Assembly: GCA_014058105.1 (NCBI GenBank)
Contig: JACGCM010000004.1
Coordinates: 744,001 to 808,000 of the forward strand
DNA from: Kingdonia uniflora
Lineage: Eukaryota; Streptophyta; Magnoliopsida; Ranunculales; Circaeasteraceae
Reading direction: 5' to 3'
Length of the DNA stretch: 64,000 nt
Part shown: positions 1-64,000 of the stretch, one piece after another
Layout of the letters: each line of letters starts with the position of its first letter
Position numbering within the stretch: position 1 is the first letter of the stretch
Made by a program: the position numbers and the translations under genes
The notes under the pieces: model-generated
What the model saw: the letters and a program-made list of their open reading frames with translations, nothing else
The model's database searches: none
Told to the model about the DNA's origin: nothing

Positions 1-719
1 TAGTCTTAAAACCCAAAAATCCTCTCTCATATTTTAGCTATCTTTATCGTCAACCGCCCTTTAGCAGCTTGACAAACTCTCACAGATTGAGTCCTCGCCA
101 TATTCTCTTTCTTCCTCTTCTTTATATCACATTTCCCTATATTTATATAATTTTCAAGATCACTTCAAATCCCCCACATTTTGAATATATAAATCAGTTT
201 TTTCCATAACTAGAAACCCTAGTTAATGCGCAGGTACATTTCCAAAGTAGTCATCATTCAAAGCAGAGCCACTCTAGGCATCAAATACATCAATCCATCC
301 CATCTCATAAATGCCAGATACATCCCTCCATAAAAAATAACGAGTACCCACCCAGTCACATCATCATTAATATATCATTTCTTTTTAACTTCCAGCACCA
401 CCAATACACAAGTTCTTTCTCAACCAAAGACACTCATCCCTTTAGTTGCGAGGGGGCAATTGGAAGGGTCCCTACCTTTCGACCTAGTCTAAAATCAAAC
501 TACCTCAATATCAGATTTACGCATTTTACACGTGACATGAACAATCAGTATTAATACCTGCATCATGAACTGGCAAAGAATGTGGATCGTGCACAAAAGA
601 AGAATATGAACAAGTCAAAGATACTTGTCTTCCATGACTTCAACAGCTATACAGTCAACCACCACTTATCTCATTATTCGAAAAACGTACTTTAGCACGA
701 TAACGAGCTGCGGTTAAGG
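1..719. other. no gene recognised
   Basis: AT-rich sequence with no open frame of note, no terminal repeats and no RNA gene that I can see. The last part leads into the LTR remnant that follows and may be its U3 region, but I cannot find a 5' boundary. Confidence 0.4.
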
Positions 720-991
720 TCTATATAAAGAAAATGTTCTAAAAGAGACAAGAGACCCAAGAAAAACCAGATTTTCTATACTCTATTACAAAACTTCTTA
801 TTTACAAGATCAAGTATTTCTAGTTCGAGAGATCACTTGTAATAAGATATCAACCCCAAGTAATAAAAGTTACTGTTACTAAAACCCTCAATTCGAGGTC
901 ATAGATTTTTACCTATTTAAGGGCTTTCCACGCTAAATCACCTGTGTCATTTCTTGATTTATACTAGTTTTCATCACAGGTACATTTGGTG
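720..991 (+). mobile_element. 3' part of an LTR with primer-site-like sequence
   Basis: A TATA box (CTATATAAAG, 721-730) is followed by an A-rich leader and a stretch ending in TTTCATCACA at 978, that is, in the CA expected of an LTR end. Three bases later comes ACATTTGGTG, which resembles a decayed primer binding site of the TTTGGCGCC type found in many plant Ty3/gypsy elements. No gag or pol follows. I read this as the R-U5 end of an old LTR; the U3 start and any target duplication are not identified. Confidence 0.45.
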
Positions 992-2189
992 TAAAAACTA
1001 ATTCTGAGCCATTTCGAGCTACGGAATTAGGCCATTACAGTACTCGCTTGGGAAAAGGTTTGAGCTTGCTGGTTCTTACAATTATGTTTCCTTTATGTTT
1101 GGGGTATGATTCCCGAGTTTTCTCGAGCAATTTGTGACTGTTTCATTCGAGATTTCCCAAGGATGTACTTTTAGTTTAAGTAAGTTCAAAATGATTCTCG
1201 TTATCTGCTATTTGCACTTTGATTCTTGGATTCTTTATAACTTGTTTTTTGTATATTGCTCCCAAATCGTGATAACAGGCTTTATGATTAAGGGGTGGTG
1301 TTTGGATGATTATTGATTTCTTGGTTTGGGCAAGGTGATTATTTTTCTGTTTAAAGTAATGATTGGTTGTTGCATTGGGTGTTGAAGAGTTGGAGTTGGG
1401 GGTTTTATTGGTGTGGCTTTTTCTTGTAGATGCTGTGTTGGTTTGTTGGTAGTTCTGCTGGTGGAGTGGCAAGTATGATTGGGTTTCTGATCGGTGCTTG
1501 AACTTGGGTTTGATGTTTGGTTCATGTTGTTGAGATTGGGGATGTGCTGGAAGTGTTTGGGGTTTGCAAGTAGTATTGGATTAATTATTGGTATTGATGC
1601 GAATGATTATTATGGCCAAATTACTACCAATTTTTTTACGCTTGGGGATAGCAGATTGTGGAGTTTGTTTATGCTGTTGTTATTAGATTTTACAGATTAG
1701 GAACTTGCAGGTGGCGGTTTACTTTGTGATGTTCGTGGTGGTTGGTTTGGCCAATGATATTGGGTTTTTATAGATGGTGGAGTTTGGTGTTGTTGACTCT
1801 GTGGCTTTGAGTTGTGTATTGGAGTGTATTTTGTTTCTTCCGTGACAAAAATTGGGGAAAAATGAGTATTCCTGATAGGATAGCACAATGAAAGGATATT
1901 TGATTATGCTATTCTGGTTCGATACTTTTATAATACATTTTTGATCATGTCTTTTAATTTTAAGAGATTTTTTTAAGTTCTTTACACACGTATCATAAGC
2001 TAGTTTGCTGAGTGTACAGATAATAAATAATAGCGGTTTGATATATTTTGGAGTGTTAAAGATATCATCCATGGAAGAGGTCCAAAGATTGAACCTGTTG
2101 ATGAAAAGCGTGACATTTTTCCAAGGCCTATCCTGCCTCTGTGTCTGAGAAGTACTACAGAGTGATGTTTAAGTCTTAATTTTTAATTT
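992..2189. other. unassigned; possible exon near 2060-2165
   Basis: No recognisable protein family. The stretch around 2060-2165 has a short open frame reading DIIHGRGPKIEPVDEKRD, which looks exon-like, but I cannot name it and its borders are unclear. The remainder has short open frames on both strands that look random (G/T-rich plus strand). Confidence 0.3.
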
Positions 2190-3117
2190 ATCACAAAATG
2201 AACCAAATGGGGAGATTGAAAGGTTTTGGTTTGTCTAATTTCATGTACGAGGAGTCTCTTGGTTATCTTAGTCGAAGATAGTAAAAGAATGAAGTCCTTC
2301 GTTCAAGTCTTCTATCAACCAGCGACCAAGTAGGTAAGTTAGTTAAGTCAAAATATGATAAAGAGAGCCAAAAATGTTTTACTAATTTTCTAAACTTATT
2401 TTGGAATCACATTCGGACAACCTTGGGTCTCGTTCGAACGACCTTGGGTCTTGTTCGAACAAGTACTACGAGTTCTTAAAAAAAAGACGAAGTTCTATCT
2501 GTATATTTTTTGAAGGCTTATTGGGAATCTCGTTCAAATAACTTTAGTTCTCGTGCGAATGAGTCTCGAGAAAAATTTAAATAGTATTAAAGCAAATTTT
2601 TTTTTTTTTTTTTTCGGTTCCTTCTTTTCTCTAAGTTTATTTTAAAAGAGCTCAATATCCTTTATCAGAGAGACAATTTGGCATCGATCAAAAACCTAAA
2701 AACCTTGAGGTTGATGTTGAGTTAGTTTATCAAACTTCCCATATATTGTTCTAAAGTGATTCAAGAAGGGTGTTCCTTGCTGTGTGATCAAGGAGAGTCG
2801 TTGAGATAACAAAAGAAAATCAATACGATAACAAAAGAGAGTCGTTGCGACAATGAAGGAGAGTCATTGTGAGATCGAAAGAGATAGGGTGTGAAGCTTG
2901 GATCAGAAAAGAGATAATCACGAGATGAGGTTATCGAGTCTGTAAGTGTAATTCAGATTTAAACTTCTTTCGATTAGTGGATTCTTGGTTGTCGTGTTCA
3001 TCGACAATGACCTGCTATTTTTCTCTTATGTAAGGAGTTTCCATAGGGTAAATAATTGTTTGTGTTGTTTAATTCATTGTCTTTACTATTGATTGTTTTT
3101 ATTTAATCCTAGATCAT
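2190..3117 (+). mobile_element. probable copia-type 3' LTR (family B) with polypurine tract
   Basis: The sequence AAATGGGGAGATTG (about 2205-2218) is a typical copia polypurine tract directly before an LTR starting TGAAAGG at about 2217. U3 holds TTCGAA motifs (2433, 2454, degenerate ones to about 2560), then a TTTAAATAG TATA-like box near 2577, a poly-T run and a leader-like R/U5 region. The 3' end is placed near 3117 (ATCA), but no target duplication was found, so the limits are approximate. No coding domain of this element is visible upstream. Confidence 0.45.
2433..2560. promoter_or_regulatory. TTCGAA motif array, family B LTR
   Basis: Two perfect TTCGAA palindromes in the context CGTTCGAACGA and TGTTCGAAC, each preceded by the word CTTGGGTCT, plus degenerate copies (CGTTCAAAT, CGTGCGAAT). 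They lie just upstream of the TATA-like box of this LTR. This is the same arrangement as in the other LTR families of the window. Confidence 0.5.
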
Positions 3118-3584
3118 TGATTGATAATATTAGGTCTGACCTATTTCCCGAAATACATTGAATACCAAGCACATAGATTTTCAGAAACATCTTTACTGTT
3201 TGAATAAAACTTTTTCTATATACGAAGGGTTCAATTGTGATACTCCTAACATGTTCATTTCAATTTGTAATACCCCCATGAGTATAATATATTTATAACT
3301 GGAAAATCATGTGTCATCGATTAGAATAACCTGGGGTATTGGTAACGCTTGACATAATGGAACTCCAAAGTAATTCCATTGCAAGAGTTAAAACACCATT
3401 TCCCCAAATAAACACATATTAATCCCCTAACAAAAATATTAGTATGAGCAAGACTTTTCTTTGAAGAACAGAAGATATAAATAATGGAAATAGAACAGTC
3501 TGTTGCGCATCAACATATTTTGAGGATTCAAGCATGAGGAAGAACGTATTTTCAATTAGTTACTAAAAAGTAAAATATCAAACC
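3118..3584. other. no gene recognised
   Basis: AT-rich, no family recognised. It lies 3' of the kinase exon on the minus strand and could be intron or former intron. Confidence 0.3.
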
Positions 3585-3745
3585 ATTACAAATTGTGAAA
3601 GAATTGGTTTTGAAGGGAATTCTACATTCCTTGACTTGATGATTGCCTCTTCTTCAAATATCTTTGCTTGCATCTGGTGATGTCTAAACGGATGTTTTCC
3701 ATATATCATTTAGTAGAATAGAACACCGGCCGACCATATATCAAC
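3585..3745 (-). pseudogene. TSL: TOUSLED-like protein kinase exon (fragment)
   Basis: Minus-strand translation gives the kinase subdomain IX region VDIWSAGVLFY followed by MIYGKHPF and EEAIIKSRNVEFPSKPIL. The VDVWSAGVLFYQM.FG..PFGHDQ...IL.EDTII.A..VEFPSKP pattern is that of the plant nuclear serine/threonine kinase TOUSLED. The exon is preceded on the minus strand by a pyrimidine-rich stretch and AG, as a splice acceptor should be. One codon is a stop (TAA where Gln is expected after FY). No following exon was found to the left. A second, upstream TOUSLED exon lies on the same strand at 32298-32480, so the two are collinear across 28 kb of transposons. Confidence 0.7.
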
Positions 3746-3851
3746 CTGTTCCTAAAGTTGTAACACGTTACAGACAATCAATGATCACTTGAGAGCAAAA
3801 CAACAAGAAATGAAAAGGTAAAAGGAATGAGGAAAAATATGTGGTATTAAG

Positions 3852-3864
3852 TGATTAAATTAAT
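3852..3864. repeat. left target-site duplication of the LINE
   Basis: TGATTAAATTAAT here is repeated exactly at 20882-20894, right after the poly(A) tail of the LINE. A 13-bp direct repeat with a poly(A) end is the hallmark of target-primed reverse transcription. Confidence 0.8.
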
Positions 3865-3881
3865 AAAATTAATGAACATAA

Positions 3882-5010
3882 TGAAAGAAGATTAACACTT
3901 GAGATTAACCGATTTCAATTAATTTAGGTCAAAATTAATAGGTCCGAATTCCTTTGAAATAAGGGTCTAACCTTAACCTAGCTCAAATTGATTCGATTAA
4001 CTAGTATCAGCAAGAAATTGGAAATTAAGAACAGGACCAAAGAAATTTAGCCCTGTAGGAAACCTTTCTCAGGAGAAAAATCCACAGGTTGCTGTCGAAT
4101 CACCCAACAGCTAAACAATCTACTATTGAAAAGAAATTACTAGAATTCAATTACTTACAGACTCGATAAACACATCCTGTGGTTACCTCTCTTCTAATTG
4201 AACTCCTCGCAATCAATTCCACATTCTTGCAATGCCTCTTCGTTCTTACAACGCCTCTCTCTAATCTCTCATCAAAGCTTTCAATCTTGAATCCCACAAG
4301 CTCTTCAAATCATGATTTGGGTTTCTTGATCGTTGATTGATTCAAGTTTGAGTTGTTAGTTCTCTATTGAATCTCTCAAAGAAATATCTCATTTCTCAAA
4401 AATACAAGCCCTTACAAAATAGGTTTTCAAAAAAAGTAAGTTATGAAAAAAGAAATATTGTCTTAAAAACTAAAATCCCGACCTCTGTTCGAATATAAAC
4501 AAAGTCAATTCGAATAGAACAATTATTATACGAATAAATCAAAAATGTATTCGAACAAATAAAGTCCTGAGTTAATTTGCTCGAATAGAGAAAGAGTCTA
4601 TTCGAACAAAACAAGTTTTATTCGAACATAGAAAAATCCAATTCGAACAACTAAGTTCCCAAAAAAGATATTCGAACAAAGAAATAGTCTATTCGAATTC
4701 ATATTGGTCTGATGGGAAATATTTGAATATAACTAAATATTATTCAAACAAAGTCTTATTCGAACAAAGAAAAAGCCTGTTCGAATAGAGGTCAATTTTT
4801 CTTAAATAAGACAAAATACTTTCTTTTCATATTTTCTAAAATACTACGGGCTTGACATTTAGAGAAAGGAGATAGAAACCCACTTACCAGTTTAGTCCCT
4901 GTCCTGGAATAGTCACTCCATGTGCACTCGCTGACGACGGATAACCACATAGAAGTGATGACACCTATTCTAGACACGGAATGAAACAAACTCTTGATAT
5001 GGATGTTTCA
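3882..5010 (-). mobile_element. solo LTR, copia family C (copy 1)
   Basis: A 1129-bp LTR on the minus strand, running from TGAAACATCC at the right to TTCTTTCA at the left. It is flanked on both sides by CATAA (3877-3881 and 5011-5015), a perfect 5-bp target duplication inside the LINE. It aligns over its whole length with 10563-11696 and 26379-27446. No internal domain adjoins it: the LINE resumes at once on the right. It therefore looks like a solo LTR made by LTR-LTR recombination, later joined to a full allele by the duplication described at 6420. Confidence 0.75.
4488..4785. promoter_or_regulatory. TTCGAA motif array, family C LTR copy 1
   Basis: Ten perfect TTCGAA palindromes in about 300 bp, mostly as TATTCGAACAAA or CTGTTCGAATAG, with several one-base variants between them. 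It occupies the U3 part of the LTR (minus strand), followed in element direction by an AT-rich start region. Motif spacing is irregular (about 20-40 bp), which argues for protein-binding sites and against a plain tandem repeat. Confidence 0.6.
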
Positions 5011-5785
5011 CATAAATCATTTATTAGAGCTTGTATTGAGGTTGAGGCGAGTAGCCTCTTATCTAGATCTTTGCCCTTGCTTATTGACGAGAAATTTAAC
5101 ATCAATGTAATTGCTAAATACAATTGGGTACCAGTTAAGTACATTGATTGAAATATCTTTGGTTATAGCCCTATAAAATGCCCTATTAAGGCAGCTGAGT
5201 TGCAAGCTATAAACGCAAAGGATGAGGAAGAAAAAGAGAATTGAGGATGAAAAAGCTTATTACAAAGAAGGCTTTCAAGTTGGTACTAAGATGAGTGTGA
5301 TCTCCAATAAAAAAGGCGAAGGAGTTGAGAAGAAAGATGGTTGGGAATATAACAAATACACTGCAAAGAAGAGTGCTAGTACTAACAATGTTGGTATTAC
5401 GGTTTTATTCCGGTTGACTTCACTGAGGTGATTGAAGTGATGAATGAAAACCCTCATGTTAGTAACATCAAGCAAGGGGATTTGGCTAGATCTGTTAGCT
5501 TTAATAAGTTGACTTCATGCTCTAATTCGACTAGAGAATATTCTGAACCTAATGAGAAGGCCAAGGAAGCTAAAACTCTTGAGAGACAAAAGGCTAAGGA
5601 GATTATAGATGAATAGAAGAAAGAGAAACTTACAAAAGACATGGCTATTTTCTTTACCACTTAGTTATTTTGGCATTTTTGTTTATTTTTACCCGTTGGT
5701 ATTTATGTTGCGTTGTTCGTTTCGTTGCACCTTAAGGGGGTTGTTGGTGTTATTAATTTAGTTGGTAGCCCTTGTGGCCTGGCGT
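5011..5785 (+). pseudogene. LINE ORF1 C-terminal part, copy 1
   Basis: Reading from the LINE start across the C LTR, the frame gives SFIRACIEVEASSLLSRSLP, then YNWVPVKYID and FGYSPIKCP. This matches the DUF4283 / CCHC_4 ORF1 of plant L1 elements (R.C.E.E.S..LP..I, Y.WLP.KC..C..FGH....C); two of the usual metal ligands are changed. A Lys/Glu-rich tail follows (to the stop near 5616), then the short LINE 3' region to the G insertion at 5786. The frame has a stop (after KYID) and a frameshift. ORF1 binds LINE RNA as part of the retrotransposition particle; this copy is dead. Confidence 0.65.
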
Positions 5786-6346
5786 TAATCCACAAAACTA
5801 TTGAGAAGCTCTAGTTAGTAGAAAAACACGAAGAACACGAATTGGTTTGGAAAAATAGAGAATTCGATTACTTAAACGCAGTAATTATAAAGAGAATCTC
5901 TTAAACCCTAGGCTTCTCTCAGAACTTTTTTCTGATCTAATATAACCTTGAAAATGACCTAAGTTCCCTTTATATACTAGGGAACTCAATAATCATAAAA
6001 GAATGGATCTTGAGGCAAAACAACGTCTGAGAATACTAAATAACACCAAAGTCGTTCAAACGAACTAGGGAGTCGTTCGAACGACTTTACGCCTAATTGA
6101 TCTAAACCCTAGAAACTTGCCAGTTTCATTCGAGCAAAAACACTACGTGTTAGAACGAAATATTGCTTAGGCCAAATTTCCAGTGGGAAAAACTAATGTC
6201 GTTTGAACAAAAATCTGGGTCGTTCGAACAAAAAATGGCTATGGGCCAAAATTCCAGTGGGATGAAATTTGGCCGTTCAAACGACTCTCAACCTTGTTCG
6301 AACGACTTTAACAAATTTTCAAAATACCCTAGATCCTCCTGGATCA
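5786..6346 (-). mobile_element. gypsy G 3' LTR, duplicated copy
   Basis: A 561-bp LTR matching 15002-15540 and 20174-20733. It sits behind the same target sequence GGCGT (5781-5785) as the complete G element, so it is a duplicate of that insertion and not an independent one. Only about 75 bp of G internal sequence (6347-6420) remain on the right before the sequence switches to the start of a C LTR. TATA box CTTTATATAC near 5971-5980 (minus-strand promoter). Confidence 0.75.
6076..6302. promoter_or_regulatory. TTCGAA/GGCCAAA array, G LTR duplicate
   Basis: Perfect TTCGAA at 6076, near 6223 and 6297 with several variants (CGTTCAAACGA, CATTCGAGCA, CGTTTGAACA). Interleaved are AGGCCAAATTTCCAGTGGG (about 6169) and GGGCCAAAATTCCAGTGGG (about 6244). 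The array lies upstream, on the minus strand, of the TATA box of this LTR. Confidence 0.55.
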
Positions 6347-6417
6347 TGACTCCTACCTTTAGGAGCCATAAACTCCTGCTCAAGCTAGAACTGGAGATGT
6401 GAGAACGCGGTAATGCC

Positions 6418-6426
6418 CATTTTTTT
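6418..6426. other. recombination junction between G internal DNA and C LTR
   Basis: Left of this point the sequence matches G internal DNA (compare 15610 and 32945: ...GCCCA(A/T)TT); right of it the sequence matches the first 180 bp of the C LTR (compare 4830-5010). The two share only a short T run at the join. It is the novel joint of a duplication: everything from the CATAA target to this point (5011-6420) reappears at 11697-15610. Confidence 0.65.
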
Positions 6427-6623
6427 CATATTCTCGAAAATACTACGGGCATGATATTTAGAGCAAGGAGATTAAAACCCACTTACCTGTTCAGTGTCAG
6501 TCCAGCTGTAGTCGCTCCATGTGCACTCGCTGACGACGGATAACCATGAGAAAGTGCTGACACCTATTCTAGATACAGAATGAAACAAACTCCAGATATG
6601 GATGGCTTAATCACCCCCTTAGG
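6425..6623 (-). mobile_element. C 3' LTR stub with polypurine tract
   Basis: 6425-6608 repeats the first 180 bp of the C LTR (minus strand). Directly to its right is CACCCCCTTAGG (6612-6623), on the minus strand CCTAAGGGGGTG, the polypurine tract that primes plus-strand synthesis. This fixes the 3' LTR start of the complete C element whose internal region lies to the right. Confidence 0.6.
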
Positions 6624-8520
6624 TTCATTTCGCATCAAAACTGGAACTATAAAAATTAAAATACAACTCGATGGACTGAGTCAATGACTGAACATCTATA
6701 CTCTAAGCTCCACTTTCATCTTATAGCATATACTCTAGAATCCCTGCACACTAAACAAGATACATCACGTAACAGTTCAAGTAAAATAAGGGATCCAGAA
6801 AAGACATAACTTGCCTGACTTACCTGCGAGGATCATTTGTCCCCCTTTTTGGCACAAATAAATAAAGGGTAAATAGAAAATAAAAGGAACATGGTGTTAG
6901 GAAAATACTAAACACCAATACCCCAAAATCAGATACAACTCCCCCTTAAAATAATAGCAACCCCCTTAAAAAGAAACAAAAGGAAAACATATACGGTGTC
7001 TTTGAAATAAGCAAGCATAAGAAGACAACACTCCCACTGACACAAGGCATGATGGAAAGACTGAATCTAAAATATTCTATACAGACCAAGGCATCGCCCA
7101 TGTGTTATAAAATAATCACTAAATAAATTACTTGGTGTGTGCGTGCGCATAGTCAGATAGATACCCAGTTTTCAACGTATTACTCAGCCGTAGTTAGAAT
7201 ACTATATTAGAAAGTTGCTTTAACTTTGGCCTCACTAGAGTGGTCACTCAAAAATCACTGAGAATTGACTAGGAAATACTTTGTGTGAAATATGAATATG
7301 TGTAAGAGAATAGAAAAATTCAAATTTCATCAAATAAACTTCTCACTATATATTGAAAAATCTCATGAACAGAAAAACAATTGTCATAGATGGTGTCAGG
7401 TTAACTAACATAGAATCTCTATCTCTCATCTCCATTAAACTGACTATGCTAAACATAAGTTCAAATAGGTTTTGAAAAGGTTTTAATATAGGCAAGGGAA
7501 GGGACATGACGGAGTAGGTGTTTTGATGGCATTCTATGACTACAATTTACACTTTCACCCCCTCTTTCTTCAAATGAGTTCACCTCCCGTCATTCTTTTT
7601 CTCTTTACGCATTGAATATAATACTTTTTCTATTTCTTTATTTTGAGTTCACCATAATTTATTATTTTCATGCAACAAGTACAGATAGAATATGAGGTAC
7701 CATAAAGTAATTAGAAAAACCCTCTTCTTATATCCATCTCCACCACTAAAACTACATTGGGGATACTCACTTTATTCTTATAATCATCTTTCCCCCCAAA
7801 AATCACTTCTTCTTTTCCTTATTTATTTTATATACTAATCACTTATTCCCTTTATTTTCTTCCTTTTTTCACTGAAAAGTCACCGAACAAATGGGCAAAC
7901 TAATAAATGATTTGGGTAAAAAAATGAACGACATATTTTAAGGCACAAGGGGCTGCAAGCGGATAAAATTTCAGGTAAGCACAGACGAAGGCCAAAAGGG
8001 TATAACAAGAAAAAGCCTATTATCATATCTTTGGTCTCACATAGTATCTTTTTCGTCTTGAATCAAGTATAAGGAATTTTCTATTAGACTAACTTAAACT
8101 TGAAGTTACAATCGATAATTGATTATAAAAAATGAGATCATAAAGAAAATGCTGAATCTGGAAAGAATTTATAAAATAACACTCAAAGCTTGTAAAAAGT
8201 CTAGATCCTCACATAACATTAGGTACGGAGTCTCTACAGTTATCCTCACGTTATTTTAATCACGATGAGCTTTTAGTTTAAACTGGAGGATTACTGACTA
8301 TTGTGAATACTAATTTTACCAAATAATTATTTTATGAATGAATATAACATAAAGTAATGTCCAAGTCTAGCAACAATATTCTACATGTAAGAGCCCCTAA
8401 GTGTAAAGTACAAATTAAAATCAACACAATACCCTACTGTCCTAAAAAGAAAGATTAAAATAAAACTAAGAATAAACTGAGACAGGGTAAGAAACGTACC
8501 TAATCAATAGAGCATATTGA
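6624..8520 (-). mobile_element. C element internal DNA without recognisable pol
   Basis: In a complete copia element this stretch would code for protease, integrase, RT and RNase H. I find none of their motifs on either strand, only short random frames. The C element therefore seems to be a gag-only, non-autonomous form that lost or never had pol. A small unrelated insertion cannot be excluded. Confidence 0.4.
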
Positions 8521-8524
8521 TAAC

Positions 8525-10500
8525 CCTTCTTAGTTGATAGTCATTACCTTAGCGGTGGCGACAAGTCATCCTTTCATACCCAAACAGCCAGACTAACCTT
8601 TCGAGGTGATGTTTCTTGAGCAAACCACCTATTTACATTCTCACTTTTCACATTAGTAGTACTTACATTTGAGTTATATCTTTGCCCATAGAGTGGTTGA
8701 GCATATGGTTGATAGGATCCAACAAATCTACAATAAGATGCAATATGACCCTTTCGACCACATATTCAACAATAATAAATCGTAGTACAAGAAAGCCTTT
8801 GGCTTGATTATGAGTAGAAGATATTATATTATATTTGGGTAACGATGTCGTAGCAGTTGCTTTAATTAATTTTGTGACTTGAGAAGTTTTGGCATTAGAG
8901 AGAAATTCCTCATCTCCTAAACCTCTTTTGTCAGCATCCCTCTTTCCCATACATAACATCTTATCAATGTTCTTAGCCCCATTACAAAAAATTTCAAGTT
9001 TCTGTTGAGATAAAACTACATCAAGCTTGGCCAAATGAAGTTCGTTCAATGTTGATTTCATTTTATCGTTTGCATCATAAACTTCTTTATCTAAAATTAC
9101 AACCTTTTCACGAAGGCATTAATTCTCAGCTTCAAGCATTTCTATCTCTTGGCTTGTATTCTTAATTTTTTCTTGAAGTTCACGCATGAGTGTATTAACT
9201 TGGTCTTTCACGACTTTATTAAGTTTACCAAGTGTAATATACTTTGTAAAAGTTTGAGCATATAAGACTTCAAGATTGAGGTTCTCAAACTCATTTTCTT
9301 TAAGATCACTCTGATTTTCACAAGAATTTTCTAGTTCAAAAATGTTAGAGTTATCATTACCACAATTTAGAAAAGTAAGATATGCACAATATTGTCCATT
9401 CTCAACTACTTGGGGATGATTCTTTTTATTATTATTATTTTCATCATCACTATCATCCCAAGTTACACTAATGTTCATAGCTTTGTGATTAGTTCCAAAT
9501 TTTTTATTGGGACAACTATGATCATAATGACCAAACTTGTGACACTTATAACATTCAACATGATTTAGGTCAGTTTCAAGGTTGGTCTGCCGGTTATTCG
9601 ATTTAAATTGATCAGGGGTTCGTGACTTGTAATTTACTTATTGCCTTTATTTTTGAAATTGATATTTTTTCACAAGGTTTTTAAGCGGGTTGTTTTCAGA
9701 GGCAATCTGTGAATCTATATCAGGCCCATCATCATTGCCTGAATCAGATGTGTTGTCAGCTTCTTTGGTACCCTTCGAGAAAGATGAGTAAGATGAAGAT
9801 TTAAAAGAAACATTCTTGTTCTTCTTAAGAATTTTCTATTTTCATCTCAAGTTTAAAAGTTTACAATTTTCCAGTTAATGCATCTGGTTTCATTTTCTTA
9901 AGATCTTGAGCTTCCTCGATAGCATTACGTATGGATTTAATGTTCTTAGGAAGAGATCTTAGAACTTTGCGATCAATTTGAATATCTGAGTAAGTTGTAC
10001 CTAATGCGACACTAGTGTTAACAATGTCACTTAGTATCGCATAGAACTCATCAAAAGGTTCATTCTCATATATTCGAATATTCTCAAATTATGAGGTGAG
10101 CATTTACAATTTTCTTTCCTTAACTATATCATCGTCCTCATGAGTTCGAACTAATATCTCCCAAGCTTCTTTCGAAGTGGTACAAGCAGATATGTGTTAA
10201 AACTCATTTAGGCTCACAACCATGAAAATAACATTGCGACCCTTATTATTATAACCAGCAGCTTCCTTTTCATCCTTAGACCACTGATTCCTAGGTTTAA
10301 GAACCTCTTTAGATTCATCACCCATTTCTTCTATCATGGTAGGGTGCATCCATCCATCCTCGATTGCAATCCAAACATCTTCTCCGAGTGATTGTAAGAA
10401 TGTAACTATTCAAACTTTCCAATAAGAATAGTCTTTGCCTTCGAAGAGGGGCAGACGATTTATAGGACCTCCAAATCTTTTGAAATTCATTAATCCTAAA
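8525..10500 (-). pseudogene. gag: copia family C gag
   Basis: Minus-strand frames read, in order, a UBN2-type gag (LPLFEGKDYSYWK near 10440, WIAIEDGW, ETL-like helices), a zinc knuckle with perfect C-x2-C-x4-H-x4-C spacing (CYKCHKFGHYDHSC, near 9550), an acidic linker (TWDDSDDENNNNKK), a coiled coil (about 9119-9300) and a second knuckle-like stretch ICGRKGHIASYC near 8740. Gag packages the element RNA in virus-like particles. Two knuckles with a coiled coil between suit the SIRE/Tork type of plant copia elements. Several stops and frameshifts break the frame. It starts just inside the primer site and ends where pol would begin. Confidence 0.7.
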
Positions 10501-10546
10501 TAATCAAGTTATGATTCGCGCTTAAGTTGTTAAGCCTCGAAGTGTA

Positions 10547-10562
10547 GCTACTCTGATACCAA
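10547..10562 (-). other. primer binding site of copia C (initiator Met tRNA)
   Basis: On the minus strand TTGGTATCAGAGTAGC follows the LTR end (TTTCA) at once. TGGTATCAGAG is complementary to the 3' end of plant initiator-Met tRNA and primes minus-strand synthesis. It fixes the element direction and the LTR boundary at 10563. Confidence 0.85.
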
Positions 10563-11696
10563 TTGAAAGAAGATTATCACTTGAGATTAACCGATTTCGA
10601 TTTATTTAGGTCAAAATCAATAGGTCTAAATTTTATTGAATTAATGGTCTGACCTTAACCTAGATCAAATTAATTTGATTAACTAGTGTCAGCAAGAAAT
10701 TAGAAATTAAGCACAAGTCCAAAAAAATTTAACCTTGCGGGAAACCTTTTTTAGGAGAAAAACCCACAGGTCGCTGTCGAATTGCCCGACAGCTAAATAA
10801 TCTACTATTAAAAAGAAATTACAAGAATTCAATTACTTATAGGCTCGATAAACATATCCCATGGTTACCTCTCTTCTAATTGAATTCCTCGTAATCAATT
10901 TCACATTCTCGCAACGCCTCTTCATTTTTGTAACGCCTCGCTCAAATCTCTTATCGAAGTTTTCAATCTTAAATCCCACAAGTTCTTCAAGTCATGATTT
11001 GAGTTTCTTGAACGATGATTGATTCAAGTTTGAGTTGTTAGTTCTCTCGTGAATCTCTTAAAGAAATCTCTCATCTCTAAAAATTACAAGCCCTTAAAAA
11101 ATAGGTTTTAAAAAAAAGTGAGTTATGAAAAAAGAAAAATTGTCTTATACAGAAAAACTGAAAACCCGTCCTCTGTTCGAATTGAAACAAAGTCAATTCG
11201 AATAGAACAATTATTATTCGAATACATCCAAAATGTATTCGAACAAATTAAGTCCTAAGTCAATTTGTTCGAATAGTGAAAGAGTCTATTCGAACAAAAT
11301 AAGTTTTATTCGAATAGAAAAAAATCCTATTCGAACAACTTAGTTCCTAGAAAAGATATACGAACAATGAAATAATCTATTCGGATACATATTGGTCTGT
11401 GGGAAAATATTCGAATAGAACTATATTTTATTCAATCAAAGTCTTATTCGAACAGGGCAAAAACCTGTTTGAATAAAGACCAGTTTTTCTTAAATAAGAT
11501 AATACTTTCTTTTTATATTCTTTGAAATACTACGGGCTTGATACTATGAGCAGGGAGATAGAATCGCACTTACCTATTCAGTATCATTCCAGGAATAGGC
11601 GCTCCATGTGCACTCGCTGACGACGGATAACCACAAGAAATTGTTGAGACCTATTCTTGACACATAATGAAACAAACTCTAGTTATGGATATTTCA
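10563..11696 (-). mobile_element. 5' LTR of copia family C
   Basis: A 1134-bp LTR with the same ends as copies at 3882-5010 and 26379-27446 (TGAAATATCC ... CTTCTTTCA on the minus strand). The primer site adjoins it on the left and the LINE target CATAA on the right (11697-11701). Together with the stub at 6425-6608 it bounds the C internal region. Confidence 0.8.
11176..11452. promoter_or_regulatory. TTCGAA motif array, family C 5' LTR
   Basis: Same layout as copy 1: about nine TTCGAA sites in under 300 bp, mostly ATTCGAACAA and GTTCGAATAG, with several point-mutated ones. The conservation of motif order between the three C LTRs shows the array is part of the LTR and not a later expansion. 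Confidence 0.6.
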
Positions 11697-11869
11697 CATA
11701 AATATTTTATTAGAGTTTGTGTTGAGGTTGAGGTGAGTAGCCTCTTACCTAGATCTTTGCCCTTGCTTATTGACGAGAAGTTTAACATCAATGTAATTAC
11801 TAAATACAATTGGGTACCAGTTAAGTACATTGATTATTATGTCTTTGGTCATAGCCCTATAACACGCCC

Positions 11870-14393
11870 TTTTACACCCCAAAATCCAATAATCGATAGC
11901 TAGACCAATTACTATCATTCGGGATGTGCAGGTCAGGGAATCCAATCGTTTCACCCCCGCAGTCATATCAACTATAGCAACTGCCAACACCTGGCCATAG
12001 ACAAATTCAGGCTCAATCATTGACTATAGCAATATCATCAGAGTAAAAGTATAAAGCGGAAACAAAAGATATGTATTCATATCAACTAAAAATGTAAATA
12101 TAGTATCACGAATACAAAACAGCTTCAAGAGCTGAGATCATACAAGGAAAATACTAAACCGGCACCGAAACAGCAACTGCCAACACCTGGTACCAACCGC
12201 TAAACCCTCACCAAAAACTGCACTACTCAGCCTCTGAAAGGGGGGAACAAAGCGAGAGTGAGCAAAACCATGGCTCACTAATGCCCAACAAGGCTAAATA
12301 ACAAACTAATATAACAGGTGCATGAAAAGAAAAGAGATGCATGTGATAAGGAATATTTTAAAGCACAGTAATCTATAAATGCCAAAATAGAGTGATATAT
12401 ATAAATGCAAAATAAAGTAAAAGAGGAAATAAGAAAAGGATTAAGAGATATGAAGAATTATCCTGTGATTGTATGATGATATGTTACGATATGATATTAC
12501 GTGGTTCTAAAAATGTCCTAAAATGAATGTTTATGATATTGTGAAATCAAGACTAGACCCTATAAATCAATATAGTGGGCTGATCAACCGCTAATGCATA
12601 ATAACCTTAAAAAGGTCTCAGATGAATACAATGGGTACGATTAGTAGCAAGCTCAACCAAGCTTGGGATTTATCACTTGATCAGAGTATTCTGGGCTTTG
12701 CAACCCACGGAGCCAACGTTCAAACTTTATTTCACATTCCAAGGGATTTCAACCACATAGAGGACTAAGATGAGTACCAAAGGAAAACTATCTCATACCA
12801 TCCCACACTCCCAGATGGGTGAATAGGTATGATAGTACCTGTCCCAAACTCACCCACTTATTTTAACCCGATGTAGGAATTACAGATCCTAACGAGGGTC
12901 AACCGTGTGGAGCTTTGTTATGTATCCTGACCCCGTTAAGTTAAAAGAATATTAAAACCCACACTGCAAACAGATCCCAAGGATCAAAACAACACACCCG
13001 CCAAACCCGGCCAACACACATAAGATAACCACCTGCCTCAGAAGATGGTAAACAATTCTAACATAGATGTAAATGGTGACTAATATACCTAGACACAACA
13101 TCTGACAATCATCAGTCTCTACAAGACCGGAATACAACAGTCAAGGATAAGACCTTGAGATTACCATACTAATGCAAACCCTCCTAAAGAACAAGGAGAA
13201 ACACATCCTATATGCCTAACAATAGGAAACAACAACGCTGAATCAACAACTATGACAAACAAAACAATATAGCTTAAAACCAATCACAAACACTTCAATG
13301 CCAGTATGCACAACTCTAACTAACACAGGTTAAACTAGTATAGGAATTTAACAATAAAGGGACACTCGCCTGAAAAGCGGGCTCGAATTCTGCAGGATAA
13401 ACTTGGAACTCCAACAAACCTCAAACCCAACAAATGACGGAACAACCAACCTCAACACCACAGGCAACAATCACACCAACCTAACAACCCAACAGCTGCA
13501 ACGATGCACACGCAAATCATAAAATCCCAAATCAAACCACAATTACAAACCCTAGAAATGCGAATCATAAATCAGAGAAGAAAGAGGGGAAATACTCACC
13601 GATGAATTGGCAAAGAATCTGCCCAATAACGATCGCCAATCTCCGAGGATCGAGTAAGGATTAAGTAAGGGAGAGGGTTAATTGGAAAGAGAGGGAGTGT
13701 AATGAGAGAAAAAGGAATGAAATGAAGAAATGAAAACCAAAAGGGAGAAAATAATCGCCATACTCGTTCGAACGAAAAGGAAGCCGTTCGAACGAAGTGG
13801 ATATGAAGACAAAAAAAAGGGAAGTTTCTCAGTCGTTCGAACAAAAAAAAGGTCGTGCGAATGGAAAATAAAGTCGTTCGAATTATCCCAGAAGTCGTTC
13901 GAACGACTAGGAGATCTTGGGCTAAATTCCAGGAGATAAGTCGACTTATTCGAACGAAACAAGAAGTCGTTCTAACGAACCACCCCTCAAAGACAAAAAT
14001 TCCAGGGGACATGTCAACTCGTTCGAACGAATCTAAATGTCGTTCGAGTGACTTTCACAAAACTAGAAAAACACTAGGCTCCCCCTGGATCACATGATCT
14101 CCTGAGATCAAACCACCAAAGGCAAAAGCGCAACAACAACAACGACAACCACAACCACAACAACAACAATACCAAGCCACTACGGGCCCCTTAAGAAAAT
14201 AACAACAACAAACTCCTCTGCTCAACCACCGAAACCACCGAACACAGAAAAACACAAAACCTGATAAGAGCAAAGAAAAGAAGATGCAGAAAGTGATGAT
14301 GCATGATGCATGGTACGAATATGGATGCGTGATACATAATGATAAATAGAAATAGAGTAAAATAAAAATAAAAATAAAATCTGGGACACTACA
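11870..14393 (-). mobile_element. solo LTR, gypsy family T (T1, 2.5 kb)
   Basis: 2524 bp on the minus strand, starting TGTAGTGTCCCAG at the right and ending GGGGTGTAAAA at the left (the terminal CA is mutated). Ends match the 5' LTR at 58894-61560 and the larger LTR at 34848-39676. Flanks are CGCCC and TGCCC, a five-base target duplication with one mismatch, and removal restores the LINE reading as at 5160-5200. No internal domain lies inside, so it is a solo LTR. The small open frames in it, some over 130 codons, are not genes. Confidence 0.8.
13767..14095. promoter_or_regulatory. U3 cassette (TTCGAA array) in T1
   Basis: Seven perfect TTCGAA sites (13767-14027), mostly CGTTCGAACGA, including the 14-bp palindrome GTCGTTCGAACGAC. 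CTTGGGCTAAATTCCAGG lies at about 13915. The stretch after the last site (ACTTTCACAAAACTAG ... CCCCCTGGATCA) resembles the first 45 bp of the G LTR at 15500-15540. So about 330 bp of T1 U3 appear related to G U3 although T and G differ elsewhere. Confidence 0.55.
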
Positions 14394-14996
14394 TGCCCCA
14401 TTAAGGCAGTTGAGTTGCAAGCTAAAAACGCAAAGGATGAGGAAAAAAGAGAGAGAATTGAGGATGAAAAATCTTATTACAAAGAAGGCTTTCAAGTTGG
14501 TACCAAGAAGAGTGTGATCTTCAATCAAAATGGCAAAGGAGTGGAGAAGAAAGATGGCTGGGAATATCCCAAATACACTGCATAGAAGAGTATTAGTAAT
14601 AACAATGTTGGTATTACGGTTTTATTCCGGTTGACCTCACCGAGGAGATTGAAAAGATGAATGAAAACCATCCTGTTAGTAACATCAAGCAAGGGGATTT
14701 GGGTTTATCTGTTAGCTTTAATAAGTTGACTTCATGCTCTAATTCGACTAGAGCACGTTCTGGACCTAATGAGAAGGCCAAGGAAGCTAAAACTCTTGAG
14801 AAATAAAAGGCTAAAGAGACTATAGATTAAGAGAAAAAAGAGAAACTTGCAAAAGACTTGGCTATTTTCTTTCCCACTTAGTTATTTGGGCCATTTTGTT
14901 TATTTTTACCCGTGGGTATTTATGTTCCGTTGTTCGTTTCGTTGCACCTAAGGGGTTTGTTGGTGTTATTAATTTAGTTGGTAGTCTTTGTGGCTT

Positions 14997-15001
14997 GGCG
15001 T
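14997..15001. repeat. left target duplication of gypsy G
   Basis: GGCGT here and at 20734-20738 flank the G element exactly. The same pentamer precedes the duplicated G LTR at 5781-5785. Confidence 0.75.
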
Positions 15002-15540
15002 TAATCTACAAAACGATTGAGAAGCTCTAGTTAGTAGAAAAACATGAATAACACCAATTGGTTTGGAAAAGTAGAGAATTTGATTACTAAAACGCAGTAA
15101 CTCCAAAGAAAATCTCTCAACCCTAGGCTTCTCTCAGTACATTTTTTTGATCTAACATAACTTAGAAAATAACCTAAGTTCCCTTTATATACTAGGGAAC
15201 TCAAAAATCATAAAAGAATGGATCTCGAGGCAAAACAACTCCTGAGAATCCAAAATAACGCCAAAGTCATTCGAACGAACTATGGATTCGTTCGAACGAC
15301 TTTACGCCTAATTGGTCAAAACCTTAGAAACTTGCCAGTTTCGTTCAAAAGAAAACACAACTTGTTAGAACAAAATATTGCTTGGGTCAAATTTCCAGTG
15401 GGAAAAACTAAAGTTGTTCGATTGAAAATATGGGTCTTCCGAACATAAAATGGACCTGGGCCAAAATTTTAGTGGGATAGAATTTGGTCGTTCGAACGAC
15501 TTTGACAAATTTCCAAAATACCCTAGATCCTCCTGGATCA
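15002..15540 (-). repeat. G 3' LTR
   Basis: Matches 20174-20733 and 5786-6346. Contains, in element direction, the TTCGAA/GGCCAAA cassette, the TATA box TATATAAAGG (plus-strand CCTTTATATA near 15182-15191) about 80 bp downstream of the last TTCGAA, then the leader. The leader contains CTGAGAGAAGCCTAGGG, conserved in all three copies. Confidence 0.8.
15270..15496. promoter_or_regulatory. TTCGAA/GGCCAAA array, G 3' LTR
   Basis: Perfect TTCGAA at 15270, 15291 and 15491 plus variants (CGTTCAAAAGA, TGTTCGATTG). TTGGGTCAAATTTCCAGTGG lies at about 15384 and GGGCCAAAATTTTAGTGGG at about 15457. Same order as in the other G LTR copies. Confidence 0.55.
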
Positions 15541-15605
15541 TGGCACCTAACTTTAGGAGCCTTGAACTCCTACTCAAGCTAGAACTGGAGATGTGAGAAC
15601 GCGGC

Positions 15606-17000
15606 GATGCCCAATTCCCTACTATACCACTTTGACTTACTCGGTAGCTGACCCTTCTTCCCAACTCAGAATGATTCAATAGTACCCTGTCTTGTAGTAT
15701 GAACCTTCCTCTCTAAAATACCATCCTCTAACAACGGATCTTCTCTTTCCATCCATAAGTTATCAACTGATGGTAGATGATTATCGATTTCCAAGTCTTC
15801 ATCCAAAAGAGACAGCTCAAACAACTTCAAATGCTCGACATTAATCACCGAATACATCTTCATGAAAGGTGGAAAATCCAACTAGAGTGCATTGCCACCA
15901 ATCTTCTTAAGTATAAAAAATAGACAATAATGGATAGGTTTGAGCTTCTTACCTTCCCCCTTAAGCTATTTCTTACCCAAATGCAACCAAATGTAGTCGC
16001 CCTCAAGAAAGGTACACTCAACCCGATGCTTGTCGTGGCGAGCCTTATACTTCGCTTGAAACTTCTTTAACTGAGCTTCAACCACCTCATGAACCTTACT
16101 AATATTCTCAATGAAATGCTGAGCTTAAACCTGTTCCTCATCCTCCTTCTCTGACACCATCTTGTTGCTAAGACTAAATGCCAAATCGAAAGGGCTTTGC
16201 GGCAAGTATCCCAAACAAACTTCTGAAGGAGACCTCAACGTAGAACCATGAATCGCCCGGTTGAACGTAAACTGAAGATACGGTAAACTCTCATCCCAAG
16301 TCTTAGGATGCTTAGAATAGAATTCCTGTAATAAATACACTAAAGTGCGATTAACTACCTCTATTTGCCTGTCTGTCTGCGGATGAAAAATGGTACCTCT
16401 CTTCAGCTTAATTAGTGTCCATCATTCCCCATAATGATCTCCAGAAATACCTCAAAAAATGTCTATCCCTATCAGAAATAATAAAAGAAGGGAGCCCAAA
16501 ATACCCCTAGACGTCTCTGAAAAACAATCACATTGCTCCTTCCCCTGCGAATGTCTTCTGGCATAGAATAAGAATAATCATCTTGCTGAATCGATCCATC
16601 ACCACAAACAAATAGTCATTCTTGCACTTGGTCAAGGGCAAACCATCCATAAAATCTATCGATGCTCTCCCAAGGTCGACTTGGAACAGGCAATGGTAAG
16701 TACAGTCCTATCTTCCTATTGGACGGCTTTGATGTGCCCCATAACACGCAACCACGAACCACGCGAGCAACATCCATCTACATCTTCGGCCAAAAGTCAT
16801 AATGTCGCAAATTCAAATGAGTCTTCTCAACCCCAAAATGACTTGCCACCCGGGAATAATGTGCCTCTCCAATCCACTGCAAACGGTTTCCACCCTCAGG
16901 ATTACATACAGACTACCCCTGTAAATCAAACCATCCTTCAGAACATACTCGCACGTCTTTCCCTGTAATAACTTCTCGTGAATCACACTGAGCTCCTTGT
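15606..17000 (-). pseudogene. int: gypsy G integrase with chromodomain-like tail
   Basis: Minus-strand frames show the C-terminal part of the integrase core (TWDESLPYLQFTFNRAIHGS, then SPSEVCLGYLPQSPFDLA, near 16300-16180), the beta-barrel region (F.PP..F.KMYSVINVEHLKL near 15870) and a tail ILERKVHTTRQGTIESF (near 15710) that resembles chromodomains of Reina-type chromoviruses. Integrase inserts the cDNA; the tail directs it to chromatin. The core is interrupted by several stops, and the N-terminal zinc domain near 16900 is hard to read. Confidence 0.65.
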
Positions 17001-17199
17001 CGCTGTCATACCCTAAAATGTACTCAGAAAGAACAATCGGCTGGATCTACATAGCTACCAACAAAGCAGAAATAGTTGGTAATGGGGGTCGAGATTACAT
17101 ATTAGCCATCATGTTGTACACTCCTTTCTTATACTTGATCAATAAGATAAACTACTACAGGTACGACATTCACTTCATATGGCAAGTTTACTGAAGCTT

Positions 17200-18650
17200 A
17201 GACTGCGTAGATAAGAATTGTAATGGTTTACGATCAGAATGTACCCAATAAGTAACTCCGCCAATTCTTCACTGATTGATATAAGGCGTAGAACTCCTTA
17301 TCGCAGGTAGGATAGTTGCGCACTACTCTTGTAAACATCTCAGAATGGTAAGCAACTGGCTTTCCATCCTATAAAATGATTGCCCCCAATGCATAGTCTG
17401 ACGCATCTGTTTCGACCTCAAAAGGCCGCTACAAATTGAGCAATGCTAACACTGGTGCATTCATTATCTTTCACTTCAGTAGCAAAAAAGTCATCTCATG
17501 GTGCTAATCCCACAGAAACTATACCCCGATCTTCGTTAACAAATGCAACGGTACGACTATTTGTGAAAAATGCCGAATAAATTTATGCTACTGACAAAAG
17601 CCCATAAAAATCCTCACTTCTGTCACTGTACGGGGTCTAAGCCAATTAGTAATGACCGAGACCTTCTCTGGATCGACCTTAAGCTTGCCGCTACCAACAA
17701 TAAAACCCAAATAGACCTGCTCCCGTTACCCAAACTCACACTTCTTCCCGTTCAAAAAATGCTGTTGTGATCGCAACACGCCCAACACTTTACGTAAATG
17801 CCCAATGTGCTCCTCCATGTACGAATATATATCAAGATATTATCTAAATATACAATCATAAAATCATCAATAAACATACGAAGTGCCTCATTCATTAGCT
17901 GCATTAACGTTGTCGGAGCATTGCATAACCCAAAAGGCATCTCCAACCACTCAAATAAGACTTGTTTGGTCTTGAACGCTGTCTTCCAAGTATTCTCCTC
18001 CCAGATTCTAACTTGATGGTAACCCGACTTAAGATCCAACTTAGTAAAAAACTGAGCCATCTAGAATTCATCTAATACCTTGTCAATCCATAAAAATGAA
18101 TAACAATTCCTCACCGTGATTTTGTTCAACGCCCGATAATCCACACACATCCTCACAGACCCATCCTTCTTTGGTAATAGTAACACCAGTGAAAGATAAG
18201 GTGAACAACTTGGATTAATAACTCCTTTCTCTAAGAGCTTATGTACCTGTTTCTTGATCTCATCAGACTCTGTAATAGAAGTCTGATATAACCCAATATT
18301 TGGTAGTGGATCACCATTCACTAAGGTGATATCATGTTCCACATCCTCCCTCTTCCGCAGTATCCCCTCTATGCCCAGAAACAAGTCTTCATACTCCTCT
18401 TGCAACTCCCCTATATCAGTTTGTTTCTTAGGAGACATTGCCAAAGTTGTTAATATCGTAGCCAACGGACCCTCTTGAATCGGTCGCACTAACAAAAATA
18501 TAAATTTGCCGCTCGTATTAAGCGACCTCTTCGGCTGAGTCGCCGTTACCAAATTATTGGTAGTGATATGTTCCTTGCGCGCATTAATATGAAACTCCAT
18601 TCCATCCTTCACCAAATGATACTTACGAGCTCAACGGTAAAGGATTACAT
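17200..18650 (-). pseudogene. pol: gypsy G reverse transcriptase-RNase H
   Basis: Frames read SCSPYLSLVLLLPKKDGSVR, VDYRALNKITVRN (near 18150), then FFTKLDLKSGYHQVRI, EMPFGLCNAPTTLMQLMNE and the catalytic YLDN (near 17850), where the second Asp of Y.DD is replaced. RNase H remnants follow to about 17200 (FEVETDASDYA-like). One stop separates the fingers from the palm. The missing Asp alone would inactivate the enzyme. Confidence 0.75.
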
Positions 18651-18791
18651 CACAGTCCCAAGATAAAGGCTACCCAAGATTACTTGATACACATCCAACG
18701 GAACTACCTCATATGTCACTTTGTCAATAAACTTCTCAGTAATCGCAAATTTGAACATATACTGTTTAGTGATCTTCAACTCCGCATCTTT

Positions 18792-18989
18792 CTAAATCCA
18801 ACCCAAATCATACGGCTTAGGATGAGCCACAGTAGCCAAACCCATCTTCTTCACCACCGCCTCCAAAATTAAATTCTTCTGACTACCCAGATCAATAATG
18901 GCCTCGACTAGGCTCTGCTTCACCTGAATGCTAACAAATAAAAGCTCTTCCCTACTCGCATCGTCGAGAGCTAGAGGTTGCTTGAACAT
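18792..18989 (-). pseudogene. gypsy G protease
   Basis: The frame reads ELLFVSIQVKQSLVEAIIDL followed by GSQKNLILEAVVKKMGL. This is the retroviral aspartic protease flap region; the catalytic DSG has become DLG. PYDLGWI follows, as in PYPLGWV of related elements. It cleaves the gag-pol polyprotein in active relatives. Confidence 0.65.
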
Positions 18990-18998
18990 TAGAGTAAG

Positions 18999-20000
18999 CT
19001 AAGGATTTGGCTTATCTAAATCTAGAAGATCCACAATCACTACATCTAATGCTCGTTTCTCTTTCTTTCCCTTCTCCTCCTTCGGCCGAAGCTCCTGGGG
19101 AAGTTTCCAACATCTATCTAAATTGTACCCATTAGCCTTGCAATGACTATAGATAGTACCCCTGAATGAAGACCCCTCTCCTTTGGACTCCCCTTTCTGA
19201 TCAAACTTCCAATTAGCCTTGTACCCCGACTTGTTCTTGTCGTTTTTTTTGTCGTTCTTCAAGTACTTTCCTTCAATGACAATTCATTTAACGGTAACGT
19301 CCTCGCTATTCGCCACATTAAAGAGCTTTAATTCTCTTCGAATGGACTCCAACAAACCCCTCGTATACTTCATGAACACATCATACTCCTCCACGTTAAT
19401 ATCCAAAACCAATTATTGGTTATAAAACTCTGTAGTGAATTGTTATACGGATTGCCCAAGCCGTTGGCACAAGTTATGCCATTTGCTCCTGTTCATACCC
19501 AATTGAATAAAATTACTTCCTCACCAAAACCTTGAGTTCCTTCCAACTCAGACTTCCGACATCATGTCGTTTCCAATAGGATTTCCACCACGTTAGTGAG
19601 TGACTTGTAAATTTTAAAGTAGAGATGCAAATCTTCTGAGCATTGGAATATTCATCAATGGAATAATAGGTCTCCAAACTATCTAGCCAATTATCTAATT
19701 TCTCGGCATGGACGGAACCATCAAAAACCAGAATCACAATCTTAAAGACAAGAAGAAGATTACGTGTAGGATTCAATGACTTACCAAACCCTAGTTGCTC
19801 CTTGATGGATTTGGCATCACTAGAATTGTAAGCTATTCCCACATTATCCTCGTCTCCATCCACCGCCGAAACCCCTTTCTTCTTTGAGTGGCCTTGCCGT
19901 TTTGTCGAAGCGGAACCCAATGCGAGGTTCGTGAGACGCAATTGTTCTACTAACTCCCCCATAGTAAAAGTTAGGTAAGAAACTGTCATTTCCAAAATCG
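18999..20000 (-). pseudogene. gag: gypsy G gag
   Basis: The N-terminal part (19513-19995) contains LVFKIVILVFDGSVHAEKLD and LKFTSHSLTWWKSYW, the conserved F.G..A..W......A...W of retrotransposon gag. The C-terminal part (18999-19262) has a Lys-rich stretch and a knuckle-like CKANGYNLDRCWKLPQ, in which the first Cys of CxxC and the His are lost. A frameshift and about 250 bp of unreadable frame lie between the two. Confidence 0.65.
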
Positions 20001-20173
20001 TGAGTCAATCGTTGGGATTGCCCATCTGCAAATCGTCCTTCTTCGAATTAGGTTTACAATAGATCTTCAATGGACTTACTAGCTTTTCCTTCGTTTGCTT
20101 GAGACGGTCACGTGTAGAGACCATAAACCACAATCAACTCCCCAAGAATCGCAACTAGAAAACTTATACCACT

Positions 20174-20733
20174 TAATCCACAATACGATTGAGAAGCTCT
20201 AGTTAGTAGAAAAACACGAAGAATACCAATTTTTTGGAAAAATAGAGAATTCGATTACTAAAACGCAGTAATTAAAAGGATAATATCTCAATCCCTAGGC
20301 TTCTCTCAGGGCTCTTTTCAGATCTAACATAACCAAGAAAATAACCTAAGTTCCCTTTATATACTAGGGAACTCAAAAATCATAAAAGAACAGATCTCAA
20401 GGTAAAACAATGCCTGAGAATCCAAAATAATGCCAAAGTCTTTTGAACGAACTAGGGATTCGTTCGAACGACTTTACGCCTAATTGGTCTAAACCCTAAA
20501 AACTTGCCAGTTTCGTTCGAACGAAAACACAACTCGTTTGAACAAAATATTTCTTGGGCCAAATTTCCTGTTTGAAAAACTAAAGTCGTTCGAACAAAAA
20601 TATTGGTTGTTCGAACGAAAAATGGCTCTAGGTTAAAATTCCAGTGGGATGGAATTTGGTCGTTCGAACGACTCTCAACCTTGTTTGAGCGACTTTGATA
20701 AATTTCTAAAATACCCTAGATCCTTCTAGATCA
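20174..20733 (-). repeat. G 5' LTR
   Basis: 560 bp. The primer-like TGGTATAAG (plus-strand CTTATACCA, 20163-20171) lies two bases inside. TATA box at plus-strand CTTTATATAC near 20354-20363. Ends exactly at the GGCGT duplication. Confidence 0.8.
20463..20668. promoter_or_regulatory. TTCGAA/GGCCAAA array, G 5' LTR
   Basis: Perfect TTCGAA sites from 20463 to 20668, several as CGTTCGAACGA, with CTTGGGCCAAATTTCC (about 20552) and AAATTCCAGTGGG (about 20635) between. Best preserved G copy of the cassette. It lies directly upstream of the TATA box in element direction. Confidence 0.6.
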
Positions 20734-20738
20734 GGCGT

Positions 20739-20881
20739 CCAGGTGTTGGGCTCTTTCCCCCTTCCAGTTTGTTCTGTTGGAGGTTGGGGTAGTTGTCCTC
20801 ATCTTGTACCAGTTTCTATTTTACTTAATTTTATTGGGCCGTCCTTCCGGCCCCAACTTACCTTCCAAAAAAAAAAAAAAA
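20739..20881 (+). mobile_element. LINE 3' UTR and poly(A)
   Basis: CCAGGTGTTGGGCTCTTTCC begins a G/T- and C/T-rich tail that ends in an A run (20866-20881) and the second copy of TGATTAAATTAAT (20882-20894). It continues the LINE sequence that stops at 15001 before the G insertion. Confidence 0.7.
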
Positions 20882-20894
20882 TGATTAAATTAAT

Positions 20895-21862
20895 GAGGTA
20901 GTGAAAGTTTGTCCTATTTTGATAACCTTTTCTTTTTGTTGAGAAAGTATAATTGATTGATGAACCTATTTGAGATGCTATGTATCTCAATGACATGGGA
21001 TCTGCCATCGCTAAATCCTTCAACAGCCAGGGGCGGACCTATCGTTTTTGAGTAGGGGAGGGGGGTTGTAGTAAAGAGATCATGATCATACCAGTAGTAG
21101 TTACAGAGAGCACTCTTTTCTAGTGATGTTGAATGTTGATACTTGATAGTTGATACAGTGAGGTTTAAAGAAACAACAAACTAATCAAATGAACCTTATG
21201 ATAGTCGATAGAAACAGATAGAGAGAGAGATGCTTGGAGAGAACGCAAAGATAAATACTTGGAGAAATGTTTGGAGTTGGAGATAGAGTCAGAGATGGAT
21301 GTTCTTAGATTTCTTGGTTAATTGGTTTCCACTTCCCACACTTTCTAGGTCGGGCTCTTAGATTGTTTGGTTTCCACACTTTCTGGGTTGGGCTGTGGGC
21401 TTCCAGGGCTGGGCTTTAGGTGGATATGTATATGGTTTTTTTTTAAATTGCTATATATAAGGGCTTTTTTTGGCAAAAATCAAGGGGGGCGGGGGGGCAG
21501 TTGCCTCCCCTTCTAAGCCTATAAATCTGCCCCTGTCAACAGCAAACCTAGTTGGGGATCATCCTAAAAAAAATTATAGTTGGGATGCTATGTATCTCAA
21601 TGATGGCTCCGCTCCTTTGATTTTTGCATCACTTTTTTATCTAGATCATACCAAAAGTACTATTTTTTTTCTTGTTAGTAAACCTATTGCTCAATGCTCA
21701 GTTACTGTTAGTACAAAAAAAGAAGAAGCTCTGAGTCTGTTTGTCCTAGGATCCTATTGGAATAAAACTATCACTAACTTTGGAAGAAAAAAAGTTGACC
21801 CAAACTATGTGACAATACATGCAAGAAATATGATGAATCACAAGTTCATTGTCGTTTATGAC
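20895..21862 (+). pseudogene. unidentified host-like exon fragment split by a hAT MITE
   Basis: After removal of the MITE at 21028-21535 one reading frame gives AMYLNDMGSAIAKSFNSK before it and, after a break, SWDAMYLNDGSAPLIFASLF, FYLDHTKSTIFFLVSKPI and MNHKFIVVYDHLP. The codon pattern looks protein-like, but I do not recognise the family. The 20-bp word GATGCTATGTATCTCAATGA occurs twice (20974-20993, 21584-21603), which suggests a small internal duplication of the original coding sequence. Confidence 0.35.
21028..21535. mobile_element. non-autonomous hAT element (508 bp)
   Basis: Terminal inverted repeats CAGGGGCGGACCTATC and, at the right, the complement of CAGGGGCAGATTTATA. The 8-bp target duplication TCAACAGC is perfect (21020-21027 and 21536-21543). 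CAGGGGCGGA termini with 8-bp duplications are typical of plant hAT elements. The interior has no coding capacity and includes a poly-G-rich stretch near the right end. Confidence 0.85.
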
Positions 21863-21870
21863 CATCTACC

Positions 21871-22920
21871 TAGGGCTGTACTCGGGTCGGTTCGGCCCGG
21901 GTCCAGGCCCATGGCTGATCCGACCCGAACTTACCGGATTACCAAATTATAAACCTGGACCCGAACCGACCAAGTGTATAACCCGAACCGGGTTGGTCGG
22001 GTCAGGCGGGGTTCTGAGTTCGGTTTGTTAATTTTTTTTTAGATCATTACAAACCCAGTACAGATGCAAGCCCATATTGAACCAAATAGCCCAGAATCCA
22101 GATGCAAAAAAAAAAAAAACATACCAACACCATCATCAATCATCATTATCAACCATCATCAATCACATTGTCACCAAAACAATAAAAATTAAAGACCACC
22201 AAATAGCCCAAACCTCAACTTTATATTTTGGGAGTGTTGGAGACTTTCGAGATAATCCCATCAACTTGATATTCAATAGCCCAGAGATGCACTCATACAC
22301 CACCATCATCAATCATCATATACAAATACACCAACACCATCACCATAAAAGCATCCCTTGCTTTACACCCAAACAACACCATCATCGAAACGCTCCACCG
22401 ATGATCCTTTCGCACATACACAAACAGTTTCGACACCTTCGCCATCTCCTACTTCACCACAAGTTCAATCATACATCAAATTTAAGGTTTCATAAAAATT
22501 GGTAATTGGTTTGGAGACTTAGGATCTCACTAAATTGAGAGATTGGGGTAAAACAAGATGAAAAAATAGTCGAGCTCTTGTTGTTGTTGGGTAACGAATT
22601 GAACAATAATGGAGGGAGGTTTCTAGAGAGAGAGAGAGAGAGGGGATGAGATTGTGATAGAGGGAGGAAGACTGATGAGAAAGGCTGTCGACTTGGCTTA
22701 GGGTATGAGAAATGGGTAATAACAAAGCATTTATATAAGTCGGTCCGTTTCGGGTCTGGTCGGGTTCCCGATCCCAACAACTGAAACCAAATCGGCTATA
22801 ACCGGGTTTAGATATCTTGATCTGAAACTGATCCGATTGTTTAGCAAATCCGAACCGAATCAATCGGGTTAGATCGGTCGGGTCAGTTTCACGGGTTGGC
22901 CGATTTTTTGTACAACCCTA
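21871..22920. mobile_element. hAT-type non-autonomous element with GGTTCGG-rich ends (1050 bp)
   Basis: Starts TAGGGCTGTAC and ends GTACAACCCTA, an inverted repeat with one mismatch. Flanks are CATCTACC and CATTTACT, an 8-bp duplication with two mismatches. Both subterminal zones are full of GGTTCGG/CGGGT words (21885-22030, 22740-22900), as in many plant hAT-like repeats. The centre has CAT/CAC-rich repeats and a GA microsatellite (22620-22645). The open frames inside are low-complexity and not genes. Confidence 0.7.
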
Positions 22921-22928
22921 CATTTACT

Positions 22929-23266
22929 AAGTATACCAAGTAGACATACCAGCAGTTTGATTAAGTAAAATTCACCCTAATTAATCTTAAAGGATAAGAT
23001 GAAAACCAATCAATATTCTTAATTTTGTAAGAGAAACGTTAAATATTTCATTTGCTTCACTGTTATCCAAGCACAGAGAAACCTTTGGATAGTTTTCTAA
23101 GCAAAGATCTATGAAACACAGAAGTGAGAGTTTTGGCAACAGATATCTGGTCCCATTATAAAATTCCCAGAGATCATTATTCTAATAAAATTTTGTTAGC
23201 CAACCATTTTGGATCAAATAAAATTTATTAGGTTGGAATTTTGCACCTATGAGGGGAACCACGTTA
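22929..23266. other. unassigned spacer
   Basis: AT-rich. A short frame around 23130-23200 (TDIWSHYKIPRDHYSNK) looks exon-like but is not recognised. No repeats with clear ends. Confidence 0.3.
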
Positions 23267-23391
23267 GAGCAAGTCCATAATTAAAAGGATAAGCTTCATT
23301 TAGAAGAAAAACAAAGGAAAACAATGGTGGGAACTACGTTTTGATACTCTAAGAATTAATCATGATTATGATGTTATGAACCTTTGATGAT

Positions 23392-23574
23392 ATGAACTGT
23401 GTCGTATTTCTAAGTGTATGGAGGAACATTCTTTTTGTAGATTCTCTCATTCATAGATTTATAAACCTTGTTTATAAGTGTAAATGTTGCTCTAATGCTG
23501 ACTGTGAAACACAAGCTCATCTGGTAGTAACTGGAGAATTTGGTCAAGTGGTTTGGAATCATTTTGGGAGATAA
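23392..23574 (+). pseudogene. LINE reverse transcriptase zinc-binding fragment
   Basis: The frame reads VYKCKCCSNADCETQAHLVV followed by TGEFGQVVWNHFG. The C-x2-C ... E-x2-HL-x5-GE-x4-VW pattern is the zf-RVT domain at the C-terminus of plant LINE ORF2. No RT domain precedes it, so it is a short relic. Confidence 0.6.
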
Positions 23575-23687
23575 GGAAAATTTGGTCAAGTGCTCCATCT
23601 TTTTGCTTGGATGAGCTCTCCCTGGCTACCTATTCTCTCCCAAACCCAATTGCAGAGCATAGAGGAGAACCTCTAAGCAGTCCCCAA

Positions 23688-24969
23688 ATGGCAAACTCTG
23701 ACATCAACAATAATAACTCCATACCGTCGATCCTATCCTCCCATAACCCACCTTCAACACCATTCTCTCAACACCCATCATCACAATTCAATCCATACCT
23801 CTACCACAACCAATCTCAATTCCAATCACAGATCTTACGTTCGTTTACCATGTCGCAAGGGGATACCTTCGGGGACAGTATCAAAATCTATTTACACTCT
23901 TTCAACCGCAACCTCGGGCTTTTAGCCCGTACTATTAACCCTATCAGGTCACTCAACCTCAAGGTTTTCAACCTCTAAATTACTTTAAAAACTGCCTATT
24001 TCATGGTAAATCTACTCAGCCCAATCAAAGTGGCACAAATGTGTCAATACCTGTTGAAGTGGCAGCGCCCGTGAAAGAAAAAGAAAAAAGGAAGAAAGAA
24101 AAGAACACCTGTAAAACAAAGGCAAAGAAAATACCAGAAGATACTGAGTTTTTGGACGAGTCGGATGATGTTGGACTGCATTGGACGGATGCAGACTTCA
24201 CGTGTCTCACAAATGCGTGGGTAACGGCTTTTGTCCAGATCGTGGGCTGCACAAAGGGTTTTACTTTTTATGAAAAGGTCCATATTGCCTTTAGCAGAGA
24301 TCCAGAAAACCCACACGACGATCATGTGAGTCAACCAAAGCTCAGTGGTATTCCCTTAATGCACAATGTATAGCGTACAAGGGGATAGTTGCTCAAGTAC
24401 AATTTCAGAATAACTGTAGGAAAACCGATGAAGATCAGGTAAGTTCTAATTTCAAACAACTCAATTTTGTTTATTTTTATTCAATATACAAGTTATTTAT
24501 TTGTATTTGGTAATTTTGTGAGTTGTAGGAAAAAGATGCACACAAGATTTATCAAGGTATGAATGGCGACAATGACTTCAAACACTATGAGGCGCATAAG
24601 ATTTTGGCACGAGAATCGCGATGGTCCAACCTAAAACATGATGGGTTGAACCATGCGGGGAATGTACCAAGAAATGTAGTTAAGAGAATATCGCACAATT
24701 CTTCTTCGGGGAACTTGGTCGGATCAAACAATCTATCAAAAGACCCCGACGACCCACCTACACCTCAATCAGTGGGCCAAAATTCTAAATTAGATGGTTC
24801 GTTATATGAGGATGAAAACCTTACAACACAAAAGGCATTGGATGGTGTTATTGCATCTGGTAGCGGTATCCAAACAATGCTAGATAAATTACGGTTGGAG
24901 AAGAGACAAGCAAAAGAAAAAAAGAAAGAAGAAGAGTGGATGCAAGTCAACAATGGCAAGCCAAAATAA
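23688..24969 (+). pseudogene. PIF/Harbinger ORF1 (Myb/SANT-like, NAM-associated)
   Basis: From ATG 23688 a Ser/Pro/Asn-rich leader runs to a premature stop (23976). The next frame has Lys-rich VEVAAPVKEKEKRKKEK and the SANT-like GLHWTDADFTCLTNAWVTAF (near 24170-24235). An intron with GT (24439) and AG (24527) fits 24439-24528. The second exon reads EKDAHKIYQGM, then ARESRWSNLKHDG and a charged coiled C-terminus typical of NAM-associated domains. In Harbinger elements ORF1 binds the transposon ends and brings the transposase to the nucleus. Two frameshifts break it. Confidence 0.7.
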
Positions 24970-25439
24970 ATTTGGAACAAGCAAGGGAAGATCAAAAAAT
25001 CATGGATAAAGACCTGAGTAATCTTTCTGGACCACAATTGCAATACTATCTGCAAAGGTAAACTAAGGTCATAGAATGCCTAGCCAAGAGGGGCAGACCA
25101 GGTACTTGAAGTGGTGATTAAATATAATTTAAATTTTCTGTATAGAGAAGTTTTTTTCTAAGAATGTAGTTTACCTTCTAGTAATGTAATCGTTTGAATA
25201 ATGTATTTTGCTAATGAAGAATGTAATTTTTTTTTGAAATGTTTATTTTTGAGAATATTATGTTAAAACAAATGCAATATTAATTCAATATCAAAAACTT
25301 GTTCAATAAGCTTGTACGATAAGAAACATTAAATTACATTAAGAACACTCATATAATACTTGATTGTAATACTAGGAATAAAGATTTCCCTTCATGGCCC
25401 ACAAATGCTCGATTAGATCATCATTTTGATCAAAGTGCA
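24970..25439. other. spacer between convergent Harbinger genes
   Basis: AT-rich 3' flanks of ORF1 (plus strand) and transposase (minus strand). No other feature seen. Confidence 0.4.
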
Positions 25440-26378
25440 GTTCTCGACTTCAAATGCGCTTTATTTTTTTTATAAAAGATTCTATTGTTCCGCGTTCACG
25501 TAAAATATTGAATCGTTCGCCTTCGATAGTTGAAGGATCAGTCGGATCGCAGTCTAAGTATGATGGGAATGAACCTCATTCCTCTTCAACAATCATGTTG
25601 TGTATTACGCACTCCTTCATGACATTGTTCAAAACCTTGGGTTTCTACAATTTAACTGGATTTTTTACAATATTGAACTGTGATTATAAAATCCTAAACG
25701 CCCGTTCTACGTCTTTTCAACAATATTTTTGTTGTTGAGCAAATAATTTTTATTTTACTGTAACCGGATTGAATATGGTTTGGACAAGTATTCCCTATTT
25801 GGGGTATATGCCATCTGCTAGGTAATAACCCATATCATAAGTTTTTTCGATAATTGTATAATTGCAAGGCGTGGCGATACCATTGGCCAGGTCGGTGAAA
25901 ATATATAATCGTTGTAGTACATTAATATCATTGCTAGACCCTGGTAACCCAAAAAAAATATACCAAAACCAAAGGTCGTGTGAAGCTACTGCTTCAAGAT
26001 TCAGTGTCGCCTTGGGGTAAATGACCAGTAAATTGGCCGTGTCAAGCTATGGGATAATTTTTCCATATCCAATGCATGCAATCAAGGCTTCCTAACATGC
26101 CAAGAAATCCCTGTAACTCTCCTATCGCTTTAAACCTTTTGACGTCGGCCGCGTTTTGTGCTCGAAGATATTCCTTGCCAAAAATTAGTATAACTGTAAC
26201 ATAAAATCTTTCTATACTTAACAAAGTTATGCTTTCTTCTATTCGAATATACCTGTCAATAAGATCTGCCGCGACACTGTAGCTTAGGAAACGCAGTGCC
26301 GCGATTACCTTTTGGAGCGGTGATAACCCCATAGTACGTTGTTGGGTTTTTGGTCAAAATAATAATTATGTGTAAATA

Positions 26379-27446
26379 CTGTAATTTCTAATTACTTGAG
26401 ACTAACAGATTTTGATTAATTTAGTTCCAAATTAATCGGTTCGGAAAACCTTGAATTAATATTCTAACCCTAGCCTAATTCAAGTTGGTCTAATATTTTA
26501 TTGGCAGCAAGCAAAGGTAAATTAAGTACAAGAATAAGTAATTTTAACTCTGTGGAAAACTTTTCTCAGGTGAAAAACTGGTAGGCCACTGCCGAATCGC
26601 TCAACAGCTAAACAATCCAATATTAAACAAAATTACAATAATTCAATTACTTACAGACTCGATAAGCACATTCCGTGGTTACCTCTCTTCTAATTGAACT
26701 CCTTGCAATCAATTCCACGTTCTCACAATGCTCTTCATTATCGCAACACCTCGCTTCAATCTCCTGTCAAAGTATCCAAGCTTGAAATTCAAAGGCTTTC
26801 TAATTTAAGATTAGGCTTTCTAAATCTCCGATTGATTCAATTTGAGTTTTACTTCGCATTGAATCGCTTGTTAAAATCTCTCTTCTCCTAAATATCAAGC
26901 CCTAGAAAAAAATCTTTTGGAAGAGGTGAAGTCAAAATAAGAAAGGAAGTCTTTTATAAAAATCTAAAAACCTGACCTCTGTTCGAATAGAAAAATAGTC
27001 TGTTCGAACAGACATGGCTTTTATTCGAACAGAGCCAAGATCATATTCGAACAAACAAAATTTTGAGTAACCTGTTCGAACAGAGAAAAAGTCTATACGA
27101 ACAAAGTCTATTCGTAATGAACAAAATCTCAATTCAAATATATAAAGTTCTGAGTCTTCTATTCGAACAGAGAAATTGTCTGCTCAAATAGAGTCAATTC
27201 GAACATACCAAAAGCCTGTTCGACCAGAAACCTTTTTCTCTAAAAGACATCACTTAATTTTTGACAATTTGTAAAACATTCAGGGCTTGATATTTTTGAG
27301 CGAAGAGGTACAAACCTACGTACCTGTTCAATGTCAGTCTAACTATAGTCGCTCAATGTGTAATCTCTGACAACTAGTAACCACGAGGTAGTGCTAACAC
27401 TTATTCTAGACACGGAATAAAACAAAATCCAAATATAGATATTTCA
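26379..27446 (-). mobile_element. solo LTR, copia family C (copy 3)
   Basis: 1068 bp with the C LTR ends (TGAAATATCT ... AGAAATTACA on the minus strand). Flanks AATAC (26374-26378) and ACTAC (27447-27451) form a 5-bp target duplication with one change. It interrupts the Harbinger transposase between its N-terminal region and the DDE core, so it came after the Harbinger insertion. Confidence 0.8.
26982..27203. promoter_or_regulatory. TTCGAA motif array, family C solo LTR
   Basis: GTTCGAATAG, GTTCGAACAG, ATTCGAACAG and ATTCGAACAAA sites in the order seen in the other two C LTRs, with some lost to point mutation. The preceding word CCTGACCTCTGTTCGAAT is shared with 4479 and 11167. Confidence 0.6.
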
Positions 27447-28001
27447 ACTACTACATCGAATATACGCATAAAACATTTGTCTATTGATACGAAAACGTCA
27501 CCGAAATTCGTCCGACTCATATGTGCACCCCGAGTTGAAGTAATCCCACATAATGTTGTAATGTCCTAATTTGTGATCTCGCTTCATTCCCTTATCCTTA
27601 TGGCTTATGACACTCCCATCGTGATTCGAAGTTGTATCATACACTGCTAGGTTTATTGCATTTTGGTGCATGACGGCCATTACCGTTGCACAATCAAACA
27701 TAAGATCGTCAAGGGAGGACAACGATATACGTGGAGGATCATCAATGGATGAAAAGGATGATGAGAAAGACATTTGAGGCTATAGAGTTAAGGGAATGGT
27801 GGTGAAGGTGAATGGGGGAATAAATATAGAGAAGAAAAAGTGTAAAAGGATAAGGGGGATAGAAGTAGTAGCTGTGGGCAATCAGTGGAGGCAGCGAAGT
27901 TCTTTTAATATAGAGAAATAAAATTCTACAATAGAAATTGATAAATATTGATGTTTACAATTAAAAATTACGCCTGCAAAAATATAAAAAATAATAGTCA
28001 T

Positions 28002-30153
28002 CTACTGAGATGGGCCAATATCATCTCCAGTACTCAGCCCTCTGCGGCTACTACCGGCTTCCCTAGCTCGCCGACCATGTCCACAGGTCCCCTACCTCGT
28101 CCTCGCGCCACATCCAGGTGGTAGCGGCACCACCTATACCTCGTGCCCCCTCTTTAGATGTAGGTTTTGAACAGGACAAATAAAATTTATTTAGATTTTG
28201 ACAAAATAAATAAGACATTAAGAAATAAATAAATATATATAAAAATAAATTACTTATATGCTGATATAATTGGTCGTCTATACTATCCATGTTCCTACTT
28301 AGAGCATCATTTTCCTCAGTTAACTGCTGGATCGACTTAGTGTCCTGCGCAGACTCTGCAAAGGCGAGTCGTCGTATACCATGAGTTAGGTGCCATAACT
28401 CCTCTGCGCCGTAGGAGGCAGATATGAGTGGCGGGTCCCTCAAGTGGTGGATGAGGAGCATCTCACGGCTCCCTGTCCACTGTATGTGCTACCCTAGGTC
28501 TGGCCCCTCCTCCTCGCCAGGTAAACTAAAGTCTTAGGATAAGTTATAAACCTCTGCTGATGTAACCACCACGGGTATAATACTTGCCCTGAGTATACTG
28601 GGTCTGGAAAGATCTATATTCCCCATCCTCTGGGAATCTATCAATAGGTGGCCTACCTTATAAGTTTGGTTAGCCCAGTATCAGACATAAGTCTCTCGCT
28701 CATCTCCTATTACAAACTGGGTACAGTTAACAAAACCGGCATGTACAATTGCCTGGAAATCAGCTGGACTAAGATGTGGCGATATGCTAAGCGAAGGATC
28801 CAAAGGAATACCTGTAGTGCTAGTCAACTACCTCCAACATCTATTCCCCATGTAATACTCGCAGTTACCATTTTGAACTTGAAGTGGTATCCTCTTACGG
28901 GATAGGAGCCACACAGTACGTACATCATCTAAATCTAATATCGCAGATTCCACCCAAGGTTGCTAGTTGATTGACTCAATAGTCCGGTGGTCAATGAGGT
29001 ATCTGCCTAAAGTAAATAAATGTCCTGGCTGGTCATTTGTTTTCTTCATGTTCCCCTTCTCCCATGCTTTGAGGCACGGAGACGGCGTATTCTTAAGCGT
29101 TTCCTTGACAATAAGGTGACCGACCCTAAAATACTCGTAAAACTAATGCTACATTACGGAACAACATAAAAAACAATTATAAATTCTATTTAAGACATTT
29201 ATTGGAAAATATTTGATTTGTAGCTTATAAGGAAAAAATGTTTGCGTACCTCAAGAAGTTGAGAAATTCTAGGGATGGTACCCTCGGTCATGACTGCGGT
29301 ATCTAAACCATGGTACAGGGAAGAAAGAATGGAAGAGCCCCAGTCATATTTGGCAACTTTGTCCAAATTGGCCACGGCCATGAGATATCCAAGCTTGACG
29401 GTATCGTTGGCCGTTTGGATCCATAAATGTCCCATCATGAAGAGGATAAAAGCACGAACGATAGTAATATCATCATCTTGATCATCTGTGATGGTTAACT
29501 ATATCCTCAAATGCGAAATGTTAACGCTCCCACTCTTCGTATTGTTGGATTCGATGCGGGGGAACAATTGCCTTACCTCAGATAAAATACTCTATCTGTT
29601 ATCATACGGTACCTGCATAGGATATCTACCGATTGACAATGATGTCAGCATATGAAAATCCATTGGAGTGATCCCTATCTTCGCACACGAGAACAGAAAA
29701 GTGTGAGTTATCGGTCACCAACGCTCTATTAGTGCCTGAATGAGCCGATTATAAGAATTGCCTAAGCGTATATTCATAAACCTTCTAAATATCTTCACCG
29801 CGGGATCCCTTATTATCAGAATTGTAGAAATTACCTTCCAAACTTCGTTCACCGTAGTGAATGTGCCGTGCGGATGCATCAAATCCCGATTCTGTTCATT
29901 GGAGCATTTTTGCCAAACACTTGGTTAACGGAAATAACAAATTTACAATGTATGAAAAACTTACCGTGAGTTCCTTTCCAGTATAATATATATGAGTTTG
30001 GCCGTCTCGGAGAGCTGTAATAAACCTGGTTAGATAGTTTTCTTGGGGTGGGTGTGGTAGGCCTTCATTTTGTTGTACCTCTTCAAATTCAATTATTTTT
30101 TCTTCCTTCCGGACCTCGACCGATTTATGGCTCGCTCTGGATCTCTTGTCCAT
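28002..30153 (-). pseudogene. plant mobile domain (PMD) protein
   Basis: Minus-strand frames, starting MDKRSRASHKSVEVRKEEK at 30153, show a Lys/Glu-rich N-terminus, a poorly framed middle, then the PMD core: VRAFILFMMGHLWIQTANDT (near 29440), YLMAVANLDKVAKYDWGSSI and SSLYHGLDTAV. A further part reads PLISASYGAEELWHLTHGIR (near 28400). The C-terminus is Arg/Ser-rich and ends STGDDIGPSQ with TAG at 28002-28004. PMD proteins (MAIN/MAIL family) derive from or travel with transposons; MAIN/MAIL1 keep some genes expressed and transposons silent. Many stops make this a pseudogene. It ends about 230 bp before the transposase start on the same strand. Confidence 0.6.
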
Positions 30154-30679
30154 CAAAACCTAAGGAATGTACTGGGGTGTAGGTCTCCCTCGGGCATGCC
30201 CATTTGATTTTGAAAGGAATTAGATTTTTTTTCAAGGAAGACCTTCGAATTGAGAGAGATGAGGAAACAGTGTTATGTGAGTCGAGTTGGAGCAAGTTAC
30301 TTCTTAATAGTTGTAGTGGCGGTATTCCTTTTACCGCGCGGTAAACAGAACACCATGTGGTGTTTTGAACTCAATTAAAATAAAATAAAATAAAAATACG
30401 TAGAATTTTGTGATTTACTGTTAGGAGAGGTTGGGCTTGGGTTGGGTTTTCTATGAGCCCCCAATCAGAGCCTATACTCAAACTTGAACTATCTGCTAGA
30501 GATGCTCTTATATGAGACTCCAACTATATCTTTATTTTTGGCTTCTTTGTGGCTCTTGGGCCTGGAAATAGTACTATAACTGAGCTCAATGAACTGATGG
30601 CGGGTATATAGCACTGCAGGGAAAACTCATGGACTCCACTATTATTGACGTAGAGTCTAAACAACTTGCAAACTAGTAC

Positions 30680-31560
30680 TTGGGCTGAGCACGGGTTGGT
30701 TCGGGTTGGTTTTCGACCTGAAGCGAACCTGAACTGACCTAAATTGGCTTCTAACTTTTCGAACCGAACCGAACCGATTTATGCTCAATAATCGACCGGA
30801 GCCGACCCGAAAAATTACAGGGTAAACCAAGACCGAACCGAGGCCGAACCAATTTTGGGGTCGGGTCGGGTCGGATCAGGTTCTAACTTGTTTGAAAAAA
30901 AAAACTAAAAAAAACTTCACATTGTCTTCATCTCTTCAAGTACATCTGCCTCTCCCTAAAACCCTAAACCAAAGGAAAGTTTTGCAAAACAAAACCCTTA
31001 TCTCTTTCATAAAACAATCAAAGATCTTTAGGGAGAGACACAACACAAAGTTCTTGCAAACATCTCGCATCGATGTCAGTAGAGATGGTATTGTTTGAAT
31101 TGAGATTCAATGCGATTTTGGTAACGAGTTTAACTTCTCAAATAGATCTCATGAGTACCCACCGGAGGAGTAGGAGTTGTTTGAGTCGAGATTATGAACT
31201 TTTTGCGAAAGAGTTTACAATTATACCACCTTTTCTCACTTTACAAGTATAACTATACCACTCTCTCTCTCCAATTATATCTCTCTCTCTCTCTCTCTAG
31301 TCTATACAATTATTACTTTCTTTTAGGTGGTGAGGTGACCACATAAAGTAACTATGGTTCAAACTTTTAAACTATAACATGTCGTAAAACATAAAATCGG
31401 TTCGGTTCGGTTTATATACCAAATATATACATAGGAACCAAAAACCAAACCGGTCTAATTCGGTTTTTAGATTTGTGAACCAAACCGAACCAAGATGCTT
31501 AAGAAAACCAAACATATCGGTTCGGTTTAGGTCGGTTCGGTCAGTTTATGCTCACTCCTA
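30680..31560. mobile_element. hAT-type non-autonomous element with GGTTCGG-rich ends (881 bp)
   Basis: Flanked by a perfect 8-bp duplication ACTAGTAC (30672-30679 and 31561-31568). Ends TTGGGCTGAGCA and, inverted, TAGGAGTGAGCA. Subterminal zones carry dense AACCGA/GGTTCGG words (30690-30890, 31395-31545). The centre holds a CT microsatellite (31260-31299). Same general class as 21871-22920. Confidence 0.75.
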
Positions 31561-31568
31561 ACTAGTAC

Positions 31569-31979
31569 AATAATAAAGGGGAGGTGAGTCCCGCATTCAG
31601 AAATATATAGGGTAAAATAACTAAGCTACGAAGGCAAATGGGTATTTAAGTAAGGCATAATTATAAATAAGGCAATACTACAGCAGATGGTATTTTTAAA
31701 TAAGGCATAAATCAAATCTCACAACATTATTGGGATATTATACATGTATCAAGACCTAAGAGTAGCACTTTTTCTAGATAAAGTTGGTATGCCCAACACT
31801 AGAGTATGATGCATTTTACTTTATGAGCAAGGGTTATATCCTCCTCGTACCAATTTATTACTTTATGAATAAAATCCAACATTTGCTCTAAAAATAAAGA
31901 AAATCTGGAGGATGTGTCCAATGAAGGTCTTCTTAAAAACTCTTTATAAAGGTGACATACTAGAAGCTGAACGACGTAA
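31569..31979. other. unassigned host-like sequence
   Basis: A minus-strand open frame (31799-31979, VVQLLVCHLYKEFLRRPSLD) runs into the MITE. I do not recognise it. It is where the intron after the second TOUSLED exon should lie. Confidence 0.3.
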
Positions 31980-32289
31980 GAGCATCCACAAAAGTAGGGT
32001 GGGTGGATTTTCCCAAAATGAGGGTGAATCCAATCCACCCCACAACAGTTCATCACAAATCAAGGTAAAGAGCATTACGTGCAATTCTGAACCGCGCAGC
32101 GTTACTACGCGCTGTTCTAAACTGCACAGCATAATAAAAAAAATCCAATGCGCAGCTCAGAAGGGCGCGGATTTTTAATCACCACGTCACCGATCCACCT
32201 AGCTGTTGGGATATGTTTTGGGTGGAAAAGAGGGTAGATTTCAAAATTCACCTGCCACGTCAGGGTATACCTAGCTGTTGTGGATGCTC
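31980..32289. mobile_element. Tourist-like MITE (310 bp)
   Basis: Inverted termini GAGCATCCACAA at both ends and target duplication TAA on both sides (31977-31979, 32290-32292). Length, terminal sequence and TAA target are those of PIF/Harbinger-derived MITEs. It sits 8 bp beyond the exon at 32298, within the first bases of its intron (minus strand). Confidence 0.85.
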
Positions 32290-32297
32290 TAACGGAA

Positions 32298-32480
32298 TGT
32301 TACCTTGTAAACTAAATCCTCCCTTTCCGAGAAGGTTTAAAAAATAGCATACCGTTCGTTCAGAGTCCGAAAATTGTTAAAACGGGAATCGTCTTCATCC
32401 CATATATGCTTCATTTCACGTATAAGTCTTCCATTCTTTACTTCGCAGCGTTCCTTTTCCTGTAATGACTCTTCTTCGTC
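32298..32480 (-). pseudogene. TSL: TOUSLED-like kinase exon: linker and glycine loop
   Basis: The frame reads ESLQEKERCEVKNGRLIREM, KHIWDEDDSRFNNFRTLNER, YAIF, then after a one-base shift NLLGKGGFS followed by a GT splice donor. TOUSLED has ...EKGRLIREMKRIRDEDGSRFN.FQILN.RYALLNLLGKGGFSEVYKA at the junction of its coiled-coil region with the kinase domain, an unmistakable match. The frameshift before the Gly loop and the missing neighbouring exons make it a relic. It lies upstream, in gene direction, of the exon at 3585-3745. Confidence 0.8.
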
Positions 32481-32860
32481 CTAAAGAAAATCCAATAGAT
32501 ACTTGAGAAATGATAAAATAGTTATTATGCAGCGATGTATACATAATTAAGTTGCCAAAATCTAATAATTACATTATTAGACATTACATTTAAAGTGTGT
32601 ACCCAGAATATTATGATGGTAAAGCTTCTCTCAGCCCCACACACAATCCAAAATAAATAATTTTAGTCCAGGTAGGTCGTAGAACTTTGTTCCGAAAGAT
32701 TTTTTGCAATATTGATAAATCTTACACCAAATCCTTCTTCTCCATAAGCGATTGGTTGGCATTCTTAACCTGGATTTTAATTGAAGGAACAATTTCATAC
32801 ATTGAAGCATTACAAAATATTAAAGAATTGTTCTTCATTGAAATGTAGTTATCTATGACT
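32481..32860. other. unassigned, possible intron of the kinase gene
   Basis: AT-rich. A minus-strand stretch (about 32710-32770, KIQVKNANQSLMEKKDL followed by GTAAG) could be another short coiled-coil exon, but I cannot assign it with confidence. Confidence 0.3.
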
Positions 32861-34409
32861 TTGTGCACCAATGGGAGTCATCTCCTGCTCCCCCTTTAAG
32901 GGCCTTGAGCTCTTGCTTAAGCAAGAACTGGAGATGTGGGAATGTGGCTGTGCCCATTTCCCTATTGTACCGCTTCAACTTGCTAGGTAGTTGACCTTTC
33001 TTCCAAACTCGGAATGACTCGATACTACCCCGTCTTGTAGCATGAACTTTCCTCTCTAGAATACTACCCTCTTGTAATGGATCTTCTCTTTCCATCCCTA
33101 AGTCATTAACTGACGGTAGGCAGCTGTCGATTGTAGAGTCTTCATCTAAAAGAGATGGCTCAAACAACTTCAACTGCTCTACATTAATAACTGAATAAAT
33201 CTTCCTGAAAGGTGGCCAATCCATTTAGAATATGTTATCACCAATCTTCTTGAGTATCATAAACGAACCATACCGGATAGGCTTGAGCTTCTTATATTCT
33301 CCCTTTAGTCATTCCTTACCCAAATGTAACTAAACTAAGTCACCCTCTCGAAAAGTACACTCAACTTGATGCTTGTCGCGTTGAGCTTTATACTTTACTT
33401 GAGATGTGTTACATTGAACGCAACCATGAACCATATGAGCAACATCCCTCTGCATCTTTGGCCAAAAGGCATAACGTTGCAAATCTAAAAGAGTCTGCTC
33501 AAACCCAAAATGACCTGCAACCCAAGAATAATGAGACTCCTTAATCCAATGCAAACAATCTTCACCCTCAGGATTACATATAAGAGTGCCTCTCTAAAAC
33601 TAACCATCCTACAATTCATACTTATATGTAGTGCCTTGCAGCAACTTCTGGTGAATCACACTACACCTTTTGTGATTATTATATCGTACAACATAATCTG
33701 ACAAAATAATAGGCTATATCTATATAGCTACCGACATAGCGAAAATAGTTGGAAATGGGGGTCGAGATAACCTATCATCCATTTTGTTGTCAACTCCCTT
33801 CTTTTACTTGATAATAAAGGGGAATTGTTGTAGATACGATATCCACCTCATCTGGTGATCTAGTTGAAGCTTGGACTATGTAGCAAAAAATTATAATGGT
33901 TTGTGATCAAAATGTACCACAACCTCCTCTTGTAACTTCTCTATTTTGATTTATTGCTTTGGAGACTTTGTTATCGTAGACAATACTTTAGCCGATGAAC
34001 CTTCTTGAACTGGTCATACTAATAACACAAACTTGTCACTTGCATTAACCAAATGTTTCATCTAAGTCGCCGTTACTAAATTATTCGTGGTGACACGCTC
34101 CTTACAAGCATTGATATGGAACTCCTTTCCCTCCTTTACAAGATGATACTTGTGAGTTCTACGGTAATGAATCCCATCTCGGTCCCAAAGATAAGGGCTA
34201 CTCAAGTTGACCTGACATACATCTAAAAAAGCCACCTTACACGTCACCTCGTTAATAAATCTTTCAGTAATTTCAAACTTGAATGTACACTGCTTCGTGA
34301 TCATTAAATCCACATCTATCTAAATCTACCCCAAACGATACGGCTTAGGATGAGTTGTAGTATTCAAACCCGTCTTCTTCACCAACGCCTCAGAAATCAA
34401 GTTTTTCTT
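32861..34409 (-). pseudogene. second G-family gypsy element (G2), integrase-protease part
   Basis: Minus-strand frames resemble G: the polypurine tract AAAGGGGGAGCAGGAG (near 32915), the chromodomain-like tail ILERKVHATRRGSIESF and KKGQLPSKLKRYNREMGTAT (33060-32960), barrel NVEQLKLFEPS, and the zinc domain HFGFEQTLLDLQRYAFWPKM with VHGCVQC (33490-33420). The zinc domain runs straight into KYKAQRDKHQVECTF, so the integrase core is deleted. Protease-upstream remnants end at 34409, where a CACTA element interrupts. The gag part resumes at 46249. The 3' LTR is missing. Confidence 0.7.
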
Positions 34410-34847
34410 GCCAAAATGAGTAAATATTAATACTTTTGGATGTACATTTATGAATGGGCAGGTGTGTTAAATTTTTTTGACATCCTTTAACAGTCATAAT
34501 TTTATTACCATCGTCGTTTATTCTTTATTTCCTCTTATTTGCATCATAAAAAATGCGATTGTGTATTTCGTTTTAAAACAAATCTAATTTAGACGGTTTA
34601 TATAGCCATTTTGATTAATTAAGCTAAAACTACTCTTATCCATCTTAATTAAAAAGAAAAATGAAGATCCCTATCCTTAATTCTCCAAATCCCAAAAGTA
34701 AAGCCATAATCTCGCCAACGCCTCCTCTCTTTCTTCCATAGTCGGACTCTAACAAAAGTTTAAAATTTGGAAATATTTGAGCTAACTTCCCCTAATCTTT
34801 GTATCAACCTCTATGGAATTATCTAAACCTAATTTCCCCGCATAAAT

Positions 34848-37800
34848 TGTCACGCCCTAAAATCCAGTAATCGGTAGCTAGATCAATTACTGAGATTCGA
34901 GGTTGTGCAGGTCAGAGAATCCAAAGATTCGCCCCACGAACAACCGAGCCATAGACAAATTCTAGCACAGTCATTCACAGGAGTATCACAATAGAGTAAT
35001 AATAAAATATAGAAATAGCGGAAGCCTAAGATAACAATATCTAAACCTAAGATTCTATAAACCATTACGCAGCAAGCCCGACAGTAATAACTGGAGAATG
35101 AGCCTCAAGCTTAGCTCCCTAAAGATTACCACAGTAGCAACTAAAATCAGAAACAACCTACCACTGAAAGGGGGATGCGAGAGTGAGAAAACAACGAGCT
35201 CACTAACTCCTAAGAATAGCTAAACGATTATACTAACCAATGAGATGGATATAATAATGATAATAGGATATAATAATATCTAACGATAAACAATATATAT
35301 ATATCTAAATATATACAGGATGTCTAATAGGTTTCTAATAGGCACATAACTAGTCTAATTATTATATATAACTATAATATAATTATACATACATACAAAT
35401 CTCGAGTAAAAGAGTGCTAAGACTATAACTACACTCCAGTCCGAAGGACTACTAACTATACTCTAATCACTACCGTGGCCCCAGCGCCACATGCAACTAA
35501 CCTACCTCAGAAATACAATTACACACTATGGTAAACACCCTCGGCTCAGAATAATCTAACAGGGTTACCCAAACCCCAACCAGGCTCAACCCCAAAGCTA
35601 TCACAAGCTGAGCGAGATCACCCATAACCAAATGCCAGACTAAAGATCACAACAACCAACCAGGCTAATTAACCAAATAAATTAACTAGATACAGAAGAG
35701 GGAGGAGTAGAGGCAGAGAGGAGAGGAGTATGTAGAAGGATGATGAATCTAATTCTACCGCAAATCAATTAGGAGAAGAAAAATTCAAATAAGAGGAGAA
35801 GAATATGATGAGCTAGGATAATCCCATAATTATCCTAATGCAATGATATATTATGATGATGATATGATGGAATGAGATAATCTTATGATTATCCCAAGTG
35901 CAGAAGATTCTATATTAAACATAATGTAGAAAGGGTTAAGGATTTCTATCAGAAGAACCTATGAATTGGAAGTATGCAGAGTTGCAATGATATGCTTGAT
36001 GATGATGATGATGATGATACGTTATGATGCAGAATGATTTTGCGATGTCAACCCAAAGGGCTAGCCCCCATGACTAAAGTGGGCAGACAACTGCTATAGA
36101 AGGATTACCTTAAAGGACCATTATGGATACAGGTACAATTTTTCTAAGCTGACCAGGCTGGGGGAACTACACTGGGCATCACAACCACCCCAAGGAATCA
36201 TATCCTCAGTCACACACAAGGAACCACAGTCCTTACCACATACATGTCACATATAATACGAGTCAGGGGATGTATTCGGTCGCAATTAGATAAGAGAATA
36301 TATTATTTTTGGATGTAAGCAAAAATCCTAAAGACTGAAACACAACTGCTGCCAACACAACTAGCACAAAATAGGATAACCACCTGCTTGAGAGTGTGGC
36401 AACCAAAGCTAACACAGATGCCCTCCTGTGACTCAGTTATACCATCTAAACCTAGATGAAACAGCAACTTAACCGTCATGACATCTAAATAACATCAGTC
36501 TCTAAGATTCCTCAAAGCAATATGGTTACCATTAAGTACTACAGTACTCTAGCTGTCAACACAAACTAGTACTCATGGGGTAACTTACAGGTGTCCAACA
36601 AGTAGCTAACAATCCCCAATAACCGAACCGTATCACAATCCTCCTAATCATGTACATAAGTCACCAACATGGATGTACAGGAACCCACTAGGTCTGTCTA
36701 CACCCAAGGTGACAATCTCTGCGAACAGATGCTCGACGGTAATAGTTTCCCTATACTGATATGACAGTCCACCCCAGCAGATTCCAACATCACGGGTGAC
36801 GTACAACTTCATAAACCACCTGGCTCAACCGCGTACCTTACTGAGCCATGCTGTCTCGCTGCCTCCTAGATGATGTAAGGGAACACAACCCTATAAGCCT
36901 CATCCCGGGGAAGGAAGGCTTGATGAGTAAGCTCTATTAGCTCTAAGGATCATGAGGACAATAAGTGTCACAACACGATGAACAAACAATCCTAAGGCGA
37001 ACTATCAGAAGTTCAACATCCACGACCAACCACCACGGACAAGCCGTCTGCTCACCACCAACAACTAACAGTCCAGGAGATACCACAATCCCACATAGAA
37101 TCCAACATTCCAAACAACCACCAATCACAATGACAGTTCTCAAGGACCAGGCCTCGAGGACACAGAGTACACCTAGACTAATCCTAAGACTAATCAAAAC
37201 AATAGCAGGCAAGAAGACAAGCTCTAAATCGAAGACCACGTCTTACTAAAGCTATGACACCCCAAGACTACCCTAGAACCAAGTCCAGGAACCCAAACTA
37301 ACCAAGTTACTATACTATAAGGTGAGAACTATAGTCTCTGAACTACGCTATCTCAAAGAAATTGCAGCTAAACCACAAGCCGTCCATAAGTCTCTACTAA
37401 TCGTCAAACCAAGTTATTAGTTCCCTAAAACAAGATAGGCACCCTAATAACTAACCAACGATACCATACTCAACATATTATTTATATATCCCAAACTCAA
37501 AATATTATATATATAGCGACACTGAGGCATCACAACGCACTGAGAAATGACTTTATTCTTAACCTCAACAAAGAAAAGAGTCGCGATAACCACCCTCAAT
37601 AAAATCGGTCTAAGTGGAATCTCAGGAGTCATCGTCACATCGACGACAACAGAGAATAGCCTTCTCTGGCTAATCATAACCTACGGGCTCTATCTAATAA
37701 CTAAACTCACATTGTTGCGGGTTTTACAAACTTATCAAACCCTTAAGTACTCTCGCCTAAGGTATGCTAAACGGATAACCCGTAAAAGTGTCCTCAGAAA

Positions 37801-39676
37801 TTAACCTTTTACTGACCTAATCACAGATATAACATATTATACTAGGCATTTCTATAACTCACAAATCAGGATAATAATCTAGTTATTCAGGAAGATAAAA
37901 CTCGCATGACGAAACACTTCAGAAGAATCAATCCGAGCAATGCAACTCAACGCTCCATCAACGGCACCTCACGGATAAACACATCCAATCAAACTACTAA
38001 CCAAGCAACACTACACCACCATAATCCTAGCAAACACGATTTAGAGTAAGCACAGCTCAGCCAATCATAACCATAACCTACAATCCAGCCTAACCCAACA
38101 TAATCCAAATCCAATCCACCAATCATAGGTTAAACCAAAACAAAAATCTGATTATCAAATCAGATTATCAAGGAAGGAAAAATAGTTCATAAAAGGAGGA
38201 AAATAGTTTACCAATGGGGAAAAACAGCTAGGCGGTGCGAACTGATTTCAGATCTCCGGAACACCACACGACCTCCACAATCGCTCCACTAAACCCAAAT
38301 CAATAAACAAATCTTCGAGAATCAAACACCAATGACTTATAGCAATAATTACTCTCCAAATCTTCTCAAATCAAATACCAAGCAAGCAAGAGGGTTACAC
38401 TGAACTAAAAATCAGATTGTAAAGTTGTAACAGCAACAGGGAATTACTTACAAAAAAAGGCAGCTGCGATTGGAAATGGATGACGATTAGATGGAGATTG
38501 AAGATGGTTAAAACAGCCCTCCCTCAACACTTCAAAATAGCAACAACAAAGGCGGCAACGACTGAAATAGATCAGCCACAAGGGCGGCAGCAACTGAGCC
38601 GCAACAGTTGCCTCTACTCCCTCTAACAGCAGCAACTCTTCTCTCTCTAATTTGAATAAAAACAAGGACCCCAAAAGCAACACAACAATCATAAACCCTA
38701 AATCAATTCAAGCCTCAAGGTTCCACCAAAACCAAAATCAACCCATAGATACAAGGGAGAGAGAGAAGAATTACTCACCGAGAGAAACTGTGAAGATCAC
38801 GGCGAAGAATCGTGTCCAATTCGACGAGCAAGGCGAGTAGAGGATTCGGTTTGGAGAGGAGAGGATTTGGTTAGGAGAAGAGAAAGAGAATAAAAGAGAA
38901 ATGTGAGGAGAGAGAATGGATAATGATATATATATAATCACCAAGTCGTTCGAACGGATACGAAAGTCGTTCGAACGACCAAGAGGTCTTGGGCCAAATT
39001 CCAGGAGGGATGAATCAACTTGTTCGAACAAAAATAAAACTCGTTCGAACGATAATCTGTCCAATGGCTAAAATGTCTAGAAGACACTGAGATTGTTCAG
39101 AAGACACTGAGATTCGTTCGAACGACAAAGGGCCTCATTCGAACTGAAATCTAGGAAAATCCAAAAATGTCACTTTGAGGTCCTCCTGAACCACACACAA
39201 CTCCAAGACCCTCAGAAGACTGGAACAACCCGAACAACCATCACAGCCCTAACAAAGGGTTCCCAAGGTCTAAACACCACCTCCACCGCTTCATGGCCAC
39301 CAAAATGCTTAAACCCCCGAAAAGGAATCTTTGCTCAGAAAACTTTGAAAACCTATCGGCCAATCCAGCAGCTCACCGGAACAACACCAAACCACAAACA
39401 CAATAAACAAACATCACCACCAACCCATCTAGGGGTTCCCAAGGCCACTACGCCACCTCCTCTTCCGAATTACCACCGAAACTACCTAAAAGGAATCTAA
39501 TATGCAAAACCTGTTGAAAAGAATAAATGGATGCATAATGGATGAAAAAGTACATGCGGAATATATGCGGAATATATGCGCGGAACTTAACGTTGTGGAA
39601 TAATAATAATAATACTTAATAATAAATAAATAAATAAATAAATAAATAAAATAACCCTAAAATTAGGGACATTACA
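34848..39676 (-). mobile_element. solo LTR, gypsy family T, long form (T2, 4.8 kb)
   Basis: 4829 bp with ends TGTAATGTCCC ... GGGCGTGACA on the minus strand and a perfect 5-bp target duplication TAAAT (34843-34847, 39677-39681). Terminal 100-200 bp match T1 and T3 (for instance AAAATCCAGTAATCGGTAGC at the left). It is almost twice as long as they are. I see no gag-pol motif and no second LTR inside, so it is a solo LTR and not a full element. Small open frames inside (up to about 100 codons) are not genes. A GAT microsatellite (35998-36020) and an AAAT run (39620-39652) are present. Confidence 0.8.
38949..39190. promoter_or_regulatory. U3 cassette (TTCGAA array) in T2
   Basis: CGTTCGAACGGA, GTCGTTCGAACGAC, TGTTCGAACAAA, CGTTCGAACGA and ATTCGAACTG between 38949 and 39143, with CTTGGGCCAAATTCCAGGAG at about 38988. 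An ATATATATAT box (38928-38937) follows within about 12 bp in element direction (minus). The stretch after the array (AAAATCCAAAAATGTCACTT, GTCCTCCTGAACC) again resembles the G LTR start. Confidence 0.6.
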
Positions 39677-40191
39677 TAAATCTAGCACCTAAAAACTCGT
39701 AATCCCGATCAATTTTGCCACTCCAACAACTGCGCCACAATCCAATTTCAGTTAAGGGTTTCAGTGGTAGAGTTATGCTGATTGTTGGATGTAACTTTAT
39801 GACCATTGGTCCTATATTGATGATTTTAGCTCCCTGGATATTGTGCATGAAATGTTGGCAAATGATTATGGCAGAAGTCTTCAACGGTTTCAACAATTCC
39901 TCCCCATCTTACTGTGAGAAACTAATTTTATCATTTCGTCAATAAACATTATTATTTTTCAAATGTTTTTTGCTTTCTGCTATCCAACATACTATATTGG
40001 TGTCAACACCAATCTATATCACTCATCAGGGTGTTTGCTTTACTCAATGTTTCTTAGAAGTCATCTTCTTAGTTGTATTGCATACTAGCTGATCATATGG
40101 TTAAATATGTTCTTTCATGTTGTGTTTCACTTAGACTAGCATTGTGTCCATATTTGTATCTTTTTACTTATTTATTGATATACAATTCCCG

Positions 40192-43100
40192 AACCCTATT
40201 GAGTTGGATGGCTTAAGGAAGGCACATATTTGGGATGGTGTAGCTGTTGTCCAATATCTTGTATGGCTGGATAAGCAGGTGAAAAATGTTTTAACTTTAC
40301 ATTATAACCATCAAATTTTCAAGTTGTAATCTTACCTTTGCTGAAAGAGCCTCTCCGCCATTTTTTATTTGTTATGGATATACTTTCTAATCATTTTCTT
40401 ACGGCCACTACGAAATCTTTAGAGTTCTAAACCCAAAGCTAAGCTTGGATCCTTATCTGGAGTCAACTTTGACTTGCTTAGATTCATCCATTGCGATTTC
40501 CCTAAAAACCTACCTACCCCTCTTGCTCTTACTCGAATCCTATTGGTTCCTCTTTATGGCGATGGCGATCGTAGGTAAAGTTCAAACCAATCTACGCCTC
40601 TTGCTACTTACTTACTACATACTGGAACCAGCCAGAACTAAAGACTCCCCGAATCAAGGTTCCTTAAGAAAGAGTCCCTGATTAAGAATAGCGAGCAGAT
40701 CCATTCTTGCTTCACTCTTCTTGCAGAAAGATCGGTCAATAGGAGTGCCTCTGTCATTGTTTTCCTAAAATGCATATAAAATTCAATTCTTTAAAGAGTT
40801 CTTATATTGTCGAGTCATTAATTTGTTTCTTCCTCCGAATTATTTCGTACAAAATTGTAGACAAGTATTTCTGTATATTATAATATTTATCTTTAATTGG
40901 ATGTTCAATTCATAAGATATTCTCTAGACATTCCTGCTCGTGCTCCATTATGGAAGAGTGGTCTTGATTACCGACACGGTACTGGGCACGAAATCGGATC
41001 TTATTTAAATGTTTATGAAGGTCAGTAAGTGTTGAATTGGAATTCTTGTCATTTATTTTGGAATCATATTCAATCATATATTCTGGATGTCTTGCAAAAT
41101 TAGCTCGATAAACATCAAATATAACTTATTGTTAGAGCATCACCAATGGCTTTGAAAAACTTAAAAATGTGAAAACCCTATCTCGTGATGTTATAAAAAA
41201 ATAAAAATCAAAGGTTAGTTTTCAAAAGGTGACGCCATTCAACACACTTTCTAAAAAGAACATAAGGAATTGTATAGAAAAAAACATTTTGGAAATATCA
41301 GTTTTTGTTTTTGTTATCACAAAAGCAGGGGCAATTTGAAATCGTGTCGGCCAAAAAGAATGTGTATTTTTTCGTTTTCCTACTTGGAAATTGAAATCAT
41401 TGAATCTGAGGGAAACAATAAAGTAAAAAAGAACCATAACAAAGAAGATTGGAGTGAACCTTTTGAGATGTTATATCTAACTCAGAAGAAATTAAATGAA
41501 TATATCGTTAATTCTTTCATTGTTATCACTTCAGTGGGATGCAATTTGGTATATAAGAGTAGATTTCTCAGACTGACACCCAAAGATAATATCAATAGGT
41601 TTTTCATACTAACACCCAAAGATAATATTAATATTAATATGTAAACTATAATTTCTATGCTTGTCATCTGATGAATGTCCTTCATGTGGTCGCTATGTAT
41701 TACAGGACCTCACTTGATTAGTTTTAGGCCTCAAGCTCATAAGTGCCATTGCAAGCTTCCATGGCTATAACAGATGGTTAGTAATGAGATTATTTCTTTA
41801 TTCTAATCATGCGTATTATCTTTTATTTACTGTTGAAATTGTTTTAGTAAACAAACTAAAGTTACAGACTGAAAAATTGAAGACCAATAACATCTTGATA
41901 GGCAACTCTAGACAAAGTTAACTGAAGCATTTTATCTATATAGAACATATTCACGGCATGCATTTCCTGATTAACCATCCTGTATGTCCTGCCTATTATT
42001 CTATTACTGATCAGTAGACAGCAAACACCCTGAACCCAATTTATCAAATCTAACGCAAATCCAATGGCTCAAAGTATTGTCCCTCAACCTTTGATCTACA
42101 AAAAGAGAAAACAAGACACTTCCAAGCAGTATGCCAGAATGATAATAGCTCAGAGATTCAAGATACATCGAGAGATACAAATCAAATTGGCAAATATATG
42201 CTAAATAATATTTTTCCATTCTTTTCCCAAGAATGTAAGAATAATAATGGCTAACACCCCAACTAAGTAAAGCTAAGTTGGAGGGGACCAGGACTTCCTG
42301 AAGGAGGAGTCAGGGAAGATATAGTGAAAGAAAATGGGGTTGGGGAAAAGGGTATTCTCTCTTGGAGAGTAAGATGGGGGACAAGGATCAAGTATACTGG
42401 TAGATATTTGTCATAAGTATTGTTATATTAGTATGAGTGAAGTGGGTTTTCTTAACTTCAAAAAACCTTGATTCTTTAACCAAATTCCCACTTATTAATA
42501 AAACCTTAGAGCTCTTAAAGAACGAGTGTTTAGATATTCACAGGAGACGAGTGTAGAAACATAAAGAGTTAGTAGGTGTTGGAACATAAACAAGATAGGT
42601 GGTGATAAATCTTGTGTGTGCTGTGTGGGGAAGATAGAAAAGAACAAAGAATAAACTTTGGAAGGGTTCAAAATAATACCAGATGGTGGACACGTGTTAT
42701 CAAAACAATTTGTGTGCTTGTTAGTAGCCAAAGTAAAAACACTTGTTTAAACATGCGATGTACATAAAGTAGAAGAACGACACATGTTTCTGGATGCTGT
42801 CACATCGTCTGTCAGATGGTTGCCGGTATCCTATGGTCAGAAGAAAATAGAATTCCAGCTGGAAGACTACATAGTGTAAACACAAATTCATCAGGATTGG
42901 ATCCAGAAACCTAAAATCAACAAGTCGTTGGTTAAAAAGAAGGTATTTGAAGCGTGCTTAAGGTCTTTATCAGATATAAAATCAGAAGGTTTCACTATGC
43001 AAAAGAAGTTGATCCATGGTGGAGGAACAAGTATGAATCTCCTTTCATAATCATGACAACCAATTATCTCAAATGAGATTCTGTTGCTGATCATATCTAG

Positions 43101-43745
43101 AGGATAACCATGGACTTCACGTTAACACCTCCAAACTCAACTTGCACCAATGACCAAAAATTTCATCTCTGCATATTATCTCTACCTGATATTCACAACA
43201 CCAAGTTAGAACTAAGAACCGACCCTAATAGTCATCCTCTGCTAAATCAAAAAATTTAAACTTCAAACTATAAAAGGCAAAACCATTAAAGAAATTGTAG
43301 TTCTTTGGAGATGGCATCTGAGATGCAGACACGTCATTGGAACTAGTTGACAAAGGAGGTTTCTCTTTCATTCTATCTCTGACAAGGAGTTTTACTCTTT
43401 TTTATTTAATGCTGAAACTAGTTTCATCTAATCATTACAAAAAAAAAAAAAAATCATAACAAAAAATTAAAATCAATACCTGTGCTAGATTATTCATGTG
43501 AAATTTATTTTGATAGTTGTCAATCAATTATTTACATGCATAAAGTTTATTTATACTCACATGGAGAATAATTTTTGAGGCTTTATGTGAATCCTGTTCT
43601 TGAATTGCCGATGGATAGTTTTTGATGTTAACTTGGAATGTGTTTTTTCAGTATACGATTGGAGAATGTGTTCATAGTGAACGAGGCAAACCCAAAGTTC
43701 AATTTTGGAGATAACGGTTACTTGTCATTTGAGCACATAACATGG
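40192..43745 (+). pseudogene. APP1: Xaa-Pro aminopeptidase (APP1-type) exons captured in E1
   Basis: Four collinear exon pieces with splice signals: 40192-40278 (NPIELDGLRKAHIWDGVAVV, QYLVWLDKQ, then GT); 40927-41020 ([31 protein letters not shown], then GTCAGT); 41706-41776 (PHLISFRPQA, one-base shift, VPLQASMAITD, then GT); 43652-43745 (IRLENVFIVNEANPKFNFGD, NGYLSFEHITW, then GTAAG). The order is that of plant cytosolic aminopeptidase P, a manganese M24B enzyme that removes N-terminal residues before proline. The metal-binding His of GTGHEIG is kept; the N-terminal half, the exon with the DEPGYY block and the last exon are missing. Introns were retained, so capture was at DNA level. Confidence 0.85.
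41142..41225. mobile_element. possible MITE end
   Basis: TTAGAGCATCACCAATGGC resembles the TTA + GAGCATC end of Tourist-like MITEs in this genome. No matching right end was found, so it is at best a truncated copy within E1. Confidence 0.25.
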
Positions 43746-45150
43746 GTAAGCTTGTAAATGCATTTTTAGTTTCTTATTATGAACAAAATTTGTTGGCTAT
43801 CTTACTTTATTCTTCAGTCTCACTCATTCTTATAGTTTTTTCTTCCCTAAAACAGGAAGAGCAAAAATGCTTAAGGAGTACTTGCACTGATAAGAATATG
43901 CTTAATTGGGATGACTATAAAGCTATGACCTTTACTTAATGTGTAAGTTTGAGAGCTCAACTATATATATAGTGCTAAGATCCTTTGACTAAAAGGTTAA
44001 ATCAGAGAATTTATTCTACCTTCCAAACAGCAACATAATTATTGTACGATATAATCCTTGTAGGTAATTGACAAGACGCTTAGACTTGGAGGAATTGCAA
44101 TATGGTTAATGAGAGAGGCAAAAGAAGACGTGAAATATTAAGGTATATATTTAGAGAATCATATCAACTTTGTTCCATTTGATAACCTTTAGTTCACAAG
44201 TTTGATATTATTTCGATAAGGTAAAAATTTCAAGTTGTCACCATATTATTTTGATATTGGCTTACAATTATGGTATGACTTCAAACTTTCTACATATATA
44301 TATATATACATAAATTAAAAAGTCAGCTATATGGGTTCTTTGATTTAGTATACTGTCATTTGAGGTGTTGGTGCAAGTCATATTTAGCTTATTTGTCGGG
44401 CCCGTATTTTAATTTTATAGTTTCTCTTAAGATTTTTTGACTTGCAAGGTATATGATATATCTGGATATAATTATGAGATAACAGAATCGAAAAGAGAAA
44501 GCACTGGGTCTAATGAAACTAGTATATGATGAGAACTATGCACAAGGTGTGTAATGATCTTATCTGGGTTATAACTGGTCCAAGCATACTAATTTAAACA
44601 ACCCTTTTTGTTTTGTAAGCCCAAGGATTTCAGGCACAATTATTTGATCCAAAAGTAAGTCTACTGTGCTTATATAAGCCCAAGAAGATGTCCAATATAG
44701 TTATATAGTGTGTCCTACTCGTCTGATAAAGGTGATTTATATTTTCTTTGTATGTGGGGTTGAAATGTATGAATAAAGCATGGTATCAATATGAATGGTT
44801 ATAAGTACTTTGTTGTATGACAGGTATTATTATTTCACGTGTGTGTCTAATCTATTGTGGTCTTCTGAGGCCTATTATTCCTCAAATATAATTAATATAA
44901 AGTTTTAGGGGAAGGAAAAAAGGTTACAAGTATCATACACTATCAATTAAGATTGCCCAATTAATGGAGATGGAGAAAGAAACTTAAACTTCTTGTAGCA
45001 AATAAATTATGGTTTTTCATACAAAAATATTCAATCTAGCCTTATGAGTTCCAATGTTGTTAAGACAACTTGTTATTTGTTTAAAACGCTCTTCTACTAT
45101 GTACTCACGATCACTTTTTATTCTTTTGTAGGCTGTAAGATATTCACCAC
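41776..45150. other. E1 interior without further recognised genes (outside the exon at 43652)
   Basis: AT-rich introns and spacer. Short exon-like frames near 44066-44140 (LRLGGIAIWLMREAKED), 44455-44525 (VYDISGYNYEITESKRES) and 44620-44655 (AQGFQAQLFDPK) lie upstream of the terminal exon at 45132 on the same strand and may belong to its gene. I do not recognise them. Confidence 0.3.
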
Positions 45151-45550
45151 CACCTGATGGAGCAAGAGGTAGAAGCTCTATTATGAAAGAAATATATAGC
45201 AGAACAATTGCTTACAAAAGTATTCAGCTATCTGGGTTAGCTCCTGAAGGGTTTTATCGTGTCATAGTAGATGAGGTTATTCTCGATGATATGTAATTAT
45301 TTATGGAAGGCAGTACTCTAGGTGACATCTCTTCGGGTGAAACTGTAGTATGGTATAAGAGTCTTACCTGCTTCAAGTAAATGTCATCTTTTTATTTTAT
45401 TATTTCTTGAAATAAAATTTGACATTGATATTAGGCAATAACCTTACAATCTTGATGATGTGAAATTATTTATGGAAGGCGACACTCTAGGTGATATCTC
45501 TTCGGGTGAAACTGTAGTATGGTATAAGAGTCTTACCTGTTTCGAGTGAA
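45132..45550 (+). pseudogene. terminal exon of a CACTA gene, TNP1/En-Spm-like (E1 copy)
   Basis: After a splice acceptor (TTTTGTAG) the frame reads AVRYSPPPDGARGRSSIMKE, QLSGLAPEGFYRVIVDEVI, LDD, then LFMEGSTLGDISSGETVVWY and a stop. The pattern (LG..C/F.V.VD.V...D..L ... V.W) resembles the C-terminal domain of TNP1/En-Spm transposon proteins; the assignment is tentative. One Lys codon is now TAA (45291-45299 region), but the same frame is open in the tandem copy that follows (DDVKLFMEGDTLGD). E2 carries the homologous exon at 48290-48400. Confidence 0.45.
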
Positions 45551-45622
45551 CGTCATATTTTTATTTTATTGTTTCTTGAAATAAAGTTTGACATTGATAT
45601 TAGGCAATAACCTTTTAATTTA
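45285..45622 (+). repeat. tandem duplication, 2 x 169 bp
   Basis: The last coding part and 3' flank of the terminal exon are present twice (45285-45453, 45454-45622), nearly identical (GGTGA(C/T)ATCTCTTCGGGTG in both). Only one copy is present in E2. Confidence 0.8.
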
Positions 45623-46248
45623 TAATAAAACTTGTTCTTGTTATTGAAATATGTTGTTTTTATATTAATTGTTTTTTGTTAATGAAATATATAACGATTA
45701 TTGTGATTATGACCCAATTGATATGATTGTTGTATATTGAAACAAAATGGCTGTTAATGTGACAAAAAATAGGAAGTTTATATTTGCGACATAAAATGAC
45801 TAATTGCCATGTCTTAAAATGTAATTATTATGACTGATGTTGTGATTGTTATTTGTGATGTATTTTTTACAACGTATAAAACAACTTATAAATGTATAAC
45901 TAGATATTTCAAAAATGAGCTATTATGATTATTATTTATGATGTTTAAGTTAGCGATGCATAAAACAACAACTTTTATAGTCGTAAAGAATATGAAATGC
46001 GTCAGTTGTTGTGACTAAGCATTGTCATTCTATAGTAACCAAAATAACAACTATTAAAAGGGTCATAAATTTTAGTAAATACGACGAATAATTTGACCCG
46101 CCCTTCAGTCGTTAATTTACGATGTTTTTTAAGTCGATAACATAAAACTACTGCAAAAAGAACGATACTTTTTTTGACTAAAATGGATGTCGCTTTAGAA
46201 AAATCACAACTAACCTACCCCGTCGTTTTTTACTTATTTTGGCCTAGT
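45623..46248 (+). repeat. E1 3' arm with subterminal repeats
   Basis: Homologous, in inverse orientation, to 47606-48235 of E2. Rich in TGTGATTGTTATTTGTGATG-like words and ending in AACGACG/TTTTTTAC and GGCCTAG. Such short subterminal repeats bind the TnpA-type protein in active CACTA elements. Confidence 0.65.
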
Positions 46249-46516
46249 TAACAATGGCCTCTACTAAGCTCTGCTTCACCTAAATACTGACATGGAAAGG
46301 ATATTTCTGACTCGCCTCCTCGGTAGCCATAGTCTGATGAAACATAAGAGTAAGCTTAGGATTCGGTTTATCTAAATCTGGGAGGTCAACAACCGCTACG
46401 GCTAGTGCATATCTCTTCTCCTTCGGCCTGAGCTCGGGGTAAAGTTTCTAGCCCTTATCTAAAATATGCCCACTTGCCTTACAATGACTAAAATAATTCT
46501 CCTTGGATGAAGACTC
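46249..46516 (-). pseudogene. G2 gag/protease fragment
   Basis: Matches G at 18895-19170 (for instance GGCCTC(G/T)ACTA(G/A)GCTCTGC). It is the continuation of the G2 element broken by E1 at 34409. It is cut off at 46516 by an LTR that begins TGTTGGAG. Confidence 0.65.
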
Positions 46517-46676
46517 TGTTGGAGTATATGTGTGCATCTACGCATATACTAGTTTTAGTCCTACATTGAGTAAAAATAAAAATAGTTTAGAGAGCCCCTA
46601 TTATATAAAGGGAGTCTAAAATGTAATCTAATTATCAACTTAAGAGTGAATAAAATTTCTCATCTTATTTATTTCA
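46517..46676 (+). mobile_element. short LTR (160 bp), TRIM- or copia-like
   Basis: Starts TGTTGGAGTATATG and ends TTATTTATTTCA, with a TATA-like TTATATAAAG near 46600. ATGGTATCAGAGC (primer binding site for initiator-Met tRNA) begins three bases later (46680-46691). An LTR of this size is in the TRIM range, though some copia elements have LTRs under 250 bp. Confidence 0.75.
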
Positions 46677-47605
46677 AAATGGTATCAGAGCGGTTATGCT
46701 CTTGAAGACAATGTAAAGCTTTTCCACTTTTGCCGGCGGCCATTACCATCGCCGGATTACTCAAACAGTTTGATTACTTTGCTTTTTGTCTTTATTTATT
46801 ATTAAGAATTAGGGTTTCTTAAACCCACTATTCATATTTTTAATCCTTTTGAGAAGGGGATTCTGATTTCTCTTCTCTCTCTCCTTAGTTTTCTCTAGAG
46901 ATATCTTCTAGCAACCATTAGTTCTCAAGTATTGACTTTTTCTAAGAGTGCATCATCCATGATTTAATTTTTTAATCCTTGAAGTGAACAATCCATCACT
47001 CATGATGAGTCTTTCCATGATTCCACTATTTAATCTCAAGAAACATCGCTTTATCATCTGTTAAGGTTCATAAAAATTGTTTGAAATCGATCATCCCTTC
47101 AAAGTGGTCCTTCCCCTACAATAATTTGGTTAGTAGGGTTGTAATCTTGTTTGTGATTCTTCGGATCTGAAGATTTCTTCATGATTAATGGCTTCAATTG
47201 GAGCTGAAGTTGATGGTGATTACTTGTGAAAAATTGAAGAATATATAGGGTGATTTAGATCTACAACTCCTCGAAGATTTATCATTTTCTTCGGAAGTTT
47301 AGATATCTATTTATATGGTTCTAATAAAACCTATCATAGCTGAAGATCTGAGTTTTATTAAAGTTTATCAATCAGTTCTCTTTGTCGATTGAAGTTTGGT
47401 TTATTAACAATTTTTCTCGTTGTGGCTTCCTGGTTTTATTTGACTGATTACTGCTTGCTTTTAAGTTCAAGTTTCCCCAAAAGTCTGTAGATGCAGTTTT
47501 AAGAACTGTACTATTATTTCCCGCGTACTCTTTAAGTTTGGTTGGTACTGGAGGAAGATAAAATTTCTAATTACCCTGGTCTTATTCCTTTTTGGTGGCC
47601 TAAGA
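46677..47605 (+). mobile_element. internal leader of the short-LTR element
   Basis: After the primer site there is no readable gag up to the E2 insertion at 47606. The sequence may continue after E2 (54885-55017). No second LTR was found, because a Helitron follows. The element is thus truncated or a non-coding TRIM. Confidence 0.4.
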
Positions 47606-48235
47606 CACTAGGCCAAAATGAGTAAAAAACGATGAGGCGGGTAAGTCGTCATTTTGCTAAAGCGACATCCATTTTAGTCAAAAAACATTGTTCTTTTTAT
47701 AGTAGTTTTATGTTATCGACTTGAAAAGCGTCGCAAATTAACGACTGAGGGGCAGGTCGAAGTGTCCGTCGTATTTGTTAAATTTTATGACCCTTTTAAC
47801 AGTTGTTTTTTTGGTTGCAATAGAATGACACAATTCTTAGTCACAGCAACCGACGTATTTCATACTCTTTACAACTATAAAATTCGTTGCTCTATACATC
47901 GCTAACCTAAACGTCGAAGTATATAATAACACGTTTATAAGTTATTTCATACGTCCTAAAAAATACATCATAAATAGCAGTCACAACATCAGTCATAATA
48001 ATTACATTTTAAGACATGGCAATTAGTAATTTTATATGTCGCAAATATAAGCGTCCCAATTTTTGTCACATTAACAGTCATTTTGTTTCAATATACAACA
48101 ATCATATCAATTGGATCATAATCACAATAGTTGTTATAAATTTCATTACTAAGAAGAAATTAATGTAAAAAATAACATATTTCAATAACAAGAACAAGTT
48201 TTATTATAAATTGGCGTTCACTCGAAACAGGTAAG
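47606..48235 (-). repeat. E2 3' arm with subterminal repeats
   Basis: Inverse copy of 45623-46248, beginning CACTAGGCCAAAATGAGTAA. With the E1 arm it forms an inverted repeat with about 1.4 kb between the arms. Confidence 0.7.
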
Positions 48236-48289
48236 ACCTTTATACAATACAACAGTACAGCAGTTTCACCTGAAGAGATGTCACTTAGA

Positions 48290-48400
48290 GTATCGCCTTT
48301 CATAAAAAATCACACATCATCGCGAATAACCTCATCTACTATGACATGATAAAGCCCTTCAGAAGCCACCCCAGATAACTGAATACTTCCCTAAGAAACT
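48290..48400 (-). pseudogene. terminal exon of the CACTA gene (E2 copy)
   Basis: The frame reads QLSGVASEGLYHVIVDEVI, RDDV, then a stop where E1 has Lys or a stop, followed by GDTLSDISSGETAV. Differences from E1 are partly at third codon positions, which suggests the exon was coding in the common ancestor. Confidence 0.45.
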
Positions 48401-48837
48401 GTTCCACAACATTAATGTTTAAAAGATGTTATAAAATATTACCAAAAAACACTTCCTCATAAAATATTATCACAGACTGTAAATTACAAATTAAAATTCT
48501 TTGGTTCAAGTAAAAAAATCATGATAAATGTAGGATCACTAGGGTCTATTTTTTGAACTGGATATCTATATTTTGTTTCATTATTGCCTAAGACATACTT
48601 TCGGGGCTTGATAAAACCGTTACTCTTGGAAAGATCATCAAAAGGATCTTCAAAATAGCATCTACAAGACCACAACTAGTGAAGATTCAGAAGAATGAGT
48701 TCAGGTTGGGACGTGTCCGTATTTTAGCCATCTTTGAATGGTGGCATAAATCTGGATATGAATGTTTTCAATTCTCTAATACGTGTAACTGAAGCTTTAG
48801 GATAATGCAGTTCAAAAACAAACTTGATGATCTTGGC
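48401..48837 (-). other. E2 interior, unidentified exon-like frame
   Basis: A minus-strand frame (48484-48675) reads RCYFEDPFDDLSKSNGF and RYPVQKIDPSDPTFIM. It is not recognised. It lies between the F5/8C exon and the terminal CACTA exon. Confidence 0.3.
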
Positions 48838-50019
48838 CAATATTAAGCATCCACCATGCACAATTTTTTTTATCCTCGATCCGAGGCCCAGCAAAAGAGG
48901 TCTCCTAATACATCGAGAAGATTAATTCACTTTCCATCCAAAGAAGTTCAAATCAAAATGTGCTAAACCTTCTACGAAGTTGTATTTGCAATACCTGGAA
49001 TGCCCTAGAGACTAAAGCCTTTGGGTCAGTATATCTTAAATGGGGGCTGCTAGCTGTCACACTAAGTTTTTGCAACAAACAGTTTGAGAATATAACTAAT
49101 CTAGTTAAACAACAAATTGGTATGTTTAGTGTGAGAATAAGTTGCTTTGCTTACTTAGCTAGTATAGGATTAACCCACTGATGCTCACCATAAGATGTGC
49201 CGGCGAAGTAGATAACGCCATTGTTGTCCCCATCGCATAAGTACTGAAGCTCCTTAAAACTAGACCGTCGATGCTGATATGTTATACTACAAGAAAAAGA
49301 TGCGTGAGACACACGCAATTAACATATAGCACAAACTAATCATGAAAACTATTTTACTATAACGAGGAAAAGATAATGTAATGGATAGTTTTTTAATCCA
49401 TGTTATAGGGCATCTCTGGTGTCTCTTACAAAGAAACAAACACAAATGAAATAGATAGAAACTATAACAAAAGCTACATATCTTAGTTTAGTTAAGGCTT
49501 ACTTCTAATTATTTCCTTGTTGCATTCCAGTATCTAAATATTCGATGGCCTCCGTAACCTGTTACATAATCATGACGAAAAATACTATAAGTCATGAAGT
49601 TTAAAAATTATGAAATAGATATGCATAAAGAGCATTATTTAGAGTTTTTTTAACCAGCTGTCCAATTACAAGAATATGGAGGCTAAGGATGTTCTTCTCA
49701 TACTACGACATACAAAATTATATATCAGGTTGTACTTAGAAGTGTGTTAATCTACAAATGTGGCTATATTTAACTTATAACAAAATACCTTTTTAAGCAA
49801 GTCCAATGACATTAATGGAAAGCACACTGAGGGAAGCAAGGTGTTAAGTAACTCGAACCTATCTCCAAAAATGAGGTCGGGAGTTGATGACATCACGTAT
49901 GCATCCAATGCCTGCCATCCACACAACTGGTTGGTATGTGCTCCCCACAGTAAAATGGCATCAAGAATCCTTTCTTCAGATGTGACAGTCAAATCTGAAT
50001 GCTGTGAAGTACACAACAA
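48838..50019 (-). pseudogene. BTB/BACK/F5-8C domain protein exons captured in E2
   Basis: Collinear minus-strand exons: BACK domain HSDLTVTSEERILDAILLWG with LLPSVCFPLMSLDLLKKVF (50010-49790); SSFKELQYLCDGDNNGVIYF, AGTSYGEHQWVNPILAK (49263-49167) followed by GTAAGC; VTASSPHLRYTDPKAFVSRA (49061-48995) followed by GT; TSFAGPRIEDKKNCAWWMLN, IGQDHQ (near 48920-48838). The last three are the discoidin-like F5/8 type C region that follows BACK in the plant BTB protein of the At2g30600 type. The BTB domain itself and the C-terminus are absent. Such proteins are predicted CUL3 adaptors. Introns are retained. Confidence 0.75.
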
Positions 50020-51274
50020 TCATAAAATTAGTATTGACAACACCACAATACACCCAGAGCAAATGAAATTTTGCAAGAAAATATGTAGTTCTAAAAGTAT
50101 AACAACATGGCAAAGTACTGTGTTTCCCATTTTTTGACATGTCTGCATCATGATCCCATGTTTTCTGTCCACATGTTATAATTAAATTAGTCTCAGTAAA
50201 ACATAAGTTTGCATCATGGCCATATAAATATTTATTTCTTATTTACACAGTACAGCAAAAATTGGCAGTGTTGGGCAGAGACATAGTTAAGCAGTTAGCT
50301 GCTTGGCCAACTTCTATAGAAACATTGGCAGGCTTCTGATGAAGAAGTGTGCAGAAAAGTTAAGTAATCTCATTAGAACTCCTCCGCTTTAGAAGAAATG
50401 TGGCTCTAGGCCATAATAAGATAAGAAGAAACCTTGGGCTGAGATTGAAGTCAAACTTGTGAGCTAAAAAATTCACAAATTTTTTTAACTTATAAAATGG
50501 TTTGAAGAAAGTTGGATGGATAGATCTTGATTGCCCTAATGGACCGGTCCTCCATACATCCATTTATGTTAAGAGCAATAACTTTGGGGAAAGGATGAAT
50601 CCAACTACAAAAATTGGTTGGTGCAATCACCCGAAGCTTATGTTTTACTTCAAGAGCCAAGATAGCTTAAAATCTATTAGACAGAATGCTATAGCAACCA
50701 AAGGTTGTTCTTTACTACTCCAAATTACCAAATTCTCATAAAGAAAGTATCGTAACCTCTAGTAGAATGGAGATCAGAGAGATAATCTATGCAGTTAGTA
50801 TTGTTCTAACCCGTAAGGTAACTATAAGCATATTTAGAAGATAAATGAAAAATGCCCCCAGGAGTTCCTTTCAGGTACGAATGAAAAAGAAGTACAACAT
50901 CCCAACAAGGGATCTGGCTACATGGAGAAATTAGCTAATTGTTATGACTACAAATTAAATGTTAGGTTAGTTACAATTGATATATATCAATTTCTAATTA
51001 TTTACTGATATCACAAGGGTTTAGCAAAAATAGTTCGATATGGCCCAAAAAATAGCTGACCGTGTGAATGAATTTCTATGACTCCATATGGGGCCTTATT
51101 CAAGTAAGATTTTCTCTGCCTATCGAGTTAGGCTTTAGCTCTAAATCTACGAGTCCAGGAATACTAACAAAAGGGACGGCTTTGAGAATTAGCTTATGTT
51201 GGCTAGCTGGTAACCTCGAATGGACAACTTATGTTAGCTTATGTTAGCTTTGAGAATTAGCTTATGTTATGCCC
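50020..51274. other. E2 spacer between BTB and FAO fragments
   Basis: AT-rich. A plus-strand frame at 50502-50741 (WIDLDCPNGPVLHTSIYVK) is probably accidental. Small direct repeats of CTTATGTTAG(C) near 51195-51270. Confidence 0.3.
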
Positions 51275-53014
51275 CTTCTAAGTACAACCACACCATCTTT
51301 GGCTTTGAGAATCAGCTCCCCAACTGTCACCGTTCTCATCAACCGCACCATCTTCTTCCGTCGCGCCCATTCTACAACTCCCCATCTGATGTGCAGAACA
51401 GTAGATGTTCTAAAACTCTCCGTTAGACTTTGGCCCTCCACAAGGTATTAATGTATCTAATAAAATCCTTCAGTTCTTCTCATTAACCCCTTTACACATC
51501 ATTCTCTGCCCATCACTTTTATTTATGTCAGCCCTGGTGGCTCTAGCTGCAACTAAAATTTGTAACGCCGTTCGCATACCTGTTTTAAGATTTTCTTTAT
51601 CAGAGGGATAAAGTTTGTAACTTATTCTTCCCTCCTGCTTCACTTCTCCTAACCCTTACTCTTTCACCAGTGTAAACAAGTGAGCAGTTCTTAAATACTT
51701 GAGAAGTCTTTTCTTTACGTCGCGTCCAAATACCCAAGGCAACAATACACTGAAAGAAGCTGGCCCAAGGGTAGGTACTTCTATGACAGTTTGAACATCG
51801 GATTCAAATTTGTGGGATGATATTTTGTGAAGTGATGTGATGATTCCTCCTTGAAAAGTTTTCCCTGGAAGGTCTGTCAATGTTTCCGGGAGATATCCCC
51901 AAACCATTAGGACAGGATGAAGATGAAGGTTTTTCCCGATGTTTGGGTTCTTTAACCCACTGGATAACATTAGAGGGGGCGTTAAAAGAGACCCGGAGGC
52001 GGATATCATTACCTTAGCCTTGATTTCTAGTCTCTTTGTGATGTTCTTATTTGAACAAATAGATGCTATTAGTCCTGCACATTTCATCTTTCTTATTCGC
52101 ACAGAGTGATTCTTTTCGAGTATGAATCTCTCAGCTTTACATCCTGTCAAGATCACAACACCGTTACCTACGGCACTGATCAGCCAAGTTATATCAGTCC
52201 CTCGTTTATCGCCTACTTCACAACCATAGCAATAAGAACTGCAGGAGTGATCCTCAGAGAAATTTCATGGCACGTACTCGACTTTCAGGCCAATATTCTT
52301 GTACACTTTTCTAAGTACTTGGTTCTGAAAGCCTTCTTCGGAACATCTTTCTGTAACTCCTATTCTTTTACACACGATATCAATAGCAGAATCATTGTCA
52401 GAGCTCCCGAGGAACATAATTTTGTGATCTAATGCCCATTTCTTAAGTAGAGAAGTTGATGTTTTAATCGACGCAGACTAGTTCACGGCCGAGTCACCAC
52501 CAACCGTGGATCCTACCAACTTCATACATTTCCCGTCGAGAGTAGACAAGAACCCTCTTGATTCATATAGTTTGTTCATTGAAAGGCCTTCCAGAGATGA
52601 ATAATCTTCTGCCATAAAGTAATGCCCTTTCTCAACAACAACAACTTTCTGCCTTGACTTTGCAAGAACTGCAGCCGTAGCTCCTCCTCCACAGCTAGGG
52701 CCAACTATCACAACATCACATTCTATCTTGAAAACATTAAGTTTTCTATCTTCAATTACTTTTAGGCCTTTTTCTATAAGGGAGTTAACCAATGTAGTAT
52801 CACTTTCAAATGAAGTTTCTATAATTCCCTTCCGAAGAGGCCTTTCTTTCTTTGGTTTGATCAGGTTTTCCTCCTCTAATTGATACCCCATCGCATCCCA
52901 TGCTTGTGAATCTTCATTAGTCCTTGATAAGTAGATGAAGAAGCAAAAGATCTTCAACATCACAAAGATGATTCTAAGAGTTGTAAAATATGTCTCCCTT
53001 GACCATCTATCCAA
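51275..53014 (-). pseudogene. FAO: long-chain fatty alcohol oxidase captured in E2
   Basis: The minus-strand frame runs from RETYFTTLRIIFVMLKIF (membrane-like helix, 53014) through CDVVIVGPSCGGGATAAVLA (FAD-binding loop, first Gly of GSGCGGG changed to Pro), [70 protein letters not shown], to the GMC C-terminal block [30 protein letters not shown], where it ends. This is the FAO family (GMC oxidoreductase; oxidises long-chain alcohols with oxygen at the ER or peroxisome membrane). About 580 codons remain of some 750. The N-terminus and the end are missing, and several stops (for instance Trp to TAG after GGDSAVN) break it. Confidence 0.85.
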
Positions 53015-54375
53015 AACTCTTTCACTATATAGAAGCTCACAATAATATAATAATTCTCCATACCTGGTGGTTTATAAGGAACCCGAGGCTAGTACTTTCT
53101 CGGATGAGTGTCAGGTGGTAACGATGATCTATCTTCGCTCGACATAGATACTATAGTAGGTTTCAATATAATGGGATGGTATTGTAATTTTGACAATGCA
53201 GTTTATATCTAAATCTCATAGTAAAATATATAATTAAATGTCAAACTAAAGTAAAAATTAAATATACTTGATATGTGCAACAAAGAAAACTTGGAGTAGG
53301 ACACTCATCAATATTGAAACTACTAAAACATTTCCCACAATTAAAGAAAAATTGTAAGACTTAATGTTAAATGGAGATATGAATCAGGAAAGACATCTAC
53401 ATAGTTCACAAAGCATTACACCCTTCAAGAAATTGCAGGCACAACAAAGCTCTCTCTACACACAACATGCACAACAACATAACAGATTTATAGGTGATTA
53501 AAGCTCTAAATGTAGAATGTAAACATAAAAAAATAATAAATATCAAAAGCTTCATATGGGAGCTTCCTACAGAAAGTAAGACCAAAATTTGATGTGATGG
53601 GGTAACCCTATAAAATCCAGGAAGTGTAGGCATTGGTGAAATCTTTAAAGATTGGGAATGGGTCGTGTTAGGCATTTTTAGAAAAACAGTTATATTCCCA
53701 GCACCAAACTACATACAAGAGATACAATAAATTATACAAGGTGTGGATAAAATAGTTCAAAGGGGATGTAAAAGACTATGGTTAATACAAAGACTATGTA
53801 ATCTAACCTCTTGCAAGGAAGACGGTGAGATTTATATAGTTAGAGAAGGCAACTACAATAAATCTGAAATCAGTAAGAAACCCTAGAAATCTAACATAAA
53901 AAAACCCCAAATACTAACAAAAAGAAGAAGAAAATCCCTGAATTCTGCATTCAAGATTAATAAACCAATTGGATTTAGTAGAGAAAAAAAATTAACAAAC
54001 GAAAAACCATAAGGTTACATACCTCTTTCTACTTTTAAAATTCCATGTAATCTCACACTGTTTCCCAGCTAAATCAAGAAGCTTTCACTGTAAGGAATAA
54101 AATATGATGGAAAGGAAATCCATAAGAAGTTCTCTATCCTAAAAACTTTCAACTAAACTTTAGTGAAATGAAAAATAGAAGGGGAAAATTAGATGATCCT
54201 ACTGCCAATAAAAAACCTTATTACAACAAATCCCAAAAACACAATACCGATCTCCATCTTCTATATCAATAAGCAAAACACGGATGGGTGATACGAGAGA
54301 GAAATATATAACAAAAATTGGTGTGAATATTGTTTGGAGAATTAAAATTCAATTAAAAATCAGAGATTTGCAGAG
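53015..54375. other. E2 spacer between FAO fragment and 5' arm
   Basis: AT-rich with no recognised genes. It may be 5' flank of the captured oxidase or CACTA internal sequence. E1 has unrelated sequence at this position. Confidence 0.35.
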
Positions 54376-54884
54376 CTGAAACCCTTAACTAAAATTAGAT
54401 TGTAGCAGAATTGTTGGAAAGGTAAAATCGTGCGAGATTAGGGTTTTTTCGGTGTCTGATTTGAATAGGGAAACTTATTTGAGATAAATCGATAGAGGTG
54501 GATACAAAGATTATGAGATATAGATTTGAACTTTCCCTAGAGATTATTGGATTTGTTAGAGTCTGATTATTATGGGAGAGAGAGAAGGCGTTGGCGGGAT
54601 TATGGTTTCCTTTTGGGATTTGGGCAAGATTCTTCTATTTTATTTTATGTTAGAGTAGTTTTAGATTAATTAATCAAAACGACTATGTAAACAGTCTAAA
54701 TTGGATTAGTTTTCCAAGTAGGTTCAAAGTCGCAAATTTTATGACACAAATAAGAGTGAAAAAATAAAAAATGACCGTGGTAATAAGATTGCGACTGTTA
54801 AAGGATGTTAAAATTTTCCCATACACCTGCCTCGTCGCAATTGTATCTCCAAAAGTGTCAATATTTACTCTTTTTGGCCTAGTG
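54376..54884 (-). repeat. E2 5' arm
   Basis: Aligns with E1 34410-34847 and 39682-39764. It starts CACTAGGCCAAAAAGAGT on the minus strand and stops matching after GGGTTTCAG at 54376. Confidence 0.7.
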
Positions 54885-54996
54885 AGAATAAGAGGAATAA
54901 GAAACAGACTATGTTCATGGTATGATCTGTTTTAGATTGGCTTCTCTGTGTTCTCCCTTTCATGGTTTTTTATGACGGCTTGATTGGTGGTGTTAT

Positions 54997-55017
54997 ATAT
55001 ATATATATATATATATA
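54997..55017. repeat. AT microsatellite at the Helitron insertion site
   Basis: A run of TA dinucleotides. Helitrons insert between A and T, so this is a natural target. Confidence 0.8.
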
Positions 55018-55350
55018 CTAGGTTATAAGCCCGTACTACGCACGGATGCGTTAATTTATATTGATTGATAAATACAGAGATTGCATAGTTTTTGTCTAAT
55101 GCATTTCGGTTTTGGCAAATTTCAGCACTAAGGTTTTAATAGAAGTTCATAATATAGTCAAAATACATTATGAATTTTGAAGAAAACCATATTTTGTTGA
55201 GGAAATCATTAACAAACTAACATTTAAAAATGTTAACTTTAGGTAGAAGGTATTATATGTATACCAATATGATTTTAGCAAACCATAATTTAGAGTCTCC
55301 AATTACATATTTTTGAATATGCATACCTTAGTAGCATTAGAAGAAAAGTA

Positions 55351-55424
55351 GAGGACCCAATCCAAGGTATATTATGCAGAGGACCCAATCCAAGGTATAT
55401 TATGCAGAGGACCCAATCCAATTG
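55351..55424 (+). repeat. 28-bp tandem repeat, about 2.6 copies
   Basis: GAGGACCCAATCCAAGGTAT plus eight bases recurs at 55351, 55379 and 55407, nearly identical. It lies in the non-coding 3' part of the Helitron. Confidence 0.85.
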
Positions 55425-56869
55425 CATAATTTCAACACTTAAGACACCACTTGGAAGGAGCAACGATATTAAAAGTCCATAGACTCATTACGGGTCAAAG
55501 ATATTAATAATGTAGATACTCTAACAATTTACCACACTGAAGAGGAATTACCACACTTGGAAGCAACAAACACATAAAAGATAACCTCAAGAAACAAAAA
55601 AAAATGTTAAACGTATAAGCTAAAGAAAAGTCTTTGTTATGCTCTATCTTCATTAACATTAAAGACAAAGTAAACATAATAAGGCAAGCTCGGTATTTGG
55701 AGATCATCTAGAAGGATTCATGGCAACCGCAACATGATCTGCATTAAACATTGGAGAAGATCTGCTAATTTACAATTTTCATAACTTCGTGTACAAATTT
55801 GTAATTACTATGTTGGACTAAAAATATCTCTTAAAATTTACTTCTTAGTCAGCGTTAGACATTTGTGGACATCGTTTAGAGTAGTGTTTTGTTTATTTCA
55901 TTTTTTGTCAGAAAGCCCTCATCAGTTGAAGTTGACATTGAAGATTTTCTCTATAAATTTTATTGAAGAGTAAAAGAAATTAGTATAATTATTTTAACAA
56001 AATTTTATAATTGCTTAAATTGCATATATATAGTTAGTAAGAAATATTGGCGAGTGCATAAAATTAATACCTTCAAGCTAGTTTGACAATCGCATGAACC
56101 TTTTCTCGAATTATTTGTATCATGTTTTGTATGTTACAAATTAATTATTTATTTGAATAAAAATTCTAAAAATAGCATGAATATATCTATAATATATATG
56201 TAACTTACACATGATGTTTTGTTCGCCAACTCAGTAGACTCAAGCGTAGCGTCTATTGCCCATAATTTTGATACTGTAAAGTCCTTTTCCCACTTGCTAT
56301 ATTATAATCAGTTATTTTAAATTGGAAGATGTATGTAGAACCAACTAACTTTTGAATAACTTTTTCAACAAAGTCATGCCAATTTTCCTATAAGTTTTGA
56401 TATGCAATCATTGGGAAAAAATTTAGAGTACGTAAAAATAATGAGAGAATAAGCTATAAATATATGTAATTGGTCATAATATAACAAATTCATTTTGAAT
56501 ATATGCTTTCTTATAGAGTCAAAAGCTGATTTTCTTACCTCCCGTTCCTGGTATATTTGTTCTTGTACTGATTGTGGAATCATTGTCTTTGCATATCTTT
56601 CAAATGTTGTTAGAGTTGTAGTTCCTGTTAGATCATCAACTTGCAACTGTAACTTGTACTTGCATTTTAGTATAGCTTATTAGAATATATTTTCATTCAT
56701 GTTTAATAAAAATAACAATTTTTTACCTTGGGACAGGGTTTGTTAATTGAGATTTATAGAAATTGTAATTGTATTTAGTGTTTGCATGAATCACCTTCCT
56801 AAGACATTTTAGACATGATAGATAGTACCATCCGTATGTTAGGAATACGGCTCAAAAACTGGGGAAAGT

Positions 56870-56947
56870 CATTCGATCGAGTGGGGAAGTCGTTTGAACG
56901 ACAGAGTTCCGTTGAAGTTGCTCGAACGACTCAGGAAGTTGTTCGAA
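56870..56947. promoter_or_regulatory. TTCGAA array remnant, D 5' LTR
   Basis: ATTCGATCGAG, CGTTTGAACGAC, GCTCGAACGAC and GTTCGAACGAC: one perfect and several mutated sites, colinear with 57888-57960 in the 3' LTR. Confidence 0.45.
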
Positions 56948-57039
56948 CGACTCAAGAAGGAAACCTTGAGTTTTGAGAAAGTTGCAAGTACGCCTCTTTC
57001 CGAGAAGAGAAGGCTTAAGGGTAGCGAATCCTTGGGGGA

Positions 57040-57690
57040 AAACTCTGTAATGGTAGCTAGTAGGAAGAGAAGCTTTAATAGGTTCAGAAAAGGAATTTTT
57101 TGGAGTTGTGGTCAATCGGGTCATTATAGATTGGATTGCAAAGCGGGGAAAATTTTTTTAAGAAAGTTTGGCATGAGGCTTCGAAAGTGACATTAACAAA
57201 CTGGCAATGGATACTAGGTGTGATGGTAACGAGGTACTCCTCGTGGTGGTCGCTAATGGTTCTCGCCACAATAGAGGATGGGTGTTTGATAGTGGGGCTA
57301 CAATGCATGCATGTGCACAAAAGGCACGGTTCAACAATTATTCAAGATGTGAGGGTAGCAAGTTTGCGTTAACGAGCAATGGCTCTCGAAGGCCGATTTT
57401 GGGAGTAGGTGATATTCGCTTGAGGATGTTCGATTGACGCATGTTAGTTTTTTATGATGTTCAATATGTGCCGAGTATGACTCATAATCTAATTTCACTT
57501 TCTAAATGAGATAATGAGGGTTGTAATTACTCCCGGCGAGGTGGAGTAATGAAAGTTTATCGGAAATCTTCTTTGATCATGATGGGAGCTCTAAACGGGA
57601 ACTTGTATGCGTTTGGCAATAAATCAATGGGTGGAAATGTGAAGGTTGTGCGTTCCAAGGGAGCTTTGGATATTTCTTGAAAGTGGAATT
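57040..57690 (+). pseudogene. copia D gag zinc knuckle and protease fragment
   Basis: FWSCGQSGHYRLDCKA (near 57100) is a copia zinc knuckle whose first Cys is Phe. WVFDSGATMHACAQKARFNN (near 57280) is the aspartic protease core with intact DSGA. YDVQYVPSMTHNLISLSK (near 57455) and GALNGNLYAFG are the gag-pre-integrase block that follows protease in Ty1/copia elements. Stops after MFD and SLSK break the frame. Integrase and RT are deleted. Confidence 0.75.
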
Positions 57691-57852
57691 TAGTTAAAGG
57701 TGGAGTAATGGCACGGTCTACAAAGATGGTCAAAAGTTGGTTTCGATTGTTGGATCTAGGAAAAGCCAAGACTCGGGTAATTCTCTTAATTGAGAAGTAA
57801 CGAGGATACACGACGATTGCAGAAGAAATTGTTTTATTACCGAGGTAAAGAT

Positions 57853-58524
57853 TGTTAGGAATACGACTCAAAAAATAGGGAAAGTCATTCGAACGAGTGG
57901 GGAAGTCGATCGAACGGCAGAGTTCTATTGAAGTTATTCGAACGACTTAGGAAGTCGTTCAAACGAATTGAGCCCTTGGGCCAAAATTCCAGAGAGTTGG
58001 AAAAAGTTTGTTCGAATGACCTAATGACTCGTTCGAACGAAAATGGCTCTGTTTGGTTATTTTTATGTTTGCTTCAAATGGGATTTAATCTAAAGCAATG
58101 GATTATCTTGGGATGCATACTTTTGAGATGACCCAATAGAAAACCTATAAATAAAGAGGCTATGTTAAAGGCCTCGGTACTGTGAGAAAGAGTTAGAGAG
58201 AGAAAAAGGAGAAATCTAGGGTTTTGCTCTTGAGAGATTTCTTGGGTTTTTCTTTCTAGGGTTTCTTGCTGGGGTTTATCTGTAAGGGTAGAGGTGAAGT
58301 TTGATTGATCTCTAGAACTTCTTGTAGCCCTTAGTGTGATAATATATTCGTCACGCTTGTCGGGGGTTGGTTTTCCCCTGTTTAGAGTTTCCACCTAATT
58401 TAAACCTTGTGTATGTGATTTATTGCTTTGGATTGAATTATTTGTGGTTAGTTTATAGATATTTGGTTCTTGCTAAATCGTATTGTGCTTCCGCGTTGTG
58501 ATTTGCCCCCTCGGTTTCCCGACA
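57853..58524 (+). repeat. D 3' LTR
   Basis: 672 bp, TGTTAGGAATACG ... GTTTCCCGACA. TATA box CCTATAAATAAAG at about 58141, 100 bp downstream of the last TTCGAA. The downstream leader has CTAGGGTTTT repeats. Confidence 0.75.
57888..58037. promoter_or_regulatory. TTCGAA/GGCCAAA array, D 3' LTR
   Basis: CATTCGAACGAG, TATTCGAACGAC, TGTTCGAATGAC and CGTTCGAACGA with mutated sites between, and CTTGGGCCAAAATTCCAGAG at about 57974. Relative to the element direction this last word is inverted compared with G and T, as expected for an orientation-independent enhancer. Confidence 0.6.
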
Positions 58525-58893
58525 CCATAATTTGCAAAGACCTTTGTGATTGCTGCTTTGCAAGTATAATTTTTTTCCTATGGCTAAAAATCGAAGTGCC
58601 CATAAATAAAAGGAAAGTAAATTTTATGATATATATGGCAGATATAATTGTACCTTACTGTGGGATTCATCCATAATAGTGAAAATTTCACCTAATTCTT
58701 TTATATTTTCAAACATCAAATCTGCCTTGATTTTCTATACTTATGTCTGTATTCCCGGGCATTTGTACCGAGCCATCACACGTAAAGGATTTCACTGAAA
58801 TTAAAATGGCATTGAATTAGATTTGTTGTTTGATTAAAAATTCTACGACCCTGTTAGAAAAATGTTATTACTAAACCTGTTTAAGAGCGTTGA

Positions 58894-61560
58894 TGCAGTG
58901 TCCTGGATTTATTATTATTATTATTATTATTTATCTATTATCATTTAATTTTATTCATTATGCATCATGCATCCACATACATCACCGTTCATCATGTATC
59001 TGCATCTTATTGCATTGTCAGGGTTTTGATTTCATCTTTCTTCATTTTCTGTATTCTAGTGGCTTCGGTGGTTGCTGGGCGGAGGAGGTTGTGTTGAGGT
59101 TTTGGAAACCTGTGGTTGGCTTGGTGGAGGTGTGTTGTTGATGCTTTAGGTGGTTGTGTAGTGTGGTGTTTGATCCAGGAGGGATCTGAGGATTTCCTTA
59201 GTTTTTAAAAGTTTTCATTGAGTGGAATCTTTTGCCCAGCTTTCTGTTCATTTTTGTTCGAATAACTCCTTTTCTGTTCGAATAAATTTCTATCTGCTTC
59301 ATTTTATTCGAACAACTTTCTCTCTATTCAAATAGATTTCCAACTGTTTCATTCTATTCGAGCAACCCTTTTTTCTGTTCGAATAGATGTCAGTTAAGTT
59401 GATTTCTAATAGTTTCAATATATTCAAACAAACTTGTCTCTGTTCGAATAAGTTACTACCTGCTTCATTTTATTCGAACAAGCTTGTTTCTGTTCGAATA
59501 TGGTTCATCCTGTTTTGTTTTGTTCGAATAAGAGTATGTTCTGTTCGAACAAAGGCGTGCTTTGACGACCAGGTTAGGTCTTTTCATGTGATTCTTGGCC
59601 GTTGGTTTGCCTAGTGATGAGTATTGGAAATTAGGGTTTTAATTACCTATTTCATTCTCTCACTCTCTCTTACACTCTCTCTCTTACTCAGTCTCCAAAT
59701 TGGAAACCTCTCTTCTATTACTTGCCGATTCATCACATTTCCTTGCTGAGCTTAGTCGCACTTCCTTTAGTGAGTGATTTCCCTATTCCTCTCCTTATTG
59801 TTGGTTCAATTTTGGCCTTGGTTGGAACCCTTGTGGCTTGTGATATTTTCGGGTTTCGTGATTTGGGTATTTGCTGAGATTAAGGAGTAATGTTTGTTGC
59901 AGGTGTTGGGTTATTCGCGTTGATGTGGTTGTTGCCTACGGTGTTGCGGCCTTATTACCCTGTCGATTGTTGGTTTGCGGTTTGTCTTTATTAGGTGAGT
60001 GTTCCTTCCTTGCCATATTCCTTTTACTAATTTGATTAGTGTTGATTTAGAGTAGAACTCTAGATAGCGAGGCATTTGTGATATAGTTATAGTCTTTATT
60101 GTATTCTTCAGTAGTTGTTATTCCAGTACAACTTTTCCTATTGATAGGCATGTAGACTGGTGTTCTCTTTATCCTTTTGGAAGTTGTGCATTTGGGTGGT
60201 ATTCTCGTGGCTTTGTCCTTGAATACTGTGTTTCAATCTTGTAGAGGCTGATGTTGCTAAGATGTTGTGACTGGTGAGTTACTATTTGCATCTGTGTTAA
60301 GATTGTTTACCATCCACTTTGGCAGGTGGGTATCCTACGTAGGCGGTGTTTGGATTGTTATCCATCCACTGAGGCAGGTGGTTATCCTATGTATGTGCTG
60401 GCCACATTGGGGCTGCTGTGTTTGGATTGTCTACCCTTTTCTCCGACAGGAGGATATCCTATGTGTGTTGGCCGTGTCGGTGGCTGTTGTGTTTTGATCC
60501 TTGGGATCTATTTGCGGCGTGGGTTTTTGTATTCTTATAAATTAACCAGGTCGGATACATAGCAAAGCTCTGCATCGGCTAACCCTCGATAGGTTTTAGG
60601 ATTCCTACATCGGGTTGAAATAGGTAGGTAAGTTTAGGATAGGTACTATCATGCCTATTACCCATCTGGGAGTGTATAGATGGTTTGAGACAGTTTTCCT
60701 TTGGTACCCATCTTATACTACATGAGGTTGAAATTCCTTAGAATTGTAAATAAAGTTTGGACATTGGCTCTGCGGGTTGTAAAGCCCGAAACACTTTGAT
60801 CAAGTGATAAATCTTTTAGCGCGGGCGAACTTTACAGAAATCGTACCCATTGTATCCATTTAAGATCTCTTTAAGGTTATTATGCATAAGCGGCTGATCA
60901 GCCCAATACATTGATTTATAGGGTCTAGTCCATTGGTTCATCACATCATAAAGCATACCCATTAGGACAATTCAAGAATAATATCATTTCACATCATACC
61001 ATATCATATCATATCATCATATCTTATCATCACATCGACATATATTCTCTATTCCTCTATTTCACGATCCATCTATTCTACACTTATATATTACTATATC
61101 TTTAAAATCTTATATTTCATTCACCTCTTCCTCTTTCTCGGCACCATTTTATTATAAGGTTATTTAGCTTTGTTGGGCATTAGTGAGCCATGGTTTTGCT
61201 CACTCTCGTATTTTCTCCCTTTCAGAGGCAGTGTAGTTGGTGGCTTTGCTGAGGGTTTCAGCTATGTTGGATCCTGTTTTGGCTGCTGCAGATCTGTTCT
61301 TGTATTAGTTCTTCTTGTACAATCTTAGCTTTTTTAGCCGTACATTATCGAGATATTGTATTGATATTTTAGTTTGTTATATATATCTTTTGCTTTCGCG
61401 TTTAATCTTTTTACTCTGATGATGTTGCTATAGTGAATGACTGAGCTATTTCCTATTAGCAAAGTCATTTGTGGGGGCAAATCTTTGGATTCCCCGACCT
61501 GCACGCCCTGGATGACATTATTTTAGATATGCTCTAATATTTTTATTTTGGGGCATGACA
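58894..61560 (+). mobile_element. 5' LTR of a gypsy T element (T3)
   Basis: 2667 bp, TGCAGTGTCCTGG ... GGGGCATGACA. The inverse copy of T1 matches it at both ends and through landmarks such as the ATGCATCATGCAT zone (58955-58975). The primer site follows at 61565. A TTA microsatellite lies at 58905-58930. The short frames inside, such as the one at 60267, are not genes. Confidence 0.85.
59257..59549. promoter_or_regulatory. TTCGAA motif array, T3 LTR
   Basis: Nine perfect TTCGAA sites plus variants in under 300 bp, nearly all as CTGTTCGAATA or TTATTCGAACAA alternating, the same flanking bases as in copia C and unlike T1/T2. A CT-rich stretch (59655-59695, CTCTCACTCTCTC) follows where transcription would start. 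Confidence 0.6.
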
Positions 61561-61564
61561 GACT

Positions 61565-61576
61565 TGGTATCAGAGC
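61565..61576 (+). other. primer binding site of T3 (initiator Met tRNA)
   Basis: TGGTATCAGAGC starts four bases after the LTR end, perfectly complementary to the 3' end of initiator-Met tRNA. Confidence 0.9.
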
Positions 61577-61726
61577 TGGAGGTTAATTTCTATCTCTGTT
61601 CTTACATATTATATGAAGAATTGTTTTTCTAGACGGAGTTAGGTCGATTCTTTTCGGTTTTATATATTTTGTCGTATTTTCTCCTTTACTGTGCTGTGTA
61701 CCTTTTGATCGTATTATTGGCTAGAG

Positions 61727-62756
61727 ATGGCAGAGGCAAAAGTCGCACGGTTGGTCGTGGTCGTGGGGGCACTCGTTGAGGTACACTTGCTAATGAGCCA
61801 GCGCTCAGTCAGGGGAGTTTGGGATATGTTCCGATTGTTCTAGATAATCCTCCAACTCTAGTAGTTCTAGAGTAGCCTGGTATTTTACCTATTCCAGTTG
61901 TTCCCTGTGTTTCAATGGAGATAAAGCAGTTTATGGAGAGTTTCACTGCCTATTTTTAGCAGGCCAGGAGCCCAGTAGTCAGAGAGTATAGTTATCTTGT
62001 GTAGCTTCAAAAGTATAAACATCCAACTTTTTCTGGCACAACAGTTCCATCTGAGGCAGACGCACGGTTCAAGTCCATTAAGAAGACTCTGAACGCGATT
62101 AAGTGTCCGGATGATCAGAGGGTGATGCTTGCTAGTTATCTTTTACAGGGTGAGGCAGATCACTGGTGGGATATAACCAAAAGGACTATCATAGAGACTC
62201 TGATACTTTGGGCATCTTTTCAGGATAGGCACTTTGAGCAGTACTTTCCCCAGAGTTACAGGGATATATGTATCCCGAAGTTCTACATGCTGGAGCAGGG
62301 CGATATGAGTATTGCCAAGTTTGATCAGCGATTCAACGAACTCTCTCGATATGTTTCCGTTCATTGTTCAGGATGAAGGGCAGCGCAAGATGAAATTTTT
62401 GAAGGGTCTTCGTCCGTACTTTAGGAAGTTTTTGATTGCTTTGGGGGCTAGTTCCTATAGAGAGGCTTTGTCTAAAGCTTTAGCGATAGAGCAGAACGAT
62501 ATGGAGGATCACAAGTCCAAGGACTTGTGAAACCAAATAAGACAAGATCAGAGGCCTGATAAGGGAAAAGCAGTCCAGAGTCAGTATGAGAACTTGGGTT
62601 CGAAGAGGCAGAAGTTTGGCAATACTGATGGTGCTCCAACTAGAGTTGCAGGGGGACAACTTACTATTGGCGCATGTTAGAACTGCGCGGAGAAGGAGCA
62701 TGCTAAGTGGTTTTGTCCTAAGCCAGACAGATGTCCTCAGCCATTGCGACAATTTT
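61727..62756 (+). pseudogene. gag: gypsy T3 gag
   Basis: From ATG 61727. The conserved gag block reads DARFKSIKKTLNAIKCPDDQ, RVMLASYLLQGEADHWWDIT (near 62150), FEQYFPQSYRD and then, shifted by one base, FLKGLRPYFRKFLIALGA. A zinc knuckle NCAEKEHAKWFCPK follows near 62690 (first Cys preserved just upstream: C-x2-C-x4-H-x4-C). This is the gag of Tekay/Del-type chromoviruses. Stops occur near 61778, 61875 and 62528 and there is a frameshift near 62370. Confidence 0.75.
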
Positions 62757-62919
62757 AGGGTCCCGTTGGTCACCAATCGCGACCACAGCAGATTTAACTG
62801 TTTTAGCAGAGGCAGTTTCAGGGTCCACAGAGTAGACAGATTGTTCCAGGTCCTTCAGGTGGACAGAGACAGCAGCATACGAGTCAGCAGTAGGGCCAGG
62901 GTTAAGGCCATGGGCAGAG

Positions 62920-63290
62920 CAAGATGTACGCAGTTGCGAGGCGAGGTGCTCGCGTCCCTAGAGTTCTTTTTGATTCCGGTGCATCGCATTTATTCATATC
63001 ATACATATTTCTTTGTTCTTTGGGAATTAAGTCTTCCCTGTTGTTAGATGAATTTTTGTGGGTACACCGCTCGATACTTCGATTTATATTTCTCAGATTT
63101 GTAAAGATTGCCCGATAGTTGTTTGTGGTCGCGTCCTTTCAACAAACTTGTTAGTGCTACCGATGCAGGAGTTTGACATTATCCTGGGTATGGATTGGTT
63201 GTCGACGCATCGAGTTACTTTAGATTATTTTGAATGGTCGGCTACTTTCAGTATCCCTAGGGAGAAGCGATTTGTGTTTGCTAGTTCGTA
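62920..63290 (+). pseudogene. gypsy T3 protease
   Basis: VPRVLFDSGASHLFISYIF (near 62960) has the catalytic DSGAS. After a one-base shift EFDIILGMDWLSTHRVTLDY (near 63170) is the second conserved block (ILGMDWL). Typical of the Tekay/Del lineage. Confidence 0.8.
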
Positions 63291-63312
63291 ACCAGCGCAG
63301 TCAGGAGATGGC

Positions 63313-64000
63313 TTGCTGGCATTCTTAGAGTTAGAATCCTCTAGTGTCAATGTTAGTTCTATTCCGGTTGTGTATGACTTTTCAAATGTTTTCCAAAAGA
63401 TATCTAGTTTTCCACTGGTGAGAGAGATTGATTTTGGTATAGATCTTATACCTGGTACAACTCCAATTTTGATGGCTCCATATCTTATGGCACCAGTTGA
63501 ACTGAAGGAATTATATGATAAGATATATGAGTTGATGGATCATAAGTTTATCTAGCCGAGTACTTCACCGTGGGGCGCTCCATTATTATTTACTAAGAAG
63601 AAGGACGGGTCTATGCGTCTTTGAATTGACTATCGCGAGTTGAACAAAGTCACGATCAAGAATAAGTATCCCTTACCTAGGATTGAGGATTTGTTTGACC
63701 AGCTTCGGGGAGCTCAGTTCTTTTTGAAGATTGATCTCAGATCGGGTTATCATTAACTGAGGATCAAGAAGGAGGATCTTTCTAAGATGGCATTCAGGAC
63801 ACGTTATGGGCACTACGAATTTTAGGTTATGCCTTTTAGATTAGCGAATGCTCCAGCAGCTTTTATGGATTTGATGAATATAATTTTTTGTCCTCATCTA
63901 GACAGGTTCGTTATTGTGTTTGTGGATGACATTCTTATTTAATCGAAGATCGAGGCCGAGCATGAGGAACACTTGAAGATTGCTTTACAGACCTTGAGGG
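63313..64000 (+). pseudogene. pol: gypsy T3 reverse transcriptase (runs off the window)
   Basis: FSNVFQKISSFPLVREIDFG leads to [100 protein letters not shown] and the catalytic [11 protein letters not shown] (near 63910-63945). Both Asp of the V-D-D box are present. Stops (for instance after KFI, at GSMRL and at GYH) interrupt it. RNase H, integrase and 3' LTR are beyond 64000. Confidence 0.85.

Follow-up and report, generated by a model that had tools for sequence, protein, structure and literature searches.

Helically phased TTCGAA arrays in the LTRs of copia-type and gypsy-type retrotransposons of Kingdonia uniflora and their probable role as enhancers

Dense arrays of a palindrome centred on TTCGAA, with sites set at helical distances from one another, lie in the U3 region of both copia-type (C, D) and gypsy-type (G, T) LTR retrotransposons in the window, the whole 64,000-nucleotide stretch of Kingdonia uniflora DNA analysed here. 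The host was identified as Kingdonia uniflora from its matK gene. The motif occurs in two versions, and a TTGGGCC block recurs in arrays of both element types; neither these two features nor the helical spacing had been noticed in the original prediction. These features suggest that copia-type and gypsy-type elements rely on one shared DNA-binding protein. Judged from sequence, the arrays are probably multi-site enhancers (upstream activating sequences) of the LTR promoters; a dimeric factor would occupy their sites along a single face of the DNA, and exchange between families would account for part of their spread.

TTCGAA occurs 80 times in the window, against 19.7 expected from dinucleotides. 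As the original prediction had listed them, the sites concentrate in 12 arrays (Table 1), which within 3,452 bp (about 3.5 kb) contain 67 of the 80, or 19.4 per kb; most arrays have 3 to 10 exact sites, D1 and B having 1-2 (counted per array, not per element). The other 60.5 kb hold 13 TTCGAA vs 16.4 expected, so the hexamer is no denser than chance outside the arrays, and the claim that it is only scattered there, rather than equally dense, was borne out. Pairs spaced 20-21 bp number 25 in the window and 0 outside the arrays. Across the whole genome (1.003 Gb), GTCGTTCGAACGAC was counted 7,938 times vs 3 for its reversed control. For background, 20 stretches, each of 10 kb, were sampled at even intervals along two contigs. 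They contained 84 TTCGAA vs 57.6 expected, 3 pairs had a spacing of 20-21 bp, and arrays were seen in three stretches (L015, L020, L022); the window is thus richer in TTCGAA than the genome at large. A chance origin was rejected on the window excess together with the genome-wide pair counts given below. An origin from known viruses was also rejected, as the 35 viral-contig stretches with GTCGTTCGAACGAC have one site each and 0 arrays. The window yielded no Rfam matches at gathering thresholds and no tRNA genes.

Table 1. TTCGAA arrays and the LTRs that were delimited in the window (positions counted from its first letter)
Feature	Position	Strand	Version	Details
B family array	2400..2580	+ (from match to L040)	A	exact sites 2433, 2454 plus decayed ones
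C1 LTR, copia-type element C	3882..5188	-		taken as 3' LTR; 86.8% identical to C2; extent by homology only
C1 array	4440..4830	-	B	10 exact sites 4488-4785
G1 array, gypsy type	6030..6345	-	A	exact sites 6076, 6223, 6297; GGGCCAAAATTCCAG at 6243; TATA about 5972-5979
C2, 5' LTR of element C	10564..11874	-		primer binding site next on minus strand, 10550-10561 (1 mismatch)
C2 array	11130..11500	-	B	10 exact sites 11176-11452
T1 array	13740..14080	-	A	7 exact sites 13767-14027; LTR start near 14394
G2 array	15250..15540	-	A	3 exact sites
G3 array	20430..20735	-	A	5 exact sites; TATA about 20357-20364
C3 array	26950..27240	-	B	7 exact sites; TATA about 26952-26961
T2 array	38930..39200	-	A	6 exact sites; TTGGGCCAAATTCCAG near 38989; TATA-like run about 38926-38937
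D1 array, copia type	56837..56970	+	A	one exact site 56942 plus decayed ones
D2 array	57853..58070	+	A	4 exact sites; TTGGGCCAAAATTCCAG near 57976; LTR about 57854-58523; TATAAATA at 58146
T3, 5' LTR of gypsy-type element	58895..61560	+		perfect TGGTATCAGAGC primer binding site next, 61565-61576
T3 array	59230..59570	+	B	9 exact sites 59257-59549

The gypsy assignment of T3 rests on downstream gag and protease pieces (Retrotrans_gag, RVP_2) and that of G on RVT_1, by its position between G2 and G3. Both LTRs have arrays in elements C, X and Y; two of these are nested, Y (version A, with LTRs 96.4% identical) lying inside X (version B, LTRs 89.5% identical). The original prediction of a promoter-proximal U3 module common to copia-type and gypsy-type families is supported, with several amendments. 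Its five unrelated families are nearer four to five, since B resembles C in places (C1 at 74.7% across 87 bp and C3 at 72.8% across 114 bp), and among its D sites at 56870-56947 a single one is an exact TTCGAA, the others being one-base variants. The placement of every array just upstream of a TATA box or CT-rich start holds in part: read by eye, a clear TATA follows just downstream in C3, G1, G3, T2 and D2, and a CT-rich stretch takes its place in T1 and T3; no such signal could be established in the case of B, C1, C2 and D1.

The spacing of the sites follows the turn of the helix. Over 184 distances in 18 arrays the best period is 10.3 bp, with a power of 47.2 vs at most 14.4 in 500 jittered sets, and the spacing of adjacent sites falls at zero phase (R = 0.76 vs a maximum of 0.40 among 2,000 null sets; 15 arrays, 74 distances). 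Genome-wide, TTCGAA pairs number 47,555 at 20-21 bp (control 575), 13,211 at 29-30 bp (control 579) and 1,661 at 25-26 bp (control 406). That the phasing arose when a 20-21 bp unit was duplicated is disfavoured by the pairs at 29-30 bp and by the odd number of helical turns in 32 of the 74 adjacent distances. The rotational setting of DNA on a nucleosome would be compatible with the 10.3-bp period too.

Two versions of the motif are distinguished, A (TCGTTCGAACGA) and B (about YTRTTCGAAYAR), many of the version A loci (L028-L047) having been selected for containing GTCGTTCGAACGAC. The palindromes have extended flanks, TCG/CGA or YTR/YAR; over 71 pairs the flanks are symmetric and the spacers mostly uninformative, core and near flanks being retained while the spacers vary. 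Families D, G and T are each found with either version while other parts of the LTR remain homologous, as in the cross-version alignments of G1 with L020 (78.3% over 240 bp) and of D2 with L015 (81.0% over 452 bp). This swap of versions within one LTR family, together with kept cores and varying spacers, shows signs of selection on the motif. The arrays compared for variant cores (4,632 bp) contain 89 TTCGAA vs 17 TTTGAA and 13 TTCAAA; the latter two are 4-5 times denser within arrays than outside and could be no more than decay products of TTCGAA. TTTAAA shows no enrichment in these arrays. The Pol III B box has the consensus GWTCRANNC; it was rejected as an identity because its ninth-position C is lacking, the base two past TTCGAA being mostly G in version A (36/41) and A in version B (43/48).

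Version A arrays of G, T and D have the TTGGGCCAAAATTCCAG block in common, which has 815 exact copies in the genome vs 0 for the reversed control and whose orientation in D is the reverse of that in G and T. A TTCGAA stands 20-22 bp ahead of the block in 12 of 13 matches, and the next one 29-33 bp past the block start in only 8 of 13. Masking of the TTCGAA cores leaves CTGGAATTTTGGCCCA as a match between gypsy G1 and copia D2 (16/16 identities, z = 9.2, 60 shuffles), a sign of U3 exchange between families. For the version B arrays (C, T3), no masked comparison with another family exceeded z 3.5, which would argue against one shared cassette. The predicted spread by recombination or strong selection shows signs of both routes. 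Length, site number, motif version and orientation of the cassette all vary from array to array, which is unlike one later insertion with fixed boundaries of its own.

The mechanism that we favour runs as follows. The arrays would act as upstream activating sequences in the LTR promoters, and a dimeric factor, most likely host-encoded, would recognise a palindromic site about 10-12 bp long with TTCGAA at its centre. Several such dimers on the same helix face, 2, 3, 5 or 7 turns apart, would jointly activate the nearby promoter, and many version A arrays would have TTGGGCCAAAATTCCAG as an additional, phase-locked site. The module may have been gained partly via exchange of U3 segments between families and partly via selection that rebuilt sites where they stood; its presence in several copia-type and gypsy-type families would be due to its driving their transcription. 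The sequence itself shows the motif, its place in U3, its phasing, its occurrence in several families, its two versions and the common block; we infer binding, activation, selection and a host origin of the factor. No plant protein for TTCGAA was found in the open-licence papers searched.

The closest precedent appears to be the palindromic repeats of Sireviruses, with another core and another range of elements. In the excerpted text of Bousios et al. 2010 (PMC2829016) these are high-copy palindromes that occupy the LTR's upper half, ahead of the TATA box, number at least eight per element, form CpG islands and are proposed to be regulatory. Their core is CGG-CCG in 12 of 13 listed elements, and they are reported as specific to the copia-type Sireviruses and absent from the other elements compared (PMC2829016). 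The Kingdonia arrays likewise repeat a dyad-symmetric motif (A, B) upstream of TATA (C3, G1, G3, T2, D2). Unlike them, they have a TTCGAA core, occur also in the gypsy-type T3 and G, and are helically spaced, a feature not mentioned in the excerpted Sirevirus text (PMC2829016).

By analogy, the arrays may instead recruit a factor, possibly element-encoded, that keeps the LTR unmethylated, as VANC does at VANDAL arrays; we give this anti-silencing role a small chance. Dense, fast-changing arrays of a short motif in non-coding plant transposon DNA are common to both systems, VANC21 depends on motif density in the excerpted report (PMC5735166), and every Kingdonia core contains a CpG. Core CpGs are also deaminated less (9/50 vs 60/154 overall), a weak test in which most pairs were picked for intact sites, and G1/G3 alone gave no difference (0.25 vs 0.25 of CpG columns). 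The VANC targets in VANDAL21 are described there as asymmetric (YAGTATTAY), in one orientation, and confined to the non-coding DNA of one DNA transposon family that encodes the anti-silencing protein (PMC5735166), whereas the Kingdonia motif is symmetric, promoter-proximal and found in several LTR families of two superfamilies.

The chance is slim that a heat shock factor binds the arrays as ungapped heat shock elements, a reading suggested because TTCGAA is TTC plus GAA without the two-base gap; such a factor would be a candidate identity within the enhancer explanation. Activation of LTRs by heat shock factors is a known principle, for which the ONSEN LTR is the precedent; to our knowledge, extended flanks are no part of the heat shock element. 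Both half-sites are present in TTCGAA, but the canonical element has two bases between TTC and GAA (PMC11267843), and the Kingdonia palindromes have extended flanks and strict phasing between them. According to the excerpted source, human HSFY2 binds ungapped arrays and the 8-mers of two Phytophthora factors include TTCGAA, yet ungapped binding is limited to few such factors, Arabidopsis HSFC1 is named with gapped targets, and a bZIP 8-mer, GTTCGAAC, is also given (PMC11267843).

That the host recognises and represses LTRs via the motif, as a silencing or insulator platform, is improbable: a motif common to several families would suit a host recognition signal, but loss of sites would let elements escape, and the sites instead multiply, phased, at the promoter. 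Still more improbable is a degenerate satellite of no function, spread among LTRs by recombination or template switching, with phasing as a by-product of unit duplication. Local duplication is real (a unit of element Y has about 90% identical copies 71 bp apart), and blocks of about 105 bp recur between families; the odd-turn distances and the pairs at 29-30 bp are nevertheless left unexplained by a 20-21 bp unit, and information lies in core and flanks, with little in the spacers. Least probable and disfavoured is TCX/LIN54 of the DREAM complex, whose TTYRAA includes TTCGAA (PMC4974476) and with which the enrichment of TTTGAA and TTCAAA would agree: TTCGAA should be a weaker LIN54 site because the protein is described in the excerpted report as preferring sites with one or more A-T pairs at the centre (PMC4974476), whereas the arrays favour a CG centre (89 vs 30 for the two variants together), lack TTTAAA enrichment and have extended symmetric flanks.

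Returning to the enhancer reading, we tentatively extend it to several copia-type and gypsy-type families having converged on, and trading, one helix-phased enhanceosome, with A and B side by side in D, G and T recording a change in the regulator's specificity or a paralogue switch that the elements followed; the genome would therefore be a record of transposon promoters following a transcription factor. Shared, spacing-constrained enhancers that span Ty1/copia and Ty3/gypsy would mean that LTR control regions can be traded as modules and evolve separately from the proteins that the elements encode. The 20-21 bp pairs in 1 Gb and the two versions amount to a natural mutagenesis series from which the binding grammar is readable and a candidate factor testable. 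If one factor binds the arrays, several retrotransposon families in the same genome could be approached through that one protein.

All the arrays of clustered TTCGAA palindromes listed in the original prediction are there: the window contains 80 TTCGAA against a dinucleotide expectation of 19.7, and 67 of them sit inside 12 arrays summing to 3,452 bp. The remaining 60.5 kb showed no excess (13 against 16.4 expected). Throughout the 1.003-Gb assembly GTCGTTCGAACGAC occurs 7,938 times, compared with 3 for the reversed string. Twenty 10-kb stretches sampled at regular steps on two contigs revealed a modest TTCGAA excess (84 vs. 57.6 expected) and recognisable arrays in just three, L015, L020 and L022, so the window is unusually rich. 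At two other fetched loci, L033 and L036, GTCGTTCGAACGAC sites lie within a repeat rich in CCGGTT-like sequence; the 1.3 kb covered there shows no clear hallmarks of an LTR, so the motif may also reside outside LTRs.

The array-bearing elements are of both copia and gypsy type. Ten stop-free pieces of the window were compared with Pfam, yielding a family match for six and none for four. Family C matched Retrotran_gag_2 (copia-type gag) at 22.9 bits, under the curated threshold of 27, while D carried Pol_BBD, a copia-type domain, over cut-off. Pieces assigned to G by their position between G2 and G3 gave RVT_1 over cut-off and, weakly, Ty3_capsid (22.4 of 29.1); those of T3 gave Retrotrans_gag and RVP_2, both over cut-off. 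The LTR pair of element C is 86.8% identical, and its primer binding site adjoins the 5′ LTR. The claim that each array lies just upstream of a TATA box or CT-rich start held in part: read by eye, a TATA box follows the array in C3, G1, G3, T2 and D2 and a CT-rich stretch in T1 and T3, with none established for B, C1, C2 and D1. The host is Kingdonia uniflora (Ranunculales) by plastid matK: a 388-residue stretch from the assembly matches that species at 100% identity, ahead of Euptelea (80%) and Circaeaster (78%). Elsewhere in the assembly, 24 matK matches, several with internal stop codons (contigs C965, C196, C918, C264 and others), suggest that the nuclear assembly contains plastid DNA copies.

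Features of the window and of two fetched loci (window coordinates unless a locus is named)
Feature	Position	Remark
T3 5′ LTR	about 58895-61560	followed by perfect TGGTATCAGAGC at 61565
D2 LTR	about 57854-58523	
Version A arrays		G1-G3, T1, T2, D1, D2, B
Version B arrays		C1-C3, T3
Two open pieces	51659-53071 (-)	resemble portions of a gene for a plant long-chain alcohol oxidase
Open pieces	25798-26353 (-); L015 3473-4261 (-)	similar to a PIF/Harbinger-type transposase nuclease
Duplicated region	45202-48404	169-bp tandem duplication at 45281-45618, 91% identical; inverted partners near 47607-48404
Repeat containing TTCGAA alongside CTGTAGCAG-like units	L008 5050-5400	explains some pairs listed at 25-26 bp

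The motif occurs with two symmetric flank types, version A (TCGTTCGAACGA, 41 sites) and version B (close to YTRTTCGAAYAR, 48 sites), and the spacer columns are mostly low in information (these sites and 71 pairs). The version does not follow the family. L020, of family G, bears a B array, yet its LTR aligns with G1 at 78.3% over 240 bp downstream of the array; L015, of family D, likewise has a B array, yet downstream of it aligns with D2 at 81.0% over 452 bp. Together with the distribution in the window, these loci place families D, G and T each with both versions. Both occur within one array at L034. Outside the window, element X (G-type LTR ends, polypurine tract, primer binding site) has B arrays in each of its LTRs (89.5% identical), and Y, nested in X, has A arrays in each LTR (96.4% identical over 692 bp).

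Without masking, arrays of different families align repeatedly over blocks of about 105 bp, in either orientation. When TTCGAA and its one-base variants were masked, 21 of 112 cross-family comparisons (56 array pairs, both orientations) exceeded z 3.5, several being matches of the GTCG/CGAC flanks left unmasked; neither C nor T3 was among them. G1 and D2 share CTGGAATTTTGGCCCA with 16/16 identities (z 9.2 vs. 60 shuffles), and T1/D2 reached z 11.2. In element sense, this block common to the A arrays of G, T and D is inverted in D relative to G and T. Among 13 matches in fetched loci, many picked for version A, 12 have a TTCGAA beginning 20-22 bp ahead of the block, and 8 have one beginning 29-33 bp past the block start. 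Genome-wide, the two strands carry 411 and 404 copies of TTGGGCCAAAATTCCAG, and the reversed string is absent (0 copies). The TGGGCC of the block resembles the TCP 'site II' element.

Spacing within arrays follows the DNA helix. In fetched loci, TTCGAA-TTCGAA distances peak at 20-21, 29-30, 41, 50-51, 62, 70-74, 80, 91-95, 101-102, 113 and 121-123 bp and are rare or absent in the gaps separating these peaks (for example 1 at 23-28, 0 at 44-47, 0 at 54-58 bp). The best period for 184 distances from 18 arrays was 10.3 bp (power 47.2), whereas none of 500 sets with a jitter of at most 5 bp exceeded 14.4. Adjacent distances (n=74) from 15 arrays, picked to span groups though some belong to one family, gave a period of 10.30 with R = 0.76 at phase zero (maximum of 2,000 null sets, 0.40). 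Odd turn numbers (3, 5, 7) account for 32 of the 74, so a repeated 20-21 bp unit would not by itself produce the phasing. Pair counts over the whole genome agree: 47,555 at 20-21 bp, 13,211 at 29-30 bp and 1,661 at 25-26 bp, against 575, 579 and 406 for the same pattern read backwards, those listed at 25-26 bp including other repeats.

In nine copy pairs, counting neither gaps nor non-deamination mutations, CpG was deaminated within TTCGAA in 9/50 cases vs. 60/154 for other CpGs (p = 0.006) and 11/24 for other TCGA (p = 0.023). As a sign of selection this is weak: in five of the nine pairs the loci had been chosen because they carry version A intact, and X and Y, too, were taken from intact pairs. 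For C1/C2 and G1/G2, which were free of such choice, the figures were 3/15 vs. 23/43; TTCGAA and other CpG columns were alike in G1/G3 (0.25 vs. 0.25).

A rotational setting of the DNA on the nucleosome would also fit the period. As for binders, the motif may be an ungapped site for a heat shock factor, given that ungapped targets are reportedly bound by human HSFY2 and by some HSFs of Phytophthora (PMC11267843, in the part available). LIN54/TCX is a poor fit: an A-T pair at the centre is what LIN54 prefers (PMC4974476, part available), and the centre-base counts of the arrays favour CG.

No report of TTCGAA arrays in LTRs was found in searches of open-licence literature. The target arrays of VANC are comparable in how dense they are and how fast they turn over, but differ in symmetry and element range (PMC5735166, accessible portion). 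The nearest precedent found, the Sirevirus repeated motif, likewise comprises palindromes upstream of TATA, but has a CGG-CCG core and, in the part of PMC2829016 available, is reported as Sirevirus-restricted, whereas TTCGAA arrays occur in copia- and gypsy-type elements; with two defining features differing, the arrays are not classed as that motif. They may nonetheless work like it. In mechanism, the palindrome would suit a dimeric binder, in-phase repeats could seat several dimers on one helix face, and the position of the arrays would point to promoter control.
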